NCBI GenBank assembly: GCA_028873815.1
Contig: JAPPNN010000022.1
Coordinates: 21,821-85,820, forward strand
From: Gemmatimonadota bacterium
Lineage (GTDB): Bacteria > Gemmatimonadota > Gemmatimonadetes > Longimicrobiales > Gaopeijiaceae
Direction: 5' to 3'
DNA length: 64,000 nucleotides
Positions 1 to 64,000 of this stretch are shown in pieces. The notes below the pieces were generated by a model that was not told the DNA's origin, searched no databases, and was given only the letters and a program-made list of their open reading frames with translations. Numbering within the stretch: position 1 is the stretch's first letter; each line of letters begins with the position of its first letter. A program made the translations under genes and the position numbers.

Positions 1-1
1 C

Positions 2-229
2 CTGCAGCAGGCCCTCGATGCGGCACGGTTCAACCACCTGTCCGGGAACCGCGTGGCGATCGAGTCCGTCGTGCCGCTCGAAGTGAGGCGGCAATTGGAG
101 GCGATGGGCCACGTGTTGGCCGACCCCACCGGCGTGTTCTTCGGCGGCGGCCAGGCGATCATGCGGCTGGAGCGGGGATGGGCCGCCGCGTCGGAGCCGC
201 GGATGGACGGTATGGCGGCGGGGCACTGA
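2..229 (+). CDS. ggt: Gamma-glutamyltransferase, C-terminal fragment (5' end outside window)
   Basis: The frame is open from the window edge and stops with TGA at 227-229, giving the last 75 residues of a longer protein. The residues GGGQAI followed by a short spacer and a SEPRMDG segment match the C-terminal end of the small subunit of gamma-glutamyltransferases, where a GG-x-QAI strand is followed by an (A/S)-x-DPR-x-DG tail. The family hydrolyses or transfers the gamma-glutamyl group of glutathione and is normally secreted to the periplasm. The catalytic Thr and the oxyanion residues lie upstream of the window and cannot be checked. It converges on the ankyrin gene that ends at 279. Confidence 0.7.
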   Translation: MQQALDAARFNHLSGNRVAIESVVPLEVRRQLEAMGHVLADPTGVFFGGGQAIMRLERGWAAASEPRMDGMAAGH

Positions 230-278
230 GGGGCGGGGTGTCGGACCTAGTGCGCCGGCTGCGCCTCACCTCGCAGGC

Positions 279-1802
279 CTACCCGCAACCCCCCTGCGTC
301 CTCCGGTTCAGGAAGTCGTACTCGGTCTCTTCCAGACCCTCTCCTCCGGGTGCTCCGGCTGACACCAGAACCTCGACCACCGACTCGTACTTCAGCGCCC
401 TGGCCTGGTCGAGGGCCGTAAAGCCCTCAGCGGTCGTCATGGCCAGGTCGGCACCGGCGCCAACGAGTAGCTGGACCTTCTCCAGCGTCGCCTGCTCATG
501 CTCCGCCGTGCAGACGCGCTCGTAGACCCACGGCCTTCCCGCATTGCTCATGCCGAGGGCCGCCATGAGGGTGGTCGTGACCTCCAGCTGCCGGGCCGCG
601 AAGATTCCCGAAGTCAGGGCGCCGTCGCTGCCGGCGAAGTACTCGCTGCGGTGCACGAAACGCGGGTCGGCGCCGTGGGCCAGGAGGCTCCGGAGGATAC
701 CGGCTGTTCCGAAACGTGCGGCGAGCCACACCGGGCGGGCGCCAATCCAGCCGTTGTGGAAGTAGAAGGCCTGGTTGGAGCCGCGCTGGTGGGGGGTGAA
801 GGTGGCGATGGGGAGTGTGACATCGGCCTCGTGCTCCAGGAGCAGGTCCACCGAGCGCTGGTCGTGGCGCAGGATGGCGGCGTGCAAGGCCGTGAACCTG
901 TCGGATCCGGCGTTGGGGTCGGCGCCGGCCTCCAGCAGGAACTGAATGAGTTCCCCGAACCGGCCGGGGCGGAAGCCCTCGCGGCCGCCCATCGTGTAGG
1001 GACCGCCCGACGAGAATGCCGGCTCGGCCACGAGGGTGCGGAAGTTGGAGTAGGCCGCCATGGCCAGTGCGCTGACGCCAAAACCCGACCGGTCGTCCAC
1101 GTTGGCGCCGGCAGCCACCAGGTGCCTCGCCGATTCCGCCTCTCCGACGCGCGCCGCAAACATCAGGGCGGTGTTGCCACCGTGCTCGAACCACCCCTGG
1201 TTCTGGATGTGCGTATGCGGCTCGTGCGCCTTCAGCTCGACGGTCACAACCGTCCGGGCGTGCACATTCGCCCCATGATCCAGCAGAGCCTTCACCACGC
1301 CGGGCGAGCGACTCAGCACCGCCCACATCAGCGCGGTCTGGTCCCTCGGTCCGGTCGCGTTCACATCCGCCCCGTGCTCCAGGAGCAGCTCGGCGACCCG
1401 CGCGGCGCCCGCCCTGGCTGCGGCCATGAGCGGGGTTTCCCCATGGCGCAGCGCGAGATTCGGCTTCGCCGCAGCATCCAGGAGCAGTTCCGTCACCGCC
1501 ACGCTGCCGTTCTCGCTCGCCGCCCACAGTGGCGTTGCGCCGAGGTCGTTGGCCCGGTCCACATCGGCCCCGGCAGCGACCAGCAATGCCACGCTTTCCG
1601 GCAGATCCCGGTGCGCAGCCCATAGCAGGGCCGTCGATCCGTCGCCACCCGTGGCGTTGGCGTCCGCGCCCTGCTCCACCAGCGTGCGGAGCGTCGCCTC
1701 GTCGCCATTCTTCGCGGCCTCCACCAGTGGGGGATCACCCGCCGCGGGGACTGGATCGCCCGCAGCCGCGAGAGCCAGCGCGAGTACCAGAGGCAGCGTC
1801 AT
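279..1802 (-). CDS. Secreted ankyrin-repeat protein (triad copy 1)
   Basis: 507 residues. A signal peptide of about 15-20 hydrophobic residues (MTLPLVLALALAAAG) precedes ankyrin repeats that run to near the end; repeat signatures such as DGSTALLWAA, LGATPLWAAS, GETPLMAAA and DQTALMWAV recur about every 33 residues. It is the last gene of the operon that starts at 7,739 and its start overlaps the stop of the EF-hand-like gene by 4 bases. Ankyrin repeats bind proteins, so an export-linked scaffolding or partner-binding role in the periplasm is inferred. Unlike the two other ankyrin proteins of the window (15,241 and 21,147) it ends in GGCG and lacks their C-terminal CVSC. Confidence 0.85.
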   Translation of the reverse strand: MTLPLVLALALAAAGDPVPAAGDPPLVEAAKNGDEATLRTLVEQGADANATGGDGSTALLWAAHRDLPESVALLVAAGADVDRANDLGATPLWAASENGSVAVTELLLDAAAKPNLALRHGETPLMAAARAGAARVAELLLEHGADVNATGPRDQTALMWAVLSRSPGVVKALLDHGANVHARTVVTVELKAHEPHTHIQNQGWFEHGGNTALMFAARVGEAESARHLVAAGANVDDRSGFGVSALAMAAYSNFRTLVAEPAFSSGGPYTMGGREGFRPGRFGELIQFLLEAGADPNAGSDRFTALHAAILRHDQRSVDLLLEHEADVTLPIATFTPHQRGSNQAFYFHNGWIGARPVWLAARFGTAGILRSLLAHGADPRFVHRSEYFAGSDGALTSGIFAARQLEVTTTLMAALGMSNAGRPWVYERVCTAEHEQATLEKVQLLVGAGADLAMTTAEGFTALDQARALKYESVVEVLVSAGAPGGEGLEETEYDFLNRRTQGGCG

Positions 1803-2455
1803 CCGATCCCCTCTCCCTTCAACAGCAATCGCATGTGTTCCTGGGCCACGTACAGACCGCCCTCTCGCTCCTGCCAGGTTACGCGCCCGTCTCCGTTCGC
1901 GTCCACACCGTTCCGGAGCTGGAAGCCCAGGGTGTTGAGTTCGTCGGACAGCTGGTCTGCCTCATCTGCCGACACCGTCGCCCGGATGTGCTCCGTGACC
2001 TCCAGCATCCTGAGGGCACGCGCAAGGGTGTTCTGCACACAGCTCACCACGTGCCCCGCGTGTGTGCGCAAGCTCTCCGAGGCGTCTGGAGCATCGGCCG
2101 CCATCCGCACGTGCGCGATGGTCTTGCGGGACGCTTCCACGAGTCCGAAGCCCAGGCCGGGGCCGTTGTCCATCCGGGTGGGATCTAGGGCGTGCAGGAC
2201 GTTGCCGGCGTGCGTTTTCATGGCCTGGAGATCACCCGGCCGCTGCTGTCCCCCCGCTGCGAACGACGCGTACTCGGCCGCGGTGCCGGCCTCGCCCAAC
2301 GCCTGCCGCAGGAACCCCAACTCGGCCACCGAAGCCGCCTCGGGATTCACCACCTTCAGAATGTGAGCGTGAGCGCCCTCCTGTGCCCCCACCGCCGCGG
2401 CGAGGAGCCCCAGGCCGGCCACGACCCCGGACACCATGACAACCGGCCTGATCAC
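1799..2455 (-). CDS. Secreted protein with a single EF-hand-like calcium loop
   Basis: 218 residues with a GTG start that overlaps the preceding propeller stop as GTGA. An N-terminal hydrophobic signal (residues 5-24, ending VGAQEG) indicates export. A canonical EF-hand loop DANGDGRVTWQE lies at about residues 185-196. Two similar helices, THAGNVLHAL (81-90) and THAGHVVSCV (131-140), suggest an internally repeated helical domain with conserved His. I recognise no named family. Its place between the propeller and ankyrin genes of an exported redox operon suggests a periplasmic accessory role, possibly calcium-dependent. Confidence 0.7.
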   Translation of the reverse strand: MIRPVVMVSGVVAGLGLLAAAVGAQEGAHAHILKVVNPEAASVAELGFLRQALGEAGTAAEYASFAAGGQQRPGDLQAMKTHAGNVLHALDPTRMDNGPGLGFGLVEASRKTIAHVRMAADAPDASESLRTHAGHVVSCVQNTLARALRMLEVTEHIRATVSADEADQLSDELNTLGFQLRNGVDANGDGRVTWQEREGGLYVAQEHMRLLLKGEGIG

Positions 2456-3405
2456 GGGTCTCCGACCTTCCGGTACTTCCTCAGATACCAGACCTCGGAT
2501 GGATCGTCCCAGAACTGGCTGTCGGAGGGCGCGGGGGTCGCGGCATACACGTTGCCCTGTCCGTCCACCGCGATCCAGTGGATGGCCTTCGTATCCTCGA
2601 TGGTCTCCAGGAGTTCGCCGTCGCTGGCCCGGGCGATCCAGATCCTGGCGTTCACGAGGTCGGCCACGTATAGCCGGTCGTTGTCATCGATCGACAAGCC
2701 GTACGGCGAGCCCAGGTGGTCCCACACCTCGAGGAGATTGCCGTCCAGGTCGAAGATCTGGATGCGGGCGTTCTCGCGGTCCCCCACGAGCACGCGGTTC
2801 CGCGCGTCGACCACGATCGTGTGCGGAAGGTTGAACTGTCCCGGCTCGGTGCCCGGTCCCCCCCACGCCGTTATGAACTCCCCATTGCGGTCGTACTTCA
2901 CCACGCGGCTGTTCCCGTAGCCGTCGGAGATGAACAACTCCCCGTCGGGGCCGAAGGCTGTGTCCGTGGGACGATCGAAGAGATCCGCGGTCTCGCCGGC
3001 CACGCCGTATTCGCCCAGGGTCATGAGCAGTTCGCTGCCGTCCTGACTCCACTTCTTGACCTGGTGCCCCTGTCCGTCGACGGTCCAGACTGCCCCGTCG
3101 GGCCCGACGCGGATTCCATGCGCCCACTGGGCGAAGTCCTGATCCCACTCCTCCAGCAGGTTTCCGTCCGCGTCGAGCTTCAACACATCGTTGGCGTCCC
3201 GGCGGAAGGCATGGACGTTGCCGTCGTCGTCGACATCCACCGCCGTTACGGTCCCCATGTCCTCGCGAGCGCCGCCCCAGCCGTCCACCAACTCGTAGCC
3301 GGTGGCCTGCGCGGTCTCGCGGTCCGCGTCCGGCGCCGGCTGGCACGACACGGCGCCTGCGACCACCAGGCCTCCCGCCACCGTCCGGATCGACACGGTC
3401 CTCAT
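2452..3405 (-). CDS. NHL-repeat six-bladed beta-propeller lipoprotein (peptidylglycine alpha-amidating lyase-like)
   Basis: 317 residues. The N-terminus ends in GAVSC with Cys21, a plausible lipoprotein signal. Repeated NHL-type blades are visible: VDVDDDGNVHAF, VGPDGAVWTVDGQGHQV, FGPDGELFISDGYGNSRVVKYD, VDARNRVLVGDRENARIQIFD and IDDNDRLYVADLVNARIWI. This pattern is that of NHL proteins annotated as peptidyl-alpha-hydroxyglycine alpha-amidating lyase-like; enzymatic activity is not shown. It starts 1 base inside the FmdB stop, and the next gene overlaps its stop by 4 bases, so it is a true operon member. It may bind a partner or substrate of the neighbouring DUF1592/DUF1552 proteins (inference). 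Confidence 0.8.
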   Translation of the reverse strand: MRTVSIRTVAGGLVVAGAVSCQPAPDADRETAQATGYELVDGWGGAREDMGTVTAVDVDDDGNVHAFRRDANDVLKLDADGNLLEEWDQDFAQWAHGIRVGPDGAVWTVDGQGHQVKKWSQDGSELLMTLGEYGVAGETADLFDRPTDTAFGPDGELFISDGYGNSRVVKYDRNGEFITAWGGPGTEPGQFNLPHTIVVDARNRVLVGDRENARIQIFDLDGNLLEVWDHLGSPYGLSIDDNDRLYVADLVNARIWIARASDGELLETIEDTKAIHWIAVDGQGNVYAATPAPSDSQFWDDPSEVWYLRKYRKVGDP

Positions 3406-3662
3406 CAGTGGTCGTCCGCCAGGTGGTCGTGCAACACCTTGTGGTCCTCATGCCGCTTCTCACGGCGGATCCCGCTGGCGTGCGCCCGCGCACTCTGCCG
3501 CGCACGCTTCCGTGAATGCTCGGAGCTGACGGTGTGCAGGGAAATCAGCTTCTCCAGGTCGTCGCCACGGCAGGCGGGGCACCGGGGCGGGCCGGACGAG
3601 CGCAGGACCAGACACTCGAACTCCTCACCACAGTCCCGGCATCGATACTCGAAGATGGGCAT
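3405..3662 (-). CDS. FmdB-family zinc ribbon protein
   Basis: 85 residues. The start MPIFEYRCRDCG with Cys8 and Cys11, then CPAC (Cys28, Cys31), is the CxxC-x16-CxxC zinc ribbon of the FmdB/putative regulatory protein family. The C-terminal half is basic and His-rich (EKRHEDHKVLHDHLADDH), which could bind metal or nucleic acid. It has no signal peptide, so it is probably cytoplasmic, which is odd inside an operon of exported proteins. It sits 26 bases after the DUF1552 gene. It could regulate the operon, but nothing in the sequence proves this. Confidence 0.85.
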   Translation of the reverse strand: MPIFEYRCRDCGEEFECLVLRSSGPPRCPACRGDDLEKLISLHTVSSEHSRKRARQSARAHASGIRREKRHEDHKVLHDHLADDH

Positions 3663-3688
3663 CGGTCAGCCACAGCCTCTCCCGCGGC

Positions 3689-5047
3689 TCAGAGCTCGCC
3701 GAGGGTGTCGATGGGAAGCCGCCCCGTACTGCCGCCGATCTTGTCCATCGGCATGTCCATCTTGTCCATGAGCGTGGCCAGCAGGTTCGCGTGCGTCGGT
3801 CCGCCCTCGTACCTGATGTGCTGTCCGCCGTTGAGCTTGCCGTTGGCGCCGCCGAAGACGACCAGCGGGATGTTGTCGCCCGCGTGACGCTGGCTGTTGG
3901 AGATCCCCGATCCGTACAGCCCGGTGATCGAGTCCAGCAGCGTACCGTCCCCGTCCGGCGTGCGGCTCAGCTTGGTCAGGTGGCGCGTGAAGAGTTCGAC
4001 GTGGTAGCGGTTGATCTTTGCCACGTACTTCACCAGGTCGGGGCGGTTGCCGTGGTGCGACAGCGGATGCCAGGCCTCGGGCACGCCGATCTGCGGATAC
4101 GGGCGCGCGTTCACCTCGCGTCCGATCATCATCGTCGACACCCTGGTGATGTCCGCCTGGCAGGCCAGGATCTGCATGTCGAGCAGCAGCTCCAGGTGAT
4201 CCTCCAGCGTCTCCGGGATGCCCTGGGGCTGCTCCATGTTGGGCAGGTCCACGTCCAGTTGCTCCTCCGCGATCACGATCCGCCGTTCCACGTCCCGCAC
4301 CGCTTCGGTGTACTGCTCGACGCTGCGCTGGTCCTCGGGACCCAGCTCGCGCCTTAGCGCCCGCAGCTTGTCGTTGACCGAGTCCAGCAGGCTCTTCTGC
4401 TGGTGCAGGCGCCGCTCCCGCGGCTCGCGGTCGGTCGTTCCGGTATCGCCGAAGAGCCGCTCGAAGACGGTCCGTGGGTGGTTCTCCATCGGGAGCGGCT
4501 GGGTGGGAGTCCGCCAGGAGATGGTGTGCGTGTAGGCGCAGTTCAGGATGGCGCACGTGCCGGCGTTGGGCGGGCCGTCCAGGGACAGCTCCAGCGAGCC
4601 CAGCTGCGTCTCCCTGCCCCACTCGCGCGCCAGCATCTGGTCGATCGACTCCGCGGCGATGATGTCGGTGTTGTCGACCGCGTCGATGTCGCCGAGCGAC
4701 CGTCCTACCATACCGGTCAGGAAGCTGGTGGGACCGCCGGCATGGTTGAAGTTCCACGACGCGTTCACGCCGGTCGGGATGATGATCCTGTTCCTGAACG
4801 GCTCCAGCGGCCCCAGTATTTCCGAGAGCGCGAAGTCCCGGCCGTCGCCGGTCGGGGTCCAGTAGGGCATGGACTGCCCGTTGGGTGTGTAGTAGGCGAG
4901 GAACCTGTGAGGAGACTTGCGCCTGGGGCCGCTGACGGCCGTCAGACGAGCCGGTGTCATCGCCTGCAGGAACGGCAGCATCAGCGCCGCTCCAGCCCCG
5001 CGCAGGACGGTGCGCCGCGAGATGTGCCTACCGGTGATCAGGTCCAT
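3689..5047 (-). CDS. DUF1552 protein, Tat-exported (triad copy 1)
   Basis: 452 residues from the ATG at 5,047, chosen because GGAGAGGAAAGAC precedes it and because MDLITGRHISRRTVLRG aligns with the starts of the two other copies (MHLITGRHLPRRTFLRG, MEYITGAAIPRRTFLRG). The SRRTVLRG segment plus the following hydrophobic stretch is a twin-arginine export signal. The rest matches DUF1552: an N-terminal FLAYYTPNGQSMPYW strand, a central HTISW, and a C-terminal GGANGKLNGGQHI segment. The function is unknown; the family is almost always paired with DUF1592 cytochrome-like proteins. It overlaps the end of that gene by 20 bases. Copy 1 is clearly more divergent than copies 2 and 3. Confidence 0.9.
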   Translation of the reverse strand: MDLITGRHISRRTVLRGAGAALMLPFLQAMTPARLTAVSGPRRKSPHRFLAYYTPNGQSMPYWTPTGDGRDFALSEILGPLEPFRNRIIIPTGVNASWNFNHAGGPTSFLTGMVGRSLGDIDAVDNTDIIAAESIDQMLAREWGRETQLGSLELSLDGPPNAGTCAILNCAYTHTISWRTPTQPLPMENHPRTVFERLFGDTGTTDREPRERRLHQQKSLLDSVNDKLRALRRELGPEDQRSVEQYTEAVRDVERRIVIAEEQLDVDLPNMEQPQGIPETLEDHLELLLDMQILACQADITRVSTMMIGREVNARPYPQIGVPEAWHPLSHHGNRPDLVKYVAKINRYHVELFTRHLTKLSRTPDGDGTLLDSITGLYGSGISNSQRHAGDNIPLVVFGGANGKLNGGQHIRYEGGPTHANLLATLMDKMDMPMDKIGGSTGRLPIDTLGEL

Positions 5048-7739
5048 GTCTTTCCTCTCCGGATTCACGGTTCGGCAAGCCCGGCAGTCCGGTCGTTGGC
5101 GTTGAGGGCGCGCTCATCCTCATCAGGAACTGGGGACTCTCCACGATACCCAGGATGATGGACGACCAAGTGTAGTCGTCTGCCTCCGCGTCGCGCATGA
5201 TCCTGCGGATCGTCGGCTGGTCATAGTACTCCACATCGCGCCCCAGCGCATACTGCATGAGCTTTGTCGTTACGGTGCGGACGAACTGCTCCCTGTTCTC
5301 CAGTATGAGACTGCGGAGACCCGCCAGTCCCTGGATCTCCTGGTCCGTCTCGGGCCACAGACCGGTATCGTCGATCGCGTTGCCGAGTTCGTCGATGAGG
5401 CGGCGCCCGCCCGCGGCGTCGTACGCCTCCAAGGCGAAGCCCAGCGGATCGATTGTTCGGTGACAGCTGGCGCAGGTCGGATCCGTGCGGTGCCTGGCCA
5501 GCCGCTCCCGGATGGACGGCTGCTGCGCGTTCCCATCGTCTTCGGGTGGTTCCAGGCTCGTGTCGAGACCGGGCGGGGGCGGGGGCACGTGACGGCCCAG
5601 GATGTTCTCCAGAATCCACTTGCCTCGTAGCACCGGCGTGGTACGCTCGGGGTACGAAGTGACCGTAAGGATGCTAGCCTGGCCCAGAAGGCCGCCCCGC
5701 TTATCCAGATCGGGAAGCAGCACCCGGCGGAAGTGACTCCCGGCGATGTGGGGCAGGTTGTAGTGGTCGGCCAGCCGCTCGTTTGCGAAGGTGTAGTCGG
5801 CGTTCAGGAGTTCCAGCACGCTTCTGTCCTCGCGGATGTTGTGGTCGAGGAAGAGCCTGGTCTCCTCTTCCATGGCCTCGCGAAGGTTGTGGCTGTACTC
5901 GAGGTAGATGTCGTCCTGCAGGAGCCGGTCGTCCAGCTCGCGGAGCTTCAGCCACTGGCTGGCGAAGTCGTCCACGAGCGTTTCGCGGGCCCGGGAGCTG
6001 TTCAGCAAGCGTCGGGTCTGTTCCCTCAGAACCGAGGGATCGGTGAGCCGGCCCGCCTCGGCCTCCCGGAGAAGCGCCTCGTCCGGAATGCTGCTCCACA
6101 GGAAGAAGGAGAGCCGCGACGCGACCTCCAGATCGCGCAGCGGATAGGGGCTGCCCCCCTCCGGCTCGCGGTAGATGCGCAGCAGAAAGTCCGGATCGAC
6201 GGCGATCCGCTCCAGTCCCAGCTGGATCCCGTGGTCGAAGCTCCCGCCTTCGTCCCTGCCCATGCGGTAGAAGCGCAGGAGGACTTCCACGTCCGCGCGG
6301 GCCAGCGGCCGACGGTAGGCGCGCCGCGCCATCGCCGTCAGGATCTCCTTGGCACAGGCCTCGTCCGTGGAAGTGGACGCCGGCTCACAGGCGAAGATCG
6401 TCTCCCGGCTCCTGGTGTTGTCGGCAACGGCCGTCTCGCCGAAGGGCCCGTCGATCTCCACGCCCAGCACGCCCGACAAGCCGAAGTGCTCGTTGTTGAA
6501 GTAGTCGATCTGGCCGCGTGTCTGGACCGGAACCTGCGGGAGGAGGTACTCCTCGCCGTAGCCCAGGTCCCTGGCATACGAGAGGCCGACGATGCGGCTT
6601 CCCGCTTCGACGCGCACGGTAGCTGCGAGAGGCGCCTCGGCGCCGAACTTGGCGTAGTCTTCCCATTCCGGCGACCCGGGCCAGCCCGGACCGCCACCCG
6701 CACCGGCATAGCTGTTGGCCACGGGCCGGTGCTGCAGCCCCTCCCCGCCGAAGGCGAGCGTGGCCGCCAGTTCTCCGTCGATGCGGATCTCGAGTTCCTG
6801 CCGCCACGCCAGCCCCCGGGCGTAACCCGCGTAGTTCTTCTGCAGACGGACCCGGATCCGGTACTCGCCGTCCACCGGGAACGTGTGGCGGATCGCCATG
6901 CCGCCACGGGAGCCGAGCGGCAGATCATCGCTCATCCTCACGTGCTGGCGCTTGGCATCGTCTGCGGCGTAGCGGGACGAGCCCGCTCCCGCCGGCGGCA
7001 ACCCGACCGCCAATCGGGTGACCGCTCGCGCGACGGAAAGGTACCGCTCCATGTGCAGCGGCGAGATGCTGAGCGCGTCGGCCACGTTGTCGAACCCGCC
7101 GCCCATGGTCTCGTCGCCGGGCAAGGCGTCTATGACATCGACATCCAGTCCCAGCAGGTCGTTGATGGCGTTGTTGTACTCGGTCCGGTTCAGGCGGTGC
7201 ACCGCGTTGATACGACCCACGTTGGGACTCCCCGACCAGGCAGCGTCCAGTTCAGACTCGAGCCAACCCGCCACCGCGTCGTAGGTCGGCCGGTCGGGCC
7301 GTCGCACGCCGCCCGGCGGCATGGCGCCCGCGCGCAGCTTGCCGGCCACCTTCTCCCATATCTGCGGGTGGGCCGCCGGGTTTGCGGCATCGTATCGGTC
7401 CAGCTCCAGCGATGCAGTGCGACGGACGTCGTTGTGACAGCGCAGACAGTATTCATTGACCATGGCCTGGGCCTCGGCACCCGTGGCCATGGGCGGGGGA
7501 TGCGCCTCTCGGGTCTCGACCACGCCGAGTGCCGCGTCGGTCACCGCCTCGACTTCGCCCGTCGACGAAGTGGAAGGGAGCGTCGAGCACGCCAGGAACA
7601 CCACCCCGGCGACGATCAACCCCACCGCCCACCTTCCTGAACAGGCCCGGTGACCCGTCGTCGGACCGGGTTGACCCGTCACCCGACCGGATTGGCGCGG
7701 GACCAACGAGCCTTCGTTCTTCGGCATTTTCGGCGCCAT
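5028..7739 (-). CDS. DUF1592/DUF1588/DUF1585 cytochrome-like protein (triad copy 1)
   Basis: 903 residues if started at the ATG at 7,739; the open frame extends to 7,982 but that extension is unlike a protein start and would cross the promoter and operator. An N-terminal membrane/lipoprotein-like segment (about 38-51) is followed by CLRCH at 98-102, a heme c motif of the planctomycete-type cytochrome domain. DUF1587, DUF1595, DUF1592, DUF1588 and DUF1585 signatures follow in that order (for example DLLGLDVDVIDALPGDE, RLSFFLWSSIPDEAL, RGGLLGQASILTVTSYPERTTPVLRGKW, ALGRDVEYYDQP). A second CASCH lies near the C-terminus. Predicted to be a periplasmic di-heme or mono-heme redox protein; the substrate is unknown. 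First gene of its operon. Confidence 0.88.
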   Translation of the reverse strand: MAPKMPKNEGSLVPRQSGRVTGQPGPTTGHRACSGRWAVGLIVAGVVFLACSTLPSTSSTGEVEAVTDAALGVVETREAHPPPMATGAEAQAMVNEYCLRCHNDVRRTASLELDRYDAANPAAHPQIWEKVAGKLRAGAMPPGGVRRPDRPTYDAVAGWLESELDAAWSGSPNVGRINAVHRLNRTEYNNAINDLLGLDVDVIDALPGDETMGGGFDNVADALSISPLHMERYLSVARAVTRLAVGLPPAGAGSSRYAADDAKRQHVRMSDDLPLGSRGGMAIRHTFPVDGEYRIRVRLQKNYAGYARGLAWRQELEIRIDGELAATLAFGGEGLQHRPVANSYAGAGGGPGWPGSPEWEDYAKFGAEAPLAATVRVEAGSRIVGLSYARDLGYGEEYLLPQVPVQTRGQIDYFNNEHFGLSGVLGVEIDGPFGETAVADNTRSRETIFACEPASTSTDEACAKEILTAMARRAYRRPLARADVEVLLRFYRMGRDEGGSFDHGIQLGLERIAVDPDFLLRIYREPEGGSPYPLRDLEVASRLSFFLWSSIPDEALLREAEAGRLTDPSVLREQTRRLLNSSRARETLVDDFASQWLKLRELDDRLLQDDIYLEYSHNLREAMEEETRLFLDHNIREDRSVLELLNADYTFANERLADHYNLPHIAGSHFRRVLLPDLDKRGGLLGQASILTVTSYPERTTPVLRGKWILENILGRHVPPPPPGLDTSLEPPEDDGNAQQPSIRERLARHRTDPTCASCHRTIDPLGFALEAYDAAGGRRLIDELGNAIDDTGLWPETDQEIQGLAGLRSLILENREQFVRTVTTKLMQYALGRDVEYYDQPTIRRIMRDAEADDYTWSSIILGIVESPQFLMRMSAPSTPTTGLPGLPNRESGEERHGPDHR

Positions 7740-7760
7740 TGCACCCCCGTTGAACGCCTT

Positions 7761-7788
7761 GTATCCGACGCTGGATACCAACATTCTA
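7761..7788 (-). promoter_or_regulatory. Operon 1 promoter with inverted-repeat operator GTATC-N8-GATAC
   Basis: On the minus strand a -10-like TAGAAT (7,783-7,788, five of six consensus bases) is followed 4 bases later by the inverted repeat GTATC (7,761-7,765) / GATAC (7,774-7,778) with an 8-base spacer. The repeat would cover the expected transcription start, a position typical of a repressor site. It ends 21 bases before the chosen start codon at 7,739. No convincing -35 was found. The same repeat with the same spacing lies before operon 2 (26,856-26,879). Confidence 0.55.
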
Positions 7789-7860
7789 GCAGTCCGTGGA
7801 TAAATCCGCACGAGCAGCGAGACCGGGGATGCGCCGCGCTGGCAAGGCGCGACGAGAGGG

Positions 7861-7934
7861 GAATGGCAGCGCCATTCGCCCGAGGGGCAACGCAGAGCGA
7901 AGCGGTCCAGCGTGGATGCATCGCCGGGCGAATG
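7861..7934. repeat. Structured intergenic inverted repeats
   Basis: Two inverted repeats lie between the divergent genes: GAATGGC / GCCATTC with a 3-base loop (7,861-7,877), and CATTCGCCCG (7,873-7,882) / CGGGCGAATG (7,925-7,934) with a 42-base loop. They share bases, so they are mutually exclusive folds. The region could be a small RNA, a REP-like element or a leader of the plus-strand methyltransferase gene. Nothing more specific can be said. Confidence 0.4.
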
Positions 7935-8003
7935 CTGGGCGGGTTTGTCCGCGGGCTGCCTGGCTACCTGTATCACGGTCACAAATCAATTTGAGACGAA
8001 TCG

Positions 8004-9428
8004 ATGTCCAGAACACCACCGCGCGAGCGCGCAGGACACAGTCCGCGGGCAGAGGTCGACAGCCTTCCGCGCGCCGTCCTCTGCCCGCGGTGTTCGGCGG
8101 ACCTCGACCTGAGCGCGCCCGCGCTCCGCTGCCGCAGGTGCGGACAGGGATACCCCCGCCTGGGTCGCATTCCCGTGATTCTCTCCGAGCCGCTCGCCTA
8201 CCTCGCGTCGTGCCGGCACCAATTGAACCGGTTGCAGGGACAGGTGGAGCGAACCGTCCGGGACATCCGCGAGCAGCTTCAGGCGGCGGACCTGCTGCCG
8301 GCTACCCGGCGGCGCTGCGAGGCCACGATCCAGGGGATCGCCGGCCAGCTGGACGATGTCCGCGCCATCATCGAGCCCCGGCTTCCGGCCACGACCCGCT
8401 CCGAAGGGCAGGCGTGGTCGCACCAGGCACCCGCCACCCTGCATCACCTGCCGTACCTTTACCGGGACTGGGGTTGGCCCTCGGAAGCAGACGGCGAAAA
8501 CGAGCAGGCCCTGTCCATGGTGGAAGAGATGCTGGGGGACACCGGACCGGGGCGCACGCTTGTCATGGGCGCCGGCGCGTGCCGGCTCGCCTACGACATC
8601 CATCACCGCCATCCGGATGCCGAGATCATGGTGATGGATCTGGATCCGGTCCTCTTTGCGGCGGCCCACGCCGTGACCCACGGAAAGTCCCTGACCGTCC
8701 GCGAGGCCAATCTCGAGATGGGCGACATGCACCACGCGGTGAAGGAGTGGTCGTTGGCGGCGCCGCAGGGCCCGGTTGACGATGCCCGCTTCCACTTCCT
8801 GATCGCGGATGCCGTCGATCCGCCGCTCGACCCCCGCGTCTTCGACACGGTGCTGACTCCGTGGTTCATCGATCAGGGACCCGAAGATGTCCGCGACCTG
8901 ATCAGCACTCTCCACCGGTTGCTCAAGCCGGGCGGGCGCTGGGTGAACCTGGGTCCCCTCAAGTACGACCTGGACATTCCCGTCTCGCGCCGCTTCGCCC
9001 GGGAGGAGTTGTTCGACCTTGCCGAGCAGGCGGGATTCCGCGTGGGGCCGTGGAAGAGCGCGACCGGGCCCTATCTGGTCTCCAGGCTGAACGGTCGAGG
9101 GAAGGTGGAGTGGGTGCTGGCGTTCTCGGCCACCCGGCTCGAAGCGCCGGAGAAGGGGTCACGGCCGGAACCCGGTCCGCCGCCCTGGCTGGTCTTTCGA
9201 CATCTGCCCATCCCGACGTTCGAGGGCCAGGCGGTGTTCTGGTCCGAAGCCTCCATGATCCGTATGGTGGTCTCGTCCATCGACGGTCGCCGCACGCTGG
9301 ACGACATCGCCCGCCGGGTGGCCGAGCGGGCAGACCAGCCGGATATCTCCATGAGCCAGGTCCGGACAGCGGTGCGGCAGTGTCTCCAACATGTCCACCC
9401 CGCCTGCGCGCAAAATACTAAACAATAA
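8004..9428 (+). CDS. Carnosine N-methyltransferase-like (N2227 family) SAM methyltransferase with zinc ribbon and PqqD-like domain
   Basis: 474 residues. A zinc ribbon of the Trm112 type lies at the N-terminus (Cys27, Cys30, Cys43, Cys46, then GYP). A SAM-binding motif TLVMGAGACRLAYD starts near residue 184. The segment WFIDQGPEDVRDLISTLHRLLKPGGRWVNLGPLKY resembles the FFIDTA...LKPGG-x-W-x-NLGPL core of carnosine N-methyltransferases, here split into pieces by quoting only its key residues: FID, LKPGG, NLGPL. The last 75 residues (SIDGRRTLDDIARRV) look like a PqqD-like winged domain. The substrate is unknown; a small imidazole or peptide is possible. The next gene starts in its stop codon. 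Confidence 0.7.
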   Translation: MSRTPPRERAGHSPRAEVDSLPRAVLCPRCSADLDLSAPALRCRRCGQGYPRLGRIPVILSEPLAYLASCRHQLNRLQGQVERTVRDIREQLQAADLLPATRRRCEATIQGIAGQLDDVRAIIEPRLPATTRSEGQAWSHQAPATLHHLPYLYRDWGWPSEADGENEQALSMVEEMLGDTGPGRTLVMGAGACRLAYDIHHRHPDAEIMVMDLDPVLFAAAHAVTHGKSLTVREANLEMGDMHHAVKEWSLAAPQGPVDDARFHFLIADAVDPPLDPRVFDTVLTPWFIDQGPEDVRDLISTLHRLLKPGGRWVNLGPLKYDLDIPVSRRFAREELFDLAEQAGFRVGPWKSATGPYLVSRLNGRGKVEWVLAFSATRLEAPEKGSRPEPGPPPWLVFRHLPIPTFEGQAVFWSEASMIRMVVSSIDGRRTLDDIARRVAERADQPDISMSQVRTAVRQCLQHVHPACAQNTKQ

Positions 9429-10210
9429 TGTTAACTATATTGGATCGGCACGCGCCTGTCTCGGCGCTCTTGAGCCTGCTGGCGCTCGCAGGCACCGCGC
9501 AGGCCCAGGACGGCACGGACGGTTCCGGCCAGGCGAGAAGCTACATCGGCGCATTCGCCGGACCGGGCTCACTGGACGTCCGCATGACCGACATCGACGG
9601 CTTTACGGGGTCGAACGGCGTCCCCGGCCAGGTCTTCGAGTACGACGACACCGGACTCGCGGCCGGCGTGGTGGCGGGAAGATATTTCCGCCTGGGGCGC
9701 GTCCAGTTCCTGATCGAGGCGGACGGCACGTTCGTCGGCCTTCCGGCGATTGCCGAACAAGTGGATCCGGTCGGACTGGACGAAACGGCGGCGGCGGAGC
9801 TGCATTGGGTTGGGACGGCGCGCATTGGCGTTCGGAGGTCCCTCGGCCGCGCCGGCGTGTTCGTCGCCGGCGGCGTGTCGGTCGCCGGGGCATCCAATTC
9901 GTTTACCGATCTCGATCCGGGAATGGACGGTGGCATGCAGTTGGATCCCGACGATTCCTTCGACGAGCGGCCGACGCTGGTCGGGTGGATCGCCGGGGTC
10001 GGCGTCGAGATGCCGGTGGCCGGTGCCTGGGCCCTGCGATTCGAAGGCCTTCACAAGGATTTCGGTGAGACCGTCCACCAGGCGGAGAACCGGCTGGGCG
10101 TCAATGCCGGCGTCTGCGGACCGAGCGGGCTCCCCAGCCCTTGCCGCTACGGCTTCGACCAGCGGTTCGCTTTCGTCCGTCTGGGCCTCGTTCGCAGTCT
10201 TGGCCGATGA
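9428..10210 (+). CDS. Outer-membrane beta-barrel protein
   Basis: 260 residues; the ATG shares one base with the stop of the methyltransferase gene. A signal peptide ends at about residue 26 (AQAQDG). The body has alternating hydrophobic and polar strands with Gly and aromatic residues (YIGAFAGPG, GLAAGVVAGRYF, VGWIAGVGVEM, WALRFEGLHKDF) and finishes with the strand FAFVRLGLVRSLGR, consistent with an eight- to ten-stranded barrel. Two Cys (CGPSGLPSPC) may form a loop disulphide. No enzymatic residues are evident. Co-transcription with the methyltransferase is likely. Confidence 0.7.
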   Translation: MLTILDRHAPVSALLSLLALAGTAQAQDGTDGSGQARSYIGAFAGPGSLDVRMTDIDGFTGSNGVPGQVFEYDDTGLAAGVVAGRYFRLGRVQFLIEADGTFVGLPAIAEQVDPVGLDETAAAELHWVGTARIGVRRSLGRAGVFVAGGVSVAGASNSFTDLDPGMDGGMQLDPDDSFDERPTLVGWIAGVGVEMPVAGAWALRFEGLHKDFGETVHQAENRLGVNAGVCGPSGLPSPCRYGFDQRFAFVRLGLVRSLGR

Positions 10211-10253
10211 TCGTTGCACTCAGGCGCCCGACCGACCCGCCCCGCGCCGGCGA

Positions 10254-12341
10254 TCACCACTCCCGGTCCGCCGCCTCCCGCACGAGCGCCGCCACGTCCC
10301 GCTCCAGCAGGTAGCCACCGGCCACCAGCTCCCGGCACACGCGCTCAACCTCGGCAACATACGCGTCATGCGTGGGATAGCGGTCCCGCACCGACCTGCG
10401 CGGGTCCCCCAGGCTCGACCGCTCAGCCTCGGTCCGTGGGAACACCAGATATGACCCCATCCACCGCGTGAGCATTCCGCCCGCACCCCAGGAGGCGTCC
10501 CGCAGGTTCCAGCCGGTGTACGTCGCCAGCGGCACCGCCACGTGCGGCAGCCGGATCCCCGCCAATTCGTTGCCGTCCGCGTCGACCATGGGCACAAGCG
10601 TCCGGAATGCCGGCCCGGCCCTGGGCGGCACCTGGTCGGCGATGCCCTCGGTGTACCAGCGGGGGCCGGGATCCAGGCGGAGCGGCCGATAGAAGTCCTC
10701 GGGCGCCAGGGTCCCGGGGATCCTGGGCCAGGCGGCGCGAAACGCCTCCAGATCGACCAGCGTACCGTCGTCGATCCGCGGATACCGGCTCTCGGGCGGC
10801 TCGACCCCTTCGGCCGCCCACCGGTCGAGCGCCACCAGCAGCGCCCGCATCACCGGCCGCGTGGTGGCCCGGTTCACCGGACTATGATAGACACCGCCGG
10901 TCATCGAGTTGTGCGCCGTGCCCGCGATCAGGTAGATGCGCACGGAAGGATCGAGCCCGGCGTCGACCGTGCCCTCGACGTCGGTGTGCAGGAGCGAACC
11001 CGCCCGCGACCAGTACTCGGTGGACGTCTGCGTGAAGAAGATCCTCGGCACGTGGCCGCTCGCGCGCGCCCGATCGAGCATCGAACCGCTGGCCCGGGTG
11101 ACCGGATCCGTCTGGTGGACGGAGTTGAAGGGGAAGAAGTCCGACGGATACAGCCCTTCCTCGTGATGGCTCCCGTGGCGTGTGGTCTGGCCAAAGCGAT
11201 GGTTGAAGATCCCCTTCCCCGCGCCCGCGACATGGGGCATGATGGCGTCGAAAACGAACCGCCCCTCCAGATCCGCGTTGAATCCCTCGTAGACGAAGTG
11301 GTGCAGGAAGCGGCCCGATTGCGACCCGCCGTAGCCGTAGGCGAACTCCACCGACCCGGCGAGGGGGTTGGCGAGCGACCCCTCCCCGTCCGACGCGTAG
11401 CGGAAGAACGAGATCACGTCGCGCGTGGCCGCGAGTCCCAGCCCCGTGACCCTGGGGTCCTTCCCCTCGTAGACGAGGTCGTAGAGCCAGCCCGGCTCGA
11501 ACCCCTCCTCCACGTGTACCCACGTCGGATCGGGCACGACCGCGCCGTTCTCCAGACGCCCGAAACTCCACTCGTCCCGCGGAATCTCCACACCCTTCGC
11601 GCCGCGGTCCGGCCGCTTCACCAGGGTCGCTCTGCCATTATCCGCCGCAACGGACGGATAGGGCAGCGAACTCCCCCAATCGAAGGGCAGGCTGTGGTAC
11701 CTGCGCATCGCGGCGTCGCTGTCCGGCTCCAGCACATTCGCGATGTACAGGCCGTAGACGGTCGACTCCAGCTCGGCGTAGATGCGCCCGACGATCGCGC
11801 TTCCGTCCTCGTTGCGCGCGACCGGCACCCCGATCTGCACACGGTCATTGCCGGCTGCCACGTCCCCGCTCCACCCGCTCCACAGGATCGCATAGCCCTC
11901 CTCCATGAGGAACCCGTCGCCGGCGTCCGCCACGGTGGCCGGATCGTTGCCCCGGCCTCCGTTGAAGGTCCCCAGCGCGACCTTGTTGCCGCGGTTGGCC
12001 ACGTCGTAGAGCAGCCGACCGTTGCCGCGTCCGGTGTCGACGGGCTTGAGGAGGAAGAAGTCGGTCCAGACTTCCACAAGGCCGCGCTCGTTGGTCGGCG
12101 CCAGACCCAGGTCGCTCACGCGGTCGTTGGCGGGGTCCTTCGGGTCCACCTCGATATGGAGTCTGCCGACGATCTTCTCGTACGGTCCGGTGTCGCCGAA
12201 CGCGTGGCCGCCGGCGAAGGGGGCCCGCTCGTCGATCTGCACGCGGACGACCTGCGCGTCCAGCGTGGGGGGACCGGGGACGTGCGCGATGGCGACGGTG
12301 AATCCGGCGACGAGCGGGGCGAAAACGGCGCGTGCGGTCAT
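10254..12341 (-). CDS. Secreted alpha/beta hydrolase domain protein
   Basis: 695 residues from the ATG at 12,341, preceded by GGAGG at a spacing of 4; the open frame continues upstream to 12,548 without a plausible start. A signal peptide (MTARAVFAPLVAGFTVAIA) is followed by PFAGGHAFGDTGPYEKIVGRL, typical of a large family of exported proteins annotated as alpha/beta hydrolase domain-containing. The candidate nucleophile elbow is GYGGSQSGR, and HDAY/H-rich segments near the C-terminus could supply the His. Likely an esterase-type hydrolase in the periplasm; the substrate is unknown. It stands alone, convergent with the barrel gene. Confidence 0.8.
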   Translation of the reverse strand: MTARAVFAPLVAGFTVAIAHVPGPPTLDAQVVRVQIDERAPFAGGHAFGDTGPYEKIVGRLHIEVDPKDPANDRVSDLGLAPTNERGLVEVWTDFFLLKPVDTGRGNGRLLYDVANRGNKVALGTFNGGRGNDPATVADAGDGFLMEEGYAILWSGWSGDVAAGNDRVQIGVPVARNEDGSAIVGRIYAELESTVYGLYIANVLEPDSDAAMRRYHSLPFDWGSSLPYPSVAADNGRATLVKRPDRGAKGVEIPRDEWSFGRLENGAVVPDPTWVHVEEGFEPGWLYDLVYEGKDPRVTGLGLAATRDVISFFRYASDGEGSLANPLAGSVEFAYGYGGSQSGRFLHHFVYEGFNADLEGRFVFDAIMPHVAGAGKGIFNHRFGQTTRHGSHHEEGLYPSDFFPFNSVHQTDPVTRASGSMLDRARASGHVPRIFFTQTSTEYWSRAGSLLHTDVEGTVDAGLDPSVRIYLIAGTAHNSMTGGVYHSPVNRATTRPVMRALLVALDRWAAEGVEPPESRYPRIDDGTLVDLEAFRAAWPRIPGTLAPEDFYRPLRLDPGPRWYTEGIADQVPPRAGPAFRTLVPMVDADGNELAGIRLPHVAVPLATYTGWNLRDASWGAGGMLTRWMGSYLVFPRTEAERSSLGDPRRSVRDRYPTHDAYVAEVERVCRELVAGGYLLERDVAALVREAADREW

Positions 12342-12391
12342 GGTGCCTCCAAAGGATCGCGGGTGCCGGGCCGTCACGATGGCAAACTTTG

Positions 12392-13552
12392 TCAATTTCG
12401 GCGAATCCCGTGTACGTGCACCGACTCGACGCCGAGTTCGTCGCGCCGGATCCCGACGACCGCCGTGGGGGTGATCTGCGTCAATTCGAGACCATCGGCG
12501 ACTGCGATCGATCCGGCGCGTTGTCCATCCAGCGCAATGACCGACCATGCACCGCCGCTTCCGACCCCTCCGACGTATCTGCCTCCCAAAGCGAAGGCAT
12601 GCGCCAGCGGATCATACGGTTGAATCCAGACAAACCCCTCCGGATCCACCAGGAAATCCCAGAACACCGAGAGCTCGTCCGGCACGGGTGCGGCCTCGTG
12701 TCGGGCCCGCGTGGCCGATGCCTCGTCCGCCGGCGCTTCAGAAACCGCCTGATCGATCACCCGGTCGAGGGCATCGCGCACCGCCGGGGATTCCGTCGGC
12801 TCCCACGCGATCTCTCCGTCAGCGATGCCGGGCGCGGACGTGCGGCGAATCACGGACTCCAGGGTGTCCCCGAAGTAGAGATAGGTCCCATCTGTAACGA
12901 CCACCGACCGCGGCGACAGGGGTTCGGGGCCACCGAAGTTGCCCGCGGAATAGCGGACGATGCCGCCGACCGAGACCAGCTCGCCGAGGTGGCCGCCGTT
13001 CCGGTCGAAGTGATGGACCGAGATACGGTCACGTTGTCCGTGGCCAGCAAAGACGACGCCGCCCAACACCCAGCCTCGTCCCAGCGGACCCGCGCCCAGC
13101 CCGAGATCGGGATACTCCCCGCTGGCAATCGGGACAACTTCCGTTGAGCCGTCCGGCAGGAAACGCGTTACCCTCCGCAGCCTGCTGTCGAAGGCTTCGA
13201 CGGTATCTCCCCGCGGCCAGGCGGCCGAAAGGTACATGAACTCACCGGGACCCTCACCTCTACCGCCCAGGGCTTCAAGGAACTCGCCACCCTCATTGAA
13301 TACGCGGATGTCGTAACCTCCGGAATTCGGCACCACCAGCCGCCCGTCGGGTAGCAGGAACGGCCTGACAACCCCGTCGAACTCCTGGTACGGATCGCCC
13401 CCGAGCACACCCACGCTCATTGCGCGGATGGCCTCGATCTCCAGCGGTGCGCCCGGCACGGGCCCACCAACCGGCCCCGCGTCCGGCTCGGCCGCACATC
13501 CCCCCAGCGCAATCACCGCACCGGCGGCGCACAGACGCGCACCCAGCTTCAT
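12392..13552 (-). CDS. Six-bladed beta-propeller lipoprotein
   Basis: 386 residues from the ATG at 13,552 (GAGG four bases upstream). The lipobox ALGGC places the modified Cys at residue 19. Propeller blades are visible as FLLPDGRLVVPNSGGYDIRVF, GGRGEGPGEF and FDRNGGHLGELVS; the GRGEGPGEF segment is typical of 6-bladed propeller lipoproteins found in Bacteroidota and Gemmatimonadota. The function is probably ligand or protein binding at the periplasmic face. Its start overlaps the stop of the upstream coiled-coil gene as ATGA, so the two are translationally coupled. Confidence 0.8.
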   Translation of the reverse strand: MKLGARLCAAGAVIALGGCAAEPDAGPVGGPVPGAPLEIEAIRAMSVGVLGGDPYQEFDGVVRPFLLPDGRLVVPNSGGYDIRVFNEGGEFLEALGGRGEGPGEFMYLSAAWPRGDTVEAFDSRLRRVTRFLPDGSTEVVPIASGEYPDLGLGAGPLGRGWVLGGVVFAGHGQRDRISVHHFDRNGGHLGELVSVGGIVRYSAGNFGGPEPLSPRSVVVTDGTYLYFGDTLESVIRRTSAPGIADGEIAWEPTESPAVRDALDRVIDQAVSEAPADEASATRARHEAAPVPDELSVFWDFLVDPEGFVWIQPYDPLAHAFALGGRYVGGVGSGGAWSVIALDGQRAGSIAVADGLELTQITPTAVVGIRRDELGVESVHVHGIRRN

Positions 13553-13842
13553 TGGGCCTCTTCGCCGCTTCCCACCCTGTCCCCTCGCAGGAAGACCTCG
13601 ATGCTGTGCACGCGATCCTCGACCCGCCCGATACGGGCCTCCACACGGTCGATACGGGCCTCCACACGGTCGATGCGGGCGGTCAGTCGCTCCTCCACCC
13701 CGTCGATGCGTTCCTCCACGCGGTAGATTCGGCCGGTCAGCCGATCTTCCACGCGACCGATCTGTCCCGACAGGAGCACGGCGACAACCACCAGGCTGAC
13801 GATCACCGCGATCACCTGGCCGTTTTCCCTGAACAGCTTCAT
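13549..13842 (-). CDS. Small membrane-anchored coiled-coil protein
   Basis: 97 residues from the ATG at 13,842, which follows a strong GGAGGAGGA. One transmembrane segment (about residues 9-27, VIAVIVSLVVVAVLL) is followed by nearly perfect heptads built on the unit RVEARID / RVEERID, so a long parallel coiled coil is predicted. The DNA of this part contains 21-base tandem repeats. No named family is recognised. It is coupled by a 4-base overlap to the propeller lipoprotein gene and may anchor or oligomerise it (inference). Confidence 0.75.
   Translation of the reverse strand: MKLFRENGQVIAVIVSLVVVAVLLSGQIGRVEDRLTGRIYRVEERIDGVEERLTARIDRVEARIDRVEARIGRVEDRVHSIEVFLRGDRVGSGEEAQ
13630..13671. repeat. 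Two perfect 21-base tandem repeats inside a coiled-coil gene
   Basis: The 21-base unit beginning GATACGGGCC occurs at 13,630-13,650 and again without change at 13,651-13,671; weaker copies flank it. Each unit encodes seven residues, that is one coiled-coil heptad. Slippage would change coil length in steps of one heptad without breaking the frame. Confidence 0.85.
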
Positions 13843-14021
13843 GGCACTTCCTCCTCCCCGAGTTCGATAATGCCGACGCGGGCGCCCGGACGGCAAGCCG
13901 GGTGAAGGGTGAATCGGGTTCGCGGGCGCTTCCATGCCCGGATAGGACCGGTTTAGTATTCGGCGTGCCCGAATCGACAATGCGACCCGGAGAACCGGAC
14001 CCGAGGGAGGCCGACGGCGCA

Positions 14022-15182
14022 ATGCAAACCAGTTTCCGCCACAGCCAACTGCCGATATTCGCGCTCATCTCCGCCGCGGTGCTTGGCGGCTGTCGCGGAG
14101 ACGCCACCCAGGCGCAGGCGGAGAGCGCCGAGACGACTCCGGTCAACTCATCCGCCGCAGCAGCCGAAGCCTCTCCCGAGCGCATGGCCCAGGCGGCCCG
14201 CGAGTTCCTCGACGCCCTTTCACCCCAACAACGGGCCGACGCCGAATTCCCCTTCGACGCCGACTCGGAGCGCACGCGCTGGAGCAACCTGCCGGCGAGC
14301 ATGGTGGAGCGCGCGGGGGTCAGGTTCGGTGATCTCGGCGACCCGCAGAGGCGCCGGTTCCACGACCTGCTGCGCGCGTCGACCAGCAGCCAGGGGTATC
14401 AGAAGATCGCGGGCGTGATTCGTTTGGATGAGGTGTTGCACGAGGACGCGTCCGCGGCTGTCGCGCGTGGCGAGCGACGCCTGCCGGAGAGCCTGCTGGA
14501 GAGCTGGACATCCGCCAACTACTGGATCTCATTCTTTGGCCGGCCCGGCGATCCGGCCTGGGGATGGCTCGTCAACGGTCATCACCTGGCGGCCAGCTTC
14601 ACCGTCGCGGGCGACCGGGTGGCGTTCACGCCGCTGTTCCTGGGGGCCGAACCGCACGAGATCGAGAGTGGCCTGGAAGCAGGCTGGCGAGTGCTCGCCA
14701 ACGAGGGGGAGCGCGGCTGGCAGCTGCTGCAAGCGCTCGCCGAGGGGCAGCGGTCGGTTGCGGTCCTGGGCGGTGAGATCCCGGGTAACGTACTCACCGG
14801 TCCCGGGCGCAAGGGAAGCCTGAGCGAGTTTTCAGGACTTGCCGCCTCCGCGTTGGACGACGGCCAGCGCACGCTCTTGTGGCAGCTCGTCGAGGAGTAT
14901 GCGGCGAACGCGGACCATGGAGCGGCCGAAGCGCAGCTGGAGAAGATCCGCGCGGACGGGCTGGACGCTCTGCATTTCGCCTGGATTGGACCGGTGGACG
15001 ACCTGTCGGCGCGCTACTACTACCGGGTGCACGGCCCCTCACTCCTCATCGAGTACATCGTCGAGGAGAGCGTCGGCGGGGACGCAGCCAACCACGTGCA
15101 CAGCATTATGCGGGACCCCGGCAACGACTACGGCGAGGATTGGCTGGGCAAGCACTACGAGGAGCATCACCAGCGGCGCTAG
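14022..15182 (+). CDS. DUF3500 lipoprotein
   Basis: 386 residues from the ATG at 14,022. The lipobox VLGGC puts the lipid anchor on Cys24. The body matches DUF3500 throughout: FLDALSPQQRADAEFPFD, ERTRWSNLPASMVERAGVRFGDL, GWLVNGHHLAASFTV, FAWIGPVDDLSARYYYRVHGPSLLIEY, and a C-terminal NHVHSIMRDPGNDYGEDWL...HYEEHH. The family is uncharacterised; the conserved His, Asp and Glu near the end resemble a metal site. It is transcribed divergently from the coiled-coil/propeller pair, with 179 bases between them. Confidence 0.88.
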   Translation: MQTSFRHSQLPIFALISAAVLGGCRGDATQAQAESAETTPVNSSAAAAEASPERMAQAAREFLDALSPQQRADAEFPFDADSERTRWSNLPASMVERAGVRFGDLGDPQRRRFHDLLRASTSSQGYQKIAGVIRLDEVLHEDASAAVARGERRLPESLLESWTSANYWISFFGRPGDPAWGWLVNGHHLAASFTVAGDRVAFTPLFLGAEPHEIESGLEAGWRVLANEGERGWQLLQALAEGQRSVAVLGGEIPGNVLTGPGRKGSLSEFSGLAASALDDGQRTLLWQLVEEYAANADHGAAEAQLEKIRADGLDALHFAWIGPVDDLSARYYYRVHGPSLLIEYIVEESVGGDAANHVHSIMRDPGNDYGEDWLGKHYEEHHQRR

Positions 15183-15240
15183 CAGCACGATGCGTCCAGG
15201 CACTGCGCGAAGGCGAGCCTGAGCAGAGGACCTGCCTGGC

Positions 15241-17184
15241 CTAGCAGCTCACGCAGCGATGGTTGTTCTTCGCGCCCAGGCGTTCCAGCAGCGCCACCGT
15301 CTCCACGAACGGCTGAATCCGCTGCACCGGGCCGTTGGCCATGTCCACCGTGGTCCGCCCGTTGCGGGCCACGGCAGTGACGTCGGCGCCGTGTTCCACG
15401 AGATACAGGATCATCTCGTTGTCGCCGCGGGCGGCGGCGTGGTGCACCGGGGTGTAGCCGTTCAGGTCGCGGGCGTTCACGTCGGCGCCCAGCTCCTCGA
15501 CCAGAAAGCGCATGGTGGGCATCCAGCCGTCCGGGGCGTGGCGGTGCGAGTTGCCGGCGAAGCCCTGGCCGTAGCCGACTCCGGCCGCCGCGTGTATGGG
15601 GTAGACCGCGGGACCGCCAATGGGGACGGGGGGCAACCCGGAATGATCGGTGTCGTTCCGCGGTCCGAAGCTGCGCTGCGGGACCTTGATGGTGGGGAGG
15701 CCCGGGTCCGCGCCGTACTCCAGGAGCAGCCTCATCGCGGGTACGTCGGTCGCGTGCGTGGCGCGCCAGAAGGGCGTCGCGCCTGTCCGGTCGACGCCGA
15801 GCAGGTCCCGGTTGTAGGTGGTGAACCAGAGCGTGCGCTCCAGGCGGGCATCGACATCCGCGCCGGCGTCGAGGAGGGTGCGCATCAGTGCCAGGTAGCC
15901 CGTCTCCTGTTGCTCGTACTCCAGCGGCTGGGGGTGCCGCGCCTTGGGTGCCCAGTGCACGTTGAGGACGGCGTAGAGCGGGGTCGCGCCGGCGTCGCTG
16001 GCCAGGTTGGGATCGGCACCCCTGTGCAGGAGTTCGGCGACGAGATCGAAGTAGCCGTTGATCGCCGCCATGAGCATCGGCGTGGTGCCGTCGGCCGCAC
16101 TGGGAAGGTCGATGTCGACGCCCCCGTCCAGCAGCGCCATGACCGTCGCCGTGTGGCCCTCGCGCGCCGCCAGGTGGATCGCGGACAGGCCGCCGTGCTT
16201 GCCGACCAGGTCGGCGTAGTTCAGCGGAATGGGCTCGCCGGTCTGGCGGCGCGCTTCGAGCGCCTCCTGCGCGGCTTGCCTGGCCTGCTCCTCCCGCGAC
16301 GTGACCGGAGCGGCTGAAGACTGCAGCTGGCGGCCCGCCACACCCGACTCGACCGGGTAGCTCTGCGCGTCGGTGCCCCCGCGCATCGCGGCGATCTCCG
16401 TCCGCCGCCGCCGCTCCGAGGCGCGATCCATGATGTCGCGCTCGACGAGATCCATCACGCGCGCGGTGATCGTCGCGTCGGCCCCGGCCTCGAGCAGCGC
16501 CGTCACGGCCTTCGTGCGGCCCAGGGCAGCAGCGAACATGAGGGGAGTCTGTCCCCACTCGGGCTCCGTTGCGTCAATGGCCGCCCCGTGGGCGAGCAGC
16601 ACCACCACGGCGCGGAAGTCGCCCGAGGCGGCCGCGAAGTGCAGCGGCGTGGCCCCCGTTTCGGTGACCGGGGACATGTGGGCACCCAACTCGGCCAGCA
16701 TTGTGACAATCCTGCCGTGGCCCTCCTTGGCGGCGATGTGCAGCGGCCTATGGGCCCCCAGGCGAGTGGCCGCCTCGAGATTCGCACCCGCGCGGACGAG
16801 CAGTTCGGCAATCTCCGCGTTGCCGTTGAGCGCCGCCCAGTGAAGGCCGGTCATGCCGTCCCCACGGGGGACATCGACGTCGGCGCCGGTGGCAAGCAGG
16901 GCCCGCACGGCCTCCACGTCGTTCCGCATGGCCGCGTCGGCCACGGGAGAGGTGGACGCCGCGTGCGGGGCGGCCTCGGCGGGCATTTGCGCTGAAGCGG
17001 TGGGCGTGAGGACGCCGCCGGGCAAGGCGGGGAGCCACGCAATCAGGGCTCCCAACAGCAGCGGCGCGAGCCTTCCCGCAGGCACCGCCGGGGCCGGCTG
17101 CCCGCAGGCACGGGTAGCAGACTCCACCGCACACGAGACGCCGGGCTTTCTCCAACCGCGGAACCCCGCCATGGCGATCCTCAT
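15241..17184 (-). CDS. Secreted ankyrin-repeat protein (triad copy 2)
   Basis: 647 residues from the ATG at 17,184, chosen because GGGAGG lies five bases upstream; an earlier GTG at 17,199 lies in front of that site. A hydrophobic export segment occurs around residues 40-65. Ankyrin repeats fill the rest, including GMTGLHWAALNGN, GAHRPLHIAAKEGH, GATPLHFAAASG, GLSAIHLAAREGH and GYTPVHHAAARGD. A charged linker of about 60 residues (ERDIMDRASERRRR to QEALEARRQ) splits the repeats into two blocks. The protein ends in NNHRCVSC. Its start overlaps the end of the DUF1552 gene region. It is the last gene of the six-gene operon. Confidence 0.85.
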   Translation of the reverse strand: MRIAMAGFRGWRKPGVSCAVESATRACGQPAPAVPAGRLAPLLLGALIAWLPALPGGVLTPTASAQMPAEAAPHAASTSPVADAAMRNDVEAVRALLATGADVDVPRGDGMTGLHWAALNGNAEIAELLVRAGANLEAATRLGAHRPLHIAAKEGHGRIVTMLAELGAHMSPVTETGATPLHFAAASGDFRAVVVLLAHGAAIDATEPEWGQTPLMFAAALGRTKAVTALLEAGADATITARVMDLVERDIMDRASERRRRTEIAAMRGGTDAQSYPVESGVAGRQLQSSAAPVTSREEQARQAAQEALEARRQTGEPIPLNYADLVGKHGGLSAIHLAAREGHTATVMALLDGGVDIDLPSAADGTTPMLMAAINGYFDLVAELLHRGADPNLASDAGATPLYAVLNVHWAPKARHPQPLEYEQQETGYLALMRTLLDAGADVDARLERTLWFTTYNRDLLGVDRTGATPFWRATHATDVPAMRLLLEYGADPGLPTIKVPQRSFGPRNDTDHSGLPPVPIGGPAVYPIHAAAGVGYGQGFAGNSHRHAPDGWMPTMRFLVEELGADVNARDLNGYTPVHHAAARGDNEMILYLVEHGADVTAVARNGRTTVDMANGPVQRIQPFVETVALLERLGAKNNHRCVSC

Positions 17185-17195
17185 GCCGTCCTCCC

Positions 17196-18590
17196 TCACA
17201 CTGACAGCGGAAACGCGCCCGTGCTGTTGCCGAAGCTATGCACGTCGTCGATCCCCAGCTTGTGCATCAGGCTGAGCATGACGTTGGCCATCGGCGTTCC
17301 GGGGGCCGCGCGCAAGTGAAGGTCCCCGTCCATGCGGCCGTTGGCGCCGCCGACCACGAAGAGCGGACAGCGCTTGTGATTATGCACGTTGGAGTCGCCC
17401 ATCGGGGAGCCGTAGACGACCATCGTCTTGTCCAGAAGGCTGGCGTCCCCCTCCTGGATGCTCGCGAGCCGGTCCAGGAAGTACGGGACCAGCCCCACGT
17501 GGTACCGGTTGATCTCGGCGAACTCGAGCACGGCGTCGGGGCGTCCGCCGTGATGCGACGACGGGTGGAACCCCTTCTCCACGCCGCTTTCCGGGTAGAC
17601 CCGGCTGGAGGCGTCGCGGCCCATCTTGAACGAGAAGATGCCGGTCACGTCCGCCTGGAAGGCGAGCGCCTGCAGATCGAACATCAGCTTGACGTGCTCG
17701 TCGAAGGAATCGGGCACGCCGGCGGGCGCGCCAGGAAGCTCGCGCTGTTCGCCGCTTTCGTTGCGGGCGACCACGCGGGCGATCCGCCGTTCGAGTTCAC
17801 GGATGTCGTTCAGATAGCGGTCGACCCGGCGTCCGTCGACCGGATCCAGCTCCCGCTTCAGCGCGTTCACTTCGCCGACGATGAAGTCGAGAATGCTGGC
17901 ACTGGCCCTGCGCCGGGCTGCCCGGGCCTCGGGACTGCCGCCGGCGCCGAAGAGCTGGTCGAAGGCGACCCGCGGATCGCGGACCATCGGGAGCGGCTGG
18001 TCAGGCGCCGCCCACGAGATGGTGTCGGTGTAGACGCAGGCGTACCCGTAGGCGCAGCCACCGGCCTGGTCGACGTTCTCGATGCAGAGCTGCATGGACG
18101 GGATGGGGGTGTCCTGGCCGAATCGCTGGGCGTACAGCTGGTCGAGCGAGGTGCCGACCCAGACGTCCGAACTCTCGGTCTGCTTGGGGTGGGACTGCGT
18201 GAGGAAGGTCGCGCTGGAACGGAAGTGGTCGCCCCCGATCTCCTTGGGCTTCCTGGCCTCGGCGCCCTCCACGTCGGTGTCGCTGACGATCGTAAGGTAG
18301 TCCCGATAGGGTTCCAGTGAACTCAGCACGCTGGGCCCGAAGTCGAAGCCGCGGCCCGTTTCCGGGGGGGACCACAGGTGCTGTGTCGCGCCCCACGCAT
18401 TGCTGCCCGCCGAACCGTGCACCATCTCGATCGCGACGAGGCGGGTGCGATCCAGCGCGGTACGAGCCCGCGTGACCGCCCACCGCTCCCGGGCCGGGGC
18501 CATGGCATCCAGGAACGGGAGCGCGACGCTTGCGCCGAGGCCGCGCAGGAAGGTCCGGCGTGGCAGATGCCGCCCGGTGATCAGATGCAT
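17196..18590 (-). CDS. DUF1552 protein, Tat-exported (triad copy 2)
   Basis: 464 residues. The N-terminus MHLITGRHLPRRTFLRGLG is a twin-arginine signal, followed by VALPFLDAM. The family core is clear: VAIEMVHGSAGSN, WAAPDQPLPM, RVAFDQLFGAGGSPE, and a C-terminal NHKRCPLFVVGGANGRMDG plus TPMANVMLSLMHKLG. It is very close to copy 3 (22,975-24,357), sharing long identical stretches such as DPRVAFDQLFGAGGSPE, and less close to copy 1. The gene starts five bases after the DUF1592 stop. The function is unknown. Confidence 0.92.
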   Translation of the reverse strand: MHLITGRHLPRRTFLRGLGASVALPFLDAMAPARERWAVTRARTALDRTRLVAIEMVHGSAGSNAWGATQHLWSPPETGRGFDFGPSVLSSLEPYRDYLTIVSDTDVEGAEARKPKEIGGDHFRSSATFLTQSHPKQTESSDVWVGTSLDQLYAQRFGQDTPIPSMQLCIENVDQAGGCAYGYACVYTDTISWAAPDQPLPMVRDPRVAFDQLFGAGGSPEARAARRRASASILDFIVGEVNALKRELDPVDGRRVDRYLNDIRELERRIARVVARNESGEQRELPGAPAGVPDSFDEHVKLMFDLQALAFQADVTGIFSFKMGRDASSRVYPESGVEKGFHPSSHHGGRPDAVLEFAEINRYHVGLVPYFLDRLASIQEGDASLLDKTMVVYGSPMGDSNVHNHKRCPLFVVGGANGRMDGDLHLRAAPGTPMANVMLSLMHKLGIDDVHSFGNSTGAFPLSV

Positions 18591-18595
18591 CCTGG

Positions 18596-21139
18596 TCAGC
18601 CTCCGTTTCCGTTCGGCGCTTCGCCGTCGACCACCAAGGGCGCGGCCTTCAACAGGAAGGCGTCGCTGGTCGCCACTCCGACGATGAACGCAGATACCCG
18701 GTAGTCTTCCTCGGCCGCGGCGCGGGTGATCCGGCGCACGGCCGGCATGTCATAATACTCCAGACGGCGCCCGAGCGCATATGCCATGAGGTTTTCGGTG
18801 AACGTGCGCACCAGCGGCTCGGGCCGCTTCAGCAGCGCCGCGCGCAGTTCCGAGGGCGTCGAAATGGGCGTGCCGTCGTAGAAGTCGCTGGCCGCGTCGA
18901 TCGGAACGCCCTGGTCCCGGATCCGCCACGCGCCGGTCACGTCGAAGTTCTCGAGCGCCAGACCGATCGGGTCGATCATGCGGTGGCAGGAGTTGCACGT
19001 CGGGTTGGCAGCGTGCATCTCGAGGCGCTCGCGCACCGTGAGGAAGCGACCGTCCCCCACCGCCTCTTCTTCCAGCTCGGGCACGTCGGGCGGTGGTGGT
19101 GGCGGCGGCGTCCCCAGGAACACTTCCATCACCCACTTGCCCCTCAGCACCGGCGACGTGCGGCCCGCGTGCGAGGTCAGCGTGAGGATGCTGCCGTGGC
19201 CCAGCAGGCCCCGTCGCTCGTCGTGCAGGTAGCGGACGCGCCGGAAGCGGTCACCTGCGATATCGGGGATACCGTAGTGCCGCGCCAGCCGTTCGTTCAC
19301 GAAGGTGTAGTCGGCGCTGTACAGGTCCATGACCGACGCGTCTTCGCGGACCAGGTTGTCGAAGAAGGTCTCGGTCTCCTCCAGCATCGCGCGCTTGAGC
19401 GGCTCGTCGAAGTCCGGGTTTACGCGCGGGTCGGGCTGGATCTTCTCCAGGTCCTGGAGGCGCAACCACTGCCCGGCGAAGCGCGTCGAAAGCGCCGCGG
19501 AACGGGGGTCGCGCAGCATCCGATGCACCTGGGTTTCCAGCACGGCCCGGTCCGACAGCCGGCCCTCGCGCGCTACCGCCATCAGCTCGTCGTCGGGGCC
19601 GGATCCCCACAGGAAGAAGGAGAGGCGGGCGGCCAGATCGTGGTCGCCGACGCGGTAGGCTGGCGCCGGCCCCTCGCCCGTTCCGCCGGCCAGGCCCGCT
19701 GCCGCGGTCGGCTCCTCGATGCGGAAGATGAAGTGCGGGCTGGCGAGGATGCCCTCCAGCGCCATGCGCACCCCGCCCTCGAAGCCCTCGACCTCCGCAC
19801 CGGCATCATAGAGCCCCATCAGCGCGGCCATGTTCGCCTCGGTCAACGAACGCCGGTACGCGCGGGTGCCCAGGCGCGCGACGATCTCGCGCGCACAGCC
19901 TCGCGCCACGTCCACGGTCGCTTCCGGGTCGGCCGCCGCCTTGGGACGACACGTAAACACCGCGTGGCGGCTCGGTGTGTCCGATACGCCCTGGGGATCG
20001 AACGGGCCGCCGATCGCAAGGTCCCGCAGGTGCGGGAGCACGGTGAAGCCGTAGCTGCCGGCGATACTGGTGCTGGCCAGCGACCAGTCGTGCGGCGAGA
20101 TCAGATCCTGGAGCGGCCCTTCGGAGCGCCGTATGAACGCCGCCGACACCTGGCGCGGACCCGCGCGCACGAACACGCGCTCGGAGCGGATATTCACGCC
20201 ATCCGGATCCGACGTGTGCATCCAGCGGTTGACCTCCAGCACCGCCACCGGTTCACCGTCGACGGAGATCTCCAGCAACTCCGGCTCGCCGTCCCCGGTG
20301 TGGAGGGCGTTGCGGCCGTTGCCGACAAGCGCGCCCGTGGTCTCGTGGTGGAACGACACGCGGAAGCCGTAGTAGCCGTCGGCGGGGAAGTTGTGCAGGA
20401 CGGACACCCCACCCCGCGTGCCGTACGGCGCGCCTTCCACCCGCTCGCTCTGGGAGTCCCAGCGAGAAACCCGGTACGTCGACTCGCTGGGCGTGATGTG
20501 GGGGTCGCCGATCGCCAGCCGGCTGATCTCCGCGGCCGCCCGCAGGTAGCCGTCGGTCAGCGTGGCCGACAGGAGCTGCGCGTCGGCGATGTTGTCGAAG
20601 TTCGCGCTCTTGGTGTCCAGGGGAAGGTAGGCACCCGCGTCGATCCGGAGGTCGAGAAGGTCGCGGATCGAGGCCTGGTACTCGGCGCGGTTCAGGCGTT
20701 GGAAGGTGCGGCGACCGGGATTGGGGTTCTCGGCCGCCGCACGGTCCATCTGGGACTCCAGCGACTCGATCAGGCCCAACAGGACGGTTGCCTCGGGGCG
20801 CCGATTCCCGGGCGGGGGCATCAATCCGGCCCGCAGCTTGCGGATCATCTTTTCGGCGAGCTCGCCGTTGGTGGGCGCGTCGGTTGCGTCGAATGCCTCC
20901 AGGGACATGTTCCCGAGCAGCCGTCGCTCGTTGTGACAGCGAACGCAGTATTGCCGGATGACCTCGTTGTCGTTGAGCGCTCCCCCGCCGGCCGGTCCGG
21001 CGATCCCGAAGACCGTTTGGGCCGGACCCCACCCAACCGGTGAGCCCGCGGCACGGCCGTCGGGCGTGGACGCAAGCGAGACCCCGAGGCCGACGAGAAC
21101 AACGCCGGCCGCCGCTACCGGGGCCGCGTGCTTCAGCAT
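18596..21139 (-). CDS. DUF1592/DUF1588/DUF1585 cytochrome-like protein (triad copy 2)
   Basis: 847 residues. A signal segment (MLKHAAPVAAAGVVLVGLGVSLAS) is followed by the heme c motif CVRCH at residues 65-69 and RRLLGNMSLEAFD. The usual domain chain follows: DUF1587 (FQRLNRAEYQASIRDLLDL), DUF1592 (ARLSFFLWGSGPDDEL), DUF1588 (RRGLLGHGSILTLTSHAGRT), and DUF1585 with NSCH and ALGRRLEYYDMP. A second CxxCH (CNSCH) in the C-terminal third could bind a second heme. Predicted periplasmic redox protein. It lies seven bases after the ankyrin gene of copy 3, so the two triads are transcribed together. Confidence 0.9.
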   Translation of the reverse strand: MLKHAAPVAAAGVVLVGLGVSLASTPDGRAAGSPVGWGPAQTVFGIAGPAGGGALNDNEVIRQYCVRCHNERRLLGNMSLEAFDATDAPTNGELAEKMIRKLRAGLMPPPGNRRPEATVLLGLIESLESQMDRAAAENPNPGRRTFQRLNRAEYQASIRDLLDLRIDAGAYLPLDTKSANFDNIADAQLLSATLTDGYLRAAAEISRLAIGDPHITPSESTYRVSRWDSQSERVEGAPYGTRGGVSVLHNFPADGYYGFRVSFHHETTGALVGNGRNALHTGDGEPELLEISVDGEPVAVLEVNRWMHTSDPDGVNIRSERVFVRAGPRQVSAAFIRRSEGPLQDLISPHDWSLASTSIAGSYGFTVLPHLRDLAIGGPFDPQGVSDTPSRHAVFTCRPKAAADPEATVDVARGCAREIVARLGTRAYRRSLTEANMAALMGLYDAGAEVEGFEGGVRMALEGILASPHFIFRIEEPTAAAGLAGGTGEGPAPAYRVGDHDLAARLSFFLWGSGPDDELMAVAREGRLSDRAVLETQVHRMLRDPRSAALSTRFAGQWLRLQDLEKIQPDPRVNPDFDEPLKRAMLEETETFFDNLVREDASVMDLYSADYTFVNERLARHYGIPDIAGDRFRRVRYLHDERRGLLGHGSILTLTSHAGRTSPVLRGKWVMEVFLGTPPPPPPPDVPELEEEAVGDGRFLTVRERLEMHAANPTCNSCHRMIDPIGLALENFDVTGAWRIRDQGVPIDAASDFYDGTPISTPSELRAALLKRPEPLVRTFTENLMAYALGRRLEYYDMPAVRRITRAAAEEDYRVSAFIVGVATSDAFLLKAAPLVVDGEAPNGNGG

Positions 21140-21146
21140 GTACGCC

Positions 21147-22970
21147 TCAACAGGAAACGCAGTTGTGGTTGTTCACCGCACCGAGACTCTCCAGCAGAGC
21201 GATGGTCTCCGGGAACGGCTGGATCCGCTGCACCGGGCCGTTGGCCATGTCCACCGTCGTCTGCCCGCGCCTGCTGACGAGGGTGACATCGGCGCCCTGC
21301 TCGACCAGGTACAGGATCAGTTCGTTGTCGCCGCGGGCGGCTGCGTGATGGAGTGGGCTGAATCCCTCGTGGTCGCGCGCGTTGACGTCGGCCCCGAGTT
21401 CCTCGACCAGGTAGCGGACGGCCGGGATCCAGGCGTCGGGCACATGACGGTGTGCATTGCCGGCGAATCCCTGACCGTATCCGACTCCCGCGGCCGCGTG
21501 CACGGGGTACACCGCGGGACCGCCGACGGGTACGGGCGGCAAGCCGGATGCATCGGCCGTGTCGTCTCCGCCGCGGCCGTAGCGCCTCGATGGAACCTTT
21601 TCGGTCGGAATCGAAGGGTCGGCGCCGTAAGCCACCAGCAGCTTCATGGCCTCCACGTCGAGGGCGTAGGCTGCGCGCCAGAAGGGTGTGGCACCCTTCG
21701 CGTCGATCTGGAGCAGGTCGAAATTGTAGGACATGAACCAGAGGTGCTTGCGGAGACGCACGTTCGGGTCCGCGCCCGCCTCGAGGAGCTTCCGCATCAC
21801 CTCCAGGTAGGTGTGATCCTGCTGCATGTAGATGTGCTGCTGCGGGTATCGCGACTTTGGCGCCCAGTGCGTGTTGAGCGCGGCAAACAGCGGCGTGGCC
21901 CCGGCGTGGCTTGCAAGGTTGGGGTCCGCGCCGCGCTCCAGCAGGCGCATGGCCAGATCATAGTGTCCGTTGATGGCCGCCATGAGCATGGGACTGGTCC
22001 CGTCGCCGGCGCTCGTCTGATCGATGTCCGCACCGCCGTTCACGAGCGCGAACGCGGTCTCCGCGTGGCCTTCCCGGGCAGCGTGCAGAAGCGCGGTGAG
22101 GCCGCCGTGTCCGCCCACCAGCTCACCGTAGGAGAGCGGTTCCGGCTCTTCGATCATGCGCGTCTCGGACTCTTCCAGCGAAGCGGCTTCGGCCCGTTCG
22201 CGGCGCGACTCCTCCTCCTGCTCGCGGCGCAGGGTCTCGGCGACTTCGGGTCCCCACGGTTCGCCCGCCGCGACGCGCCTGTTGCGCTCCGAGCGCTCGA
22301 TCCGGTCCGTGACCGCCCGGGCAACCACGTCCATTACCCCGGTGTGCATCGACGCATCCGCCCCCGCCGCCAGAAGTGACCGCACCGCTTCCGTTCGTCC
22401 CTTCGACGCGGCGAAGATCAACGGCGTCTGTCCCCAGGACTCCTCTGTTGCGCTTGCGTCGGCACCCGCGCCCAGCAGCGCCTCCACGGCAAGGACACTG
22501 CCCGAGGCAGCTGCGAAATGGAGCGGCGTCGGCCTCCCGGCCACGTCGACCCGCGCCATGGGGTCGGCGCCCGCGTCGAGGAGCAGCGCGACCACCTCGC
22601 CCGCACCAACCTCGCCGGCCATGTGGAGCGCGGTGTAGTGGCCGATGCGCGTCCCCGCGTGCACGTCGGCCCCCGCGTCGAGCAGGACGTTCGCCAGCGA
22701 CGGGTCCCCGTTGCGCGCCGACCAGTGGAGCGCGGTCATCCCGTCTCCCTGGGCGGCGTTGACGTCCGCTCCCTCCGCGAGAAGCCCCCTGACCGCATCC
22801 CTGTCGCCGCGCATGGCCGCGTCGGCAACCGGCGATTCGGTCGACGGGTCCAACACCGGCGGCGGCACCAGGTACCCGGCAGCAGCACCCGGTCGACCCC
22901 CGTCCGGCATCCACGGTGCCAGAGCTGCGAAGAGCAGCAGGGGAAGCCAGGCATTCACGCGCGTCGCCAT
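21147..22970 (-). CDS. Secreted ankyrin-repeat protein (triad copy 3)
   Basis: 607 residues. A signal peptide (MATRVNAWLPLLLFAALAPW) leads into ankyrin repeats in two blocks: GMTALHWSARNGD, HYTALHMAGEVGA, PTPLHFAAASGS and GQTPLIFAASKGR, then after a charged linker (RREQEEESRRERAE) GLTALLHAAREGH, GTSPMLMAAINGH and GFSPLHHAAARGD. The end NNHNCVSC matches copy 2 (NNHRCVSC), and both share the preceding MANGPVQRIQPF segment. It starts four bases after the DUF1552 stop of copy 3. Partner binding is inferred; the target is unknown. Confidence 0.87.
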   Translation of the reverse strand: MATRVNAWLPLLLFAALAPWMPDGGRPGAAAGYLVPPPVLDPSTESPVADAAMRGDRDAVRGLLAEGADVNAAQGDGMTALHWSARNGDPSLANVLLDAGADVHAGTRIGHYTALHMAGEVGAGEVVALLLDAGADPMARVDVAGRPTPLHFAAASGSVLAVEALLGAGADASATEESWGQTPLIFAASKGRTEAVRSLLAAGADASMHTGVMDVVARAVTDRIERSERNRRVAAGEPWGPEVAETLRREQEEESRRERAEAASLEESETRMIEEPEPLSYGELVGGHGGLTALLHAAREGHAETAFALVNGGADIDQTSAGDGTSPMLMAAINGHYDLAMRLLERGADPNLASHAGATPLFAALNTHWAPKSRYPQQHIYMQQDHTYLEVMRKLLEAGADPNVRLRKHLWFMSYNFDLLQIDAKGATPFWRAAYALDVEAMKLLVAYGADPSIPTEKVPSRRYGRGGDDTADASGLPPVPVGGPAVYPVHAAAGVGYGQGFAGNAHRHVPDAWIPAVRYLVEELGADVNARDHEGFSPLHHAAARGDNELILYLVEQGADVTLVSRRGQTTVDMANGPVQRIQPFPETIALLESLGAVNNHNCVSC

Positions 22971-22974
22971 GAGC

Positions 22975-24357
22975 CTACACCGTCAGGGAAAAGTCGCCCG
23001 TGCTGTTGCCGAAGCGCTTCATGTCGTCCAGCCCCAGCTTGTGCGCCAGGCTCAGCATGACGTTGGCCATCGGGGTGCCCGGGGCTGCGCGGAGGTGGAG
23101 GTTGCCGTCCAGTTGCCCGTTCGCCCCGCCGGCAACGAAGAGCGGGCAGCGCTTGTGGTTGTGGATGTTGGGGTCGCCCATCGGGGACCCGTAGATGATC
23201 ATCGTTCTGTCGAGGAGGTGCGCATCCCCCTCCATCGTGTCTTCCAGCCGCCCCAGGAAGTACGGGAGCATGCCTACGTGGTACCGGTTGATCCTCGAGA
23301 AGGCGGTGATGTTGTCCTCGTTCCCGCCGTGGTGCGACGCCGGATGGAAGGGCCTGTCAACGCCGCTGTCCGGGAAGACCCGCGCGGACGAATCGCGTCC
23401 CATCTTGAAGGAAAACACCCGGGTCACGTCCGAGGCGAAGGCCAGCGCCTGCAGGTCGAACATCAGCTTGACGTGCTCCTCGAAGTCGTCCGGCACGCCG
23501 GCCGGAGCTTCGGGCAACTCCCGGCTCTCGCCGCTCGTGTTCTGCGCTTCCACGCGCTGGATTCGGCGTTCCAGTTCCCGGACATGCTCCAGGTAGCGGT
23601 CGAGGCGAACCAGATCCGCAGGACCCAGCGTGCGCTTCAGGTGCGACACCCTGCCGGTAATGAAATCGAGGATGCTCTTGTTGGTCCGGCGGCGTGCCGC
23701 CCGCTCTTCGGGACTGCCGCCGGCACCGAAGAGCTGGTCGAAGGCAACCCGCGGATCCCTGACCATCGGGAGTGGATCGGTGGGCGACGCCCAGCTGATC
23801 GTGTCGGTGTAGACGCAGGCATACCCGTACGCGCACCCGCCCGACTGGTCCACGTTCTCGATACAGAGCTGCATGGACGGGATCGGGGTGTCCTGACCGA
23901 AGCGCTGCGCGAACATCTGGTCGAGCGACGTGCCGACGAAGATGTCGGAACCCTCGGTCTGGTGCGGGTGTGACTGTGTTAGGAAGGTGGCGCTGGAGCG
24001 GAAGTGGTCGCCCCCGATTTCCTTCGGCTTCTTGGCCTCGGCGGGCTCGATGTCGGTGTCGCTGACGATCGTGAGGTACTTCCGATAGGGTTCGAGCGGG
24101 CTCAGCGCGCTCGGCGTTAGGTCGAAGACCCTGCCCGTCTCGGCGGGAGACCAGTAGTGCTGCGCGCGGCCCCACTCGTTGCTCCCCGCCGCTCCGTGCA
24201 CCATCTCGATCGCCACGAGCCGTGTCGGGCCGTCCGCGGCAGTTCCCAGGGCACGACCGGCGGGTATCATGGCGTCGAGGAACGGCAGCGAGATCGTGGC
24301 TCCCACACCCCTCAGAAAGGTACGGCGAGGAATGGCTGCTCCCGTGATGTATTCCAT
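22975..24357 (-). CDS. DUF1552 protein, Tat-exported (triad copy 3)
   Basis: 460 residues from the ATG at 24,357, with GAGGAGAGAG upstream; the open frame extends to 24,771 through the DUF1592 gene in another frame and is not protein-like there. The N-terminus MEYITGAAIPRRTFLRGVG is a Tat signal. Family landmarks equal those of copy 2: VAIEMVHGAAGSNEWG, DPLPMVRDPRVAFDQLFG and a C-terminal HNHKRCPLFVAGGANGQLDG. It lies 14 bases after the DUF1592 gene. The near identity with copy 2 indicates a tandem duplication of the triad. Confidence 0.92.
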   Translation of the reverse strand: MEYITGAAIPRRTFLRGVGATISLPFLDAMIPAGRALGTAADGPTRLVAIEMVHGAAGSNEWGRAQHYWSPAETGRVFDLTPSALSPLEPYRKYLTIVSDTDIEPAEAKKPKEIGGDHFRSSATFLTQSHPHQTEGSDIFVGTSLDQMFAQRFGQDTPIPSMQLCIENVDQSGGCAYGYACVYTDTISWASPTDPLPMVRDPRVAFDQLFGAGGSPEERAARRRTNKSILDFITGRVSHLKRTLGPADLVRLDRYLEHVRELERRIQRVEAQNTSGESRELPEAPAGVPDDFEEHVKLMFDLQALAFASDVTRVFSFKMGRDSSARVFPDSGVDRPFHPASHHGGNEDNITAFSRINRYHVGMLPYFLGRLEDTMEGDAHLLDRTMIIYGSPMGDPNIHNHKRCPLFVAGGANGQLDGNLHLRAAPGTPMANVMLSLAHKLGLDDMKRFGNSTGDFSLTV

Positions 24358-24371
24358 GCTGTTCTCTCTCC

Positions 24372-26804
24372 TCAGTTGCGGTCGCCGCCCATCGGCTCTT
24401 CGACGACGACGGCGGACTTCGCCATGCGGAAGGGGTCGCTCCGCGCCACTTCCTTGATGAAGGCCGACAGGCGGTAGTCCTGCGCTGCCACCGCACGTGC
24501 GATCCGTCGCACCGCGGGCATGTCGTAGTACTCGATCCTGCGCCCCAGCGCGTAGGCCATGAGGTTCTCGGTAAAGGTGCGGACCAGGGACTCCGGGCGC
24601 CGCAGCAACGCCGCCCGCAGGTCGTCGGGCCCGTGGATGGGCGTGCCGTCGTAGAGCTCGCCGAGCGTCTCGACCGGCGAGCCCGCGTCCCGCACTCGCC
24701 ACGTGCCGGTGACGTCGAAGTTCTCGAGTGCAAGACCGATGGGGTCGATGAAGCGATGGCAGGAGTTGCACGTCGGGTTCGCACGGTGCTGCTCGAGCCG
24801 TTCACGCACCGTGAGGAAGCGTCCCCCGCTCGCATCGGCGGTTGCGTCCAGTTCGGGGACATCGGGCGGAGGCGGAGGCGGAGGCGTGCCGAGCAACACC
24901 TCCATCACCCATTTCCCGCGGAGCACGGGCGAGGTCCGGTTGGCGTGCGAAGTAAGCGTCAGGAAGCTGCCGTGGCCGAGGATGCCGCGCCGCTGTGGAT
25001 TCAGGTAATCGACACGGCGGAAGTGGTCGCCGGCGACGCCGGGAATACCGTAGTGCCGCGCCAACCGCTCGTTCATGTAGGAGTAGTCCGCCGTGAGCAC
25101 GTCGACGAGGGTTCCGTCTTCCCGCACGAGCGCGTTGAAGAACATCTCGGTCTCGCGCTGCATGTCCTCGGCGAGTTGTTGATAGAAGTCCGGGAAGCGC
25201 AACGCGTCGGGATGCACCTTGTCCAGGTCCTGGAGGCGCAGCCACTGCGACGCGAACCGGGTCCCGAGCGCCTCGGCCCGGGGATCCCGGAGCATGCGTT
25301 CGACCTGATGCTCGAAAACCTCCGGATGCGACAGGTCGCCCGCGGCCGCGGCAGCGACCAACTCCTCGTCGGGCAGGCGTCCCCACAGGAAGAAGGAGAG
25401 GCGTGACGCGAGGGCACCGTCGGCAAGACGATACATCCCGTTGGCATCGACGCTGCCCGGCGCCGGCTCCTCGAAGCGGAACACGAAGTCCGGGCTCGCC
25501 AGAATGCCCTGCAGCGCCGTCCGCACCCCGATGTCGAACCCGCCCTCAGCCGTGCCTTCGGCGAAGAGGCCCATAAGGCCGTCGGCCTCGGCCTCCGTCA
25601 CCGGGCGCCGGAAAGCCCGTGTGCCCAGTCTGTCAATGATCTCGCGGGCACAGGCCGGCTCCTCGGCGGGAGTGGAGGGCAGGCAACTCATGACACGCTG
25701 CCAGGCCGCCGTCCGCGAGACCCCCGTGACGTTGTACGGCCCGCCGATGGTCAGGTCGCGAAGGTGGGGAACGCCCGTGATCCCGTACGAGTATCCGATC
25801 TTCTTGTCCGCCAGGGACCACTCGTGGGGTGAAGTCAGGTCCTCGACCGGCCCCTCCGTAACCTTGATGAACGCGGCCGACACGCGGTGCGGCCCAGCCG
25901 TAACCCTGATCGGATCGGTCACGACCTCGACCCCGCGCGGATCCTGCCGGTGCATCCAGCGGTCCAGCGGAATCAGCGCGACCCGGGCACCATCGATCGA
26001 TACCTCGACTTCCTCGTCGAAGGGCGCCGTTTGCCCGAAGAAGTTTCCGGTCGACTCGTGCTGGAACGCCAGCCGGAAATAGTATTCGCCGTCGGCGACA
26101 AAGTTGTGGACGACGGAGATTCCGCCGCGGGTGCCGAACGGAGCGCCCGGAACGTGCTGGCGCTGTTCGGCGTAGCGGGACACTTCGTACGTCGCTTCGG
26201 CGGGAGTCGCGTTGGCGTCGCCCAGGGCGAGTCGGCTCACCTCGCTCGCTGCCGTGAGATAGGCCTCGAGCAGTGTTGCGGACAGGTTCTGCACGTCGGC
26301 GATGTTGTCGAAGCCCGCGCTCACCGTCTCGCCGGGCAGGTATGCGGACGCATCGATCTCCAGACCCAGCAGGTCGTGTACGGCGCGTTCATACTCTGCC
26401 CGATTGAGACGCTGGAAGGTGCGCGTACCCGGGTTGGGGTTCCGCGCGGCCGCGCCGTCGATCGTCTCTTCCATCCCGGTCACGAACGCCAGAACCTCGT
26501 CGTCCGGCGGCCGACTGACCCCCGGTGGCGGCATCATGCCCGCGCGCAGCTTGCGGATCATCTTCTCGGCCAGCGGCGCATTGGCGACCGGATTCGCCGC
26601 GTCAAAGTCTTCGAGCGACATGTTGCCGAGCAGACGCCGTTCGTTGTGGCAGCGAACGCAGTACTCCTGCACGATGTCCGCGGCGGGAACGGCAGGTGCG
26701 GCGGAGACAGGCAATACGGCGGCCGGCCCCGGCCGGAACACCTCCGGCGCTTGCCGCGCGGAGTCGGTCCCGGAGGGGAGTGTAAGTCCCAGTAAAACCG
26801 CCAC
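24372..26804 (-). CDS. DUF1592/DUF1588/DUF1585 cytochrome-like protein (triad copy 3)
   Basis: 810 residues from a GTG at 26,804. The hydrophobic export segment seems to begin before this GTG (TRPVPVLVV in the same frame), and an AGGAGG lies about 42 bases upstream, so translation may begin further upstream at a rare start; this is unresolved. The heme c motif CVRCH is at 49-53, followed by RRLLGNMSLEDFD as in copy 2. DUF1587, DUF1592 (ASRLSFFLWGRLPDEEL), DUF1588 (RRGILGHGSFLTLTSHANRT) and DUF1585 (NSCH, ALGRRIEYYDMP) follow. First gene of the six-gene operon, directly behind the inverted-repeat operator. Confidence 0.88.
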   Translation of the reverse strand: MAVLLGLTLPSGTDSARQAPEVFRPGPAAVLPVSAAPAVPAADIVQEYCVRCHNERRLLGNMSLEDFDAANPVANAPLAEKMIRKLRAGMMPPPGVSRPPDDEVLAFVTGMEETIDGAAARNPNPGTRTFQRLNRAEYERAVHDLLGLEIDASAYLPGETVSAGFDNIADVQNLSATLLEAYLTAASEVSRLALGDANATPAEATYEVSRYAEQRQHVPGAPFGTRGGISVVHNFVADGEYYFRLAFQHESTGNFFGQTAPFDEEVEVSIDGARVALIPLDRWMHRQDPRGVEVVTDPIRVTAGPHRVSAAFIKVTEGPVEDLTSPHEWSLADKKIGYSYGITGVPHLRDLTIGGPYNVTGVSRTAAWQRVMSCLPSTPAEEPACAREIIDRLGTRAFRRPVTEAEADGLMGLFAEGTAEGGFDIGVRTALQGILASPDFVFRFEEPAPGSVDANGMYRLADGALASRLSFFLWGRLPDEELVAAAAAGDLSHPEVFEHQVERMLRDPRAEALGTRFASQWLRLQDLDKVHPDALRFPDFYQQLAEDMQRETEMFFNALVREDGTLVDVLTADYSYMNERLARHYGIPGVAGDHFRRVDYLNPQRRGILGHGSFLTLTSHANRTSPVLRGKWVMEVLLGTPPPPPPPDVPELDATADASGGRFLTVRERLEQHRANPTCNSCHRFIDPIGLALENFDVTGTWRVRDAGSPVETLGELYDGTPIHGPDDLRAALLRRPESLVRTFTENLMAYALGRRIEYYDMPAVRRIARAVAAQDYRLSAFIKEVARSDPFRMAKSAVVVEEPMGGDRN

Positions 26805-26855
26805 TACCAGGACAGGGACAGGTCTCGTCGGACCGGTGAGAATAGCCTCCTGGCT

Positions 26856-26879
26856 GCAGTATCTGTATTTGGATACTGC
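26856..26879 (-). promoter_or_regulatory. Operon 2 operator: perfect inverted repeat containing GTATC-N8-GATAC
   Basis: GCAGTATC (26,856-26,863) and GATACTGC (26,872-26,879) are perfect 8-base arms with an 8-base spacer. The inner GTATC-N8-GATAC is identical in arms and spacing to the site before operon 1 (7,761-7,778). It lies 52 bases upstream of the GTG used for the DUF1592 gene. A weak -35-like TTGCGG lies upstream, but no clear -10 is visible. Most likely the binding site of a dimeric regulator shared by both operons. Confidence 0.6.
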
Positions 26880-26915
26880 CGCACGGGGGCCTGTTCCGCA
26901 AGGTCACCGGCCGCG

Positions 26916-26960
26916 GTGTCGTCCGGGGGTCCGGCGCGAGTGTCGTCCGGGGTCCGGCGC
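26916..26960. repeat. Short direct repeat downstream of the M28 peptidase gene
   Basis: The 21-22 base sequence GTGTCGTCCGGGG(G)TCCGGCGC occurs at 26,916-26,937 and 26,940-26,960, differing by one G. It lies at the end of the peptidase gene and upstream of operon 2. No function is evident. Confidence 0.7.
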
Positions 26961-28723
26961 TAGCCGCCGCCCGCCGCCAGCACCGCCGTGAAGACCATTC
27001 GCTCGCCGTCGCGCAGAACCACGATTTCCACCTCGTCGCCCGGCTCGTGTTCGCTCAGCGCGTACATGTAACCGTACACGTCCTCGATGTCGTGAGTGCC
27101 GAATCTCACGATGATGTCGCCGCCCTTGATCCCCGCCTGCGCGGCCGGACTGCCCTCTCGAACGCCCGTGATGCCCATTCCACCGGATTCGCGGGAATAG
27201 TCGGGAATCGTCCCCAGGCGGACCTGGAACCCGCTCCTTGCCGGGCTGCCGTCCGTGGGCCCGGCGACCCCGTGCGGGTTACCGGCCCCCTCCACGGGCG
27301 TCAGCGACGCCAGGTCCGCGGTGGGGATCACTTCCCGGACCACGGAAACCAGGAGATCGGTCACCCGGCTCATCCCCTCGGCGTTGACCAGCTCCCAGTC
27401 GTCCTCGACCCGGTGGTACTCGGGGTGGGTGTTGGAAAAGAAGTGGAGGACGGGGATCCCCTGCGCGTAGAAGGAGCTGTGGTCCGAGGCGCCGAAGCCG
27501 TCGCTGTTGTAGCGCAGTGCCAGGGGGGATACGGTCGCGGCGTTCGCGCGGTCGAGAACGCCGGTCCACTCCTCCGCCGTCCCCGTGCCGAAGACGGTGA
27601 GCGCGTCGTCCACCACCCGGCCCACCATGTCGAGATTGAGCATGGCGATCGTGCCGGCCAGTGGAAGCAGCGGCGATTCCACGTAGTGGGCCGAACCCCA
27701 CAGGCCGCGCTCCTCACCCGTGAAGGCGATGAAAAGGACGTTCTGCGCCGGTTGGGGACCCGCAACCAGTTCCCGCGCGGCCTCGATGAGCACGGCGGTC
27801 CCCGACGCGTTGTCGTCGGCGCCGTTGTGCACTTCGCCGACGGCGTTGGGCGAGAGCGAGCCCGCGCCACCGAACCCCAGGTGGTCGTAGTGAGCGCCGA
27901 TGACGAGGACCTGGCCGCCGTGCGGATCCGAGCCGGGGAGGAGGGCCGTGACGTTGCGCGCCTCGCGCCTGACCGGCTCGATCACGGTGACGATGGTCGC
28001 CGACGAGCCCGAGGCGGCGGCCGCGCGGACCCGGTCGGCGGCGGCTCCCCGCACCGCGATCACGGGGATGGCGAGCGGGGCGCGCCGTTCGGCTTCCAGG
28101 GCCGGGAGCGGCCCGGAGCCGTCCAGCAGCACGATCAGCGCGGCCGCCCCCATGGACGCCGCGCTCGAACCCACCCTGTGGGCGTCAGGGGTGGCCGCGT
28201 GGGGGTGCGGCGCCGTGCCCTCGATCACCAGGACGCGACCCTCGAGCTGGCTGTGCGCGGCGCCGGCATCCGGCTCGCCAGTCTCCCCGGGAGCGTCCAT
28301 GAGCTCGGCCCGGGTGCGGGTGGACGCGGAAAAGCCGTAGGGAATCCAGTCCTCTCCCAGCGCGAAGTGGCTACCGTCGGCGCCGGTCAGCGCGAAGGCG
28401 TTCCCGGCCCCCGCCGCGCTTCCCGTGCGGACCATCCAGGCCTGGAACCATGTGCCTCCGTCTCCGGCGGGCCGCAGACCGAGCGCACGAAACTGCGCCG
28501 CGATGTACTCGCCCGCGCACCGTTCGCCGCGCGTACCCACGGCGCGACCCTCCAGCAGGTCGTCCGCGAGGTACCGCACATGCGCGAGGGGACCGCGAAG
28601 ATCCCCGATCAGGGAGGCGGGGTCGGGGCAGCGCCACGCGGACTGCTGGGCAACGACGCGGGGCGGGGCTGCGGACGCTGCCAGGACCAGCAGGACCGTG
28701 CCAACGGTGAGACGGCAAGACAT
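26960..28723 (-). CDS. M28-family metallopeptidase with C-terminal PDZ domain
   Basis: 587 residues from the ATG at 28,723, chosen because AAGGAG lies seven bases upstream. A signal peptide (SCRLTVGTVLLVLAASA) is followed by a PA-type insertion and the zinc aminopeptidase core: VIGAHYDHLGFGG (His and Asp ligands), NGADDNASGTAVLIEAAREL, FTGEERGLWGSAHYV (general base Glu), LNLDMVGRV and SDHSSFYAQGIPVLHFF. The last 90 residues form a PDZ domain (MGITGVREGSPAAQAGIKGGDIIVRF). Likely a periplasmic aminopeptidase. It ends the minus-strand run that begins at the nucleoside phosphorylase gene. Confidence 0.92.
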   Translation of the reverse strand: MSCRLTVGTVLLVLAASAAPPRVVAQQSAWRCPDPASLIGDLRGPLAHVRYLADDLLEGRAVGTRGERCAGEYIAAQFRALGLRPAGDGGTWFQAWMVRTGSAAGAGNAFALTGADGSHFALGEDWIPYGFSASTRTRAELMDAPGETGEPDAGAAHSQLEGRVLVIEGTAPHPHAATPDAHRVGSSAASMGAAALIVLLDGSGPLPALEAERRAPLAIPVIAVRGAAADRVRAAAASGSSATIVTVIEPVRREARNVTALLPGSDPHGGQVLVIGAHYDHLGFGGAGSLSPNAVGEVHNGADDNASGTAVLIEAARELVAGPQPAQNVLFIAFTGEERGLWGSAHYVESPLLPLAGTIAMLNLDMVGRVVDDALTVFGTGTAEEWTGVLDRANAATVSPLALRYNSDGFGASDHSSFYAQGIPVLHFFSNTHPEYHRVEDDWELVNAEGMSRVTDLLVSVVREVIPTADLASLTPVEGAGNPHGVAGPTDGSPARSGFQVRLGTIPDYSRESGGMGITGVREGSPAAQAGIKGGDIIVRFGTHDIEDVYGYMYALSEHEPGDEVEIVVLRDGERMVFTAVLAAGGG

Positions 28724-28778
28724 CACGATGCTCCTTCGGGCTTGACCGGTGGCGGCCACAATACTCCCACTTCGGGGT

Positions 28779-28973
28779 TCAGCGAATAATCGCCAGGGGC
28801 AGGAGTACGACGTAGCCGATCACAAGGAGGACGGGGGCCAGAGTGATGGATCCCAGGCTCAGCACATAGTAGCCCGCGGCGACCGTGGCGACTCCCGCCA
28901 ATGCGAACCACAGGTTGGCCCTTGAGAACCGCAGGGATGCTTCGGCCGCGGCCGTCTTTCTTCTTCGAGCCAT
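28779..28973 (-). CDS. Small two-helix membrane protein (DUF3098-like)
   Basis: 64 residues. A basic N-terminus (MARRRKTAAAE) precedes two transmembrane segments, LWFALAGVATVAAGYYVLSL and LAPVLLVIGYVVLLPLAII. The pattern FSRANLWF...LGSITLAPVLLVIGYV resembles DUF3098 proteins of Bacteroidota and Gemmatimonadota, which are of unknown function. It lies nine bases from the peptidase-MA gene on the upstream side, so it is probably in the same operon. Confidence 0.7.
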   Translation of the reverse strand: MARRRKTAAAEASLRFSRANLWFALAGVATVAAGYYVLSLGSITLAPVLLVIGYVVLLPLAIIR

Positions 28974-28982
28974 GTTCGGACG

Positions 28983-29987
28983 CTACCGAGACGGTCCGCG
29001 GCGGTCAACCGGCGGTTCCGCGCCAGCCGGGTCGGTCCCTTCGTCCGCCACAACCCAGAACGGGGGCGCATCCGGCGGCTCGCCCGCCCTCAGCCGGGCC
29101 ATCTGCTGGCGTCGATACCGCCTGCGGACGAGGAACATCGCCGTGAGAGCCGCTGCCAGAACCGCCCAGAACAAAGCGGAATCCGACAGCACGATCATCC
29201 ATCCGTACCGTCTCTTGACCCACTGCCGCCAGTCGGATTCGAGTTGGGCGGGCGTCGCGCCATACACGCCCCTCAGCGCCGCGTCGTACGAGCGCCGCCG
29301 CTTCCATTCGGCAAGGAAGGTCTCGAGACCGCGCCTGCCGCTGGATTCCACCAGGTACTGGATCACGGAAGCCGAGAGCAGATAGGCCAGCTCCGCGGGC
29401 ACGCGCTCGCGGGGCCATGCGAGCGTGAGCGAGTCCAGTGGCGGACCGTCGCCGAGGACCAGCGCCATGCCCAGCTTCCTCGCGCCGCCGTCGAGCCATG
29501 CGCCCGCGGCCCATTCCGCGTAGCCCTCGTTGAACCAGCGCGGTATGCGCAGGTTGCCCATCTCGTGCGCGAGGGCCAGGTGCGCCCACTCGTGGCGCAG
29601 GATCCGCGCCTCGTCCAGAGGAGAACCCGGCCAGAACCGTCCACCTGGAATGATCATCTCCATGCGCTCGGGGATCGCCACCGCGCCCGCCCACTCCGGG
29701 ACCCTCCCGCCCACCAGCGAGTCCATCACCTCGCGGGTCGGCGCGACCGTCAGCACGACGCGCATGCCCGTCTCGCGCAGGCCCGGCAGCCGTCCCAGCG
29801 CGTCGAGCGTCACCAGTGCCCTGGAAGCCCTCAACGAGTCCACCCCCTGGTAGCGCGCCATCACGGACGAGCCAATGAGGACCCGCCACTCGTCGTCGTC
29901 CTGACCCGCTCCCGCCAGCGCGATCATGAGCGCCAGCGCGATCCCGGCCGTCACGGCACCCTTCCCCGCCCGTGAGAAAGGGCCCAT
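28983..29987 (-). CDS. Gluzincin metallopeptidase (peptidase MA-like), membrane-anchored
   Basis: 334 residues. The zinc motif HEWAH at 132-136 and the third ligand in WFNEGYAEW (Glu155) define a gluzincin of the peptidase-MA-like family. A signal-like segment lies at the N-terminus and a transmembrane helix at about 274-291, followed by a basic tail (VRRRYRRQQ). The start used (29,987) has Arg and Lys before the hydrophobic core; a GTG at 29,954 that overlaps the rluD stop as GTGA is an equally good start by spacing. Predicted to cleave peptides outside the cytoplasm. Confidence 0.8.
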   Translation of the reverse strand: MGPFSRAGKGAVTAGIALALMIALAGAGQDDDEWRVLIGSSVMARYQGVDSLRASRALVTLDALGRLPGLRETGMRVVLTVAPTREVMDSLVGGRVPEWAGAVAIPERMEMIIPGGRFWPGSPLDEARILRHEWAHLALAHEMGNLRIPRWFNEGYAEWAAGAWLDGGARKLGMALVLGDGPPLDSLTLAWPRERVPAELAYLLSASVIQYLVESSGRRGLETFLAEWKRRRSYDAALRGVYGATPAQLESDWRQWVKRRYGWMIVLSDSALFWAVLAAALTAMFLVRRRYRRQQMARLRAGEPPDAPPFWVVADEGTDPAGAEPPVDRRGPSR

Positions 29988-30955
29988 TCCCTGACCGCGG
30001 CCAGATCCTCGGGCAGGCCCGACTCGAAGACCAGGGGCTCACCCGACACCGGGTGGCGGAACTCCAGTCTGCGGGCATGCAGGAACTGGCGGGAGGTGCG
30101 CCTGGCCAACGCCGCCGCCCACGGGCGCTGGGGCCCCGCCACCCCGCGCTCCCGGCCGGCGCCGTAGAGGGCGTCGCCGACGACCGGGTGCCCGATCGAC
30201 GCCGCGTGTACGCGGATCTGGTGCGTGCGTCCGGTCTCGAGTGCGACTTCGCACATGCTCGCCGCGCCCCATGCCTCCAGGTGCCGGAATCGTGTCCGCG
30301 CCGGCCGGCCCTCCGGCACCACCGCCATGCGCAGACGGTGCTTCGGATGTCGCCCGACCGGCTGATCAACGACCGAGGGAGAAGTCTTGAGGGTGCCCCA
30401 GACGGCGGCCAGGTAGGTGCGTTTCACGTCCCGTGCCTTGAGCGCGGCCGCGAGCCCCTGATGGGCACGGTCGGTCTTGGCCACGACCATCAGGCCGGAC
30501 GTATCCATGTCGAGACGGTGCACGATTCCCGGCCGCAACTTGCCCCCGATGCCGGACAGGTCCCCGACGTGGTGAAGAAGCGCGTTGACGAGCGTGCCGT
30601 CGTGGTGTCCCGGCGCCGGATGCACAACGAGCCCCGGCTGTTTGTCCACGACCACGATATCCCCGTCCTGAAATACGATCTCGAGCGGAATGTCCTGGGC
30701 CGCCGCGTCCAGCGGCACCGGGTCGGGCACCTCGACCTCCACCAACTGGCCCGGGCCGATCCGGTCCGACTTCTTCGGGCGGACACCGTCCACGCGCACG
30801 TGTCCTCCTTCCAACAGCGCCTGGATTCGACTGCGAGACAAATCGAGCCTCCCGGCCAGGTAGAGGTCCAGGCGCCCGCTCGCCCCGGCCCCTGCCCGCC
30901 ACATGCGAGTCCCGCCCTCCCCGACCGCAGGACCCGCGCCCGACTCCGGACTCAC
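29951..30955 (-). CDS. rluD: Ribosomal large-subunit pseudouridine synthase, RluD type
   Basis: 334 residues, GTG start overlapping the ileS stop as GTGA. An S4 RNA-binding domain lies at about 28-75 (GRLDLYLAGRLDLSRSRIQALLEGG). The catalytic motif HRLDMDTSGLMVVAK has Asp149 as the nucleophile of the RluA/RluD family. The C-terminal TGRTHQIRVHAASIGHPVVGD segment completes the domain. In the family the enzyme converts uridines of 23S rRNA helix 69 to pseudouridine. The proximity to ileS fits a translation-related operon. Confidence 0.93.
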   Translation of the reverse strand: MSPESGAGPAVGEGGTRMWRAGAGASGRLDLYLAGRLDLSRSRIQALLEGGHVRVDGVRPKKSDRIGPGQLVEVEVPDPVPLDAAAQDIPLEIVFQDGDIVVVDKQPGLVVHPAPGHHDGTLVNALLHHVGDLSGIGGKLRPGIVHRLDMDTSGLMVVAKTDRAHQGLAAALKARDVKRTYLAAVWGTLKTSPSVVDQPVGRHPKHRLRMAVVPEGRPARTRFRHLEAWGAASMCEVALETGRTHQIRVHAASIGHPVVGDALYGAGRERGVAGPQRPWAAALARRTSRQFLHARRLEFRHPVSGEPLVFESGLPEDLAAVREWALSHGRGRVP

Positions 30956-33900
30956 GACTGGCGTGAAAGCCCGAGTTCGGCCGCCTCCCCGTCCAGCACC
31001 GCCTCGCTCCGGAATTCGAAATCGCCGTCCATGCCGTGCCCGACGCGCACCGCCACCGCCAGGGTTTCCCGTGCGATCACCGCCTCATGCTCCCGCACGG
31101 CCTCACATACCGCCCTGGTGCCCTCCACCGCCAGGCGAATCCGGTCGGTGATGTCGAGCCCCGACTCCCGCCTCAGCCGCTGCACGCGGTTCACCAACTC
31201 GCGCGCGAGGCCTTCGCGGCGGAGTTCGTCGGTCAGGACGGGATCGAGCGCCACGGTGTAGCGTCCTTCCGACCGCACGATCCACCCCCCGCGCGCCTCC
31301 TCCGCGACCTCCATCTCGTCGCTACCGACCCGGTGCGACTCCCCGTCCACCTCGATGCGCACTCGCCCGCCCGCGCGCACCAAGCCCAGCTCTTCCGCGC
31401 CCAGTTCCCGGATCTTCCGCGCGGCCTCCTGCGTGAGCCTGCCGAAGCGACGGCCGAGCGCGCGGAACGTCGGCCGCGCGACGAGCGTCACCAGCGCGTC
31501 CGACGAGGCCGTGAACTCGACCTTCCTCACGTTGATTTCGTCGACCAGAAGCGCGAGCACCTCGTCCGCGGGTGGCTCCGCCGGCACAACCGCCAGCAGG
31601 CGGCCCAACGGCTGCCGCACCCGGATTTTCACCTGTTCCCGCGCCGACCGGGCAAGCGTGCTGAGGCTGCGGACATCCGCCATTTGCGCCTCCAGCACCT
31701 CGTCGATCATCGCCGGATCGGCCTCCGGAAACCGCTCGGTGTGGCTCGACCGTCCGGTCAGCGCTCGGTGGAGCCAGTCGGAGACGAATGGCGTGATGGG
31801 CGCGATCAGGAGCGCCACCGTGCGAAGCGCCTCCTGCAACGTCGCGAAGGCCGCCGCCGAGTCCGCCGCGTCGGTGTTCCCCCAGAAGCGAGGGCGGGCT
31901 CGGCGCACGTACCAGTTGGACAGCTCCCCGTCCACGAACGCGGCAACCGCGCGATAGGCACGCGTCGGGTTGTAGCCGTCGATCTCGGACCGTACAACGG
32001 CCACCAGACCGTGCAGGCGCGACAGCAGCCAGCGGTCGAGCGGCGGGCAGTCCGACACGTCCGGCGTTCCCGCGACATCCGGCGTCCAGTCCTCGACGTT
32101 GGCGTAGAGCGCGAAGAAGCGGTACGTGTTGAGCAGCGTGTCGAAGAATCGCGCCGCCGATTCCTTCACCCCCTCCGGGTCGAAGCGGGTCGGCAGCCAC
32201 GGGTTGCTCACGGTCACCATGTACCAGCGCACCCCGTCGGCCCCGTGATCGGCCACCGCGTCCCACGGATCCACCACGTTGCCCCTGGACTTCGACATCT
32301 TCCGCCCCTCGGCGTCGAGGATGAGGTCGTTGACGATCACGTTGCGGAAGGCGGGCCCCAGACCCAGCATCGTCGAAATCGCGTGCAGCGAATAAAACCA
32401 GCCCCGCGTCTGGTCCACCGCCTCGCAGATGAAGTCCGCCGGGAAGTGCCGCTCGTACAGCTCCCGGTTCTCGAAGGGATAGTGCCACTGGGCCCAGGGC
32501 ATGGCGCCCGAGTCGAACCACACGTCGACGACCTCTGGCACGCGGCGCATGGTGGCCCCGGTCTCGGGACACGTCCATGTTATCTCGTCGATGAACGGCC
32601 TGTGCGGATCGAAGTCCTCCGGCAGCCCGCCGGCCCTTTCGGCCAGCTCGGCGAAGCTCCCGATCCACTCCGTCCGGTCGGGGTCGTCCTCCGACACCCA
32701 CACGGGCAGCGGCGTCCCCCAGTAGCGGTCCCGGGACAGCGCCCAGTCGACGTTGCCCTTCAGCCACTCGCCGAAACGCCCCTCCCCGACCTCCGACGGA
32801 TGCCACGACACCCGCGCGTTGTTCTCCAGCAGGTCGTCCCTGAGCGACGAGGTGCGGGCGAACCAGCTGTGTCTGGCCATGTACACCAGCGGCGTGTCGC
32901 AGCGCCAGCAGTGCGGGTACGAGTGAGCCTCGCGCGTCGACCGGAAGACCAGCCCGCGCGCCTTCAGGTCCGCGAGGAGCAGTTCGTCGGCGTCCTTGAA
33001 GAACACGCCCCCCACGAGTGGAAGGTCGGCGGCGAAGGTCCCGTCGGGCTGCACGGGTTCGAGGACGGCCAGGCCGAAGTCCTTCCCCGCCTGGTAGTCG
33101 TCGGCACCGTACGCGGGCGCCATGTGCACGATCCCGGACCCCTCCTCGTCGGACACGAAGTCTCCGGGCACGATCTCCCAGGCCTTCCCCCTCACCGTGT
33201 CGGCCGCAATGAGTTCGAACGGGCGTCGATAACGCGCACCGATCAGTTCGGCCGTATCCACCTTCCCGCCGATGTGCTCGCTGCCGAAGAGCGCCTCCGC
33301 CCGGCTTCTCGCCAGCACTAGGCGCCTGTCTTCGTGCGCGACCTCGACGTACTCGATCGCGGGATTCACGGCCAGCGCCGCGTTGGACACCAGCGTCCAC
33401 GGCGTCGTCGTCCACACGAGCAGGAGGCGTCCGGAACCGTCGAGGAGTTCGAGGGTGACCCAGAGCGACGGATCCTTCACGTCGCGGTATCCGAGCGAGA
33501 GTTCGTGCGAGGAGAGCACGGTCTGGTCGGAGGGGCACCATGGCACCACCTTGTGGCCCCGGTACAGGAGCCCCCGGTTCGCCATCTGCTTGAGCAGCCA
33601 CCACCCGGTCTCCACGTATTCGGCGTGGAACGTCACGTACGGCCGCGAGTAGTCCAGCCAGTACCCGATGCGCTCCGAGAAGCGCTCCCACTCGTCCTTG
33701 TAGGTGAACACCGACTCGCGGCAGCGCTCGTTGAACCAGGCGATCCCCCGCTCCTCGATCTCGCGCTTGTCCTCGATGCCAAGCTGCTTCTGCGCCTCGA
33801 TCTCGACGGGCAGGCCGTGCGTGTCCCACCCCGCGATGCGCGTCACGTGTTTCCCCAGCATGGTCTGGTAGCGGCACACCAGGTCCTTGATCGCGCGGCT

Positions 33901-34089
33901 GATGATGTGGTGCAGACCCGGGCGCCCGTTCGCGGTGGGCGGACCCTCGAAGAAGACGAACGGCTCCCCGTCCCGGGTGGCGTCGAGCGTGCGCTGGAAG
34001 GTGTCTTCCTCGCGCCACGTGTCGAGAACGGCCTCCTCGAGCGAGACGCGTGAGGTGGGAACGGCGGGGTAGCGCATCGGAGCGGTCAC
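30952..34089 (-). CDS. ileS: Isoleucyl-tRNA synthetase, type 2 (eukaryote-like) with GXHH signature
   Basis: 1,045 residues if started at the GTG at 34,089, which overlaps the upstream stop as GTGA behind a GGGGGGAC; the ATG at 34,077 is the alternative. The class I signature, normally HIGH, reads GLHH at residues 58-61 (GRPGLHHIIS), and KMSKS is at 597-601. The editing domain (TPWTLVSNAALAVNP) and anticodon-binding domain are present; the C-terminal extension (EEARGGWIVRSEGRYTVALDPVLTDEL) is typical of type 2 enzymes. It charges tRNA-Ile. Type 2 enzymes with GXHH have been described as hyper-resistant to mupirocin. Confidence 0.95.
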   Translation of the reverse strand: MTAPMRYPAVPTSRVSLEEAVLDTWREEDTFQRTLDATRDGEPFVFFEGPPTANGRPGLHHIISRAIKDLVCRYQTMLGKHVTRIAGWDTHGLPVEIEAQKQLGIEDKREIEERGIAWFNERCRESVFTYKDEWERFSERIGYWLDYSRPYVTFHAEYVETGWWLLKQMANRGLLYRGHKVVPWCPSDQTVLSSHELSLGYRDVKDPSLWVTLELLDGSGRLLLVWTTTPWTLVSNAALAVNPAIEYVEVAHEDRRLVLARSRAEALFGSEHIGGKVDTAELIGARYRRPFELIAADTVRGKAWEIVPGDFVSDEEGSGIVHMAPAYGADDYQAGKDFGLAVLEPVQPDGTFAADLPLVGGVFFKDADELLLADLKARGLVFRSTREAHSYPHCWRCDTPLVYMARHSWFARTSSLRDDLLENNARVSWHPSEVGEGRFGEWLKGNVDWALSRDRYWGTPLPVWVSEDDPDRTEWIGSFAELAERAGGLPEDFDPHRPFIDEITWTCPETGATMRRVPEVVDVWFDSGAMPWAQWHYPFENRELYERHFPADFICEAVDQTRGWFYSLHAISTMLGLGPAFRNVIVNDLILDAEGRKMSKSRGNVVDPWDAVADHGADGVRWYMVTVSNPWLPTRFDPEGVKESAARFFDTLLNTYRFFALYANVEDWTPDVAGTPDVSDCPPLDRWLLSRLHGLVAVVRSEIDGYNPTRAYRAVAAFVDGELSNWYVRRARPRFWGNTDAADSAAAFATLQEALRTVALLIAPITPFVSDWLHRALTGRSSHTERFPEADPAMIDEVLEAQMADVRSLSTLARSAREQVKIRVRQPLGRLLAVVPAEPPADEVLALLVDEINVRKVEFTASSDALVTLVARPTFRALGRRFGRLTQEAARKIRELGAEELGLVRAGGRVRIEVDGESHRVGSDEMEVAEEARGGWIVRSEGRYTVALDPVLTDELRREGLARELVNRVQRLRRESGLDITDRIRLAVEGTRAVCEAVREHEAVIARETLAVAVRVGHGMDGDFEFRSEAVLDGEAAELGLSRQS

Positions 34090-34928
34090 GAGCTGTCCCC
34101 CCCGCCGACCTCCCGCAACACGCCGGTCACCAGGGTGGTCAGCTTCGGCTCCGCCGCCTGCGCCGTGGCGATGATCGTGGGCACGTCGGCCTCTTCCAAC
34201 GCGTCCGGAAGACACTGGTCCGTGATGATCGAGAAAGCGAGCACGCGCATGTCCATGTGGCGTGCCGCGATCACTTCGGGCACGGTGGACATGCCCACCA
34301 CATCCGCGCCCATGGCCCGGAGCATGCGGTACTCCGCGCGCGTCTCGAGCTGCGGGCCCACCACTGCGACGTACACCCCGCGGCGCAGCGGCACTGCGGC
34401 GGCCATGGCCACCTCGAGGGCCACCTCCTGCAGTCCGGCGTCGAAGGGTGCCGACATGTCGGGAAAGCGCGGCCCGAGTTCATCCAGGTTGGGGCCCACA
34501 AGCGGGCTGGACCCCATGAGATTGATGAAGTCGTCCAGCACCATCAGGTCACCGGGTCCCCACAGCGGGTTCATTCCGCCGCACGCCGCCGAGAGGATCA
34601 GCGTGTCTGCCCCGAGCAGCTTCATTACGCGGATCGGAAAGACGATCTGCTTCAGCGAGTACCCCTCGTAACGATGAAACCGGCCCTGCATGGCCACGAC
34701 CGGGACGCCCTGAAGCGTGCCGAGCAGCAGCCTGCCCTCGTGGCTCTCGACCGTGGAGACGGGGAAGTGGGGCAGGTCCGGGTACGCGACCGAGGCCTGC
34801 ACGTCGATGGCGCCGGCCAGGCCGCCCAGGCCGGTCCCCAGGACGATCCCCACCCGGGGGACGGGTCCTTCGAGGGCGCGAACCGCCTGCGCCGCCTCGT
34901 GAAGACGCGTCATCTCGCTTGGCGTCAT
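34086..34928 (-). CDS. punA: Purine nucleoside phosphorylase (trimeric type)
   Basis: 280 residues from the ATG at 34,928 with GGGAG upstream; the longer open frame to 35,240 runs through a terminator and the end of the tonB-like gene. Landmarks of the PNP/MTAP family are VGIVLGTGLGGLAGAI (phosphate loop), STVESHEGRLLLGTL, QGRFHRYEGYS, SAACGGMNP and the base-site GMSTVPEVIAARH. It splits purine nucleosides with phosphate into base and (deoxy)ribose-1-phosphate for salvage. It heads the run ending at the M28 peptidase and is coupled to ileS by a 4-base overlap. Confidence 0.93.
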   Translation of the reverse strand: MTPSEMTRLHEAAQAVRALEGPVPRVGIVLGTGLGGLAGAIDVQASVAYPDLPHFPVSTVESHEGRLLLGTLQGVPVVAMQGRFHRYEGYSLKQIVFPIRVMKLLGADTLILSAACGGMNPLWGPGDLMVLDDFINLMGSSPLVGPNLDELGPRFPDMSAPFDAGLQEVALEVAMAAAVPLRRGVYVAVVGPQLETRAEYRMLRAMGADVVGMSTVPEVIAARHMDMRVLAFSIITDQCLPDALEEADVPTIIATAQAAEPKLTTLVTGVLREVGGGDSS

Positions 34929-34996
34929 TTCGGTCGTTTCTCCCGGCAGCCTGATCCCAGGCGCACCATGATGTCGAGCGGGCGGTTGCCCAACAA

Positions 34997-35036
34997 GGGA
35001 ACGCCCCGCCAGCCACTCGGCCGGCGGGGCGTTCCC
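34997..35036 (-). terminator. Terminator hairpin after the second tonB-like gene
   Basis: Perfect 14-base arms GGGAACGCCCCGCC (34,997-35,010) and GGCGGGGCGTTCCC (35,023-35,036) with a 12-base loop lie 20 bases beyond the tonB-like stop and are followed on the minus strand by TTGTTG. The stem is identical to the one at 36,636-36,675. Confidence 0.8.
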
Positions 35037-35056
35037 GCGTGCAGGGCGACCGAACG

Positions 35057-35737
35057 CTAGTTGGTTCTGAAGGTAATCGGAAGCGATATCCAGACGGCAA
35101 CCGCCTTGTCCCGGTTGAGCGCCGGCGTGAACCGGAAGACCGGCGCCACGCGCAGCGCGGCGTCGTCGAGTGCCTGGTGCCCGGAGCTCACTTGCACCAC
35201 CTGATTCTGCACTGCACCGTTTTCGTCGATGAAAAACCACACCTGGACGGTGCCGCCGATTCCGGCGTCGCGCAGCAGCGGCGGGTACTCGCGTTCCAGC
35301 GCCCGCATCACCTCGGCGGCGTTCGTGTAAGCGGGCTTGACCGTATGCGGGACGAACCCCGGTGCCGCGGAGATGTCGACCTCCACCTCGCCGGGCGGCT
35401 CCGGCAGGTCATCGACGGAGAGCGACGTGAAGGTGGTCGGGGCAATGGTGATGTCGGTCTCGATGTCCGTGGGGGCGACCACCGGGGTCGCGGGTCTGGC
35501 GATGGCCTCGGGCGGAGGAGGCAGCGCGACGTCCGGCGGCAGGTCGATCATCGCGGTCGGCTCGACGTTGAGGCCCAAGTCGGGCGGTTCCGCGAATTCC
35601 AGAGAGGCAAAGAACCCGAAGTGAACCACGGTGGCAGCGATCATCGAGCTCCAGAACCAGGACGAGAACGAGTTCTTGAAGCGGCCGTTCGCACTCTCGG
35701 TCGTGATCTGCTCCTGGTGGGTGATTTGTTCGTTCAT
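35057..35737 (-). CDS. tonB: TonB-like energy transducer, second copy
   Basis: 226 residues from the ATG at 35,737 (GGAGCGAGAG upstream). A single transmembrane helix (SSMIAATVVHFGFFASL) follows a short cytoplasmic tail, then a Pro-rich periplasmic linker (LPPDVALPPPPEAIARPATPVV) and a C-terminal TonB domain (ALEREYPPLLRDAGIGGTVQVWFFID ... SSGHQALDDAALRVAPVFRFTPALNRDKAV, key residues only). It is a close paralogue of the gene at 36,698, including at the DNA level, and ends in the same hairpin. It lacks an adjacent exbB/exbD and may share them. Confidence 0.88.
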   Translation of the reverse strand: MNEQITHQEQITTESANGRFKNSFSSWFWSSMIAATVVHFGFFASLEFAEPPDLGLNVEPTAMIDLPPDVALPPPPEAIARPATPVVAPTDIETDITIAPTTFTSLSVDDLPEPPGEVEVDISAAPGFVPHTVKPAYTNAAEVMRALEREYPPLLRDAGIGGTVQVWFFIDENGAVQNQVVQVSSGHQALDDAALRVAPVFRFTPALNRDKAVAVWISLPITFRTN

Positions 35738-35850
35738 CGTCTCTCGCTCCGTGTGCGGCAATTGTCGACACCCTGGTTGTGCTACCGCTCCCTGGAGCGA
35801 AACGTTCCGTCGAGCCGGTCGCTACCGCGCCAGGGGATCGGTCGGCGGAC

Positions 35851-36561
35851 TCACCCGGGACGCTCGCCCAGCAGCGTCGTGCCGAGGCGCACCATCGTGC
35901 TCCCCTCCTCAACCGCGATTTCGTAGTCGTTGGACATGCCCATGGAGAGTTCCCGCCCTTCCACTCCCGGGGTGCCGGCGGCGGCCTCCATCACCGCGCG
36001 CGTCTTTCGGAAGGTGGACCTCAGCACGGCTTCGTCGGCCACGAACGGCGCCATCGTCATGAGGCCCAGGACGCGCAGTCCCCCCAGCGCGGCCACCGTC
36101 GCGACCGCGTCCAGCCCTTCCGCCTCGGGGAAGCCCCCCTTGGTGGCTTCGCCGGAGACGTTGAGCTGGACGAGCACGGTCACGCGCCGCCCCTCGGCCT
36201 CGCCGAGACGCGACAGCTTCTCGGCGAGGCGCAGCGAATCGACGCTGTGAACGAGCCCCGCAAGGCGTGCCGCGGGGCCCGCCTTGCGGCGCTGCACGTG
36301 CCCGATCATGTGCCAGTTGACGGCGAGATCGTTCAGTACGGCGCGCTTGCGTTCGAGCTCGTCCACGCGGTTCTCGCCGATGTCCCGCAGGCCCGCCTCG
36401 GCAACCGCCTCCACCGCGCAGGCGGCGTGCCCCTTGGTGACCGCGACGATCCTCACCTCTGCAGGATCGCGTCCGCTCCGCTCGGCAGCGGCCGCGATCC
36501 GGTCGAGCACGCGCGGCAGCCGCGCCCGGATGCCGCGATAGTAAACATCCTTGTTTACCAT
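35851..36561 (-). CDS. yggS: YggS-type PLP homeostasis protein
   Basis: 236 residues from the ATG at 36,561; the longer frame to 36,633 would start inside a hairpin. The pyridoxal phosphate Lys lies in VRIVAVTKGHA. Other family landmarks are IGENRVDELERKR, WHMIGHVQRRKA, VHSVDSLRLAEKLS, LVQLNVSGEATKGG and SMGMSNDYEIAVEEGSTMVRLGTTLLG. The family binds PLP without known catalysis and balances vitamin B6 and amino-acid pools. It sits between two tonB-like genes. An inverted repeat directly after its start codon could affect its translation. Confidence 0.93.
   Translation of the reverse strand: MVNKDVYYRGIRARLPRVLDRIAAAAERSGRDPAEVRIVAVTKGHAACAVEAVAEAGLRDIGENRVDELERKRAVLNDLAVNWHMIGHVQRRKAGPAARLAGLVHSVDSLRLAEKLSRLGEAEGRRVTVLVQLNVSGEATKGGFPEAEGLDAVATVAALGGLRVLGLMTMAPFVADEAVLRSTFRKTRAVMEAAAGTPGVEGRELSMGMSNDYEIAVEEGSTMVRLGTTLLGERPG
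36541..36558. promoter_or_regulatory. Inverted repeat directly after the yggS start codon
   Basis: GTAAACA (36,541-36,547) and TGTTTAC (36,552-36,558) form perfect 7-base arms with a 4-base loop, AT-rich against a GC-rich background. The repeat covers codons 2-7 of yggS. It could be an mRNA hairpin or an operator; chance cannot be excluded. Confidence 0.4.
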
Positions 36562-36590
36562 TCTCGTCCCGTCTCCAAGGTGGGCCGCGA

Positions 36591-36627
36591 GACGCCCGGG
36601 CCGAGGGGGATCCCCGGCCCGGGCGTC
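36591..36627 (-). terminator. Second GC-rich hairpin between the tonB-like gene and yggS
   Basis: Arms GACGCCCGGGCCG (36,591-36,603) and CGGCCCGGGCGTC (36,615-36,627) pair perfectly. It follows nine bases after the hairpin at 36,636-36,675 in the direction of transcription, so it may be a back-up terminator or a leader structure of yggS. No T-run follows. Confidence 0.5.
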
Positions 36628-36635
36628 TACCACAA

Positions 36636-36675
36636 GGGAACGCCCCGCCGGCCGCGCGGCCGGCGGGGCGTTCCC
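36636..36675 (-). terminator. Terminator hairpin (40-base perfect palindrome) after the first tonB-like gene
   Basis: The 40 bases from 36,636 to 36,675 are a perfect palindrome whose outer 14 bases, GGGAACGCCCCGCC, are identical to the stem at 34,997-35,036. It lies 22 bases beyond the tonB stop and is followed by TTGTGG on the minus strand. Confidence 0.8.
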
Positions 36676-36697
36676 GCTTCCCGGTCAGCCGTTGGCG

Positions 36698-37375
36698 CTA
36701 CTTGGTAGTGAAGGTAATCGGCAGCTGCACCCAGACCGGCACCGCCTTATCGCGGTTGAGGGCCGGGGTGAACTTGAACACCGGCGCCACGCGCAACGCC
36801 GCCTCGTCGAGCGCGGTGTGTCCCGAACTCTCCTGCACCTGCTGGTTGCGCACAATCCCCTGCTCGTCGATAAAGAACCAGACCAGGGTCGTGCCGCCGA
36901 TTCCCGCGTCACGCAGCAGCGGCGGGTACTCGCGCTCCAGGGCGCGCATGACCTCGGCGCCATTCGTGTAGTCCGGCTTCACCGTATATGGGGTAAAGAC
37001 GGGCGCGGCGGAGATATCGGTCTCCACGTCGTCGGGCGGCGGCGGCAAATCCTCGACCGAGACCGACTCGAACGTCGTCGGCGCAATGGTGATGTCGGTC
37101 TCGATCTCCGCGGTCGCGACCACCGGCGTCGCCGGCCGTGCGATGGCCTCGGGCGGCGGCGGGATCTCGATCTCGGGCGGGAGCTCGATCGCTTCGATTT
37201 CGTCCATCGACAGGCTGACATCGTCGGGCGTCATCTGCGGCCAGAGGGCGAATATGGCAAAATGGAGCACCGTCGCCGTGGTCATCGAGCCCCAGAACCA
37301 GGACGAAAACGACTTCTTGAACAGGTCGTTGGCGCTGTCCTGAACCGCCGATTCCGTGATTGCTTGCTCGCTCAT
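36698..37375 (-). CDS. tonB: TonB-like energy transducer
   Basis: 225 residues; the ATG overlaps the stop of exbD by 4 bases. Cytoplasmic tail, one transmembrane helix (SMTTATVLHFAIFALW), an acidic and Pro-rich linker (IELPPEIEIPPPPEAIARPATPVV) and a C-terminal TonB domain (VMRALEREYPPLLRDAG, TTLVWFFIDEQGIV, VFKFTPALNRDKAV). With ExbB and two ExbD it should transmit the proton-motive force to outer-membrane receptors. The operon is driven from the promoter at 39,067-39,095. The linker is short for a TonB that must span the periplasm. Confidence 0.92.
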   Translation of the reverse strand: MSEQAITESAVQDSANDLFKKSFSSWFWGSMTTATVLHFAIFALWPQMTPDDVSLSMDEIEAIELPPEIEIPPPPEAIARPATPVVATAEIETDITIAPTTFESVSVEDLPPPPDDVETDISAAPVFTPYTVKPDYTNGAEVMRALEREYPPLLRDAGIGGTTLVWFFIDEQGIVRNQQVQESSGHTALDEAALRVAPVFKFTPALNRDKAVPVWVQLPITFTTK

Positions 37376-37818
37376 CGTCTCTCCCTCGTCATGCTCTGTT
37401 CAAGCTCGGTCGCGAATACGACCCGGACTATGCCCGCTGCGACCAGCTCCTGCTGCAACTGGTCGATGAATCGGTACGGAACACCGCGATCCGAACGAAC
37501 CGAAATCACCAGCTCACGGTTGTCACGGTACATCGGCGCCACCAGGACACGGACCTCATCCATCGGACGGAACACATCGTTGATGTAGATGTCACCGTTG
37601 GATTCGACCCAGATATTGAGAATGTTCTTCTGCTTCTGGTCGATCTTTTCCGTGGCTTCCGCGGCAGCCCAGTCGATCTGTCGGTTGCGGTCCTTCTGGA
37701 AGACCGTCGATACCATGAAGAAGATCAGCAGCAGGAACGCGATGTCCGCCATCGAGGATGACGGAATCTCCTGCGACGCCTTTTGCTTACGCTCCAGTCC
37801 ACCGCCTTTCAGGCCCAT
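37372..37818 (-). CDS. exbD: ExbD-type biopolymer transport protein (second of two)
   Basis: 148 residues with GGAG upstream of the ATG. The N-terminal segment EIPSSSMADIAFLLLIFFMVSTVF contains the ExbD/TolR transmembrane helix with the conserved Asp (MAD) that carries protons. The periplasmic part (NILNIWVESNGDIYINDVF, ELVISVRSDRGVPYRFIDQL) is typical. It follows the first exbD by six bases and is coupled to tonB. Confidence 0.93.
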   Translation of the reverse strand: MGLKGGGLERKQKASQEIPSSSMADIAFLLLIFFMVSTVFQKDRNRQIDWAAAEATEKIDQKQKNILNIWVESNGDIYINDVFRPMDEVRVLVAPMYRDNRELVISVRSDRGVPYRFIDQLQQELVAAGIVRVVFATELEQSMTRERR

Positions 37819-37824
37819 TGCGCG

Positions 37825-38247
37825 CTACTCCAGGAGTTGGAGGGAGATGCGTTCGGCGCCCGCGCTCTGCAGGGCGTCGAGAACATCGATCATGAAGCGG
37901 TACGGAGCGTTGGGATCCGTCTTTACCGCGGCGATCAGATTCTCGTTCTGGGCCACATCCTGGCGCCAGATCGACTCCACATCGTCGGGGCGCACCGTCT
38001 GCTCCTGCTGGCTCTCGCCCCGGCGGATGTTTACCGCACCCGTGGGCGTGACGATGATGTGAAGGATGTTCTTCTGGCTGACCTCGACCTCGGACTCGCT
38101 CTCGGGAAGGAGGATTGCGAGCCCCTTGTCCTTCGGGAAGGTCGTGGTGACCAGGAAGAAGATGAGCAGGAGAAACGCGATGTCGGCCATCGACGAGGAC
38201 GGGATCTCGTCGGAGACCTTCGATTTCTTGTTGCCGAGAACCGCCAT
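37825..38247 (-). CDS. exbD: ExbD-type biopolymer transport protein (first of two)
   Basis: 140 residues from the ATG at 38,247 (GGGAG upstream); the open frame to 38,349 is an extension without a start. It shares SDEIPSSSMADIAFLLLIFFLVTTTF with the second copy, including the proton-carrying Asp, and has a periplasmic domain with KTDPNAPYRFMIDVLDALQSAG. Two different ExbD proteins in one operon are usual in Bacteroidota and Gemmatimonadota-type systems. Confidence 0.93.
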   Translation of the reverse strand: MAVLGNKKSKVSDEIPSSSMADIAFLLLIFFLVTTTFPKDKGLAILLPESESEVEVSQKNILHIIVTPTGAVNIRRGESQQEQTVRPDDVESIWRQDVAQNENLIAAVKTDPNAPYRFMIDVLDALQSAGAERISLQLLE

Positions 38248-38355
38248 GGGGTTTTCTCCCGTGTGGTTGTCCAAGTTCCCTGTTTGTTTTCTACCGCAAA
38301 AAGGTCGCGGAGTTCCGCGCCCCGGAGGGACGCCGTCCGCGCCTGCCAAAACGTT

Positions 38356-39015
38356 CTAGGAAAGAACCTGAAGCTTCCCTTCCTTTTCCAGATCCCACGC
38401 GATGTTCAGGATCTTCTGCGTGCTCTGCTCCATGTCCACGATCAGGGTGTCGATCCGTGCGACGAAGTAATTGTAGCCGATATTGACGGGGATCGCGATA
38501 GTGAGCCCGGCCGCGGTGGTCAGAAGCGCGACCTTGATGCCCCCGGCGACCAACGCCGGGTTGACGTCGCCGGCGGAAGCGATCGATTCGAAGGCCACGA
38601 TCATCCCGGCCACCGTGCCGAGAAAGCCCATCAGGGGCGCGACGTTGGCGATCGTGGCCAGAATCACCAGGCCGCGCTCCAGGAAGCTCAATTCGATCGC
38701 CCCTGTCGTGGAGATTACCTGCTCGAGTTCGCCCTTGTTGAGCGTGAGGTTGCGGATCCGGCGGAGTCCGGCCAACAGAATGGCCGCCGCGGGGCCGGGA
38801 GTGGTCGCAGCGACTTCGGCCGCTTCGTCCAGCCGCCCGGACATGGCCGCCTCTTCAACCTGTTCGATCACGGCAACCGTCTTCCGGTGGGCCACCATCA
38901 AGGTCCAGAACTTCGCGATGATGACCCCGAGACCGATGAGTGAGCAAAGGACGAGCGGGTACATCATCAGGCCGCCGTCCGCGAAAAGTGTGAGTAGACC
39001 GTAGCTGTCGCCCAA
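38356..39015 (-). CDS. exbB: ExbB/TolQ-type proton channel protein
   Basis: 219 residues from a TTG at 39,015, selected because AGGGAG lies seven bases upstream and the product begins GDSYGLLTLFADGGLMMYP; the next ATG pair (MMYPLVL) is the alternative. Three transmembrane helices: MYPLVLCSLIGLGVIIAKFW, LVILATIANVAPLMGFLGTVAGMIVAF and IKVALLTTAAGLTIAIPVNIGYNYF, the last two with the conserved small and Thr residues of the MotA/TolQ/ExbB family. First gene of exbB-exbD-exbD-tonB. Confidence 0.93.
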   Translation of the reverse strand: MGDSYGLLTLFADGGLMMYPLVLCSLIGLGVIIAKFWTLMVAHRKTVAVIEQVEEAAMSGRLDEAAEVAATTPGPAAAILLAGLRRIRNLTLNKGELEQVISTTGAIELSFLERGLVILATIANVAPLMGFLGTVAGMIVAFESIASAGDVNPALVAGGIKVALLTTAAGLTIAIPVNIGYNYFVARIDTLIVDMEQSTQKILNIAWDLEKEGKLQVLS

Positions 39016-39066
39016 CGCTGGACTCCCTGGTGAGCAGGTTCGCAAGTGGATGGATGTACCGGCGGG

Positions 39067-39095
39067 AATGTAGGATGCCGGACCCACGACGTCAA
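39067..39095 (-). promoter_or_regulatory. Sigma70-type promoter of the exbB operon
   Basis: On the minus strand TTGACG (39,090-39,095) and TACATT (39,067-39,072) are separated by exactly 17 bases. The expected start lies near 39,060, giving a leader of about 45 bases before the TTG of exbB. The sites match the consensus at five and four of six bases. Confidence 0.6.
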
Positions 39096-39205
39096 CGAAG
39101 TCCCGACGACGTGAGGTTACGCGCAAGGCAGCGCGTGGCGGACCACTCCCGCAAGGCGCGCTCGCGGCCACGTTCGCTTCCCGTATTCGTTATCGTTGAC
39201 GGGTA

Positions 39206-40018
39206 ATGAACGGCTTCTTCCAGCAGCTGCAGTTTCTCCGGCCGGGGTGGAACGACCTGGTCGAAATCGTCATCGTCTTCCTGCTGGTCTACCGGCTGCT
39301 CCTGCTCCTGCGGCAGACCCGGGCGATGCAGATGCTGCTGGGCGTTCTCCTGCTGGCCGGGCTCTATCTGCTGGCGGTCATCCTGGAACTCTCTCTGATT
39401 CGCCGTCTCATCGAGGCGCTCCTGCAGTACGGTGCGATCGCGGCGCTGGTGGTCTTCCAGCCGGAGATGCGCGCCGCCCTGGCCCGGCTTGGCCAGAGCC
39501 GTCTGGTGCACGTCCTGAGTGCCAGCCGCAAGGAACGCATCGTGGACCACCTGGTGGAAAGCGCCGAGCAGCTGGCCCGCTCGGGGCTGGGCGCGATCCT
39601 GGCCGTGCAGCGCGAAACGGGCCTGCGCGAGTACGCGCAAACCGGAAAGCGTGTCGGCGCGGTCGTCTCGCCCGAGCTCCTCGGCACCATCTTCTCGCCG
39701 AGTTCACCGCTGCACGACGGCGCGGTGATCATTGTCGGCGACACCATTCAGGCCGCCGCCGCCATCCTGCCCCTCACGCAGAATCCGGTCGCCGACAAGT
39801 CGATGGGCACGCGTCACCGGGCCGCTATCGGGCTCAGCGAGGAGACGGACGCGATCGTGATCGTGATCAGCGAGGAGACCTCCCGCATCTCGGTCGCGAT
39901 CCGGGGCCGCCTCGACGTGGGCGTCGACGGCGACCGGCTCCGCGACATCCTGGAGCTTTCGCTTCCCCGGTCGGCGACGGCCCCGCTCGGTCCGTCCACC
40001 GTCCTGGACCCCGTCTAG
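39206..40018 (+). CDS. cdaA: Diadenylate cyclase CdaA
   Basis: 270 residues. Three N-terminal membrane helices (for example LVEIVIVFLLVYRLLLLL and MLLGVLLLAGLYLLAVIL) precede the DisA_N cyclase domain with both catalytic motifs, DGA at 171-173 (SSPLHDGAVII) and RHR in GTRHRAAIG (201-209). It makes cyclic di-AMP from two ATP. The usual partners cdaR and glmM are not next to it; it lies alone, divergent from exbB and convergent with ftsH, so it is probably transcribed from its own promoter. Confidence 0.93.
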   Translation: MNGFFQQLQFLRPGWNDLVEIVIVFLLVYRLLLLLRQTRAMQMLLGVLLLAGLYLLAVILELSLIRRLIEALLQYGAIAALVVFQPEMRAALARLGQSRLVHVLSASRKERIVDHLVESAEQLARSGLGAILAVQRETGLREYAQTGKRVGAVVSPELLGTIFSPSSPLHDGAVIIVGDTIQAAAAILPLTQNPVADKSMGTRHRAAIGLSEETDAIVIVISEETSRISVAIRGRLDVGVDGDRLRDILELSLPRSATAPLGPSTVLDPV

Positions 40019-40077
40019 CGCAAGGCGCCGGGGGGGCGACAGGGGGCGGGGGCGACGACGGGGGCCGCGGGAACGAC

Positions 40078-42069
40078 TTAGCCAGGCGAGGGCAGCGGTT
40101 CCGGCCCCACCAGTCCCGTCTTCGGCTTCGCTACCGATTTCGCTTCCGCGCCCGGCAACTCGGGCTGGGCCGGTTCGGCATCGAAGTCACCGGTAAGCGG
40201 CGCCAGCTCCTTGCCGTCCACGAGGCGCTGGATCTCGTCGCCGTCCAGAGTCTCCCTCTCGAGCAACGCCTCAGCGAGGTCGTCGAGGAGTCGGCGATTG
40301 GCTTCAATGACCTCGCGGGCTCTGGCGTGGGCCGCGTCAAGAAGCCGCTTCACCTCTTCGTCCACCTGCTGCGCGGTGTAGTCCGAGACCTCGCGGCGCT
40401 GGACGAGTTCCCGTCCCAGAAACACTTCCTGATCCGAGTCTCCAACGGCCATCAGACCGATCCGGTCCGACATCCCGAACCGGGTCACCATGCGGCGGGC
40501 CATGCTCGTGGCCCGTTCGATGTCGTTCCCTGCGCCGGTGGTCACTTTTTCCGGGCCAAAGGCCAGCTCTTCGGCCACCCGGCCCCCGAACAGCATAGCC
40601 AGCTGTCCGTTCATCCAATCCCGCGTGTGGGAATGCCGGTCCTCCTCGGGCAGCGAGGCGGTGAGCCCCAGCGCCCGGCCCCTCGGCACGATCGTTACCT
40701 TGTGGACCGGATCGAGGCCGGGGATCTTGACCCCGATCACCACGTGCCCGGCCTCGTGATACGCGGTCAGGCGCCTCTCGGCGTCGGTCAGGACCATGCT
40801 GCGCCGCTCGGTACCGAGCATGACCTTGTCCTTGGCCTGCTCGAAGTCCTCCATGGCCACCCTTTCGACGCCGCGGCGAGCTGCGAAAAGCGCGGCCTCG
40901 TTGCAGATGTTCGAGAGGTCCGCGCCGCTGAGGCCGGGTGTCCCCCGCGCGACCAGGGACAGCTCCACGTCCTCTTCCAGGGGCAGCTTCTTCGCGTGGA
41001 CCCGGAGGATGCCTTCCCTTCCCTTCACGTCCGGGAGGTCCACCACCACCTGCCGATCGAACCGTCCGGGGCGCAGCAGCGCCGGATCGAGAACGTCGGG
41101 ACGGTTTGTCGCCGCCAGGAGGATCACGCCCTCGTTGGCCTCGAAGCCGTCCATCTCCACCAGCAGGGCGTTCAGCGTCTGCTCACGCTCGTCGTGGCCA
41201 CCTCCCAGCCCGGCCCCGCGGTGTCGGCCCACGGCATCGATCTCGTCGACGAAGATGATGCACGGCGCGTGGGCCTTGCCCTGCTCGAAGAGGTCGCGTA
41301 CGCGGGACGCGCCGACACCTACGAACATCTCGACGAAGTCGGAGCCCGACATCTGGAAGAAGGGACGGCCCGCTTCGCCGGCGACCGCTCGCGCCAGCAG
41401 CGTCTTGCCCGTGCCGGGGGGACCGACCAGCAACACGCCCTTGGGCAGGCGGCCACCCAGGCGCGAGAACTTGGGCGGGTCCTTCAGGAACTCGATGATC
41501 TCCTCGAGTTCCTCCTTGGCCTCGTCGGCCCCGGCCACATCCTGGAAGGTGACCTGGGGCGTATCGGGACTGATGAGCCGAGCGCGGGAGCGTCCGAACT
41601 GGAACGCGCGGTTGCCGCCGCTCTGCATCGCCCTGAGGATCCAGATCCAGAAGACGATGATGAGCATCCACGGCAGGAACGTGCCGATCAGCGGCAGCCA
41701 CCCCGGCGACTGGGAGCGCGCCCGCACTTCGACCTCCTGTGCCGCGAGCTCTTCCATCATCGTCGCGGCGACGCCCGGCACGATCCTCACGACGAATTCA
41801 TCCACGTCGGCTTCGTCGAGGACGATCGTGTTCTTGAACTCTCCGCGGACTTCGGACTCGCCGAAGAAGGTCACCTCGAGGATGTTGTTGTTGGCGAGCT
41901 GACGCTGAAACTCCGACTGGCTGATTTCACCCGCCGTCTGCTCGCCTCCGCGCATGAACTGGAACGCGAGGACCGACATCAGCGCGAGAAGCACCCAGAA
42001 TGACGCGGTTCGCGAAATCCCCTTCAGCTTCCGGGGCGGTTCGTTCGGTGAGGGATTGTTGTCGGACAT
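40078..42069 (-). CDS. ftsH: ATP-dependent membrane zinc metalloprotease FtsH
   Basis: 663 residues. Two membrane helices (about 22-40 and 126-146) flank a periplasmic domain, followed by the AAA domain with Walker A GPPGTGKT at 216-223, Walker B IIFVDEID, second-region [19 protein letters not shown], and the protease motif HEAGH at 438-442. It degrades membrane and short-lived cytoplasmic proteins. It is the last gene of the run that begins with the S46 peptidase and lies 15 bases after the tilS-hpt gene, a classic tilS-hpt-ftsH arrangement. Confidence 0.96.
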
Positions 42070-42084
42070 CAGTCGTCGGGTGAA

Positions 42085-44229
42085 TCAGATCGATCCGATA
42101 TAGGGAAGGTGCCTAAAACTCTCCGCAAAATCCAACCCGTAGCCGACCAGGAACTCCTCGGGAGCGTCGAACCCGACCCAGCGTGCTTCCTTCTTCGGGT
42201 GGGACAAGCGCTTGTGGAGGAGCGTGCAGAGCTCGAGGCTGGCGGGCTTCCGGTCCAGCAGAAGCGGCACCAGCCGGTTGATCGTGTTGCCGCTGTCCAC
42301 GATGTCCTCCACGAGGATGACATGGCGCCCCGCGATATCTGTACGAGGGTTGTACACCAGTCTTACCTCGCCGCTGCTCACGCGTTCCCCGCCGTAGCTG
42401 GACGCCAGAATGAAGTCCACCTGAATCGGCCGCGGGATTTCGCGGACCAGATCCGCGACGAACACGAAGGACCCCTTCAGCAGCCCGAGCACGAGAATGT
42501 CGTCGTCCGGGTCGTACCAGGCACCGATGTCGCGGCCCATCTCCCGGACACGTCTTCGGATCATGAGCTCGGTGAATACAACGCGTTTCAGTTCCTGCGT
42601 ACCGAGCTGGGCGCGGGTGGTAGCGTTCAAACCGGACCTCCTCGGTCGGCGTGGTTGTGGGTGATCGGAGTGGTTGGGAATATCGGCCAGGTCGGGTGCA
42701 TCCCGGACGATGCGTACCTCCACGCAGCACGGCGGTGGTTTCCGGACGGTCTCGGGAGCCGCGGCGTACGGCTCCGCAATGCCCGGAATCCACCGCACGG
42801 TGCCGGCGGCGTCCGCCACGACCGGTATTCCGTCGCGGCGGTCGGCGGGGATACGCGCTTCCAGGAGGACCTTCTTCACCTTCTTGATCCCGTATGACAT
42901 CCTGATACGGTCTCCCGGCGCCCATGGACGCAGGGAGAGAGGGAAGCTAACGCTCTCCGGCGCGAAGTGCGCCACATGGGGATAGCCGAGGCGCGGAGCA
43001 GGCCCCCAGGCAGCCTCGACCAACCAGCCGTTTCCCGCGTACCGTCCCTGTCCGGGCTCCGATCCGATGTGGAGGGGCGACATCGAGGGAGGACCGCCCT
43101 GCCGGGTTCCCGACGGGGGCCTGGGGCCTGGCGGGGAGCCCCCACCCGGATCGGCGTGCGACGGTGCCGGGCGGGTGGCTCGACGGATGCGCACTTCGTC
43201 GAGGCGGTGCTCGACCGTGACACCCCCGGTAGGGCGCAGGCGGCGGCCGCTGGCGGATTCGCGCACGAAGCGAAGCAGCTCGGCGGTGGCCGCGCGTGAC
43301 GGCTCGCCGCCGAGCCGTGCCACGGCCCGCCGGAGCACGAGCACGAGGACGGGGTCGGAGAGCGCCTGGAGGGCCTCACGGTCGAGCGTGAAGGCGCTGG
43401 GGCGGGGGTGCGGCTTGCGAGGATCGCTGGCAGGCAAGGTGGGGGGCGGGGCCGTCTTGGGTGGGTGGACCGGCGGCGCCGTGGACAACGCCGCAATGCG
43501 CTCGTCGAGGAGCTCGTCCAGCGCGGCGGACTGGAGCCGGCTGGTGTCGGCCAGCGCGACCAGGGCCGCCGTGGCCCCCGGGACAGCCTCCTCCAGCAGG
43601 GGGAGGACCGCGTGGCGGAGGCGGTTGCGGGCCCAGCGCGCGTCAAGGTTGGAGGGATCGTCGCGATGGGGGACGCCGCGCTCGGCCGCAAAGGCCATCA
43701 ACTCGTGGCGCCAGAACGGCAGCAGCGGACGGAACACGGAGGGAGGGCGCACCGCGTGGATTGCCCGCAGACCGCGGGGACCGCTCCCCCGTGCGATGCG
43801 GAAGAGCACGGTCTCCGCCTGGTCGTCGGCCGTGTGGGCGGTCATCGTCACCGCACGCCCGTCCAGACCGCTTCTCACCTCCTCGAAGAACTCGTAGCGC
43901 AGTTTCCTGCCCTCCGCTTCGCCGACAACCGGCCGTGGCGCGATGCACAGGTGGAAGCCGACGCTCCAGTCCGCGCAGATCTTCGCCAGCCATTCGGCGT
44001 CTGCGGTGCTGTCCGGGCGCATGCGGTGGTCCACATGGGCGACATGGAGAGCGACGGAATCGCGAATGCCGCCGAAGCACAGCAGGTGGAGGAGCACCAT
44101 CGAATCGATCCCGCCCGACACGCCCGCCACGATCGACGTGGTCTCGTCCAGCCACCCGGAAGCGCTCAGGTGGTCGCCGAAGCGGGCATCGAGCGCGCGC
44201 CGGCGGTCGCCACGACGGGTCCGGGTCAT
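42085..44229 (-). CDS. tilS-hpt: TilS-HPRT fusion: tRNA-Ile lysidine synthetase plus hypoxanthine phosphoribosyltransferase
   Basis: 714 residues in one uninterrupted frame. Residues 1-530 are TilS: PP-loop SGGIDS at 38-43, AHTADDQAETVLFRIARGSG, RDDPSN, a long Pro-rich linker and the TilS C-terminal domain. Residues 534-714 are a complete HPRT: ILVLGLLKGSFVFVADLV, VILVEDIVDSGNTI (PRPP loop) and LCTLLHKRLSHP. TilS puts lysidine on tRNA-Ile2(CAU); HPRT salvages hypoxanthine and guanine. A strong ribosome site with TTG start lies in frame at the junction, so free HPRT may also be made. Its start overlaps the GDPD stop by 4 bases. Confidence 0.9.
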   Translation of the reverse strand: MTRTRRGDRRRALDARFGDHLSASGWLDETTSIVAGVSGGIDSMVLLHLLCFGGIRDSVALHVAHVDHRMRPDSTADAEWLAKICADWSVGFHLCIAPRPVVGEAEGRKLRYEFFEEVRSGLDGRAVTMTAHTADDQAETVLFRIARGSGPRGLRAIHAVRPPSVFRPLLPFWRHELMAFAAERGVPHRDDPSNLDARWARNRLRHAVLPLLEEAVPGATAALVALADTSRLQSAALDELLDERIAALSTAPPVHPPKTAPPPTLPASDPRKPHPRPSAFTLDREALQALSDPVLVLVLRRAVARLGGEPSRAATAELLRFVRESASGRRLRPTGGVTVEHRLDEVRIRRATRPAPSHADPGGGSPPGPRPPSGTRQGGPPSMSPLHIGSEPGQGRYAGNGWLVEAAWGPAPRLGYPHVAHFAPESVSFPLSLRPWAPGDRIRMSYGIKKVKKVLLEARIPADRRDGIPVVADAAGTVRWIPGIAEPYAAAPETVRKPPPCCVEVRIVRDAPDLADIPNHSDHPQPRRPRRSGLNATTRAQLGTQELKRVVFTELMIRRRVREMGRDIGAWYDPDDDILVLGLLKGSFVFVADLVREIPRPIQVDFILASSYGGERVSSGEVRLVYNPRTDIAGRHVILVEDIVDSGNTINRLVPLLLDRKPASLELCTLLHKRLSHPKKEARWVGFDAPEEFLVGYGLDFAESFRHLPYIGSI
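42628..42642 (-). promoter_or_regulatory. Internal ribosome-binding site and TTG start for HPRT
   Basis: AGGAGG (42,637-42,642) stands six bases before an in-frame TTG (42,628-42,630) exactly where the HPRT part begins. Starting here gives a 181-residue protein, the normal length of HPRT. Confidence 0.6.
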
Positions 44230-45074
44230 GCTTCACCTCTCGCGCTCAGTGCCGGAGCCGGCGCACGCCCGGCCACCTCCGACAGCACCTGGGCCAGGAG
44301 GTCGGGACGATCGGTCTGGATACCGTCGACACCCCAGTCCAGCAGCCTCCGCATGTCGTCCGGCTCGTCGACCGTCCACACATGCACGGGCATGTTCGCG
44401 GCATGGGCGGCGCGGACGAATGCGGGCGTGAGCACGCGTAGCCGCCCCGACCGTTCCGGGACCTGAAAGGCGTCCGCGGCGGGCACATACCACCGTCCGA
44501 CGACGGGAACCCGATGCAGGAGCCAGAACGGCACGATCTGTCTGCGCGACGCACCCCAGGGCCCCGGATAGCCGCGGGCCGCGACCCGGGTGGCCTCGTA
44601 TTCGGCTCCGATGAGGACGCGATGCTCCGCACTCGCCGACCGGATCGCCCTCGCCAGGGGACCGGCCGCCGCCGCGGCCTTGGGCTCCACGATGATCCGG
44701 GTCGTGGGGAAGGCCTCCAGGACCTCGTCGAACAGGGGAATGCGAACGCCCCGACCCCTGTGCGAGGGCTGACCGGCCAGGTCGAGAAAGCGAAAGCCCG
44801 CATCCAGCTTCCGGATCGTGCTCCAGTTCATCTCGTGCACGGCCCCGCTTCCGTTCGTGGTGCGGTCGACGGTCTCGTCATGAATGACCACGACCCTTCC
44901 ATCGGCGGTGAGCCGGACATCCATCTCAAGGACATCGGCGTCCCAGTCCTCCAGCGCGCAGCGGAACGCCGCCAGGGTGTTTTCCGGCCGCAGCCGCGCG
45001 CCGCCGCGGTGGGCCATGAGCAAAGGCGCGCCGCCGAAGAAGGCGTGACCCGGACGCGGGCGGAGAAGGCTCAC
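44226..45074 (-). CDS. ugpQ: Glycerophosphodiester phosphodiesterase
   Basis: 282 residues. Motifs of the GDPD family: MAHRGGARLRPENTLAAF (catalytic His and metal-binding Glu), LEMDVRLTADGRVVVIHDE (Glu and Asp ligands, second catalytic His), IIVEPKA, and a C-terminal VHVWTVDEPDDMRRLLDWGVDGIQTDRPD. It has no signal peptide and should act in the cytoplasm, splitting glycerophosphodiesters into glycerol-3-phosphate and an alcohol. The upstream 24 residues before MAHRGG are part of the frame but may not all be needed. Confidence 0.9.
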   Translation of the reverse strand: MSLLRPRPGHAFFGGAPLLMAHRGGARLRPENTLAAFRCALEDWDADVLEMDVRLTADGRVVVIHDETVDRTTNGSGAVHEMNWSTIRKLDAGFRFLDLAGQPSHRGRGVRIPLFDEVLEAFPTTRIIVEPKAAAAAGPLARAIRSASAEHRVLIGAEYEATRVAARGYPGPWGASRRQIVPFWLLHRVPVVGRWYVPAADAFQVPERSGRLRVLTPAFVRAAHAANMPVHVWTVDEPDDMRRLLDWGVDGIQTDRPDLLAQVLSEVAGRAPAPALSARGEA

Positions 45075-45107
45075 CGGATGTTCCCTCCGAATCTTCGGGA
45101 CACGACA

Positions 45108-45869
45108 CTAGTGGCGAATCCGGCGCGCTACGAAGTCGAACAGGGCGGGCGGCAGCGATCTGGCCATGGCGGCCGGCAGCGCCATCTGCCACGGGAAGGC
45201 CAGGGACCGGCGACGTGCCCGGATCGCGCGCGCGATTCGGTCCAGGGCGGGCTCCAGTTCGACCATGAAGGGCCGCACCGAGTTCTCGCCCCCGGTCATC
45301 GCGGTGCGAACGAAGCCGGGGCTTACAATGGTCACGGCAATCCCCCTGTTGCGAAGATCCAGGCGGAGGCTCTCGAAGAAGCCGATCATGGCCGCCTTGG
45401 ACGCACAATAGGCCGGCCGCCGGGGCAACCCGCAGTAGCCCGCCAGGCTGGCCACCGCCACCAGGTGTCCCGAGCCCCGGGCCAGCATCTCCGGCAGCAA
45501 CGCTTCGACCGCGTGCACGGCCCCCAGGAAATTGACCCGCATCACGAGTTCGACCTCGTCACCGTTCAACTCGTCGACGGGCATGTGCGAGCCCATTCCG
45601 GCGTTGGCTACCAAAAGGTCCACAGGACCCAGTTCAGCACTGCAGTTTTCGACGGCTTGCCGCACCTGCTCGCGCTCCGATACGTCGCAGCGGTGAACGG
45701 ACGCGGTCCCGCCGCGCTCTCCGATCTCGGCAGCCACCTCGCGCAGGTGACCCGCGCGGCGGGCCACCAGACCGACGGCGTATCCGTCCCGCGCCAGTCG
45801 CAGGGCGAGACCCCGCCCGATGCCGGACGAAGCGCCGGTCAAAAGGGCTACTGGTCGTTCACCCGCCAT
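45108..45869 (-). CDS. Short-chain dehydrogenase/reductase
   Basis: 253 residues. Rossmann nucleotide site TGASSGIGRG, the NAG motif (VANAGMG), Ser of the active site (VASLAGYCG) and the YxxxK motif YCASK are all present, so it is a catalytically competent classical SDR. The C-terminal part is basic and hydrophobic (PWQMALPAAMARSLPPALFDFVARRIRH), as in SDRs of lipid metabolism. The substrate is unknown. It lies between the S46 peptidase and the GDPD genes. Confidence 0.9.
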   Translation of the reverse strand: MAGERPVALLTGASSGIGRGLALRLARDGYAVGLVARRAGHLREVAAEIGERGGTASVHRCDVSEREQVRQAVENCSAELGPVDLLVANAGMGSHMPVDELNGDEVELVMRVNFLGAVHAVEALLPEMLARGSGHLVAVASLAGYCGLPRRPAYCASKAAMIGFFESLRLDLRNRGIAVTIVSPGFVRTAMTGGENSVRPFMVELEPALDRIARAIRARRRSLAFPWQMALPAAMARSLPPALFDFVARRIRH

Positions 45870-45878
45870 CGCCGCGGC

Positions 45879-48176
45879 TCAGGGAAGACGGCCCGTGGTG
45901 AGTTCCTCGGCGATCCATCCGGCGCCGTAGACGTCCCGGAGCGCCTCCAGTATGCCCCGCGCATCCACCGCGACCGATCGGTTGAGTTCCGGCATGTAGA
46001 TGTAGTCTCCCGGGAGGCTCTGGATGTTCCCGTCGAAGACCAGGCCCACGATCTCCAGGTCTCGATTCACCACCGGTGAGCCGGAGTTCCCGCCGATGAT
46101 GTCCGCGGTGCTCACGAAATTCAACGGCGTGGCAAGGTCGAAATCTGCGGACGGGCTTCTCCAGCGTTCGGGAAGCGCCCATTCGTCGGAGCCCGGATTC
46201 GAGTAGTGCCGGTCGTACAGCCCGTGGAAGGTAGTGTGGGCGGGCGCCAGCGTACCGTTGTAGGGGTACCCCGAAACCACACCGTCCGCCAGGCGGAGCG
46301 AGAACGTCGCGTCCGGCGGCACCCGCGTGCCGTCCACCTCGAACCGGGCACGTCCGAGACGGGCCGCGATCTCCTCTTCTTCCGGCGCCACCGAGGCCAT
46401 GAGCCCCTGGAACGGGCCGAATCGTGCGAAGAACCCCTGCAGCACGGCAAACGCCGGTTCCGTCGCCGGGTTGAGCGCTCCAGCCAGCAACGCCTCTTCC
46501 GCGGCCGCCGAGTCGGCCAGTGCCGAAGTAAAAAGCAACGCCGCCGCCGCTTCTCCCGGACTGCGTCCCTGGAGAATCATCCGCACGCCAGCGTCGTCCT
46601 CGCCAAATGCCTCGACCACGTCGTCGTAGCGGGCGCGCAGCAGGGCCTCGTCGAGCTCGGCTGGCCGGTTCGGCACCTCGCGAAGCTGCTCCGCGTAGCC
46701 GTCGAGTTCCTCCTGGGTCGCTCCGCTCTGCTGCCCGATCAGGTATTGGAACGCCGCGAATGCCCGCAGAATCGGCGACGCCTCGTAGTCGGGGCTGCCG
46801 AAGACCGCGAAGGCGTTGATCTCGGCCGCCATGGTCGCCTTTTGTGCTTGCAGTTCGGCCATTTCGGCGAATAACGGCAGGTAGGCCGCCGCAAGTACGG
46901 AGTCGCCCTCGAGGGATTGGCGGAAGCTGCGTTCCGCGGCGGTCCTGCGCGCCATTACATACGGGTCCTGGAGTCCCTCCAGCATCCCTCGGAAAGCCTT
47001 CTGCGAATTGAGCAGCCCGAAGACGCTGTTGCGAACCTCATCGATCCCAGGCTCGTCCTCGCGTCCCATGACATACCCCTGGATCGCCTCGATCCGCGAG
47101 GCGAGGAAGGCCAGGAGCGCGGGCATCTCCACATCGCGCCGATACTCGAGCTCGGCAACGGTCTGCAGACGCGAGGTGCTCCCCGGATTGCCGATGATGA
47201 AGACGAGATCGTCGGTCGCGGCCCCGGAAGTGCTCCAGCGGAAATGGTCGTCGGTGCCGACCGGCTGACCGTCGTCGCCGTAGAGTCGAAAAAACGCGAA
47301 GTCGAGCGAATAGCGTGGATAGGTAAAGTTGTCGGGGTCGCCGCCGAAGTAGCCGAGTTGCAGTTCGGGTGCCATCACGAGTTTGGCCTGGCTGTATCGC
47401 CTGAAGACATAGGCGGAATAGAGGCCGCCGTTGTAGAGCGAAACGACCTCGACCGCGATCCCCGCCTCTTCCCCCCCGCGTTCACCGGCGATCCGATCGG
47501 CTACCGCCTCGCTCAGGCTGTCCCGGACCTCGCTCCGGGCCTCGGCATCGGCGGCGGCGTCGACGGCCGACCGGATCTCGGCGGAAACGTCCACGATTTC
47601 GATGAGTTGGTCTGCTTCGAAGTCGGTGACCGTGCGTTCCTCTTGCGGCGAGGCCGCGAAGAAACCGTCATCCAGGAGATTCTCTCCTTCCCTGGACACC
47701 TGCGTGACAAAGTCGCGGGCGCAGTGGTGGTTGGTCATGACGAGGCCGTTGGGCGAAACCAGCGAAGCCGAGCAGTTGGGAATCCTGAGGGCCCCGAGAC
47801 GGGCGCGCTCGTACCAGTCGGCGTCCGGTGAGAACGCGTAGGTCGCCTCCAGGTACGCGGTCGGCGGCGCGTCGAAGGTCCACATCTTGCCGTTGTCGAA
47901 GGCACCGGCCCGGACCGTGTCGAAGGAGGAGGCGATGGTGGGAGCGCCGGCCGGAGCCAGGGCCTCGTCGCCGGCGGACGAGGGGTCACCGGCGAGATTC
48001 GCGGCCTCGGCACCCGCCGGCGGAGCATCCATGTCGGTTGGTGGCCGGGGCACGGGAGTCGCGACCGGAGTGCCCCCGGCACAGGCCGCCAGCAACAGAG
48101 CGAGCGTCCCGACCCGGAGCGGGCCGGAACTTCCGCCTCGGGTCGGCGAAGCGTGGAGAGTCGAGCCGGTGAGCAT
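45879..48176 (-). CDS. S46-family dipeptidyl peptidase (DPP7/DPP11 type), lipoprotein
   Basis: 765 residues from the ATG at 48,176 (AGGA eight bases upstream); the frame continues to 48,962 through the endonuclease gene on the other strand and is not coding there. Lipobox LAAC with Cys32. The trypsin-like S46 core shows the catalytic His in LVMTNHHCA, the Asp region (GYFGGDPDNFTYPRYSLDFAF), and the Ser in GGNSGSPVVNRDLEIVGLVFDGN. The family releases dipeptides from peptide N-termini in the periplasm. First gene of the run ending at ftsH. Confidence 0.92.
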   Translation of the reverse strand: MLTGSTLHASPTRGGSSGPLRVGTLALLLAACAGGTPVATPVPRPPTDMDAPPAGAEAANLAGDPSSAGDEALAPAGAPTIASSFDTVRAGAFDNGKMWTFDAPPTAYLEATYAFSPDADWYERARLGALRIPNCSASLVSPNGLVMTNHHCARDFVTQVSREGENLLDDGFFAASPQEERTVTDFEADQLIEIVDVSAEIRSAVDAAADAEARSEVRDSLSEAVADRIAGERGGEEAGIAVEVVSLYNGGLYSAYVFRRYSQAKLVMAPELQLGYFGGDPDNFTYPRYSLDFAFFRLYGDDGQPVGTDDHFRWSTSGAATDDLVFIIGNPGSTSRLQTVAELEYRRDVEMPALLAFLASRIEAIQGYVMGREDEPGIDEVRNSVFGLLNSQKAFRGMLEGLQDPYVMARRTAAERSFRQSLEGDSVLAAAYLPLFAEMAELQAQKATMAAEINAFAVFGSPDYEASPILRAFAAFQYLIGQQSGATQEELDGYAEQLREVPNRPAELDEALLRARYDDVVEAFGEDDAGVRMILQGRSPGEAAAALLFTSALADSAAAEEALLAGALNPATEPAFAVLQGFFARFGPFQGLMASVAPEEEEIAARLGRARFEVDGTRVPPDATFSLRLADGVVSGYPYNGTLAPAHTTFHGLYDRHYSNPGSDEWALPERWRSPSADFDLATPLNFVSTADIIGGNSGSPVVNRDLEIVGLVFDGNIQSLPGDYIYMPELNRSVAVDARGILEALRDVYGAGWIAEELTTGRLP

Positions 48177-48314
48177 CAAGAGTGTCCTGTTGGAATGGGT
48201 GCGTCGCCCGTGCCGCTGTGCCCGGACGAGGTCGGGTGCTGGAAAGGTCAAGCCGCCGCGCACCCAATTGCAAGTGACTTGCCGGCACTCCCGGCCCTGC
48301 GGACGTTGGAGTCC

Positions 48315-49172
48315 ATGTCCACGTACGACGAACTCGGCGCGCACGTCTCCACGGCTGGCGGTATCCACCACGCACCGGGCCGAGCCGCCGAGATCGGCGC
48401 GGGAGTCTTTCAGATCTTCACCAAGCAGCCGAGTCGATGGGCCGAGCCGCGGTTGGACGCGAGCATCGTGAGGGACTTCCAGGCGGCGACCGAGCGCAAC
48501 GGCGTCCGGTTCACCGTCTCGCACGACTCCTATCTCATCAACCTCGCAAGTCCCGATCGCGCGCTTTGGCGCCGCTCTGCCGATTGCTTCCGGGGCGAAC
48601 TCGCACGAGCCGCGACCCTCGGCCTGGACGCCGTGGTCACCCATCCCGGAAATGCCACGGACGGAGACCCGGACAGCGGTATCGAGCGCAACGCGACAGC
48701 CATCGCCGAGGCCCTGCAAGCCGTCGCCGGCCCGCGCGTGCTGCTGGAACTCACCGCCGGCACCGGCACCTCGGTCGGAGGCACCTTCGAGGAGCTGAAC
48801 CGGATCATGCGGCTCATTCCCGCGCCAATGAACGACCGTGTAGGCGTTTGTTTCGACACCTGCCACGCGTGGGTTGGCGGACTGGCCCTCGACGCGGACT
48901 TCGCCGGAGTCTGGATGCGGGCGGACGACACGTTCGGCGCGCACAGAATCGAGCTTTTCCACCTGAACGATGCCAAGGCCCCGTTCGGCTCACGTTTGGA
49001 CCGGCACGCCAACATCGGCGAGGGTACCATCGGCGTAGAGCCGTTCCGCCGCTTGATGAATGCCCGCCGATTCCATCGGGTGCCCAAGATCCTGGAGACC
49101 CCGAAGGGCGACGACGGCGTCACGGCGGACCTCCGTAACCTGGCGGTGCTGCGGAGCCTGAGAGGGACTTGA
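48315..49172 (+). CDS. nfo: Endonuclease IV (AP endonuclease)
   Basis: 285 residues from the ATG at 48,315 with GGAG three bases upstream. The TIM-barrel metal-site motifs of endonuclease IV are present: LGAHVSTAGGI, FQIFTKQPSRW, THPGNATDGD, LLELTAGTGTSVGGTFEEL, GVCFDTCHAWVGG, HLNDAK with RHANIGEG, and LETPKGDDG. It cuts at abasic sites in base-excision repair. Transcribed divergently from the S46 gene, with 138 bases between starts in which no clear promoter was recognised. Confidence 0.95.
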   Translation: MSTYDELGAHVSTAGGIHHAPGRAAEIGAGVFQIFTKQPSRWAEPRLDASIVRDFQAATERNGVRFTVSHDSYLINLASPDRALWRRSADCFRGELARAATLGLDAVVTHPGNATDGDPDSGIERNATAIAEALQAVAGPRVLLELTAGTGTSVGGTFEELNRIMRLIPAPMNDRVGVCFDTCHAWVGGLALDADFAGVWMRADDTFGAHRIELFHLNDAKAPFGSRLDRHANIGEGTIGVEPFRRLMNARRFHRVPKILETPKGDDGVTADLRNLAVLRSLRGT

Positions 49173-49206
49173 CCGGCTGTAGCGGTTCCGCGCCGGATCC
49201 CGCTTC

Positions 49207-49995
49207 TCAGCGGCGCCGGCGTTCCCGCCGGGCGGCGGCCATCTCCACGAGGCGGCGCAGCTCTGCGATGGGCTCCGGATGGTCGTCCACCTGCAACCGG
49301 AGCACCACATCGTTGTTCAGCCATACACCCATGTCTTCACCGACCACCAGCATCGCGGCCGACTGCATTCCGCGCGTGTCGCCGCCCGCCGCCTGACCGG
49401 CCTCAAGGGCGGCCTGCAGGCGGAGCGAGATGTGGCCGCCCGTCGATTCGAACGCCTCGACCATATCGTCTACCACCTCGGGACCCGCCAGGATGTTGCC
49501 TTGCGCCGAGCAGTACTCGCCGATGCGGTGTCCCGCCCATTCGCTGGCCCGGGGGCCGGTGTGGGTCACCACCTCGCCGCGCCCATTCATGATGGAGAAC
49601 TGCCTGCCTTCCCTCGTCCACCGCTCCGGGTCGGGGTCCGGGTCGCGCGCGAGGATCTCACGGACCGCGTCCGCGGGCGAATACCCCTCCTTCAGAAGCT
49701 GTAGCCCCTGGGGACCGTAGCTAACGTCGACGATCGCCTGCGTGGCGACCACCCCGACCCCCGCCTCTCCCCAGATGACACCGTTGCCCACCGAGAACAC
49801 GCGCGACTGCACCGCCACGCCCACCTCGCCCGTCTCCGGGTCGAATCCTACGATGGAAAACGTGCCCACATGGGGTTCGGTGACTTCAACCCGCACTTCC
49901 GGAGGCTCCGGGGACTCCGACTGCGCTGCGACGGGTAAAGCTTCCCCTACGCTGCACACCACCAATAGCGCGGTGATCCTCGCGATCATTCTCAT
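49207..49995 (-). CDS. DUF1028 protein, secreted
   Basis: 262 residues from the ATG at 49,995, chosen because AGGAGGG lies just upstream; a longer start at 50,010 would place that site inside the gene. A signal peptide (ITALLVVCSVGEALPVAAQ) is followed by the DUF1028 Ntn-hydrolase-like core: HVGTFSIVGFDPETGEVGVAVQSRVFSVG, ATQAIVDVSYGPQGLQLL, and NILAGPEVVDDMVEAF. The function is unknown; the family is often near peptidases, as here near S46. It converges on nfo. Confidence 0.88.
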   Translation of the reverse strand: MRMIARITALLVVCSVGEALPVAAQSESPEPPEVRVEVTEPHVGTFSIVGFDPETGEVGVAVQSRVFSVGNGVIWGEAGVGVVATQAIVDVSYGPQGLQLLKEGYSPADAVREILARDPDPDPERWTREGRQFSIMNGRGEVVTHTGPRASEWAGHRIGEYCSAQGNILAGPEVVDDMVEAFESTGGHISLRLQAALEAGQAAGGDTRGMQSAAMLVVGEDMGVWLNNDVVLRLQVDDHPEPIAELRRLVEMAAARRERRRR

Positions 49996-50068
49996 GATGA
50001 CCCTCCTCATCGGTTCGGCTCTCCCGGGAATCTGGCGTCACCAACAGCCTACCGGATAGGTTCCCGCG

Positions 50069-50980
50069 ATGTCTACGATACCACTTCGGCCCCTTGGATT
50101 CGGCGAGATTCTCGACGGCGCGGTGCAGCTCTACCGCCGCGATTTCGGTCTCTACTATCTCATCGCCCTGCTGGGGGCGCTACCCGGCTACATTCTCGCC
50201 CTGCTCTTCGAGCCGGAGCTGTCCAGCTTGCTCGGCGACGGTGCTTCCGGTTTCGACGCGCTGTTCGCGGAGCTGCCCGTCGTGGCGGCGGTAGGGGTCG
50301 TGTCGGGAGCAATGGCGTGGGTGGGCGTCCTGGCTGTCGCGGCGGCGATGGTCGAGCGGATCGGGGAACGGCCGGCATCGGTGGGCCGGGCCTACCTGGA
50401 CGCCGTACGGTACCTGCCTCGCGCGGCGGGAGCGGCGCTGCTCGCTTTCTTCGGTTTCATCGTCGTCGGCGTCGTGGTCCTGGTGGTCAGCACCCCCGTG
50501 GCCGGAGCTCTCATCGCCACCGGAAACGCGCTGATGGCGATCGTGGCGTTCCTCGTGTTCCTGTTGCCGATCATGGCGGTGGGGCTCGCCTGGCTTGCCG
50601 CGACCTTCGGGATTCTGCCGGCGGTGATCATCGAGAACCGGCCGGCCATGGACGCCCTGCACCGCTCCTTCAGCCTCTGCAACGGGGGTTGGCTGCGGGT
50701 CATCGGCATCATGTTGGTCGCTCAGATCATCAACCTCGCGCCCGGCTTCGCCGTCCAGGCCCTGTTCGGCATTGACAACCTCTTCCTCTCACCGGAGGAA
50801 CTGGGCACTATCGACTCGGGCAGGCAATGGCTGCTCAACACGGCCAGCTTCGTCATTTCGCCACTGACGACCCCCTTCATGGTGGGGAGCATCCTGATGC
50901 TCTTTCACGACCGCCGCGTCCGGAAGGAAGCGTATGATCTCGAGACGGCGGCGGGGATCATGGATTCCGGCACCCCGTGA
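50069..50980 (+). CDS. Multi-pass membrane protein of the MoxR/DUF58 cluster
   Basis: 303 residues with about six transmembrane helices (for example YLIALLGALPGYILALLF, VAAVGVVSGAMAWVGVLAVAAAM, ALLAFFGFIVVGVVVLVVST, LMAIVAFLVFLLPIMAVGLAW and a helix near 215-235). The N-terminus PLRPLGFGEILDGAVQLYRRDF and the central ENRPAMDALHRSFSLCNGGW are the hallmark of membrane proteins related to the GDPD membrane domain that lie beside DUF4129 genes. The function is unknown. First gene of a five-gene plus-strand operon; the next gene overlaps its stop by 4 bases. Confidence 0.8.
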   Translation: MSTIPLRPLGFGEILDGAVQLYRRDFGLYYLIALLGALPGYILALLFEPELSSLLGDGASGFDALFAELPVVAAVGVVSGAMAWVGVLAVAAAMVERIGERPASVGRAYLDAVRYLPRAAGAALLAFFGFIVVGVVVLVVSTPVAGALIATGNALMAIVAFLVFLLPIMAVGLAWLAATFGILPAVIIENRPAMDALHRSFSLCNGGWLRVIGIMLVAQIINLAPGFAVQALFGIDNLFLSPEELGTIDSGRQWLLNTASFVISPLTTPFMVGSILMLFHDRRVRKEAYDLETAAGIMDSGTP

Positions 50981-51639
50981 ATCAGCTCCCCGAGCCGGGC
51001 GAAGTCGCGCGGACGCTCCGGGAGATCCTGGCCGGCCCCGAGTTCGTCACCTTCGGCGAACCGGGAAGGTGGCAGTTTCTGACGTGGATCTGGCAGAAGC
51101 TCGTTGAAATCTGGATCTGGCTGCAACGCCTGACGGGCGATGGTATCGAGGGGGTCGCGGAGATCCTTGTGATCGTCGTTCCGCTTGTGGTACTCGTGGT
51201 TGCGGCCCTCGTCGTCTCCAGACATGGCCGGGGGTTGCTTCCCGGACACCAGGGCGACGACCCGGGGCTGACCGCGGAAGGGCCTCCGCGGAAGGCTGGC
51301 GAGTGGCTGAGCATGGCGAGTGAACGGGCGATCCGGGGCGAGCTGCGCCCGGCCGCAACGGCGCTCTACCAGGGATTCCTGCTGACTCTTGAGCAGCAGG
51401 GGACGCTTTCCTTCCACAACTCCAAGACCCCCGGCGACTACGCACTCGAACTGGCCCGGGGCCGGGCCGCCGCCCGGGAGCCCACGAGTCCGGGCAGCAG
51501 ATTCCTGACCGCCTTCCAAGACTTCTCCTTCGGAAGGGATCGCCCTTCGGTTTCGGAGTATGCAGGACTCGAGAGTCTGGCCAGGGAAGCGGGGTGCCCG
51601 GTCAGTCAGCCAGAGGGCGAGTCGAGGTACGATGAGTGA
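50977..51639 (+). CDS. DUF4129 membrane protein
   Basis: 220 residues, GTG start in a GTGA overlap. One transmembrane helix (ILVIVVPLVVLVVAALVV, about 68-85) precedes the cytoplasmic DUF4129 domain (ASERAIRGELRPAATALYQGFLLTLEQQG, TPGDYALEL). Such proteins accompany MoxR ATPases and DUF58 proteins in bacterial envelope or metal-insertion modules; no catalytic residues are known. Confidence 0.8.
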   Translation: MNQLPEPGEVARTLREILAGPEFVTFGEPGRWQFLTWIWQKLVEIWIWLQRLTGDGIEGVAEILVIVVPLVVLVVAALVVSRHGRGLLPGHQGDDPGLTAEGPPRKAGEWLSMASERAIRGELRPAATALYQGFLLTLEQQGTLSFHNSKTPGDYALELARGRAAAREPTSPGSRFLTAFQDFSFGRDRPSVSEYAGLESLAREAGCPVSQPEGESRYDE

Positions 51640-52882
51640 TCCCGACGGCAGACCCGGGGCGCGGTGGCGGCGACCCGCCCTGTGGGTGGCCGTGGTACTT
51701 GTCTTCGCACTCGGGGTCGGATTCCTGGCCCGGCCTCAGGGCCAGCGGGCGACGAGCCTGCAGCGCAGTTCGCTACGGACGACTCCGGACGGTGTGGCCG
51801 CCCTCGCTCGCGCGATCGAGCATTTGGGCCGCCACACCCACCCACGCACCACGCCGCTGGCGGACGCCGACCCGGTCCGCGGCACCATTGTTCTGCTGCG
51901 CCCGCAACTCTTCGCGACGCCGCGCGAGGTCCAGGCCCTTCTGGATCACGTGAGGGATGGCGGCACGCTGCTGTACTCTCCCTTTTTTTCTCCGTCGGTG
52001 CCGTACCCGCTGGAAACTCCTCTGGCCGACTCGCTCGGCGTGTACTTTCGCGAGCGGTCGCCGCTGGAGGAGTTTCGTGGTGACAGCCTGCGGCACGCCG
52101 AGTGGACGGACCATGCTCTGACGGAAGGGCTTGGTCCACCCGGGCGCGTCGATCACGGCTTCCGCGTACTGGGGGTGGACGATGATTCGGTCGCAGCCCG
52201 GGTCGGAGACGTCCAGCGTCTGCTGACGACGAAGGACTCCGACGAGGATACGTGGACCGCTGCCGCGGAGCTCGGGCTGGGCGAGGGGCGGGTGGTGATG
52301 CTGACAAGCGCGGAACCCCTTTCCAATGGGCGGGCGGGCGATGATCCCCTTGCGGTCCTCGCGGTCAGGGCGGCTCTCGCCCATACCGCACTGGACGACA
52401 CCGTCTTCTTCGCCGAGTATCACCAGCGGATCCGCGGGTCGCTCACGCGCGCCCAGGCAATAAGGAACTTCTTCCTTGACAGCCCTGGCGGCCGGGCTCT
52501 TCTGCACCTCATTGTGCTGAGTTTTCTGATCCTCGCGTGCGTGGGGCTTCGCTTCGGAGCGCCGATGCCCCGCGTGGCCCCGCCCGACCGCGAACGCAGG
52601 TCGCCGCTGGAACACGTCTCGGCGCTCGGTGACCTCTATCGCAAGGCGGGCGCCAGCCACACCGCCGCCCTGCGGCTGCTGTCCCGGCTCGCACGGGCCG
52701 CACGCCACCCACCCCCCCGTGACAGGGCCGAGGCCAACGCGATGCTACGCAAGCTCGCGACGTCGGAAGGCCGTAACAGCCCGCTGGACAAGGTCCGGCA
52801 AGGCCTGGGGGACGAGCCCCCGAATCTGCCGGCGATCGCCGCCGGTATCGACGAACACCTCGCAAGGAGGTCCAGCCCATGA
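51632..52882 (+). CDS. DUF4350 membrane protein
   Basis: 416 residues from the ATG at 51,632 (GAGG four bases upstream). A transmembrane helix near the N-terminus ([17 protein letters not shown]) precedes the DUF4350 domain, recognisable from [47 protein letters not shown] and [19 protein letters not shown]; a second helix ([19 protein letters not shown]) lies near residue 305, followed by a helical tail. It overlaps the DUF4129 gene by eight bases and the MoxR gene by four. Confidence 0.85.
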
Positions 52883-53820
52883 CATCGCCGGACGCGGCGT
52901 TGCGCCTGCTCGGCGATCTCGAGCAGGTCGTGCTCGGCCAGCAGGCCGTGCTCAGACAACTCATGATCACCCTTCTCGCCCGAGGACACGCGCTCGTCGA
53001 GGGCGTCCCCGGAACCGCCAAGACCCTGGCGGTACGAGCCCTGGCCCGGGGGCTCGGCCTGGGATTCGGGAGGGTCCAGTTCACTCCCGACCTCATGCCT
53101 ACCGACCTGATCGGCGTGAACATCCTGGGCGAAACGGGCTTCACCTACCGACCCGGACCGGTGTTCGCCGATCTGCTGCTTGCCGACGAAATCAACCGGG
53201 CGCCCCCCAAGACCCAGGCGGCGCTGCTCGAGGCGATGGAGGAACGGCAAGTGACCGTCGACGGAAGGACGCGCGCGCTGCCCGCCCCCTTCACCGTATT
53301 CGCCACACAGAACCCGGTAGAGTACGAAGGCACCTACCCGCTCCCCGAGGCGCAGGTGGACCGGTTCCTGATGAAGATCGTGGTGGACTATCCACCGGCC
53401 GAGGCGGAACAGGCGATCCTCGACCGCCATAAGGCCGGGTTCAGGGCCGACGACGAGACGACCTATTCCATGGGCGAGACCATGACCCGCGAGGAGCTGC
53501 TCGAGCGGCGCGCGGCGGTCGACGGCGTGCACATGGACGAACGCGTCCGACGCTACGTCACCGACATCGTGCGGGCCACGCGGGATGACGCCGCCTTCGT
53601 GCTGGGAGCGAGTCCCCGTGCAGGGGTTGCGCTGTTCCAGGCCGCTCGCGCCGAAGCCTACCTGCAAGGCCGCGACTTCGTGACCCCCGACGACGTCAAG
53701 TCACTCTCCTTTCCCGTCCTTCGGCACCGCGTGGTGCTTACCGCGGAAGCCGAGGTGGAAGGACGCTCCTCGGACGACGAACTCAGGTCGCTGCTCGAGA
53801 CGCTGGAGGCACCCCGCTAG
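52879..53820 (+). CDS. MoxR-family AAA+ ATPase
   Basis: 313 residues. Walker A GVPGTAKT at 42-49, Walker [32 protein letters not shown] starting at 98 (quoted key part LLLADEINR), sensor [21 protein letters not shown] (key residues TQNP), and the MoxR C-terminal [15 protein letters not shown] are complete. MoxR ATPases act with VWA- or DUF58-domain partners to remodel proteins. Its start overlaps the DUF4350 stop as ATGA, and the DUF58 gene follows after 16 bases. Confidence 0.95.
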
Positions 53821-53836
53821 TGCCGGTACGCTCCGA

Positions 53837-55201
53837 ATGCCGGATTGGACCCTGCAAGGCCACGTCAGCGGCGAGGTGCCGTTGCCGTCGGTGATCCCCA
53901 GCGCCCGCGCACTGACCCTTCTCGGCCTCGTGTCGCTTCTCTTCCTCGTCAGCACACCGCTCGCGCTAGCAGCCGACGCCCTGATTCTTTTTCTGGTGCT
54001 CATCGACGGCCGGCGCGCCCGCGCCCCGTCCGCTGCCCGCGAGGTCCCTCGCATATCCGCGATGGCCGCGCCGACGGACGTCCTCATTACGGTCAGCAAC
54101 CCCGGCCCGCACGATGTGACCGTACGGGTTACCGACGACCTCGACCCATGTTTGCGCCGCCTCGCCGGGCCGGAGGGGACGGACGAGTGGGAGCATGGCA
54201 AACGGGTCGAGATGGCCGCCGGATCGTCGGTCCGCTGCTTCTACCAGATCATGCCGCGGTCGCGCGGGGTTCTGATCCTCGGGGCCATTCACCTGCGCAC
54301 GCGTTCGCCGTGGGGACTGGCCTGGCTCCGTTCAAGCGTGGACGCGCGCCACACGCTGCAGGTGCAGCCGGGCGTGCGGGACCTGCTCCGCGACCGCAGC
54401 GGCTACGCAATCCGCCGCCGGCTGCGCGCGCCCGGGTCGCGCAGGAACCGCCAGTGGGGCGATGGACGGGAATTCGAGAGCCTGCGGGATTACGCCCAGG
54501 GAGACGATCCCCGCACCATCGACTGGAAGGCGTCCGCAAAGCGGCGCAAGTTCGTGGTGCGGAACTACGAGGCCGAGCGCAGCCAGAACATCGTGCTCGC
54601 CATCGATGCCGGGCGCCACATGCGGGAAAGGCTCTCGCCGCTGCGCGAACGCATGGACTACGCCCTGGGCGCCTGCATGATGCTCGCCAGCCGCGCCCAG
54701 AACTTCGGGGACCGCATCGGCGTCCTCGTATTCGACGACCGTATCCGCCATGTGTCCCCCCCGCGCCGTGCCGATCCCGCCGGCCTCGCCAAGGTTCTCG
54801 CCGGCATCGAGACCAGGCTGACGGAGCCCAACTATCCGCTGGCGCTGGCCACGCTGGGACGGACGTTCCGCAAGCGCTCTCTCGTCATCCTCTTCTGTGA
54901 CGTGATCGATGGCTCCGTTTCGAAGGCGCTTGTCTCCTCGCTGGCCAGAATCGGGCGGGCCCACCTGCCGCTCGCGATCGCTATCCGCAATCCGGCTCTG
55001 GAAGCGGCGGCCATGCGCACGGTGAGGGAAGCGGATGACGCCTTTTACCGCGCAGCTGCCGAGGAACTCGTGCAGGCGCGGGCGACAACCCTCCAGGTCA
55101 TGCGCCAGTCCGGCATCCTCGTCGTGGACACGCCCCCCGGCGACACGCTGGTGCGCACGCTGGACAAATACGTCGAGATCAAGGAGCGCGGGCTGCTCTG
55201 A
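53837..55201 (+). CDS. DUF58 domain protein (VWA-like), partner of MoxR
   Basis: 454 residues. Two membrane segments near the N-terminus (ALTLLGLVSLLFLVSTPLALAADALILFLVLI, key part LLGLVSLLFLV) and the DUF58 motif GDGREFESLRDYAQGDDPRTIDWKASAK (core REFESLRDY and DPRTIDW) are clear. The following half is a von Willebrand A-like fold with NIVLAIDAGRHM in place of the DxSxS metal site; the second Ser positions are not conserved, so metal binding may be weak. It faces the RDD-SpoIIM gene with only three bases between stops. Confidence 0.93.
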   Translation: MPDWTLQGHVSGEVPLPSVIPSARALTLLGLVSLLFLVSTPLALAADALILFLVLIDGRRARAPSAAREVPRISAMAAPTDVLITVSNPGPHDVTVRVTDDLDPCLRRLAGPEGTDEWEHGKRVEMAAGSSVRCFYQIMPRSRGVLILGAIHLRTRSPWGLAWLRSSVDARHTLQVQPGVRDLLRDRSGYAIRRRLRAPGSRRNRQWGDGREFESLRDYAQGDDPRTIDWKASAKRRKFVVRNYEAERSQNIVLAIDAGRHMRERLSPLRERMDYALGACMMLASRAQNFGDRIGVLVFDDRIRHVSPPRRADPAGLAKVLAGIETRLTEPNYPLALATLGRTFRKRSLVILFCDVIDGSVSKALVSSLARIGRAHLPLAIAIRNPALEAAAMRTVREADDAFYRAAAEELVQARATTLQVMRQSGILVVDTPPGDTLVRTLDKYVEIKERGLL

Positions 55202-55204
55202 CCG

Positions 55205-57016
55205 TCAAGGCGCGTGCGCCGCTCCGATCGCGTTCGCCGAAGGGGTTGGTCCGGACGGTTGCCTGTCGGACCGCCGCCCCGCAAGACCGAAGTAGAGCAC
55301 CAGCAGGACCGCGGTCGCTCCGCCGAACGCGAACTTGGCCGCGGCCGGCAACGACGACGGCGAGTAGAAGCCCTCCACGACGCCGGCAAGCACGAGCATC
55401 AGTCCGGCCCCGGCGAGCAGCGAGAGAAAGGCCCGGCCACGCTCCCGCAGCGCTTCGGCGCGGGTGAGGCGGCCGGGCATCAGCAGCGCCGACCCCAGTC
55501 CGAACCCGGCACCCGCCGCGATGCAGATCGCGGTGAGTTCCAGGAACCCGTGCGGGAACACGAAGGCGAGGATCACCCCGAGGACCCCTTCGTTACCATA
55601 GACACCGAGCACCGCGCCGATCGAGACCGCGTTGATGAGCAGTATGAACAGGGTTCCGACACCGGCCAGGAAGCCCCCCGCGAAGGCCAGGAACGTCACG
55701 CCGACGTTGTTGGTCGTCACGCGGGAGGAGAACAGCGGCATGTCTGTCGCCTCGAACTCGTCGCCCTGGTAGAGCTCGTTGATGTCGCCCTTCGTGGTGT
55801 TCTCGGCGTTGGTTACGGCGCCCGGTCCGGCCAGCCTGCGACCCAGGAGCGGATCGTCGCGGACAGCGGCGTACGTAAACAGCAGGGGCCCATAGAACAG
55901 GGCCATGGCCAGCAGGACAGGACGGTGAAAACGGCGCACCGCGCGCGGGAACTCCACCGCCACCCAGTGGCCCAGGGACACCGCCACCCGGCCGCGCGCG
56001 CGATAGAGCAGGTTGTGCCCCGCGCCCGCCCACCGCTGGACCGTCCCAAGCAGGCCCGGGGACGCACCATAGGTTCGCGCTCGCGCCAGGTCCGCCGTAA
56101 CGCCCCGGTACAGTTGCCCGAAGGCTCTGACCTCGTCTTCCGTGAGGCTCGGCAGGCCGCGCTTGCGTCCCTTCTCCACCAGCTCCACATAGGCGGCCCA
56201 CTCCTCCCGCCGCTCCCGGGCCATCGCGGCAGCCTGCAGGCTGGGGCCCCCGCGCCGGGCTGCGTGCCGGGGCGCTTCATCCTCGTAGAGTGCGGAAAGC
56301 CTTTCGTCGAGGGTGAGTTCCGCCTGATCGGCATTGTCCCTGAACGCGAAGCCGAGCGGCTTGACGACCGAGGCGGCGACGCGCCGGCGCACGTCGGCGT
56401 CCAGCCCCTCTCGCCGTGCCATGTACCCGGCAAGGAGTTCGAACTGCTCGACGGACAGCACGGGCCGTCCCACGCGCCCCGGCGGAAGCGCATCGGCGCC
56501 AAGCAGTTCGCTGCCGCCCGCATCTCGCACCACGATGGTTCCCGCCACCAGGTCTCCCAGCCGCTGGGCCCGCCGGTTGACGAGGATGCACACCGCGCCC
56601 GCCATCCCGGACACGGCCGGCTGCAGATCCACAATCCGGATCAGGTTGCGGAGCACGGATCCCTGAAAGGACAGCGGTTCGCCTCCGACATGGATGACCC
56701 GCAACCCGACCACGCGCTTCCCCGGAGTGCGTCCGCCGCCGAGCCCCTCGAAGAGGAGGAAGTACCCCCACTGCGCGAAGAAGAGGGCGAAGACAAGGAT
56801 CGTTCCGCTGACGGCGCGCACCCATTCGCCCAGCACGCCGGCTTCACCGAGCACCACACGGAGCAGCGCGAGGGTGACTACGAGGATGGCCAGATCGATG
56901 GCCAGGGCCGCCGCGCGGGATCCCAGGTCGGCCAGCACGTAGTCCAGTCGAACGTGCTCCGGCGTATCGACCGCGATCCGGCGGTGGAGGGACGACCGGG
57001 AGGAAGGGTTGTTCAT
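55205..57016 (-). CDS. RDD-SpoIIM fusion membrane protein
   Basis: 603 residues. Residues 20-165 form an RDD domain (LGSRAAALAIDLAIL, LGGGRTPGKRVVGLRVI, RRAQRLGDLVAGTIVV). Residues 230-580 match the stage II sporulation protein M/DUF95 family (YRGVTADLARARTYG, MALFYGPLLFTYAA, FLAFAGGFLAGVGTLFILLINAVSIGAVLG, FVFPHGFLELTAICIAAGAGFGLG), with about six helices. In many genomes RDD and SpoIIM proteins are separate genes next to MoxR and DUF58 genes, so the fusion and its convergent place support one functional unit. Confidence 0.9.
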   Translation of the reverse strand: MNNPSSRSSLHRRIAVDTPEHVRLDYVLADLGSRAAALAIDLAILVVTLALLRVVLGEAGVLGEWVRAVSGTILVFALFFAQWGYFLLFEGLGGGRTPGKRVVGLRVIHVGGEPLSFQGSVLRNLIRIVDLQPAVSGMAGAVCILVNRRAQRLGDLVAGTIVVRDAGGSELLGADALPPGRVGRPVLSVEQFELLAGYMARREGLDADVRRRVAASVVKPLGFAFRDNADQAELTLDERLSALYEDEAPRHAARRGGPSLQAAAMARERREEWAAYVELVEKGRKRGLPSLTEDEVRAFGQLYRGVTADLARARTYGASPGLLGTVQRWAGAGHNLLYRARGRVAVSLGHWVAVEFPRAVRRFHRPVLLAMALFYGPLLFTYAAVRDDPLLGRRLAGPGAVTNAENTTKGDINELYQGDEFEATDMPLFSSRVTTNNVGVTFLAFAGGFLAGVGTLFILLINAVSIGAVLGVYGNEGVLGVILAFVFPHGFLELTAICIAAGAGFGLGSALLMPGRLTRAEALRERGRAFLSLLAGAGLMLVLAGVVEGFYSPSSLPAAAKFAFGGATAVLLVLYFGLAGRRSDRQPSGPTPSANAIGAAHAP

Positions 57017-57021
57017 CGAAA

Positions 57022-57095
57022 TGCCGGAGGAGGGACTTGAACCCCCGACACGCGGATTATGATTCCGCTGCTCTGACCAACTGAGCTACTCCGGC
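57022..57095 (-). tRNA. tRNA-Met (elongator), anticodon CAU; tRNA-Ile2 not excluded
   Basis: The minus strand folds into a complete cloverleaf of 74 bases: acceptor GCCGGAG/CTCCGGC with discriminator A, D arm GCTC-AGTTGGTCA-GAGC, anticodon stem GCGGA/TCCGC with loop ATCATAA (anticodon CAT), T arm GGGGG-TTCAAGT-CCCTC. CCA is not encoded. A paired first base and lack of the initiator GGG/CCC anticodon stem exclude initiator tRNA. G4-G5 in the acceptor do not match the C4-C5 of known TilS substrates, which favours elongator Met. Confidence 0.9.
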
Positions 57096-57128
57096 GACGG
57101 CAAGAAAGCTCAGTGAGCCGAGAGGGCT

Positions 57129-57134
57129 TGTCAA
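57129..57134 (-). promoter_or_regulatory. Probable -35 box of the tRNA promoter
   Basis: TTGACA, a perfect -35 hexamer on the minus strand, lies 34 bases before the tRNA 5' end. The hexamer 17 bases downstream (GAGCTT) is a poor -10, so the promoter is only partly supported. Confidence 0.4.
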
Positions 57135-57265
57135 GCGGGGTTGTCGAGACCCCTATTTAGTCCCCGCCCCACGTCGCACGCCGGCCTCGAACGGGCTCCC
57201 ACGGCGCGCGGACGCCCGTTCGCATCCGGCTGCAAAACAGCCGCAACCATCCGGAGGAGCGTACG

Positions 57266-58261
57266 ATGGACTTCGGTTTCCTGCTCATACCACTCGCAAC
57301 GCTGGGCCTCGTAGGTCTGCTGAGTTCGCTGCGCATCCTATGGGAATACGAGCGGGGCGTCGTGTTCCGGCTCGGGAAGCTCACACGGGCCAAGGGTCCC
57401 GGAATCGTGTTTCTGGTGCCGTACGGCATCGAACGCATGCGCAAGATGGACCTGCGCATCATCGCGCTGGACATCGCGCCGCAGGACACGATCACCAAGG
57501 ACAACGTAAGCTGCACGGTCAACGCCGTCGTGTACTTCCGGGTTGTAGACCCGGCCAAGGCCGTGGTCGAGGTCGAGGACTACTACTTCGCCACGAGCCA
57601 GATCGCGCAGACCACCCTGCGCAGCGTCGTGGGACAGTCCGAACTCGACGAACTGCTCGCCCAGCGGGAACGGATCAACGAGATCGTGCGCCGCATCATC
57701 GACCTGGAGACGGATCCCTGGGGTATCGAGGTGACCGCGGTCGAGATCAAGGACATCGATCTCCCCAAGGAAATGAAGCGGGCGATGGCCAAGCAGGCCG
57801 AGGCCGAGCGCGAACGCCGCGGGAAGGTTATCGCGGCCGAGGGCGAGTTCCAGGCGTCCCGCAAGCTGTCAGCGGCCGCCAAGGTCATTTCCCAGTATCC
57901 GGTGGCGCTACAGTTGCGTTTCCTCCAGACGGTCGTCGAGGTGGCCGCCGAGAACAACTCGACCACGCTGTTCCCGATCCCGGTGGACCTTTTCGCGCCA
58001 TTCATGGAGAAGGCCACGGGCGTCCCCGCCGCCGACGTGCCGGCACAACTGACAAGCGACGACGCGAAGGCGCTGGCCGCCGCCGCGGTCAAGGGTCTGG
58101 GCGCCGACCCGGAAGCGGCGCTGGCGGCGCTCGAGGCCGGAGACGCGGAGCGGTTCCTGGAGGGCGCCAGGCTGGCGCTGGGGATGGGGACCGATTTGCC
58201 GGGGGACGATGCCGTGGAAACCGCCGGAGCCCTGGTGCCCGCGGAGGCGGAGGAAGAGTAA
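57266..58261 (+). CDS. Slipin/stomatin-family SPFH protein
   Basis: 331 residues, with GGAGGAG nine bases upstream of the start. A single N-terminal membrane helix ([18 protein letters not shown]) precedes the SPFH domain: [57 protein letters not shown] and [16 protein letters not shown] charged coiled coil ([28 protein letters not shown], key part AEAERERR) follows. Slipins form membrane scaffolds, often with an NfeD protein; no nfeD gene is adjacent here. It converges on ftsB. Confidence 0.93.
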
Positions 58262-58265
58262 CGCG

Positions 58266-60649
<2,384 letters not shown>

Positions 60650-60653
<4 letters not shown>

Positions 60654-61609
60654 CGCGGCCCGTCCGGCAGCGGCGTCGCGAAGTGGTCGAAGCCGGCGTC
60701 TCCGGCATCCGTGCGCAGTCCCCGCTCGTCCTCGAGAACTACCCCGGTCCCTGCTTCAACCATACCAATCCGGGTCAGTGGCACCGACAACTCCTGTCCG
60801 AGGTCCAGAATGCTGGGTTCCGCGCCTGGGTTGGCCGTAAACATAAGTTCATAATCTTCGCCTCCCACGAGGGCGAGGTTCAAGTCCCCGCCTGCGCACG
60901 GGTCCACGGGCACCCGGTGCGGACGTATGCAGATTCTCGCGCCTGACATTGCCGCAATGCGCCCGGCATCGAGGATTAGACCGTCCGAGAGGTCGATCAT
61001 GGAACGGGCGATTCCGCGTCCAGCCAGCGCGCTGCCGAGCGCAATCCGGTTGGGAGGGGCGGCGAAGCGGATCCTGGCCGCGGGATCCGGTGCCTTCCCC
61101 GCCGACCACGCACGTACTGCCGCGCGGGCCCCGCCCAGCGATCCGGAGACCCACAGGTGCTGAGCAGGCTCGGCACCCGCTCTCGACACGTAGCCGGTAG
61201 CCTTGCCGACCACAACCACATCCAGTACCACGGGGCCCGGGGACCGGCTGACGTCGCCGCCGACGATGGCGACGGCCACCCTCTCCCCGGCACACCGCAC
61301 GCCCCGCTGCAAATCGAGCGCGGTGACGTGGTCCGCGTCTCCCGGCACGGCCAACGAGACCAGCAGCGCCAGCGGCACCGCGCCCATCGCCGCCAGATCG
61401 CTCAGCGCCGCCGCGCCGGCCCGAAAGCCGGCCTCTTCGGCAGAGACCCAGTCGAACCGGAAGTGGACGCCCTCTACGGCAATGTCGGTCGAAATGGTGA
61501 AGCCGCCTCGGAGCACGGCCGCGTCGTCGCCCGGCCCGAGGAGCACCGCCCGGCTGCCCTTCCATCCGATGGCGGCCAGCCGTTCGACGAGCTCGCGTTC
61601 CGTCATCAT
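60650..61609 (-). CDS. thiL: Thiamine-monophosphate kinase
   Basis: 319 residues. Motifs of the PurM-like ThiL fold: LLGPGDDAAVLRGGF, STDIAVEGVHFRFDWVSAEEAGFRAGAAALSDLAAMGA (key part ALSDLAAMG), VGGDVSRSPGPVVLDVVVVG and MIDLSDGLILDAGRIA. It phosphorylates thiamine monophosphate to the cofactor diphosphate. No TPP riboswitch was recognised before it; it is in an operon, six bases after the Nnr gene. Confidence 0.94.
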
Positions 61610-61615
61610 GGGCGA

Positions 61616-63205
61616 TTACGACGGCTGGGGCTGGTCGAAGGTCACGAACGGGAACGGCAGGTCCGTGTCCGCGCGGCCCGGGTGCGACAGGGCGGACAGA
61701 GCGGCCGGAATCGCCTCCACCACGTCCGACGGCATCAGGGATGCGCCACCGCCGTCCAGCGAAGCCGCCGCACCCGTCACATGGAGCGCCAGCCCCGCGG
61801 CGGCAACGGGATCGACCCCCTGCGCGAGGCAGGCGCCGATCGCGCCGGTGAGCACGTCGCCCATGCCGGCGACCGCCAGAGCGGACGGGGTCTCGTGCGT
61901 GCTTACGAGGAGGCCGCCGCCTGGCTCCGCGACGAGCGAGGGGGCACCCTTCAGCAACGTCACCACGCCGTGCGCGGCGGCGAACCGCCTCGCCGTGCCC
62001 ACGCGATCCCCCTGCACATCCGTTGTCGATGCCCCGACGAGGCGGGCCATCTCCCCGGGATGGGGTGTAACCACTACCCCGCCCCCGCCCACCGCGCCGG
62101 GACCGCCGCCCGCCCCGCAGGCCAGCAGCGTGAGCGCATCGGCATCGATGACAGCGGGGCGGTCGCCCCGGGCCGCCAGCACGGCCTCGACTTGCGCCGC
62201 CGCCTCCCCGTCCGTGCCGATGCCGGGCCCCAGCGCGACCGCATCGGACTGCTCAACGGTCGCGCCGAGCGCATCCCGGTTGCGCGCGTCCACGAAGATG
62301 GCTTCGGGCACCTCCGCGACGACCTCACGCGCCCGGAGCGAGGCGCAGACGCGCACCAGCCCGGCGCCACAGCGAAACGCCGACCGCGCGGCCAGCACGG
62401 CGGCGCCGGGCATCGCCGACCCCGCCACGATCGCAATTGCGCCCACCGCATTCTTGTGCGTGACGGCCGCCCGGCCCGGGAGTACGCCGCTTGCCCAGCC
62501 GGGCGTGATCAGCTGCGCCCACTGCTTGTCGTCCGCCGGTGGGAACCCGATCTCGACCGCCACGATGCGGCCGCAGTGCTGCCGTCCCGGGTGCATGAGC
62601 GTGCCCAGCTTCGGCCATCCGAACGCGATCGTGACATCGGCCTGGATCGCGGTGCCGGGAACATCGCCGCTGGTCCCGTCGACACCTGAAGGAGCGTCCA
62701 GGGCAACGACGGCTCCGTGTGCCCGGTTGGCCGCACGGATGGCGCCGGCCTGCCGCGCACGGGGCGCCCCGCGGATCCCGGTGCCCAGCAGGCCATCCAC
62801 GAGGACAGCGGCCGGTTCCAGCCGTCGGTCCAGTTGCTCTTCGGCACCCGGACGCCCCGGATCGAAAACGGATGCGGACAAATCCCATCCATGCAGTACG
62901 GGGTCCGTCTCGGGACGATTTCCGACCAGCACCGCCGAGACGCGCCGGCCCCACGCCGCCAGGGCGCGCAGGCACACGAGCGCGTCGCCGCCGTTGTTGC
63001 CGGAGCCGACCAGGGCAACGACGGGACCCTCGGGAAACAACCGGTCGATGATGAGGGCGGCCTGTCGGCCCGCATTCTCCATGAGCGCGGCCTCGGGAAC
63101 CCCGCGCTCGTCAATGGAGATCCGGTCGTAGCGGGCGGCTTGTGCCGCGGTGGGTGCACGCACGACCGCTTTCCCGAACCGCCTGCGCAGGCTGTCCGGG
63201 TTCAC
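61616..63205 (-). CDS. nnr: Bifunctional NAD(P)HX epimerase/dehydratase
   Basis: 529 residues from the GTG at 63,205, two bases after the zinc-ribbon stop. The N-terminal half is the YjeF_N epimerase (MENAGRQAALIIDRLF, LVGSGNNGGDALVCLRAL, VLVDGLLGTGIRG, VALDAPSGVDGTSG). The C-terminal half is the ribokinase-like dehydratase (GAGLVRVCAS, VTPHPGEMARLVG, LLKGAPSLVAEPGG, AVAGMGDVLTGAIGACLAQG). Together they repair hydrated NADH and NADPH. No good ribosome-binding site was found, so translation may depend on the upstream gene. Confidence 0.94.
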   Translation of the reverse strand: MNPDSLRRRFGKAVVRAPTAAQAARYDRISIDERGVPEAALMENAGRQAALIIDRLFPEGPVVALVGSGNNGGDALVCLRALAAWGRRVSAVLVGNRPETDPVLHGWDLSASVFDPGRPGAEEQLDRRLEPAAVLVDGLLGTGIRGAPRARQAGAIRAANRAHGAVVALDAPSGVDGTSGDVPGTAIQADVTIAFGWPKLGTLMHPGRQHCGRIVAVEIGFPPADDKQWAQLITPGWASGVLPGRAAVTHKNAVGAIAIVAGSAMPGAAVLAARSAFRCGAGLVRVCASLRAREVVAEVPEAIFVDARNRDALGATVEQSDAVALGPGIGTDGEAAAQVEAVLAARGDRPAVIDADALTLLACGAGGGPGAVGGGGVVVTPHPGEMARLVGASTTDVQGDRVGTARRFAAAHGVVTLLKGAPSLVAEPGGGLLVSTHETPSALAVAGMGDVLTGAIGACLAQGVDPVAAAGLALHVTGAAASLDGGGASLMPSDVVEAIPAALSALSHPGRADTDLPFPFVTFDQPQPS

Positions 63206-63207
63206 GG

Positions 63208-63411
63208 CTACTTGTAGCTCTGTCCGATCGATCGGCCGAAGGTGATCTCGCCGTTGTCTATCCGGATATTGAAGCCGCAATCCGGGTTCGAACACACCCA
63301 GGCCTTGTAGCGGATCGGCGCTCCGTCACGTCCGTAGTCGGACATGGGGAGCAGCACCCCGTCGCCACACTTCTTGCAAGCGGTGAAACCGCCATCATCC
63401 ACCGTGTTCAT
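63208..63411 (-). CDS. Small zinc-ribbon protein
   Basis: 67 residues with GAGGGAC directly upstream of the ATG. Four Cys arranged as CxxC (12, 15) and C-x4-C (40, 45) form a zinc ribbon: TACKKCGDG and WVCSNPDCGFN. The rest is an RYKAWV...NGEITFGRSIG strand pattern. I know no assigned function. It lies upstream of nnr and downstream of a hairpin. Confidence 0.75.
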   Translation of the reverse strand: MNTVDDGGFTACKKCGDGVLLPMSDYGRDGAPIRYKAWVCSNPDCGFNIRIDNGEITFGRSIGQSYK

Positions 63412-63432
63412 GTGTCCCTCGGGGAAAAGTGG

Positions 63433-63460
63433 GAAGAGGCTGAAACCCTTGCGCCTCTTC
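63433..63460 (-). terminator. Hairpin between the Minf_1886-family gene and the zinc-ribbon gene
   Basis: GAAGAGGC (63,433-63,440) and GCCTCTTC (63,453-63,460) are perfect 8-base arms with a 12-base loop, followed on the minus strand by CCCACTTTTCCCC. It may end transcription from the gene at 63,527 or attenuate the nnr-thiL-plsC-eno operon. A second imperfect GC-rich hairpin lies just upstream, between about 63,470 and 63,515. Confidence 0.55.
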
Positions 63461-63526
63461 TCGGGTGATGTGCGGAGCCGCCGTCCTGTCCGGGACCGGT
63501 CCGGCGCCGCACGGTTGTCTGCTAAT

Positions 63527-63904
63527 CTATGGCGCTACCGTCCAGGGGTAGTTGTGGTCGAACACTTCCTCGAAGTCGAATAGACCCTCGAAATCCTCGG
63601 GCCGATCTTCTTCCTGCTTGGTAAGCACCCCGACTTCGACGAGGGCAAAGACCATCTCTCCGAGATCATCGGTCGAGTGGATGCCCCAATACTCCAACAC
63701 CGTGCGCGCGAGGGGACCGAAGCGCTCGATCGCGAGGCGCCGCGCCCCGTCCGCCAACTCCTGGCCGGAAATGTGGCGCCGCTCGCCCAGCCCCGTGATC
63801 ACCGTGCGGAGCGCATCGAGCAGGAAATCATACGCGATCCGGTGATAGCGCGGATTGCGTTCCTGGAGCCGGTCCAGAACCATGACAAAGTCGCAAGCGT
63901 TCAT
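63527..63904 (-). CDS. Minf_1886-family conserved protein of unknown function
   Basis: 125 residues. It matches the Minf_1886 family: NPRYHRIAYDFLLDALRTVITGL, RHISGQELADGARRLAIERFGPLARTVLEYWGI, STDDLGEMVFALVEVGVLTKQEED and an acidic end DFEGLFDFEEVFDHNYPW (key residues only). The family is widespread but uncharacterised. All parts appear cytoplasmic and alpha-helical. It is the first gene of the last minus-strand run in the window; 96 bases remain to the window edge. Confidence 0.85.
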   Translation of the reverse strand: MNACDFVMVLDRLQERNPRYHRIAYDFLLDALRTVITGLGERRHISGQELADGARRLAIERFGPLARTVLEYWGIHSTDDLGEMVFALVEVGVLTKQEEDRPEDFEGLFDFEEVFDHNYPWTVAP

Positions 63905-64000
63905 GACAACTGCAATTTTACACCCTCATGCGGGTCCCGCCAGATCCAGTCTTGTCCAACGGCAAATGAGCCTGAACGCGGGGCCGGTTTCCAGCGGGAA

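What the first reader, a model, noticed from the sequence alone, without database searches (positions are those of the whole stretch)
279..26804. Three copies of an exported redox triad: DUF1592 cytochrome-like protein, Tat-exported DUF1552 protein, ankyrin protein
The same gene order, DUF1592 then DUF1552 then secreted ankyrin, occurs three times: 7,739-279 (with three inserted genes), 26,804-21,147 and 21,139-15,241. Copies 2 and 3 form one six-gene operon with gaps of 4 to 14 bases. DUF1592/DUF1552 pairing is known in several phyla, but their function is not. The consistent addition of an exported ankyrin protein suggests a three-part periplasmic machine: a heme protein, a Tat-exported cofactor or metal protein, and a scaffold.
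Basis: partly seen in the sequence, partly recalled or inferred. Interest (0 to 1): 0.8.

Follow-up and report, generated by a model that had tools for sequence, protein, structure and literature searches.

The report
Exported heme, sulfatase-fold, ankyrin gene trio
Some Gemmatimonadota and Acidobacteriota genomes carry, often in several copies, the same three neighbouring genes, for a two-heme-motif protein, a protein predicted to have a sulfatase-like fold and an ankyrin-repeat protein that usually ends in a cysteine pair; the three are predicted to be exported and likely work as one redox enzyme, so ankyrin genes counted as host-interaction factors in sponge bacteria may often be metabolic instead.

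The parts
24372..26804 (-). copy 2 DUF1592 (PSD3, CBM-like sandwich, PSD5, PSD4, PSCyt3, PSD2), CxxCH at residues 49 and 679
22975..24357 (-). copy 2 DUF1552 (HXXSHH), Tat-type start, predicted sulfatase-superfamily fold
21147..22970 (-). copy 2 ankyrin, predicted exported, C-terminal NNHNCVSC
18596..21139 (-). copy 3 DUF1592, CxxCH at residues 65 and 715
17196..18590 (-). copy 3 DUF1552
15241..17199 (-). copy 3 ankyrin, C-terminal NNHRCVSC (start codon uncertain)
5028..7739 (-). copy 1 DUF1592, CxxCH at residues 98 and 756 (start uncertain)
3689..5047 (-). copy 1 DUF1552, of the second ankyrin-linked clade
3405..3662 (-). inserted gene: 85-aa Zn_ribbon_8 protein
2452..3405 (-). inserted gene: NHL beta-propeller
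   Evidence: member of a 13-locus neighbour cluster
1799..2455 (-). inserted gene: 218-aa protein without a Pfam family, signal-like N-terminus by eye
279..1802 (-). copy 1 ankyrin, predicted exported, ends GGCG, no CxxC

Best explanation
DUF1592, DUF1552 and ankyrin genes form a conserved three-gene block whose products are predicted to be exported and likely make one redox enzyme complex, in which the ankyrin protein would dock the other two and its C-terminal CxxC tail would serve the cysteine/histidine centre of DUF1552. Shown here: gene order, conservation in two phyla, two heme motifs per DUF1592, the RR start of DUF1552, the CxxC tail. Predicted: DUF1552 has the alkaline-phosphatase/sulfatase fold; DUF1592 residues of about 199-360 form a carbohydrate-binding-module-like sandwich. 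Inferred: DUF1552 is the catalytic part and takes its cofactor or disulfide state from the ankyrin tail; DUF1592 accepts or donates the electrons through its hemes and holds the substrate, probably a glycan or other polymer; several diverged sets per genome serve different substrates.
Against: No physical contact is shown. C175/C181 occur in 5 near relatives without ankyrin, so they are not specific to it. 8 of 105 ankyrins lack the terminal CxxC, window copy 1 among them, so the tail cannot be essential everywhere. The link between CxxC and C404 of DUF1552 could not be separated from ancestry (3 independent pairs). The DUF1552 stretches round H118 and C175 are low-confidence in the model, and H118 is His in only 9 of 17 DUF1552 without ankyrin. 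Mid-scoring DUF1552 have an ankyrin downstream in only 12 of 23; in several others it lies upstream or on the other strand. In tandem arrays two pairs share one ankyrin. Outside the 71-row branch two rows have an ankyrin nearby, one of them that of a neighbouring set. There is no direct evidence on the substrate.
Confidence: 0.45

Rival explanations
1. The ankyrin is a maturation factor, not a subunit: it would load heme, metal or disulfides into DUF1592 or DUF1552 and leave, as the ankyrin protein Cj1386 delivers heme to catalase KatA.
For: The Cj1386 precedent (passages of PMC11442138). Terminal CxxC and near-invariant histidines in the last repeats. One ankyrin can serve two tandem pairs (L056, L122, L184), which suits a factor better than a fixed subunit.
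Against: Cj1386 is listed as a cytoplasmic protein that binds heme by a tyrosine; these ankyrins are predicted exported. c-type heme is normally attached by general Ccm machinery (recalled). Ankyrins diversify set by set with their partners, more than a general chaperone needs.
Confidence: 0.3
2. The ankyrins are eukaryotic-like effectors for host interaction, and their place beside DUF1592/DUF1552 is incidental.
For: Sponge-symbiont work reads ankyrin abundance this way and reports more of it in sponge than in seawater Gemmatimonadota MAGs (0.25% against 0.09% of coding genes; passages of PMC8163846).
Against: The link is near-invariant. It occurs in MAGs whose isolate or contig names point to groundwater and other places without a host (e.g. 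L138 NC_groundwater, L107 LacPavin; titles, read by me). Secretion-effector ankyrin models score far under their cut-offs, at best 110 against 600 bits.
Confidence: 0.07
3. The block is an exported hydrolase system: DUF1552 is a working sulfatase-superfamily hydrolase and the hemes have a side role.
For: Fold match to sulfatases and phosphodiesterases; CBM-like sandwich.
Against: By spacing, H118 stands where sulfatases of related genomes have the catalytic Cys (HFRSSAVFLT against CSPSRAALLT), and the strand that reads S-D-N/H in sulfatases reads S-P-M in copies 2 and 3. Two heme motifs in 154 of 159 DUF1592 frames suggest electron transfer.
Confidence: 0.15

Closest known systems
DUF1592/DUF1552 (PSCyt3-PSD with HXXSHH) gene pair, uncharacterised
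   Same: Same two families side by side. PMC5615132 (passages) says PSCyt2 and PSCyt3 genes are usually next to two families of unknown genes; the search listing counts three DUF1552 mentions in that paper though none is in the main text held, so DUF1552 may well be one of them.
   Different: The word ankyrin is absent from that main text. Here an ankyrin gene is a regular third member, mostly with a C-terminal CxxC.
DUF1501 family (pairing with DUF1800 or DUF1549/DUF1553 partners recalled)
   Same: Profile comparison with DUF1552 over 76 C-terminal columns gives E 2e-4, probability 47; PSD4 touches PSCyt2/DUF1549 at E 9e-4.
   Different: Separate Pfam family; no match at E 0.001 in G000, G001 or G021.
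Cbp2D of Cellvibrio japonicus (cytochrome protein implicated in cellulose use)
   Same: [quoted passage not shown] DUF1592 here also holds DUF1587 and two CxxCH.
   Different: Cbp2D has a YceI-like domain and CBM2; neither is among the Pfam hits here. No DUF1552 or ankyrin partner is mentioned in the passages seen.
Cj1386 ankyrin heme-trafficking protein
   Same: Bacterial ankyrin protein serving a heme protein (passages).
   Different: Listed as cytoplasmic, serves catalase.

Membership tests
PSCyt3/PSD (DUF1592) family | PSD2-PSD5 and PSCyt3 Pfam matches over cut-off | tested here: met
PSCyt3/PSD (DUF1592) family | c-type heme motifs CxxCH | tested here: met
   two in 154 of 159 full-length frames, one in 4, three in 1
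HXXSHH (DUF1552) family | PF07586 over cut-off with the HxxSHH motif | tested here: met
   scores 264-284 against 30; H338, S341, H342, H343 invariant in 54 rows
Alkaline-phosphatase/sulfatase superfamily | shared fold | tested here: met
   [not shown]
Type I sulfatases | C/S-x-P-S-R catalytic motif | tested here: not met
   His at the corresponding spacing in all 54 aligned rows; the correspondence is inferred by spacing, profile comparison did not cover it
DUF1501 | PF07394 match | tested here: not met
   not among Pfam hits at E up to 10; distant profile kinship E 2e-4
Ankyrin-repeat proteins | Ank repeats over cut-off | tested here: met
Secreted ankyrin effectors of type IV systems | NCBIfam equivalog score over cut-off | tested here: not met
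   best 110 against 600 bits
Heme-trafficking ankyrins (Cj1386 type) | heme binding and delivery | not testable with these tools
   needs biochemistry
Cbp2D-type polysaccharide redox proteins | YceI-like (X158) domain | tested here: not met
   no such Pfam hit at E up to 10
Cbp2D-type polysaccharide redox proteins | carbohydrate-binding module | tested here: inconclusive
   [not shown]

The most novel reading that the evidence does not exclude
The trio is a new class of exported oxidoreductase: a sulfatase fold whose nucleophile has become histidine does redox chemistry on polymers, feeds or draws electrons through a diheme CBM-bearing cytochrome, and is switched on by the CxxC arm at the end of a dedicated ankyrin stack; genomes keep up to a dozen such sets with different specificities.
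Probability: 0.17. Interest if true: 0.9.

Novelty: new variant of a known kind. Interest (0 to 1): 0.68.

Why it matters
DUF1592 and DUF1552 are large, uncharacterised families: searches with copy 1 found 5,832 and 7,979 homologs at E 1e-20 among capped candidate lists. A regular third partner with a C-terminal thiol pair gives a concrete handle on what they do. It also bears on symbiosis work: ankyrin abundance in sponge-associated Gemmatimonadota and Acidobacteriota has been read as host manipulation (passages of PMC8163846), yet in the four genomes of one family whose Ank_2 hits were listed completely, 20 of 27 ankyrin frames over the Pfam cut-off are the third gene of a set and 22 of 27 lie in the same operons (counted by hand). 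This does not exclude a host role for the rest. The block is present in G075 (locus L060), whose single 4,636,964-base contig matches my recollection of the cultured Gemmatimonas aurantiaca T-27, so it may be testable in culture.

Tried and rejected
Fusion proteins joining two of the three parts, as direct evidence of contact: the multi-family frame check over the stretches in hand printed none. Profile comparison of DUF1552 with sulfatases of three genomes: probability 1.7, 16 columns; kinship rests on the fold match. Sequence search of solved structures with both profiles: no relative (none; two hits, BRICK1 and fibrinogen chains, E 0.12 and 0.99). DUF1592 residues of about 366-800 have no structural match listed, but as one domain filled the list this does not show a new fold. 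Coupling of CxxC with C404: present in 86 of 97 rows with CxxC ankyrin, 2 of 20 with other ankyrin, 3 of 11 with ankyrin elsewhere, 1 of 17 without, but not separable from ancestry. The label Gammaproteobacteria of L089 was not taken as a further phylum: the sample of its genome's phylum returns places identical to those. I treat the like labels of L090, L093, L115 and L087 as doubtful without having tested them. Planctomycetota and Verrucomicrobiota could not be searched for lack of a genome handle. The score bins put window copy 1 and L046 in the top bin because copy 1 was a seed of the model; the tree puts both in the other clade. One of the 15 low-scoring rows is a fragment of a split frame (L117). 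The near-invariance of the two tail cysteines is by selection; that of the other tail residues is not.
Full report
WHAT IS IN THE WINDOW. The window is G000:C71:21821-85820 of a 4.29 Mb draft genome, 68.2% GC. Among the 120 listed relatives of its copy 2 ankyrin, those that bear an organism name are Gemmatimonadota MAGs. Pfam confirms three sets of DUF1592, DUF1552 and ankyrin genes on the minus strand. Copies 2 and 3 lie head to tail with spacings of 14, 4, 7 and 5 bases and one 4-base overlap. Copy 1 has three inserted genes, of which the smallest is an 85-aa zinc-ribbon protein. The orthologous locus of G001 (L046) has frames for the same three insertions and a further ankyrin downstream; in the window's genome that further ankyrin lies just left of the window (L043). 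The genome holds eight DUF1552 places.

IS THE LINK MORE THAN CHANCE. In eight related genomes (seven of one family, one of the same order) 45 of 45 DUF1552 places have an ankyrin on the same strand within 5 kb downstream against about 0.3 expected (0.275, a slight underestimate because the Ank_2 list is cut); 5 have one upstream, as neighbouring sets would give. Forty-two of the 45 gaps are under 760 bases. The exceptions are two copy-1-type loci with insertions (2,544 and 2,451 bases) and the first of a tandem pair (4,349 bases).

HOW WIDE IS IT. DUF1552 occurs in 29 of 59 genomes of the relatives search, own included, in 113 of 298 sampled from the window's phylum and in 34 of 199 from the phylum of G315, the genome of a record titled Vicinamibacterales. 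I read the window and stretches L038-L194 (157, one a 10-base place-holder); 78 came from the named scan, which keeps the best matches only, the others I picked. 182 DUF1552 rows gave 171 after identical ones were merged. Of 130 rows with score 620 or more, 108 have at least 2.5 kb downstream; 105 of these have an ankyrin downstream on the same strand and the other 3 (L056, L122, L184) are the first of two tandem pairs that share one ankyrin. One row scores between 560 and 620 and has an ankyrin. At 420-560 it is 12 of 23, several of the rest having the ankyrin upstream or divergent; under 420 it is 0 of 15, one of them a frame fragment. By NCBI labels, of 63 named rows with room downstream 37 are Gemmatimonadota, 21 Acidobacteriota and 5 others; the others are probably wrong labels or bins, tested for L089 only.

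TREE. A tree of 90 of 145 DUF1552 rows (all 48 without a CxxC ankyrin downstream, the 2 window rows with one, and 40 random of the 95 other CxxC rows) puts 71 rows in one branch (SH-aLRT 90) in which every row has an ankyrin neighbour. The label 'none' needs 3 changes against 15.9 in shuffles. A starred branch of 51 rows holds all 42 CxxC rows. Window copies 2 and 3 fall there; copy 1 falls among ankyrins without CxxC. The data fit one gain of the ankyrin partner and a later CxxC tail, but the root is by midpoint and several long branches meet, so this is a reading, not a proof.

THE TAIL. 97 of 105 downstream ankyrins end in CxxC within 25 residues of the C-terminus. The eight others are window copy 1 and L046, four with a C-x-H-x-H...C ending (L040, L042, L050, L075), L185, and L153, whose frame looks broken. 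In 103 aligned CxxC ankyrins an arginine, a glycine, an aspartate, Ala-Asn, a proline and an asparagine before the cysteines are also near-invariant. A 66-column model of this tail (A7, 15 rows) found 128 hits reaching its end in the same 59 genomes. 115 lie 1,827 to 2,445 bases past a DUF1552 domain listed; 13 do not (that list is cut and many of these genomes are fragmented; not checked one by one). 14 of 17 partial hits are linked. The other way round, 21 of 150 listed DUF1552 places have no tail hit: by eye 9 look like copy-1 orthologs, one is a tandem pair's first member, the rest include other types and places near contig ends, not checked. Presence agrees in 58 of 59 genomes.

SETS TRAVEL AS UNITS. 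Each of the window genome's eight sets has its best DUF1592, DUF1552 and ankyrin matches in one and the same set of G001 (8 of 8). Over all 224 ordered comparisons among eight genomes DUF1552 and ankyrin agree in 126 (69.9 expected) and all three in 102; so in 98 they do not, many of them distant comparisons.

NEIGHBOURS. Around the sets recur an HpcH/HpaI aldolase-like protein (19 loci), NHL propellers (13), a family without Pfam match beside TonB receptors (11 and 7), PQQ dehydrogenases (9) and a cytochrome/copper-monooxygenase-like protein (6); Pfam names come from one representative of each cluster. The largest cluster (43 loci) has a representative that looks like a reverse-strand shadow frame, and a cluster of 9 loci overlaps DUF1552 itself; both were left out. 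These neighbours suggest oxidative use of an external substrate, a weak inference.

MECHANISM. I commit to an exported redox complex with DUF1552 as catalytic part, DUF1592 as diheme and substrate-holding part, and the ankyrin as docking part whose CxxC tail serves DUF1552. Confidence that the block is a functional unit is high (about 0.95); that the three touch, about 0.6; that the tail acts on DUF1552, about 0.3. The chief rival is a maturation factor.

LITERATURE. In the held library four papers name DUF1592 or DUF1552, four hold DUF1587, DUF1588, DUF1595, DUF1585, PSCyt1 or 'PSD1 domain', three hold DUF1549, DUF1553, PSCyt2, PSCyt3 or 'planctomycete cytochrome', two hold the Pfam accessions tried, and twelve hold DUF1501 or DUF1800 (mostly seen as a listing). 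Read as passages only: PMC5615132, PMC8981238, PMC6004670, PMC11495043, PMC2754498, PMC7789669, PMC11442138, PMC8163846, PMC9868349, PMC3932732, PMC10469786, PMC11596202, PMC11651109. None of these passages describes an ankyrin beside DUF1592/DUF1552. A search for ankyrin, periplasm, cytochrome c, operon and gene neighborhood together gave 0 papers. Most subscription papers and all bioRxiv preprints are not held and supplements were not readable, so prior description elsewhere is not excluded.

Noticed in passing
L040, L042, L050, L075 (ankyrin C-termini): A sub-clade of partner ankyrins lacks the terminal CxxC and has instead a CLHTHFLDTGDxC-like stretch followed by a longer tail; another possible metal or thiol site.
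   Followed up: partly
L056, L122, L184: Tandem arrays DUF1592-DUF1552-DUF1592-DUF1552-ankyrin, two pairs sharing one ankyrin.
   Followed up: partly
L053, L054, L055, L060, L062, L065, L066, L069, L070, L073, L107, L115, L118, L119, L135, L136, L148, L182, L186: An HpcH/HpaI aldolase-like protein sits within 7 kb of the sets in 19 loci; its representative (L115) has a signal-like start, unusual for an aldolase fold.
   Followed up: no
L043:5366-8086 (G000:C71, left of the window) and L046:12058-13020: A second ankyrin gene follows the copy 1 ankyrin in both genomes.
   Followed up: no
window:49207-50010, minus strand: A member of the neighbour cluster whose representative is DUF1028, also found near the sets in five other loci.
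   Followed up: no
window:10254-12548 and 26960-28759, minus strand: An Abhydrolase_10 protein and an M28 peptidase with PDZ domain lie on the two sides of the six-gene operon; a like M28 protein lies before the orthologous set in L044.
   Followed up: partly
L087, L089, L090, L093, L115: Record titles name Euryarchaeota, Gammaproteobacteria and Kuenenia, yet the sets look like Gemmatimonadota ones; the genome of L089 lies in the window's phylum, so some labels or bins are probably wrong.
   Followed up: partly
G007:C175:14589, G023:C88:10867, G008:C135:15950 (among 13): Full CxxC tail hits without a listed DUF1552 upstream; possible orphan ankyrins of this type or unlisted partners.
   Followed up: no
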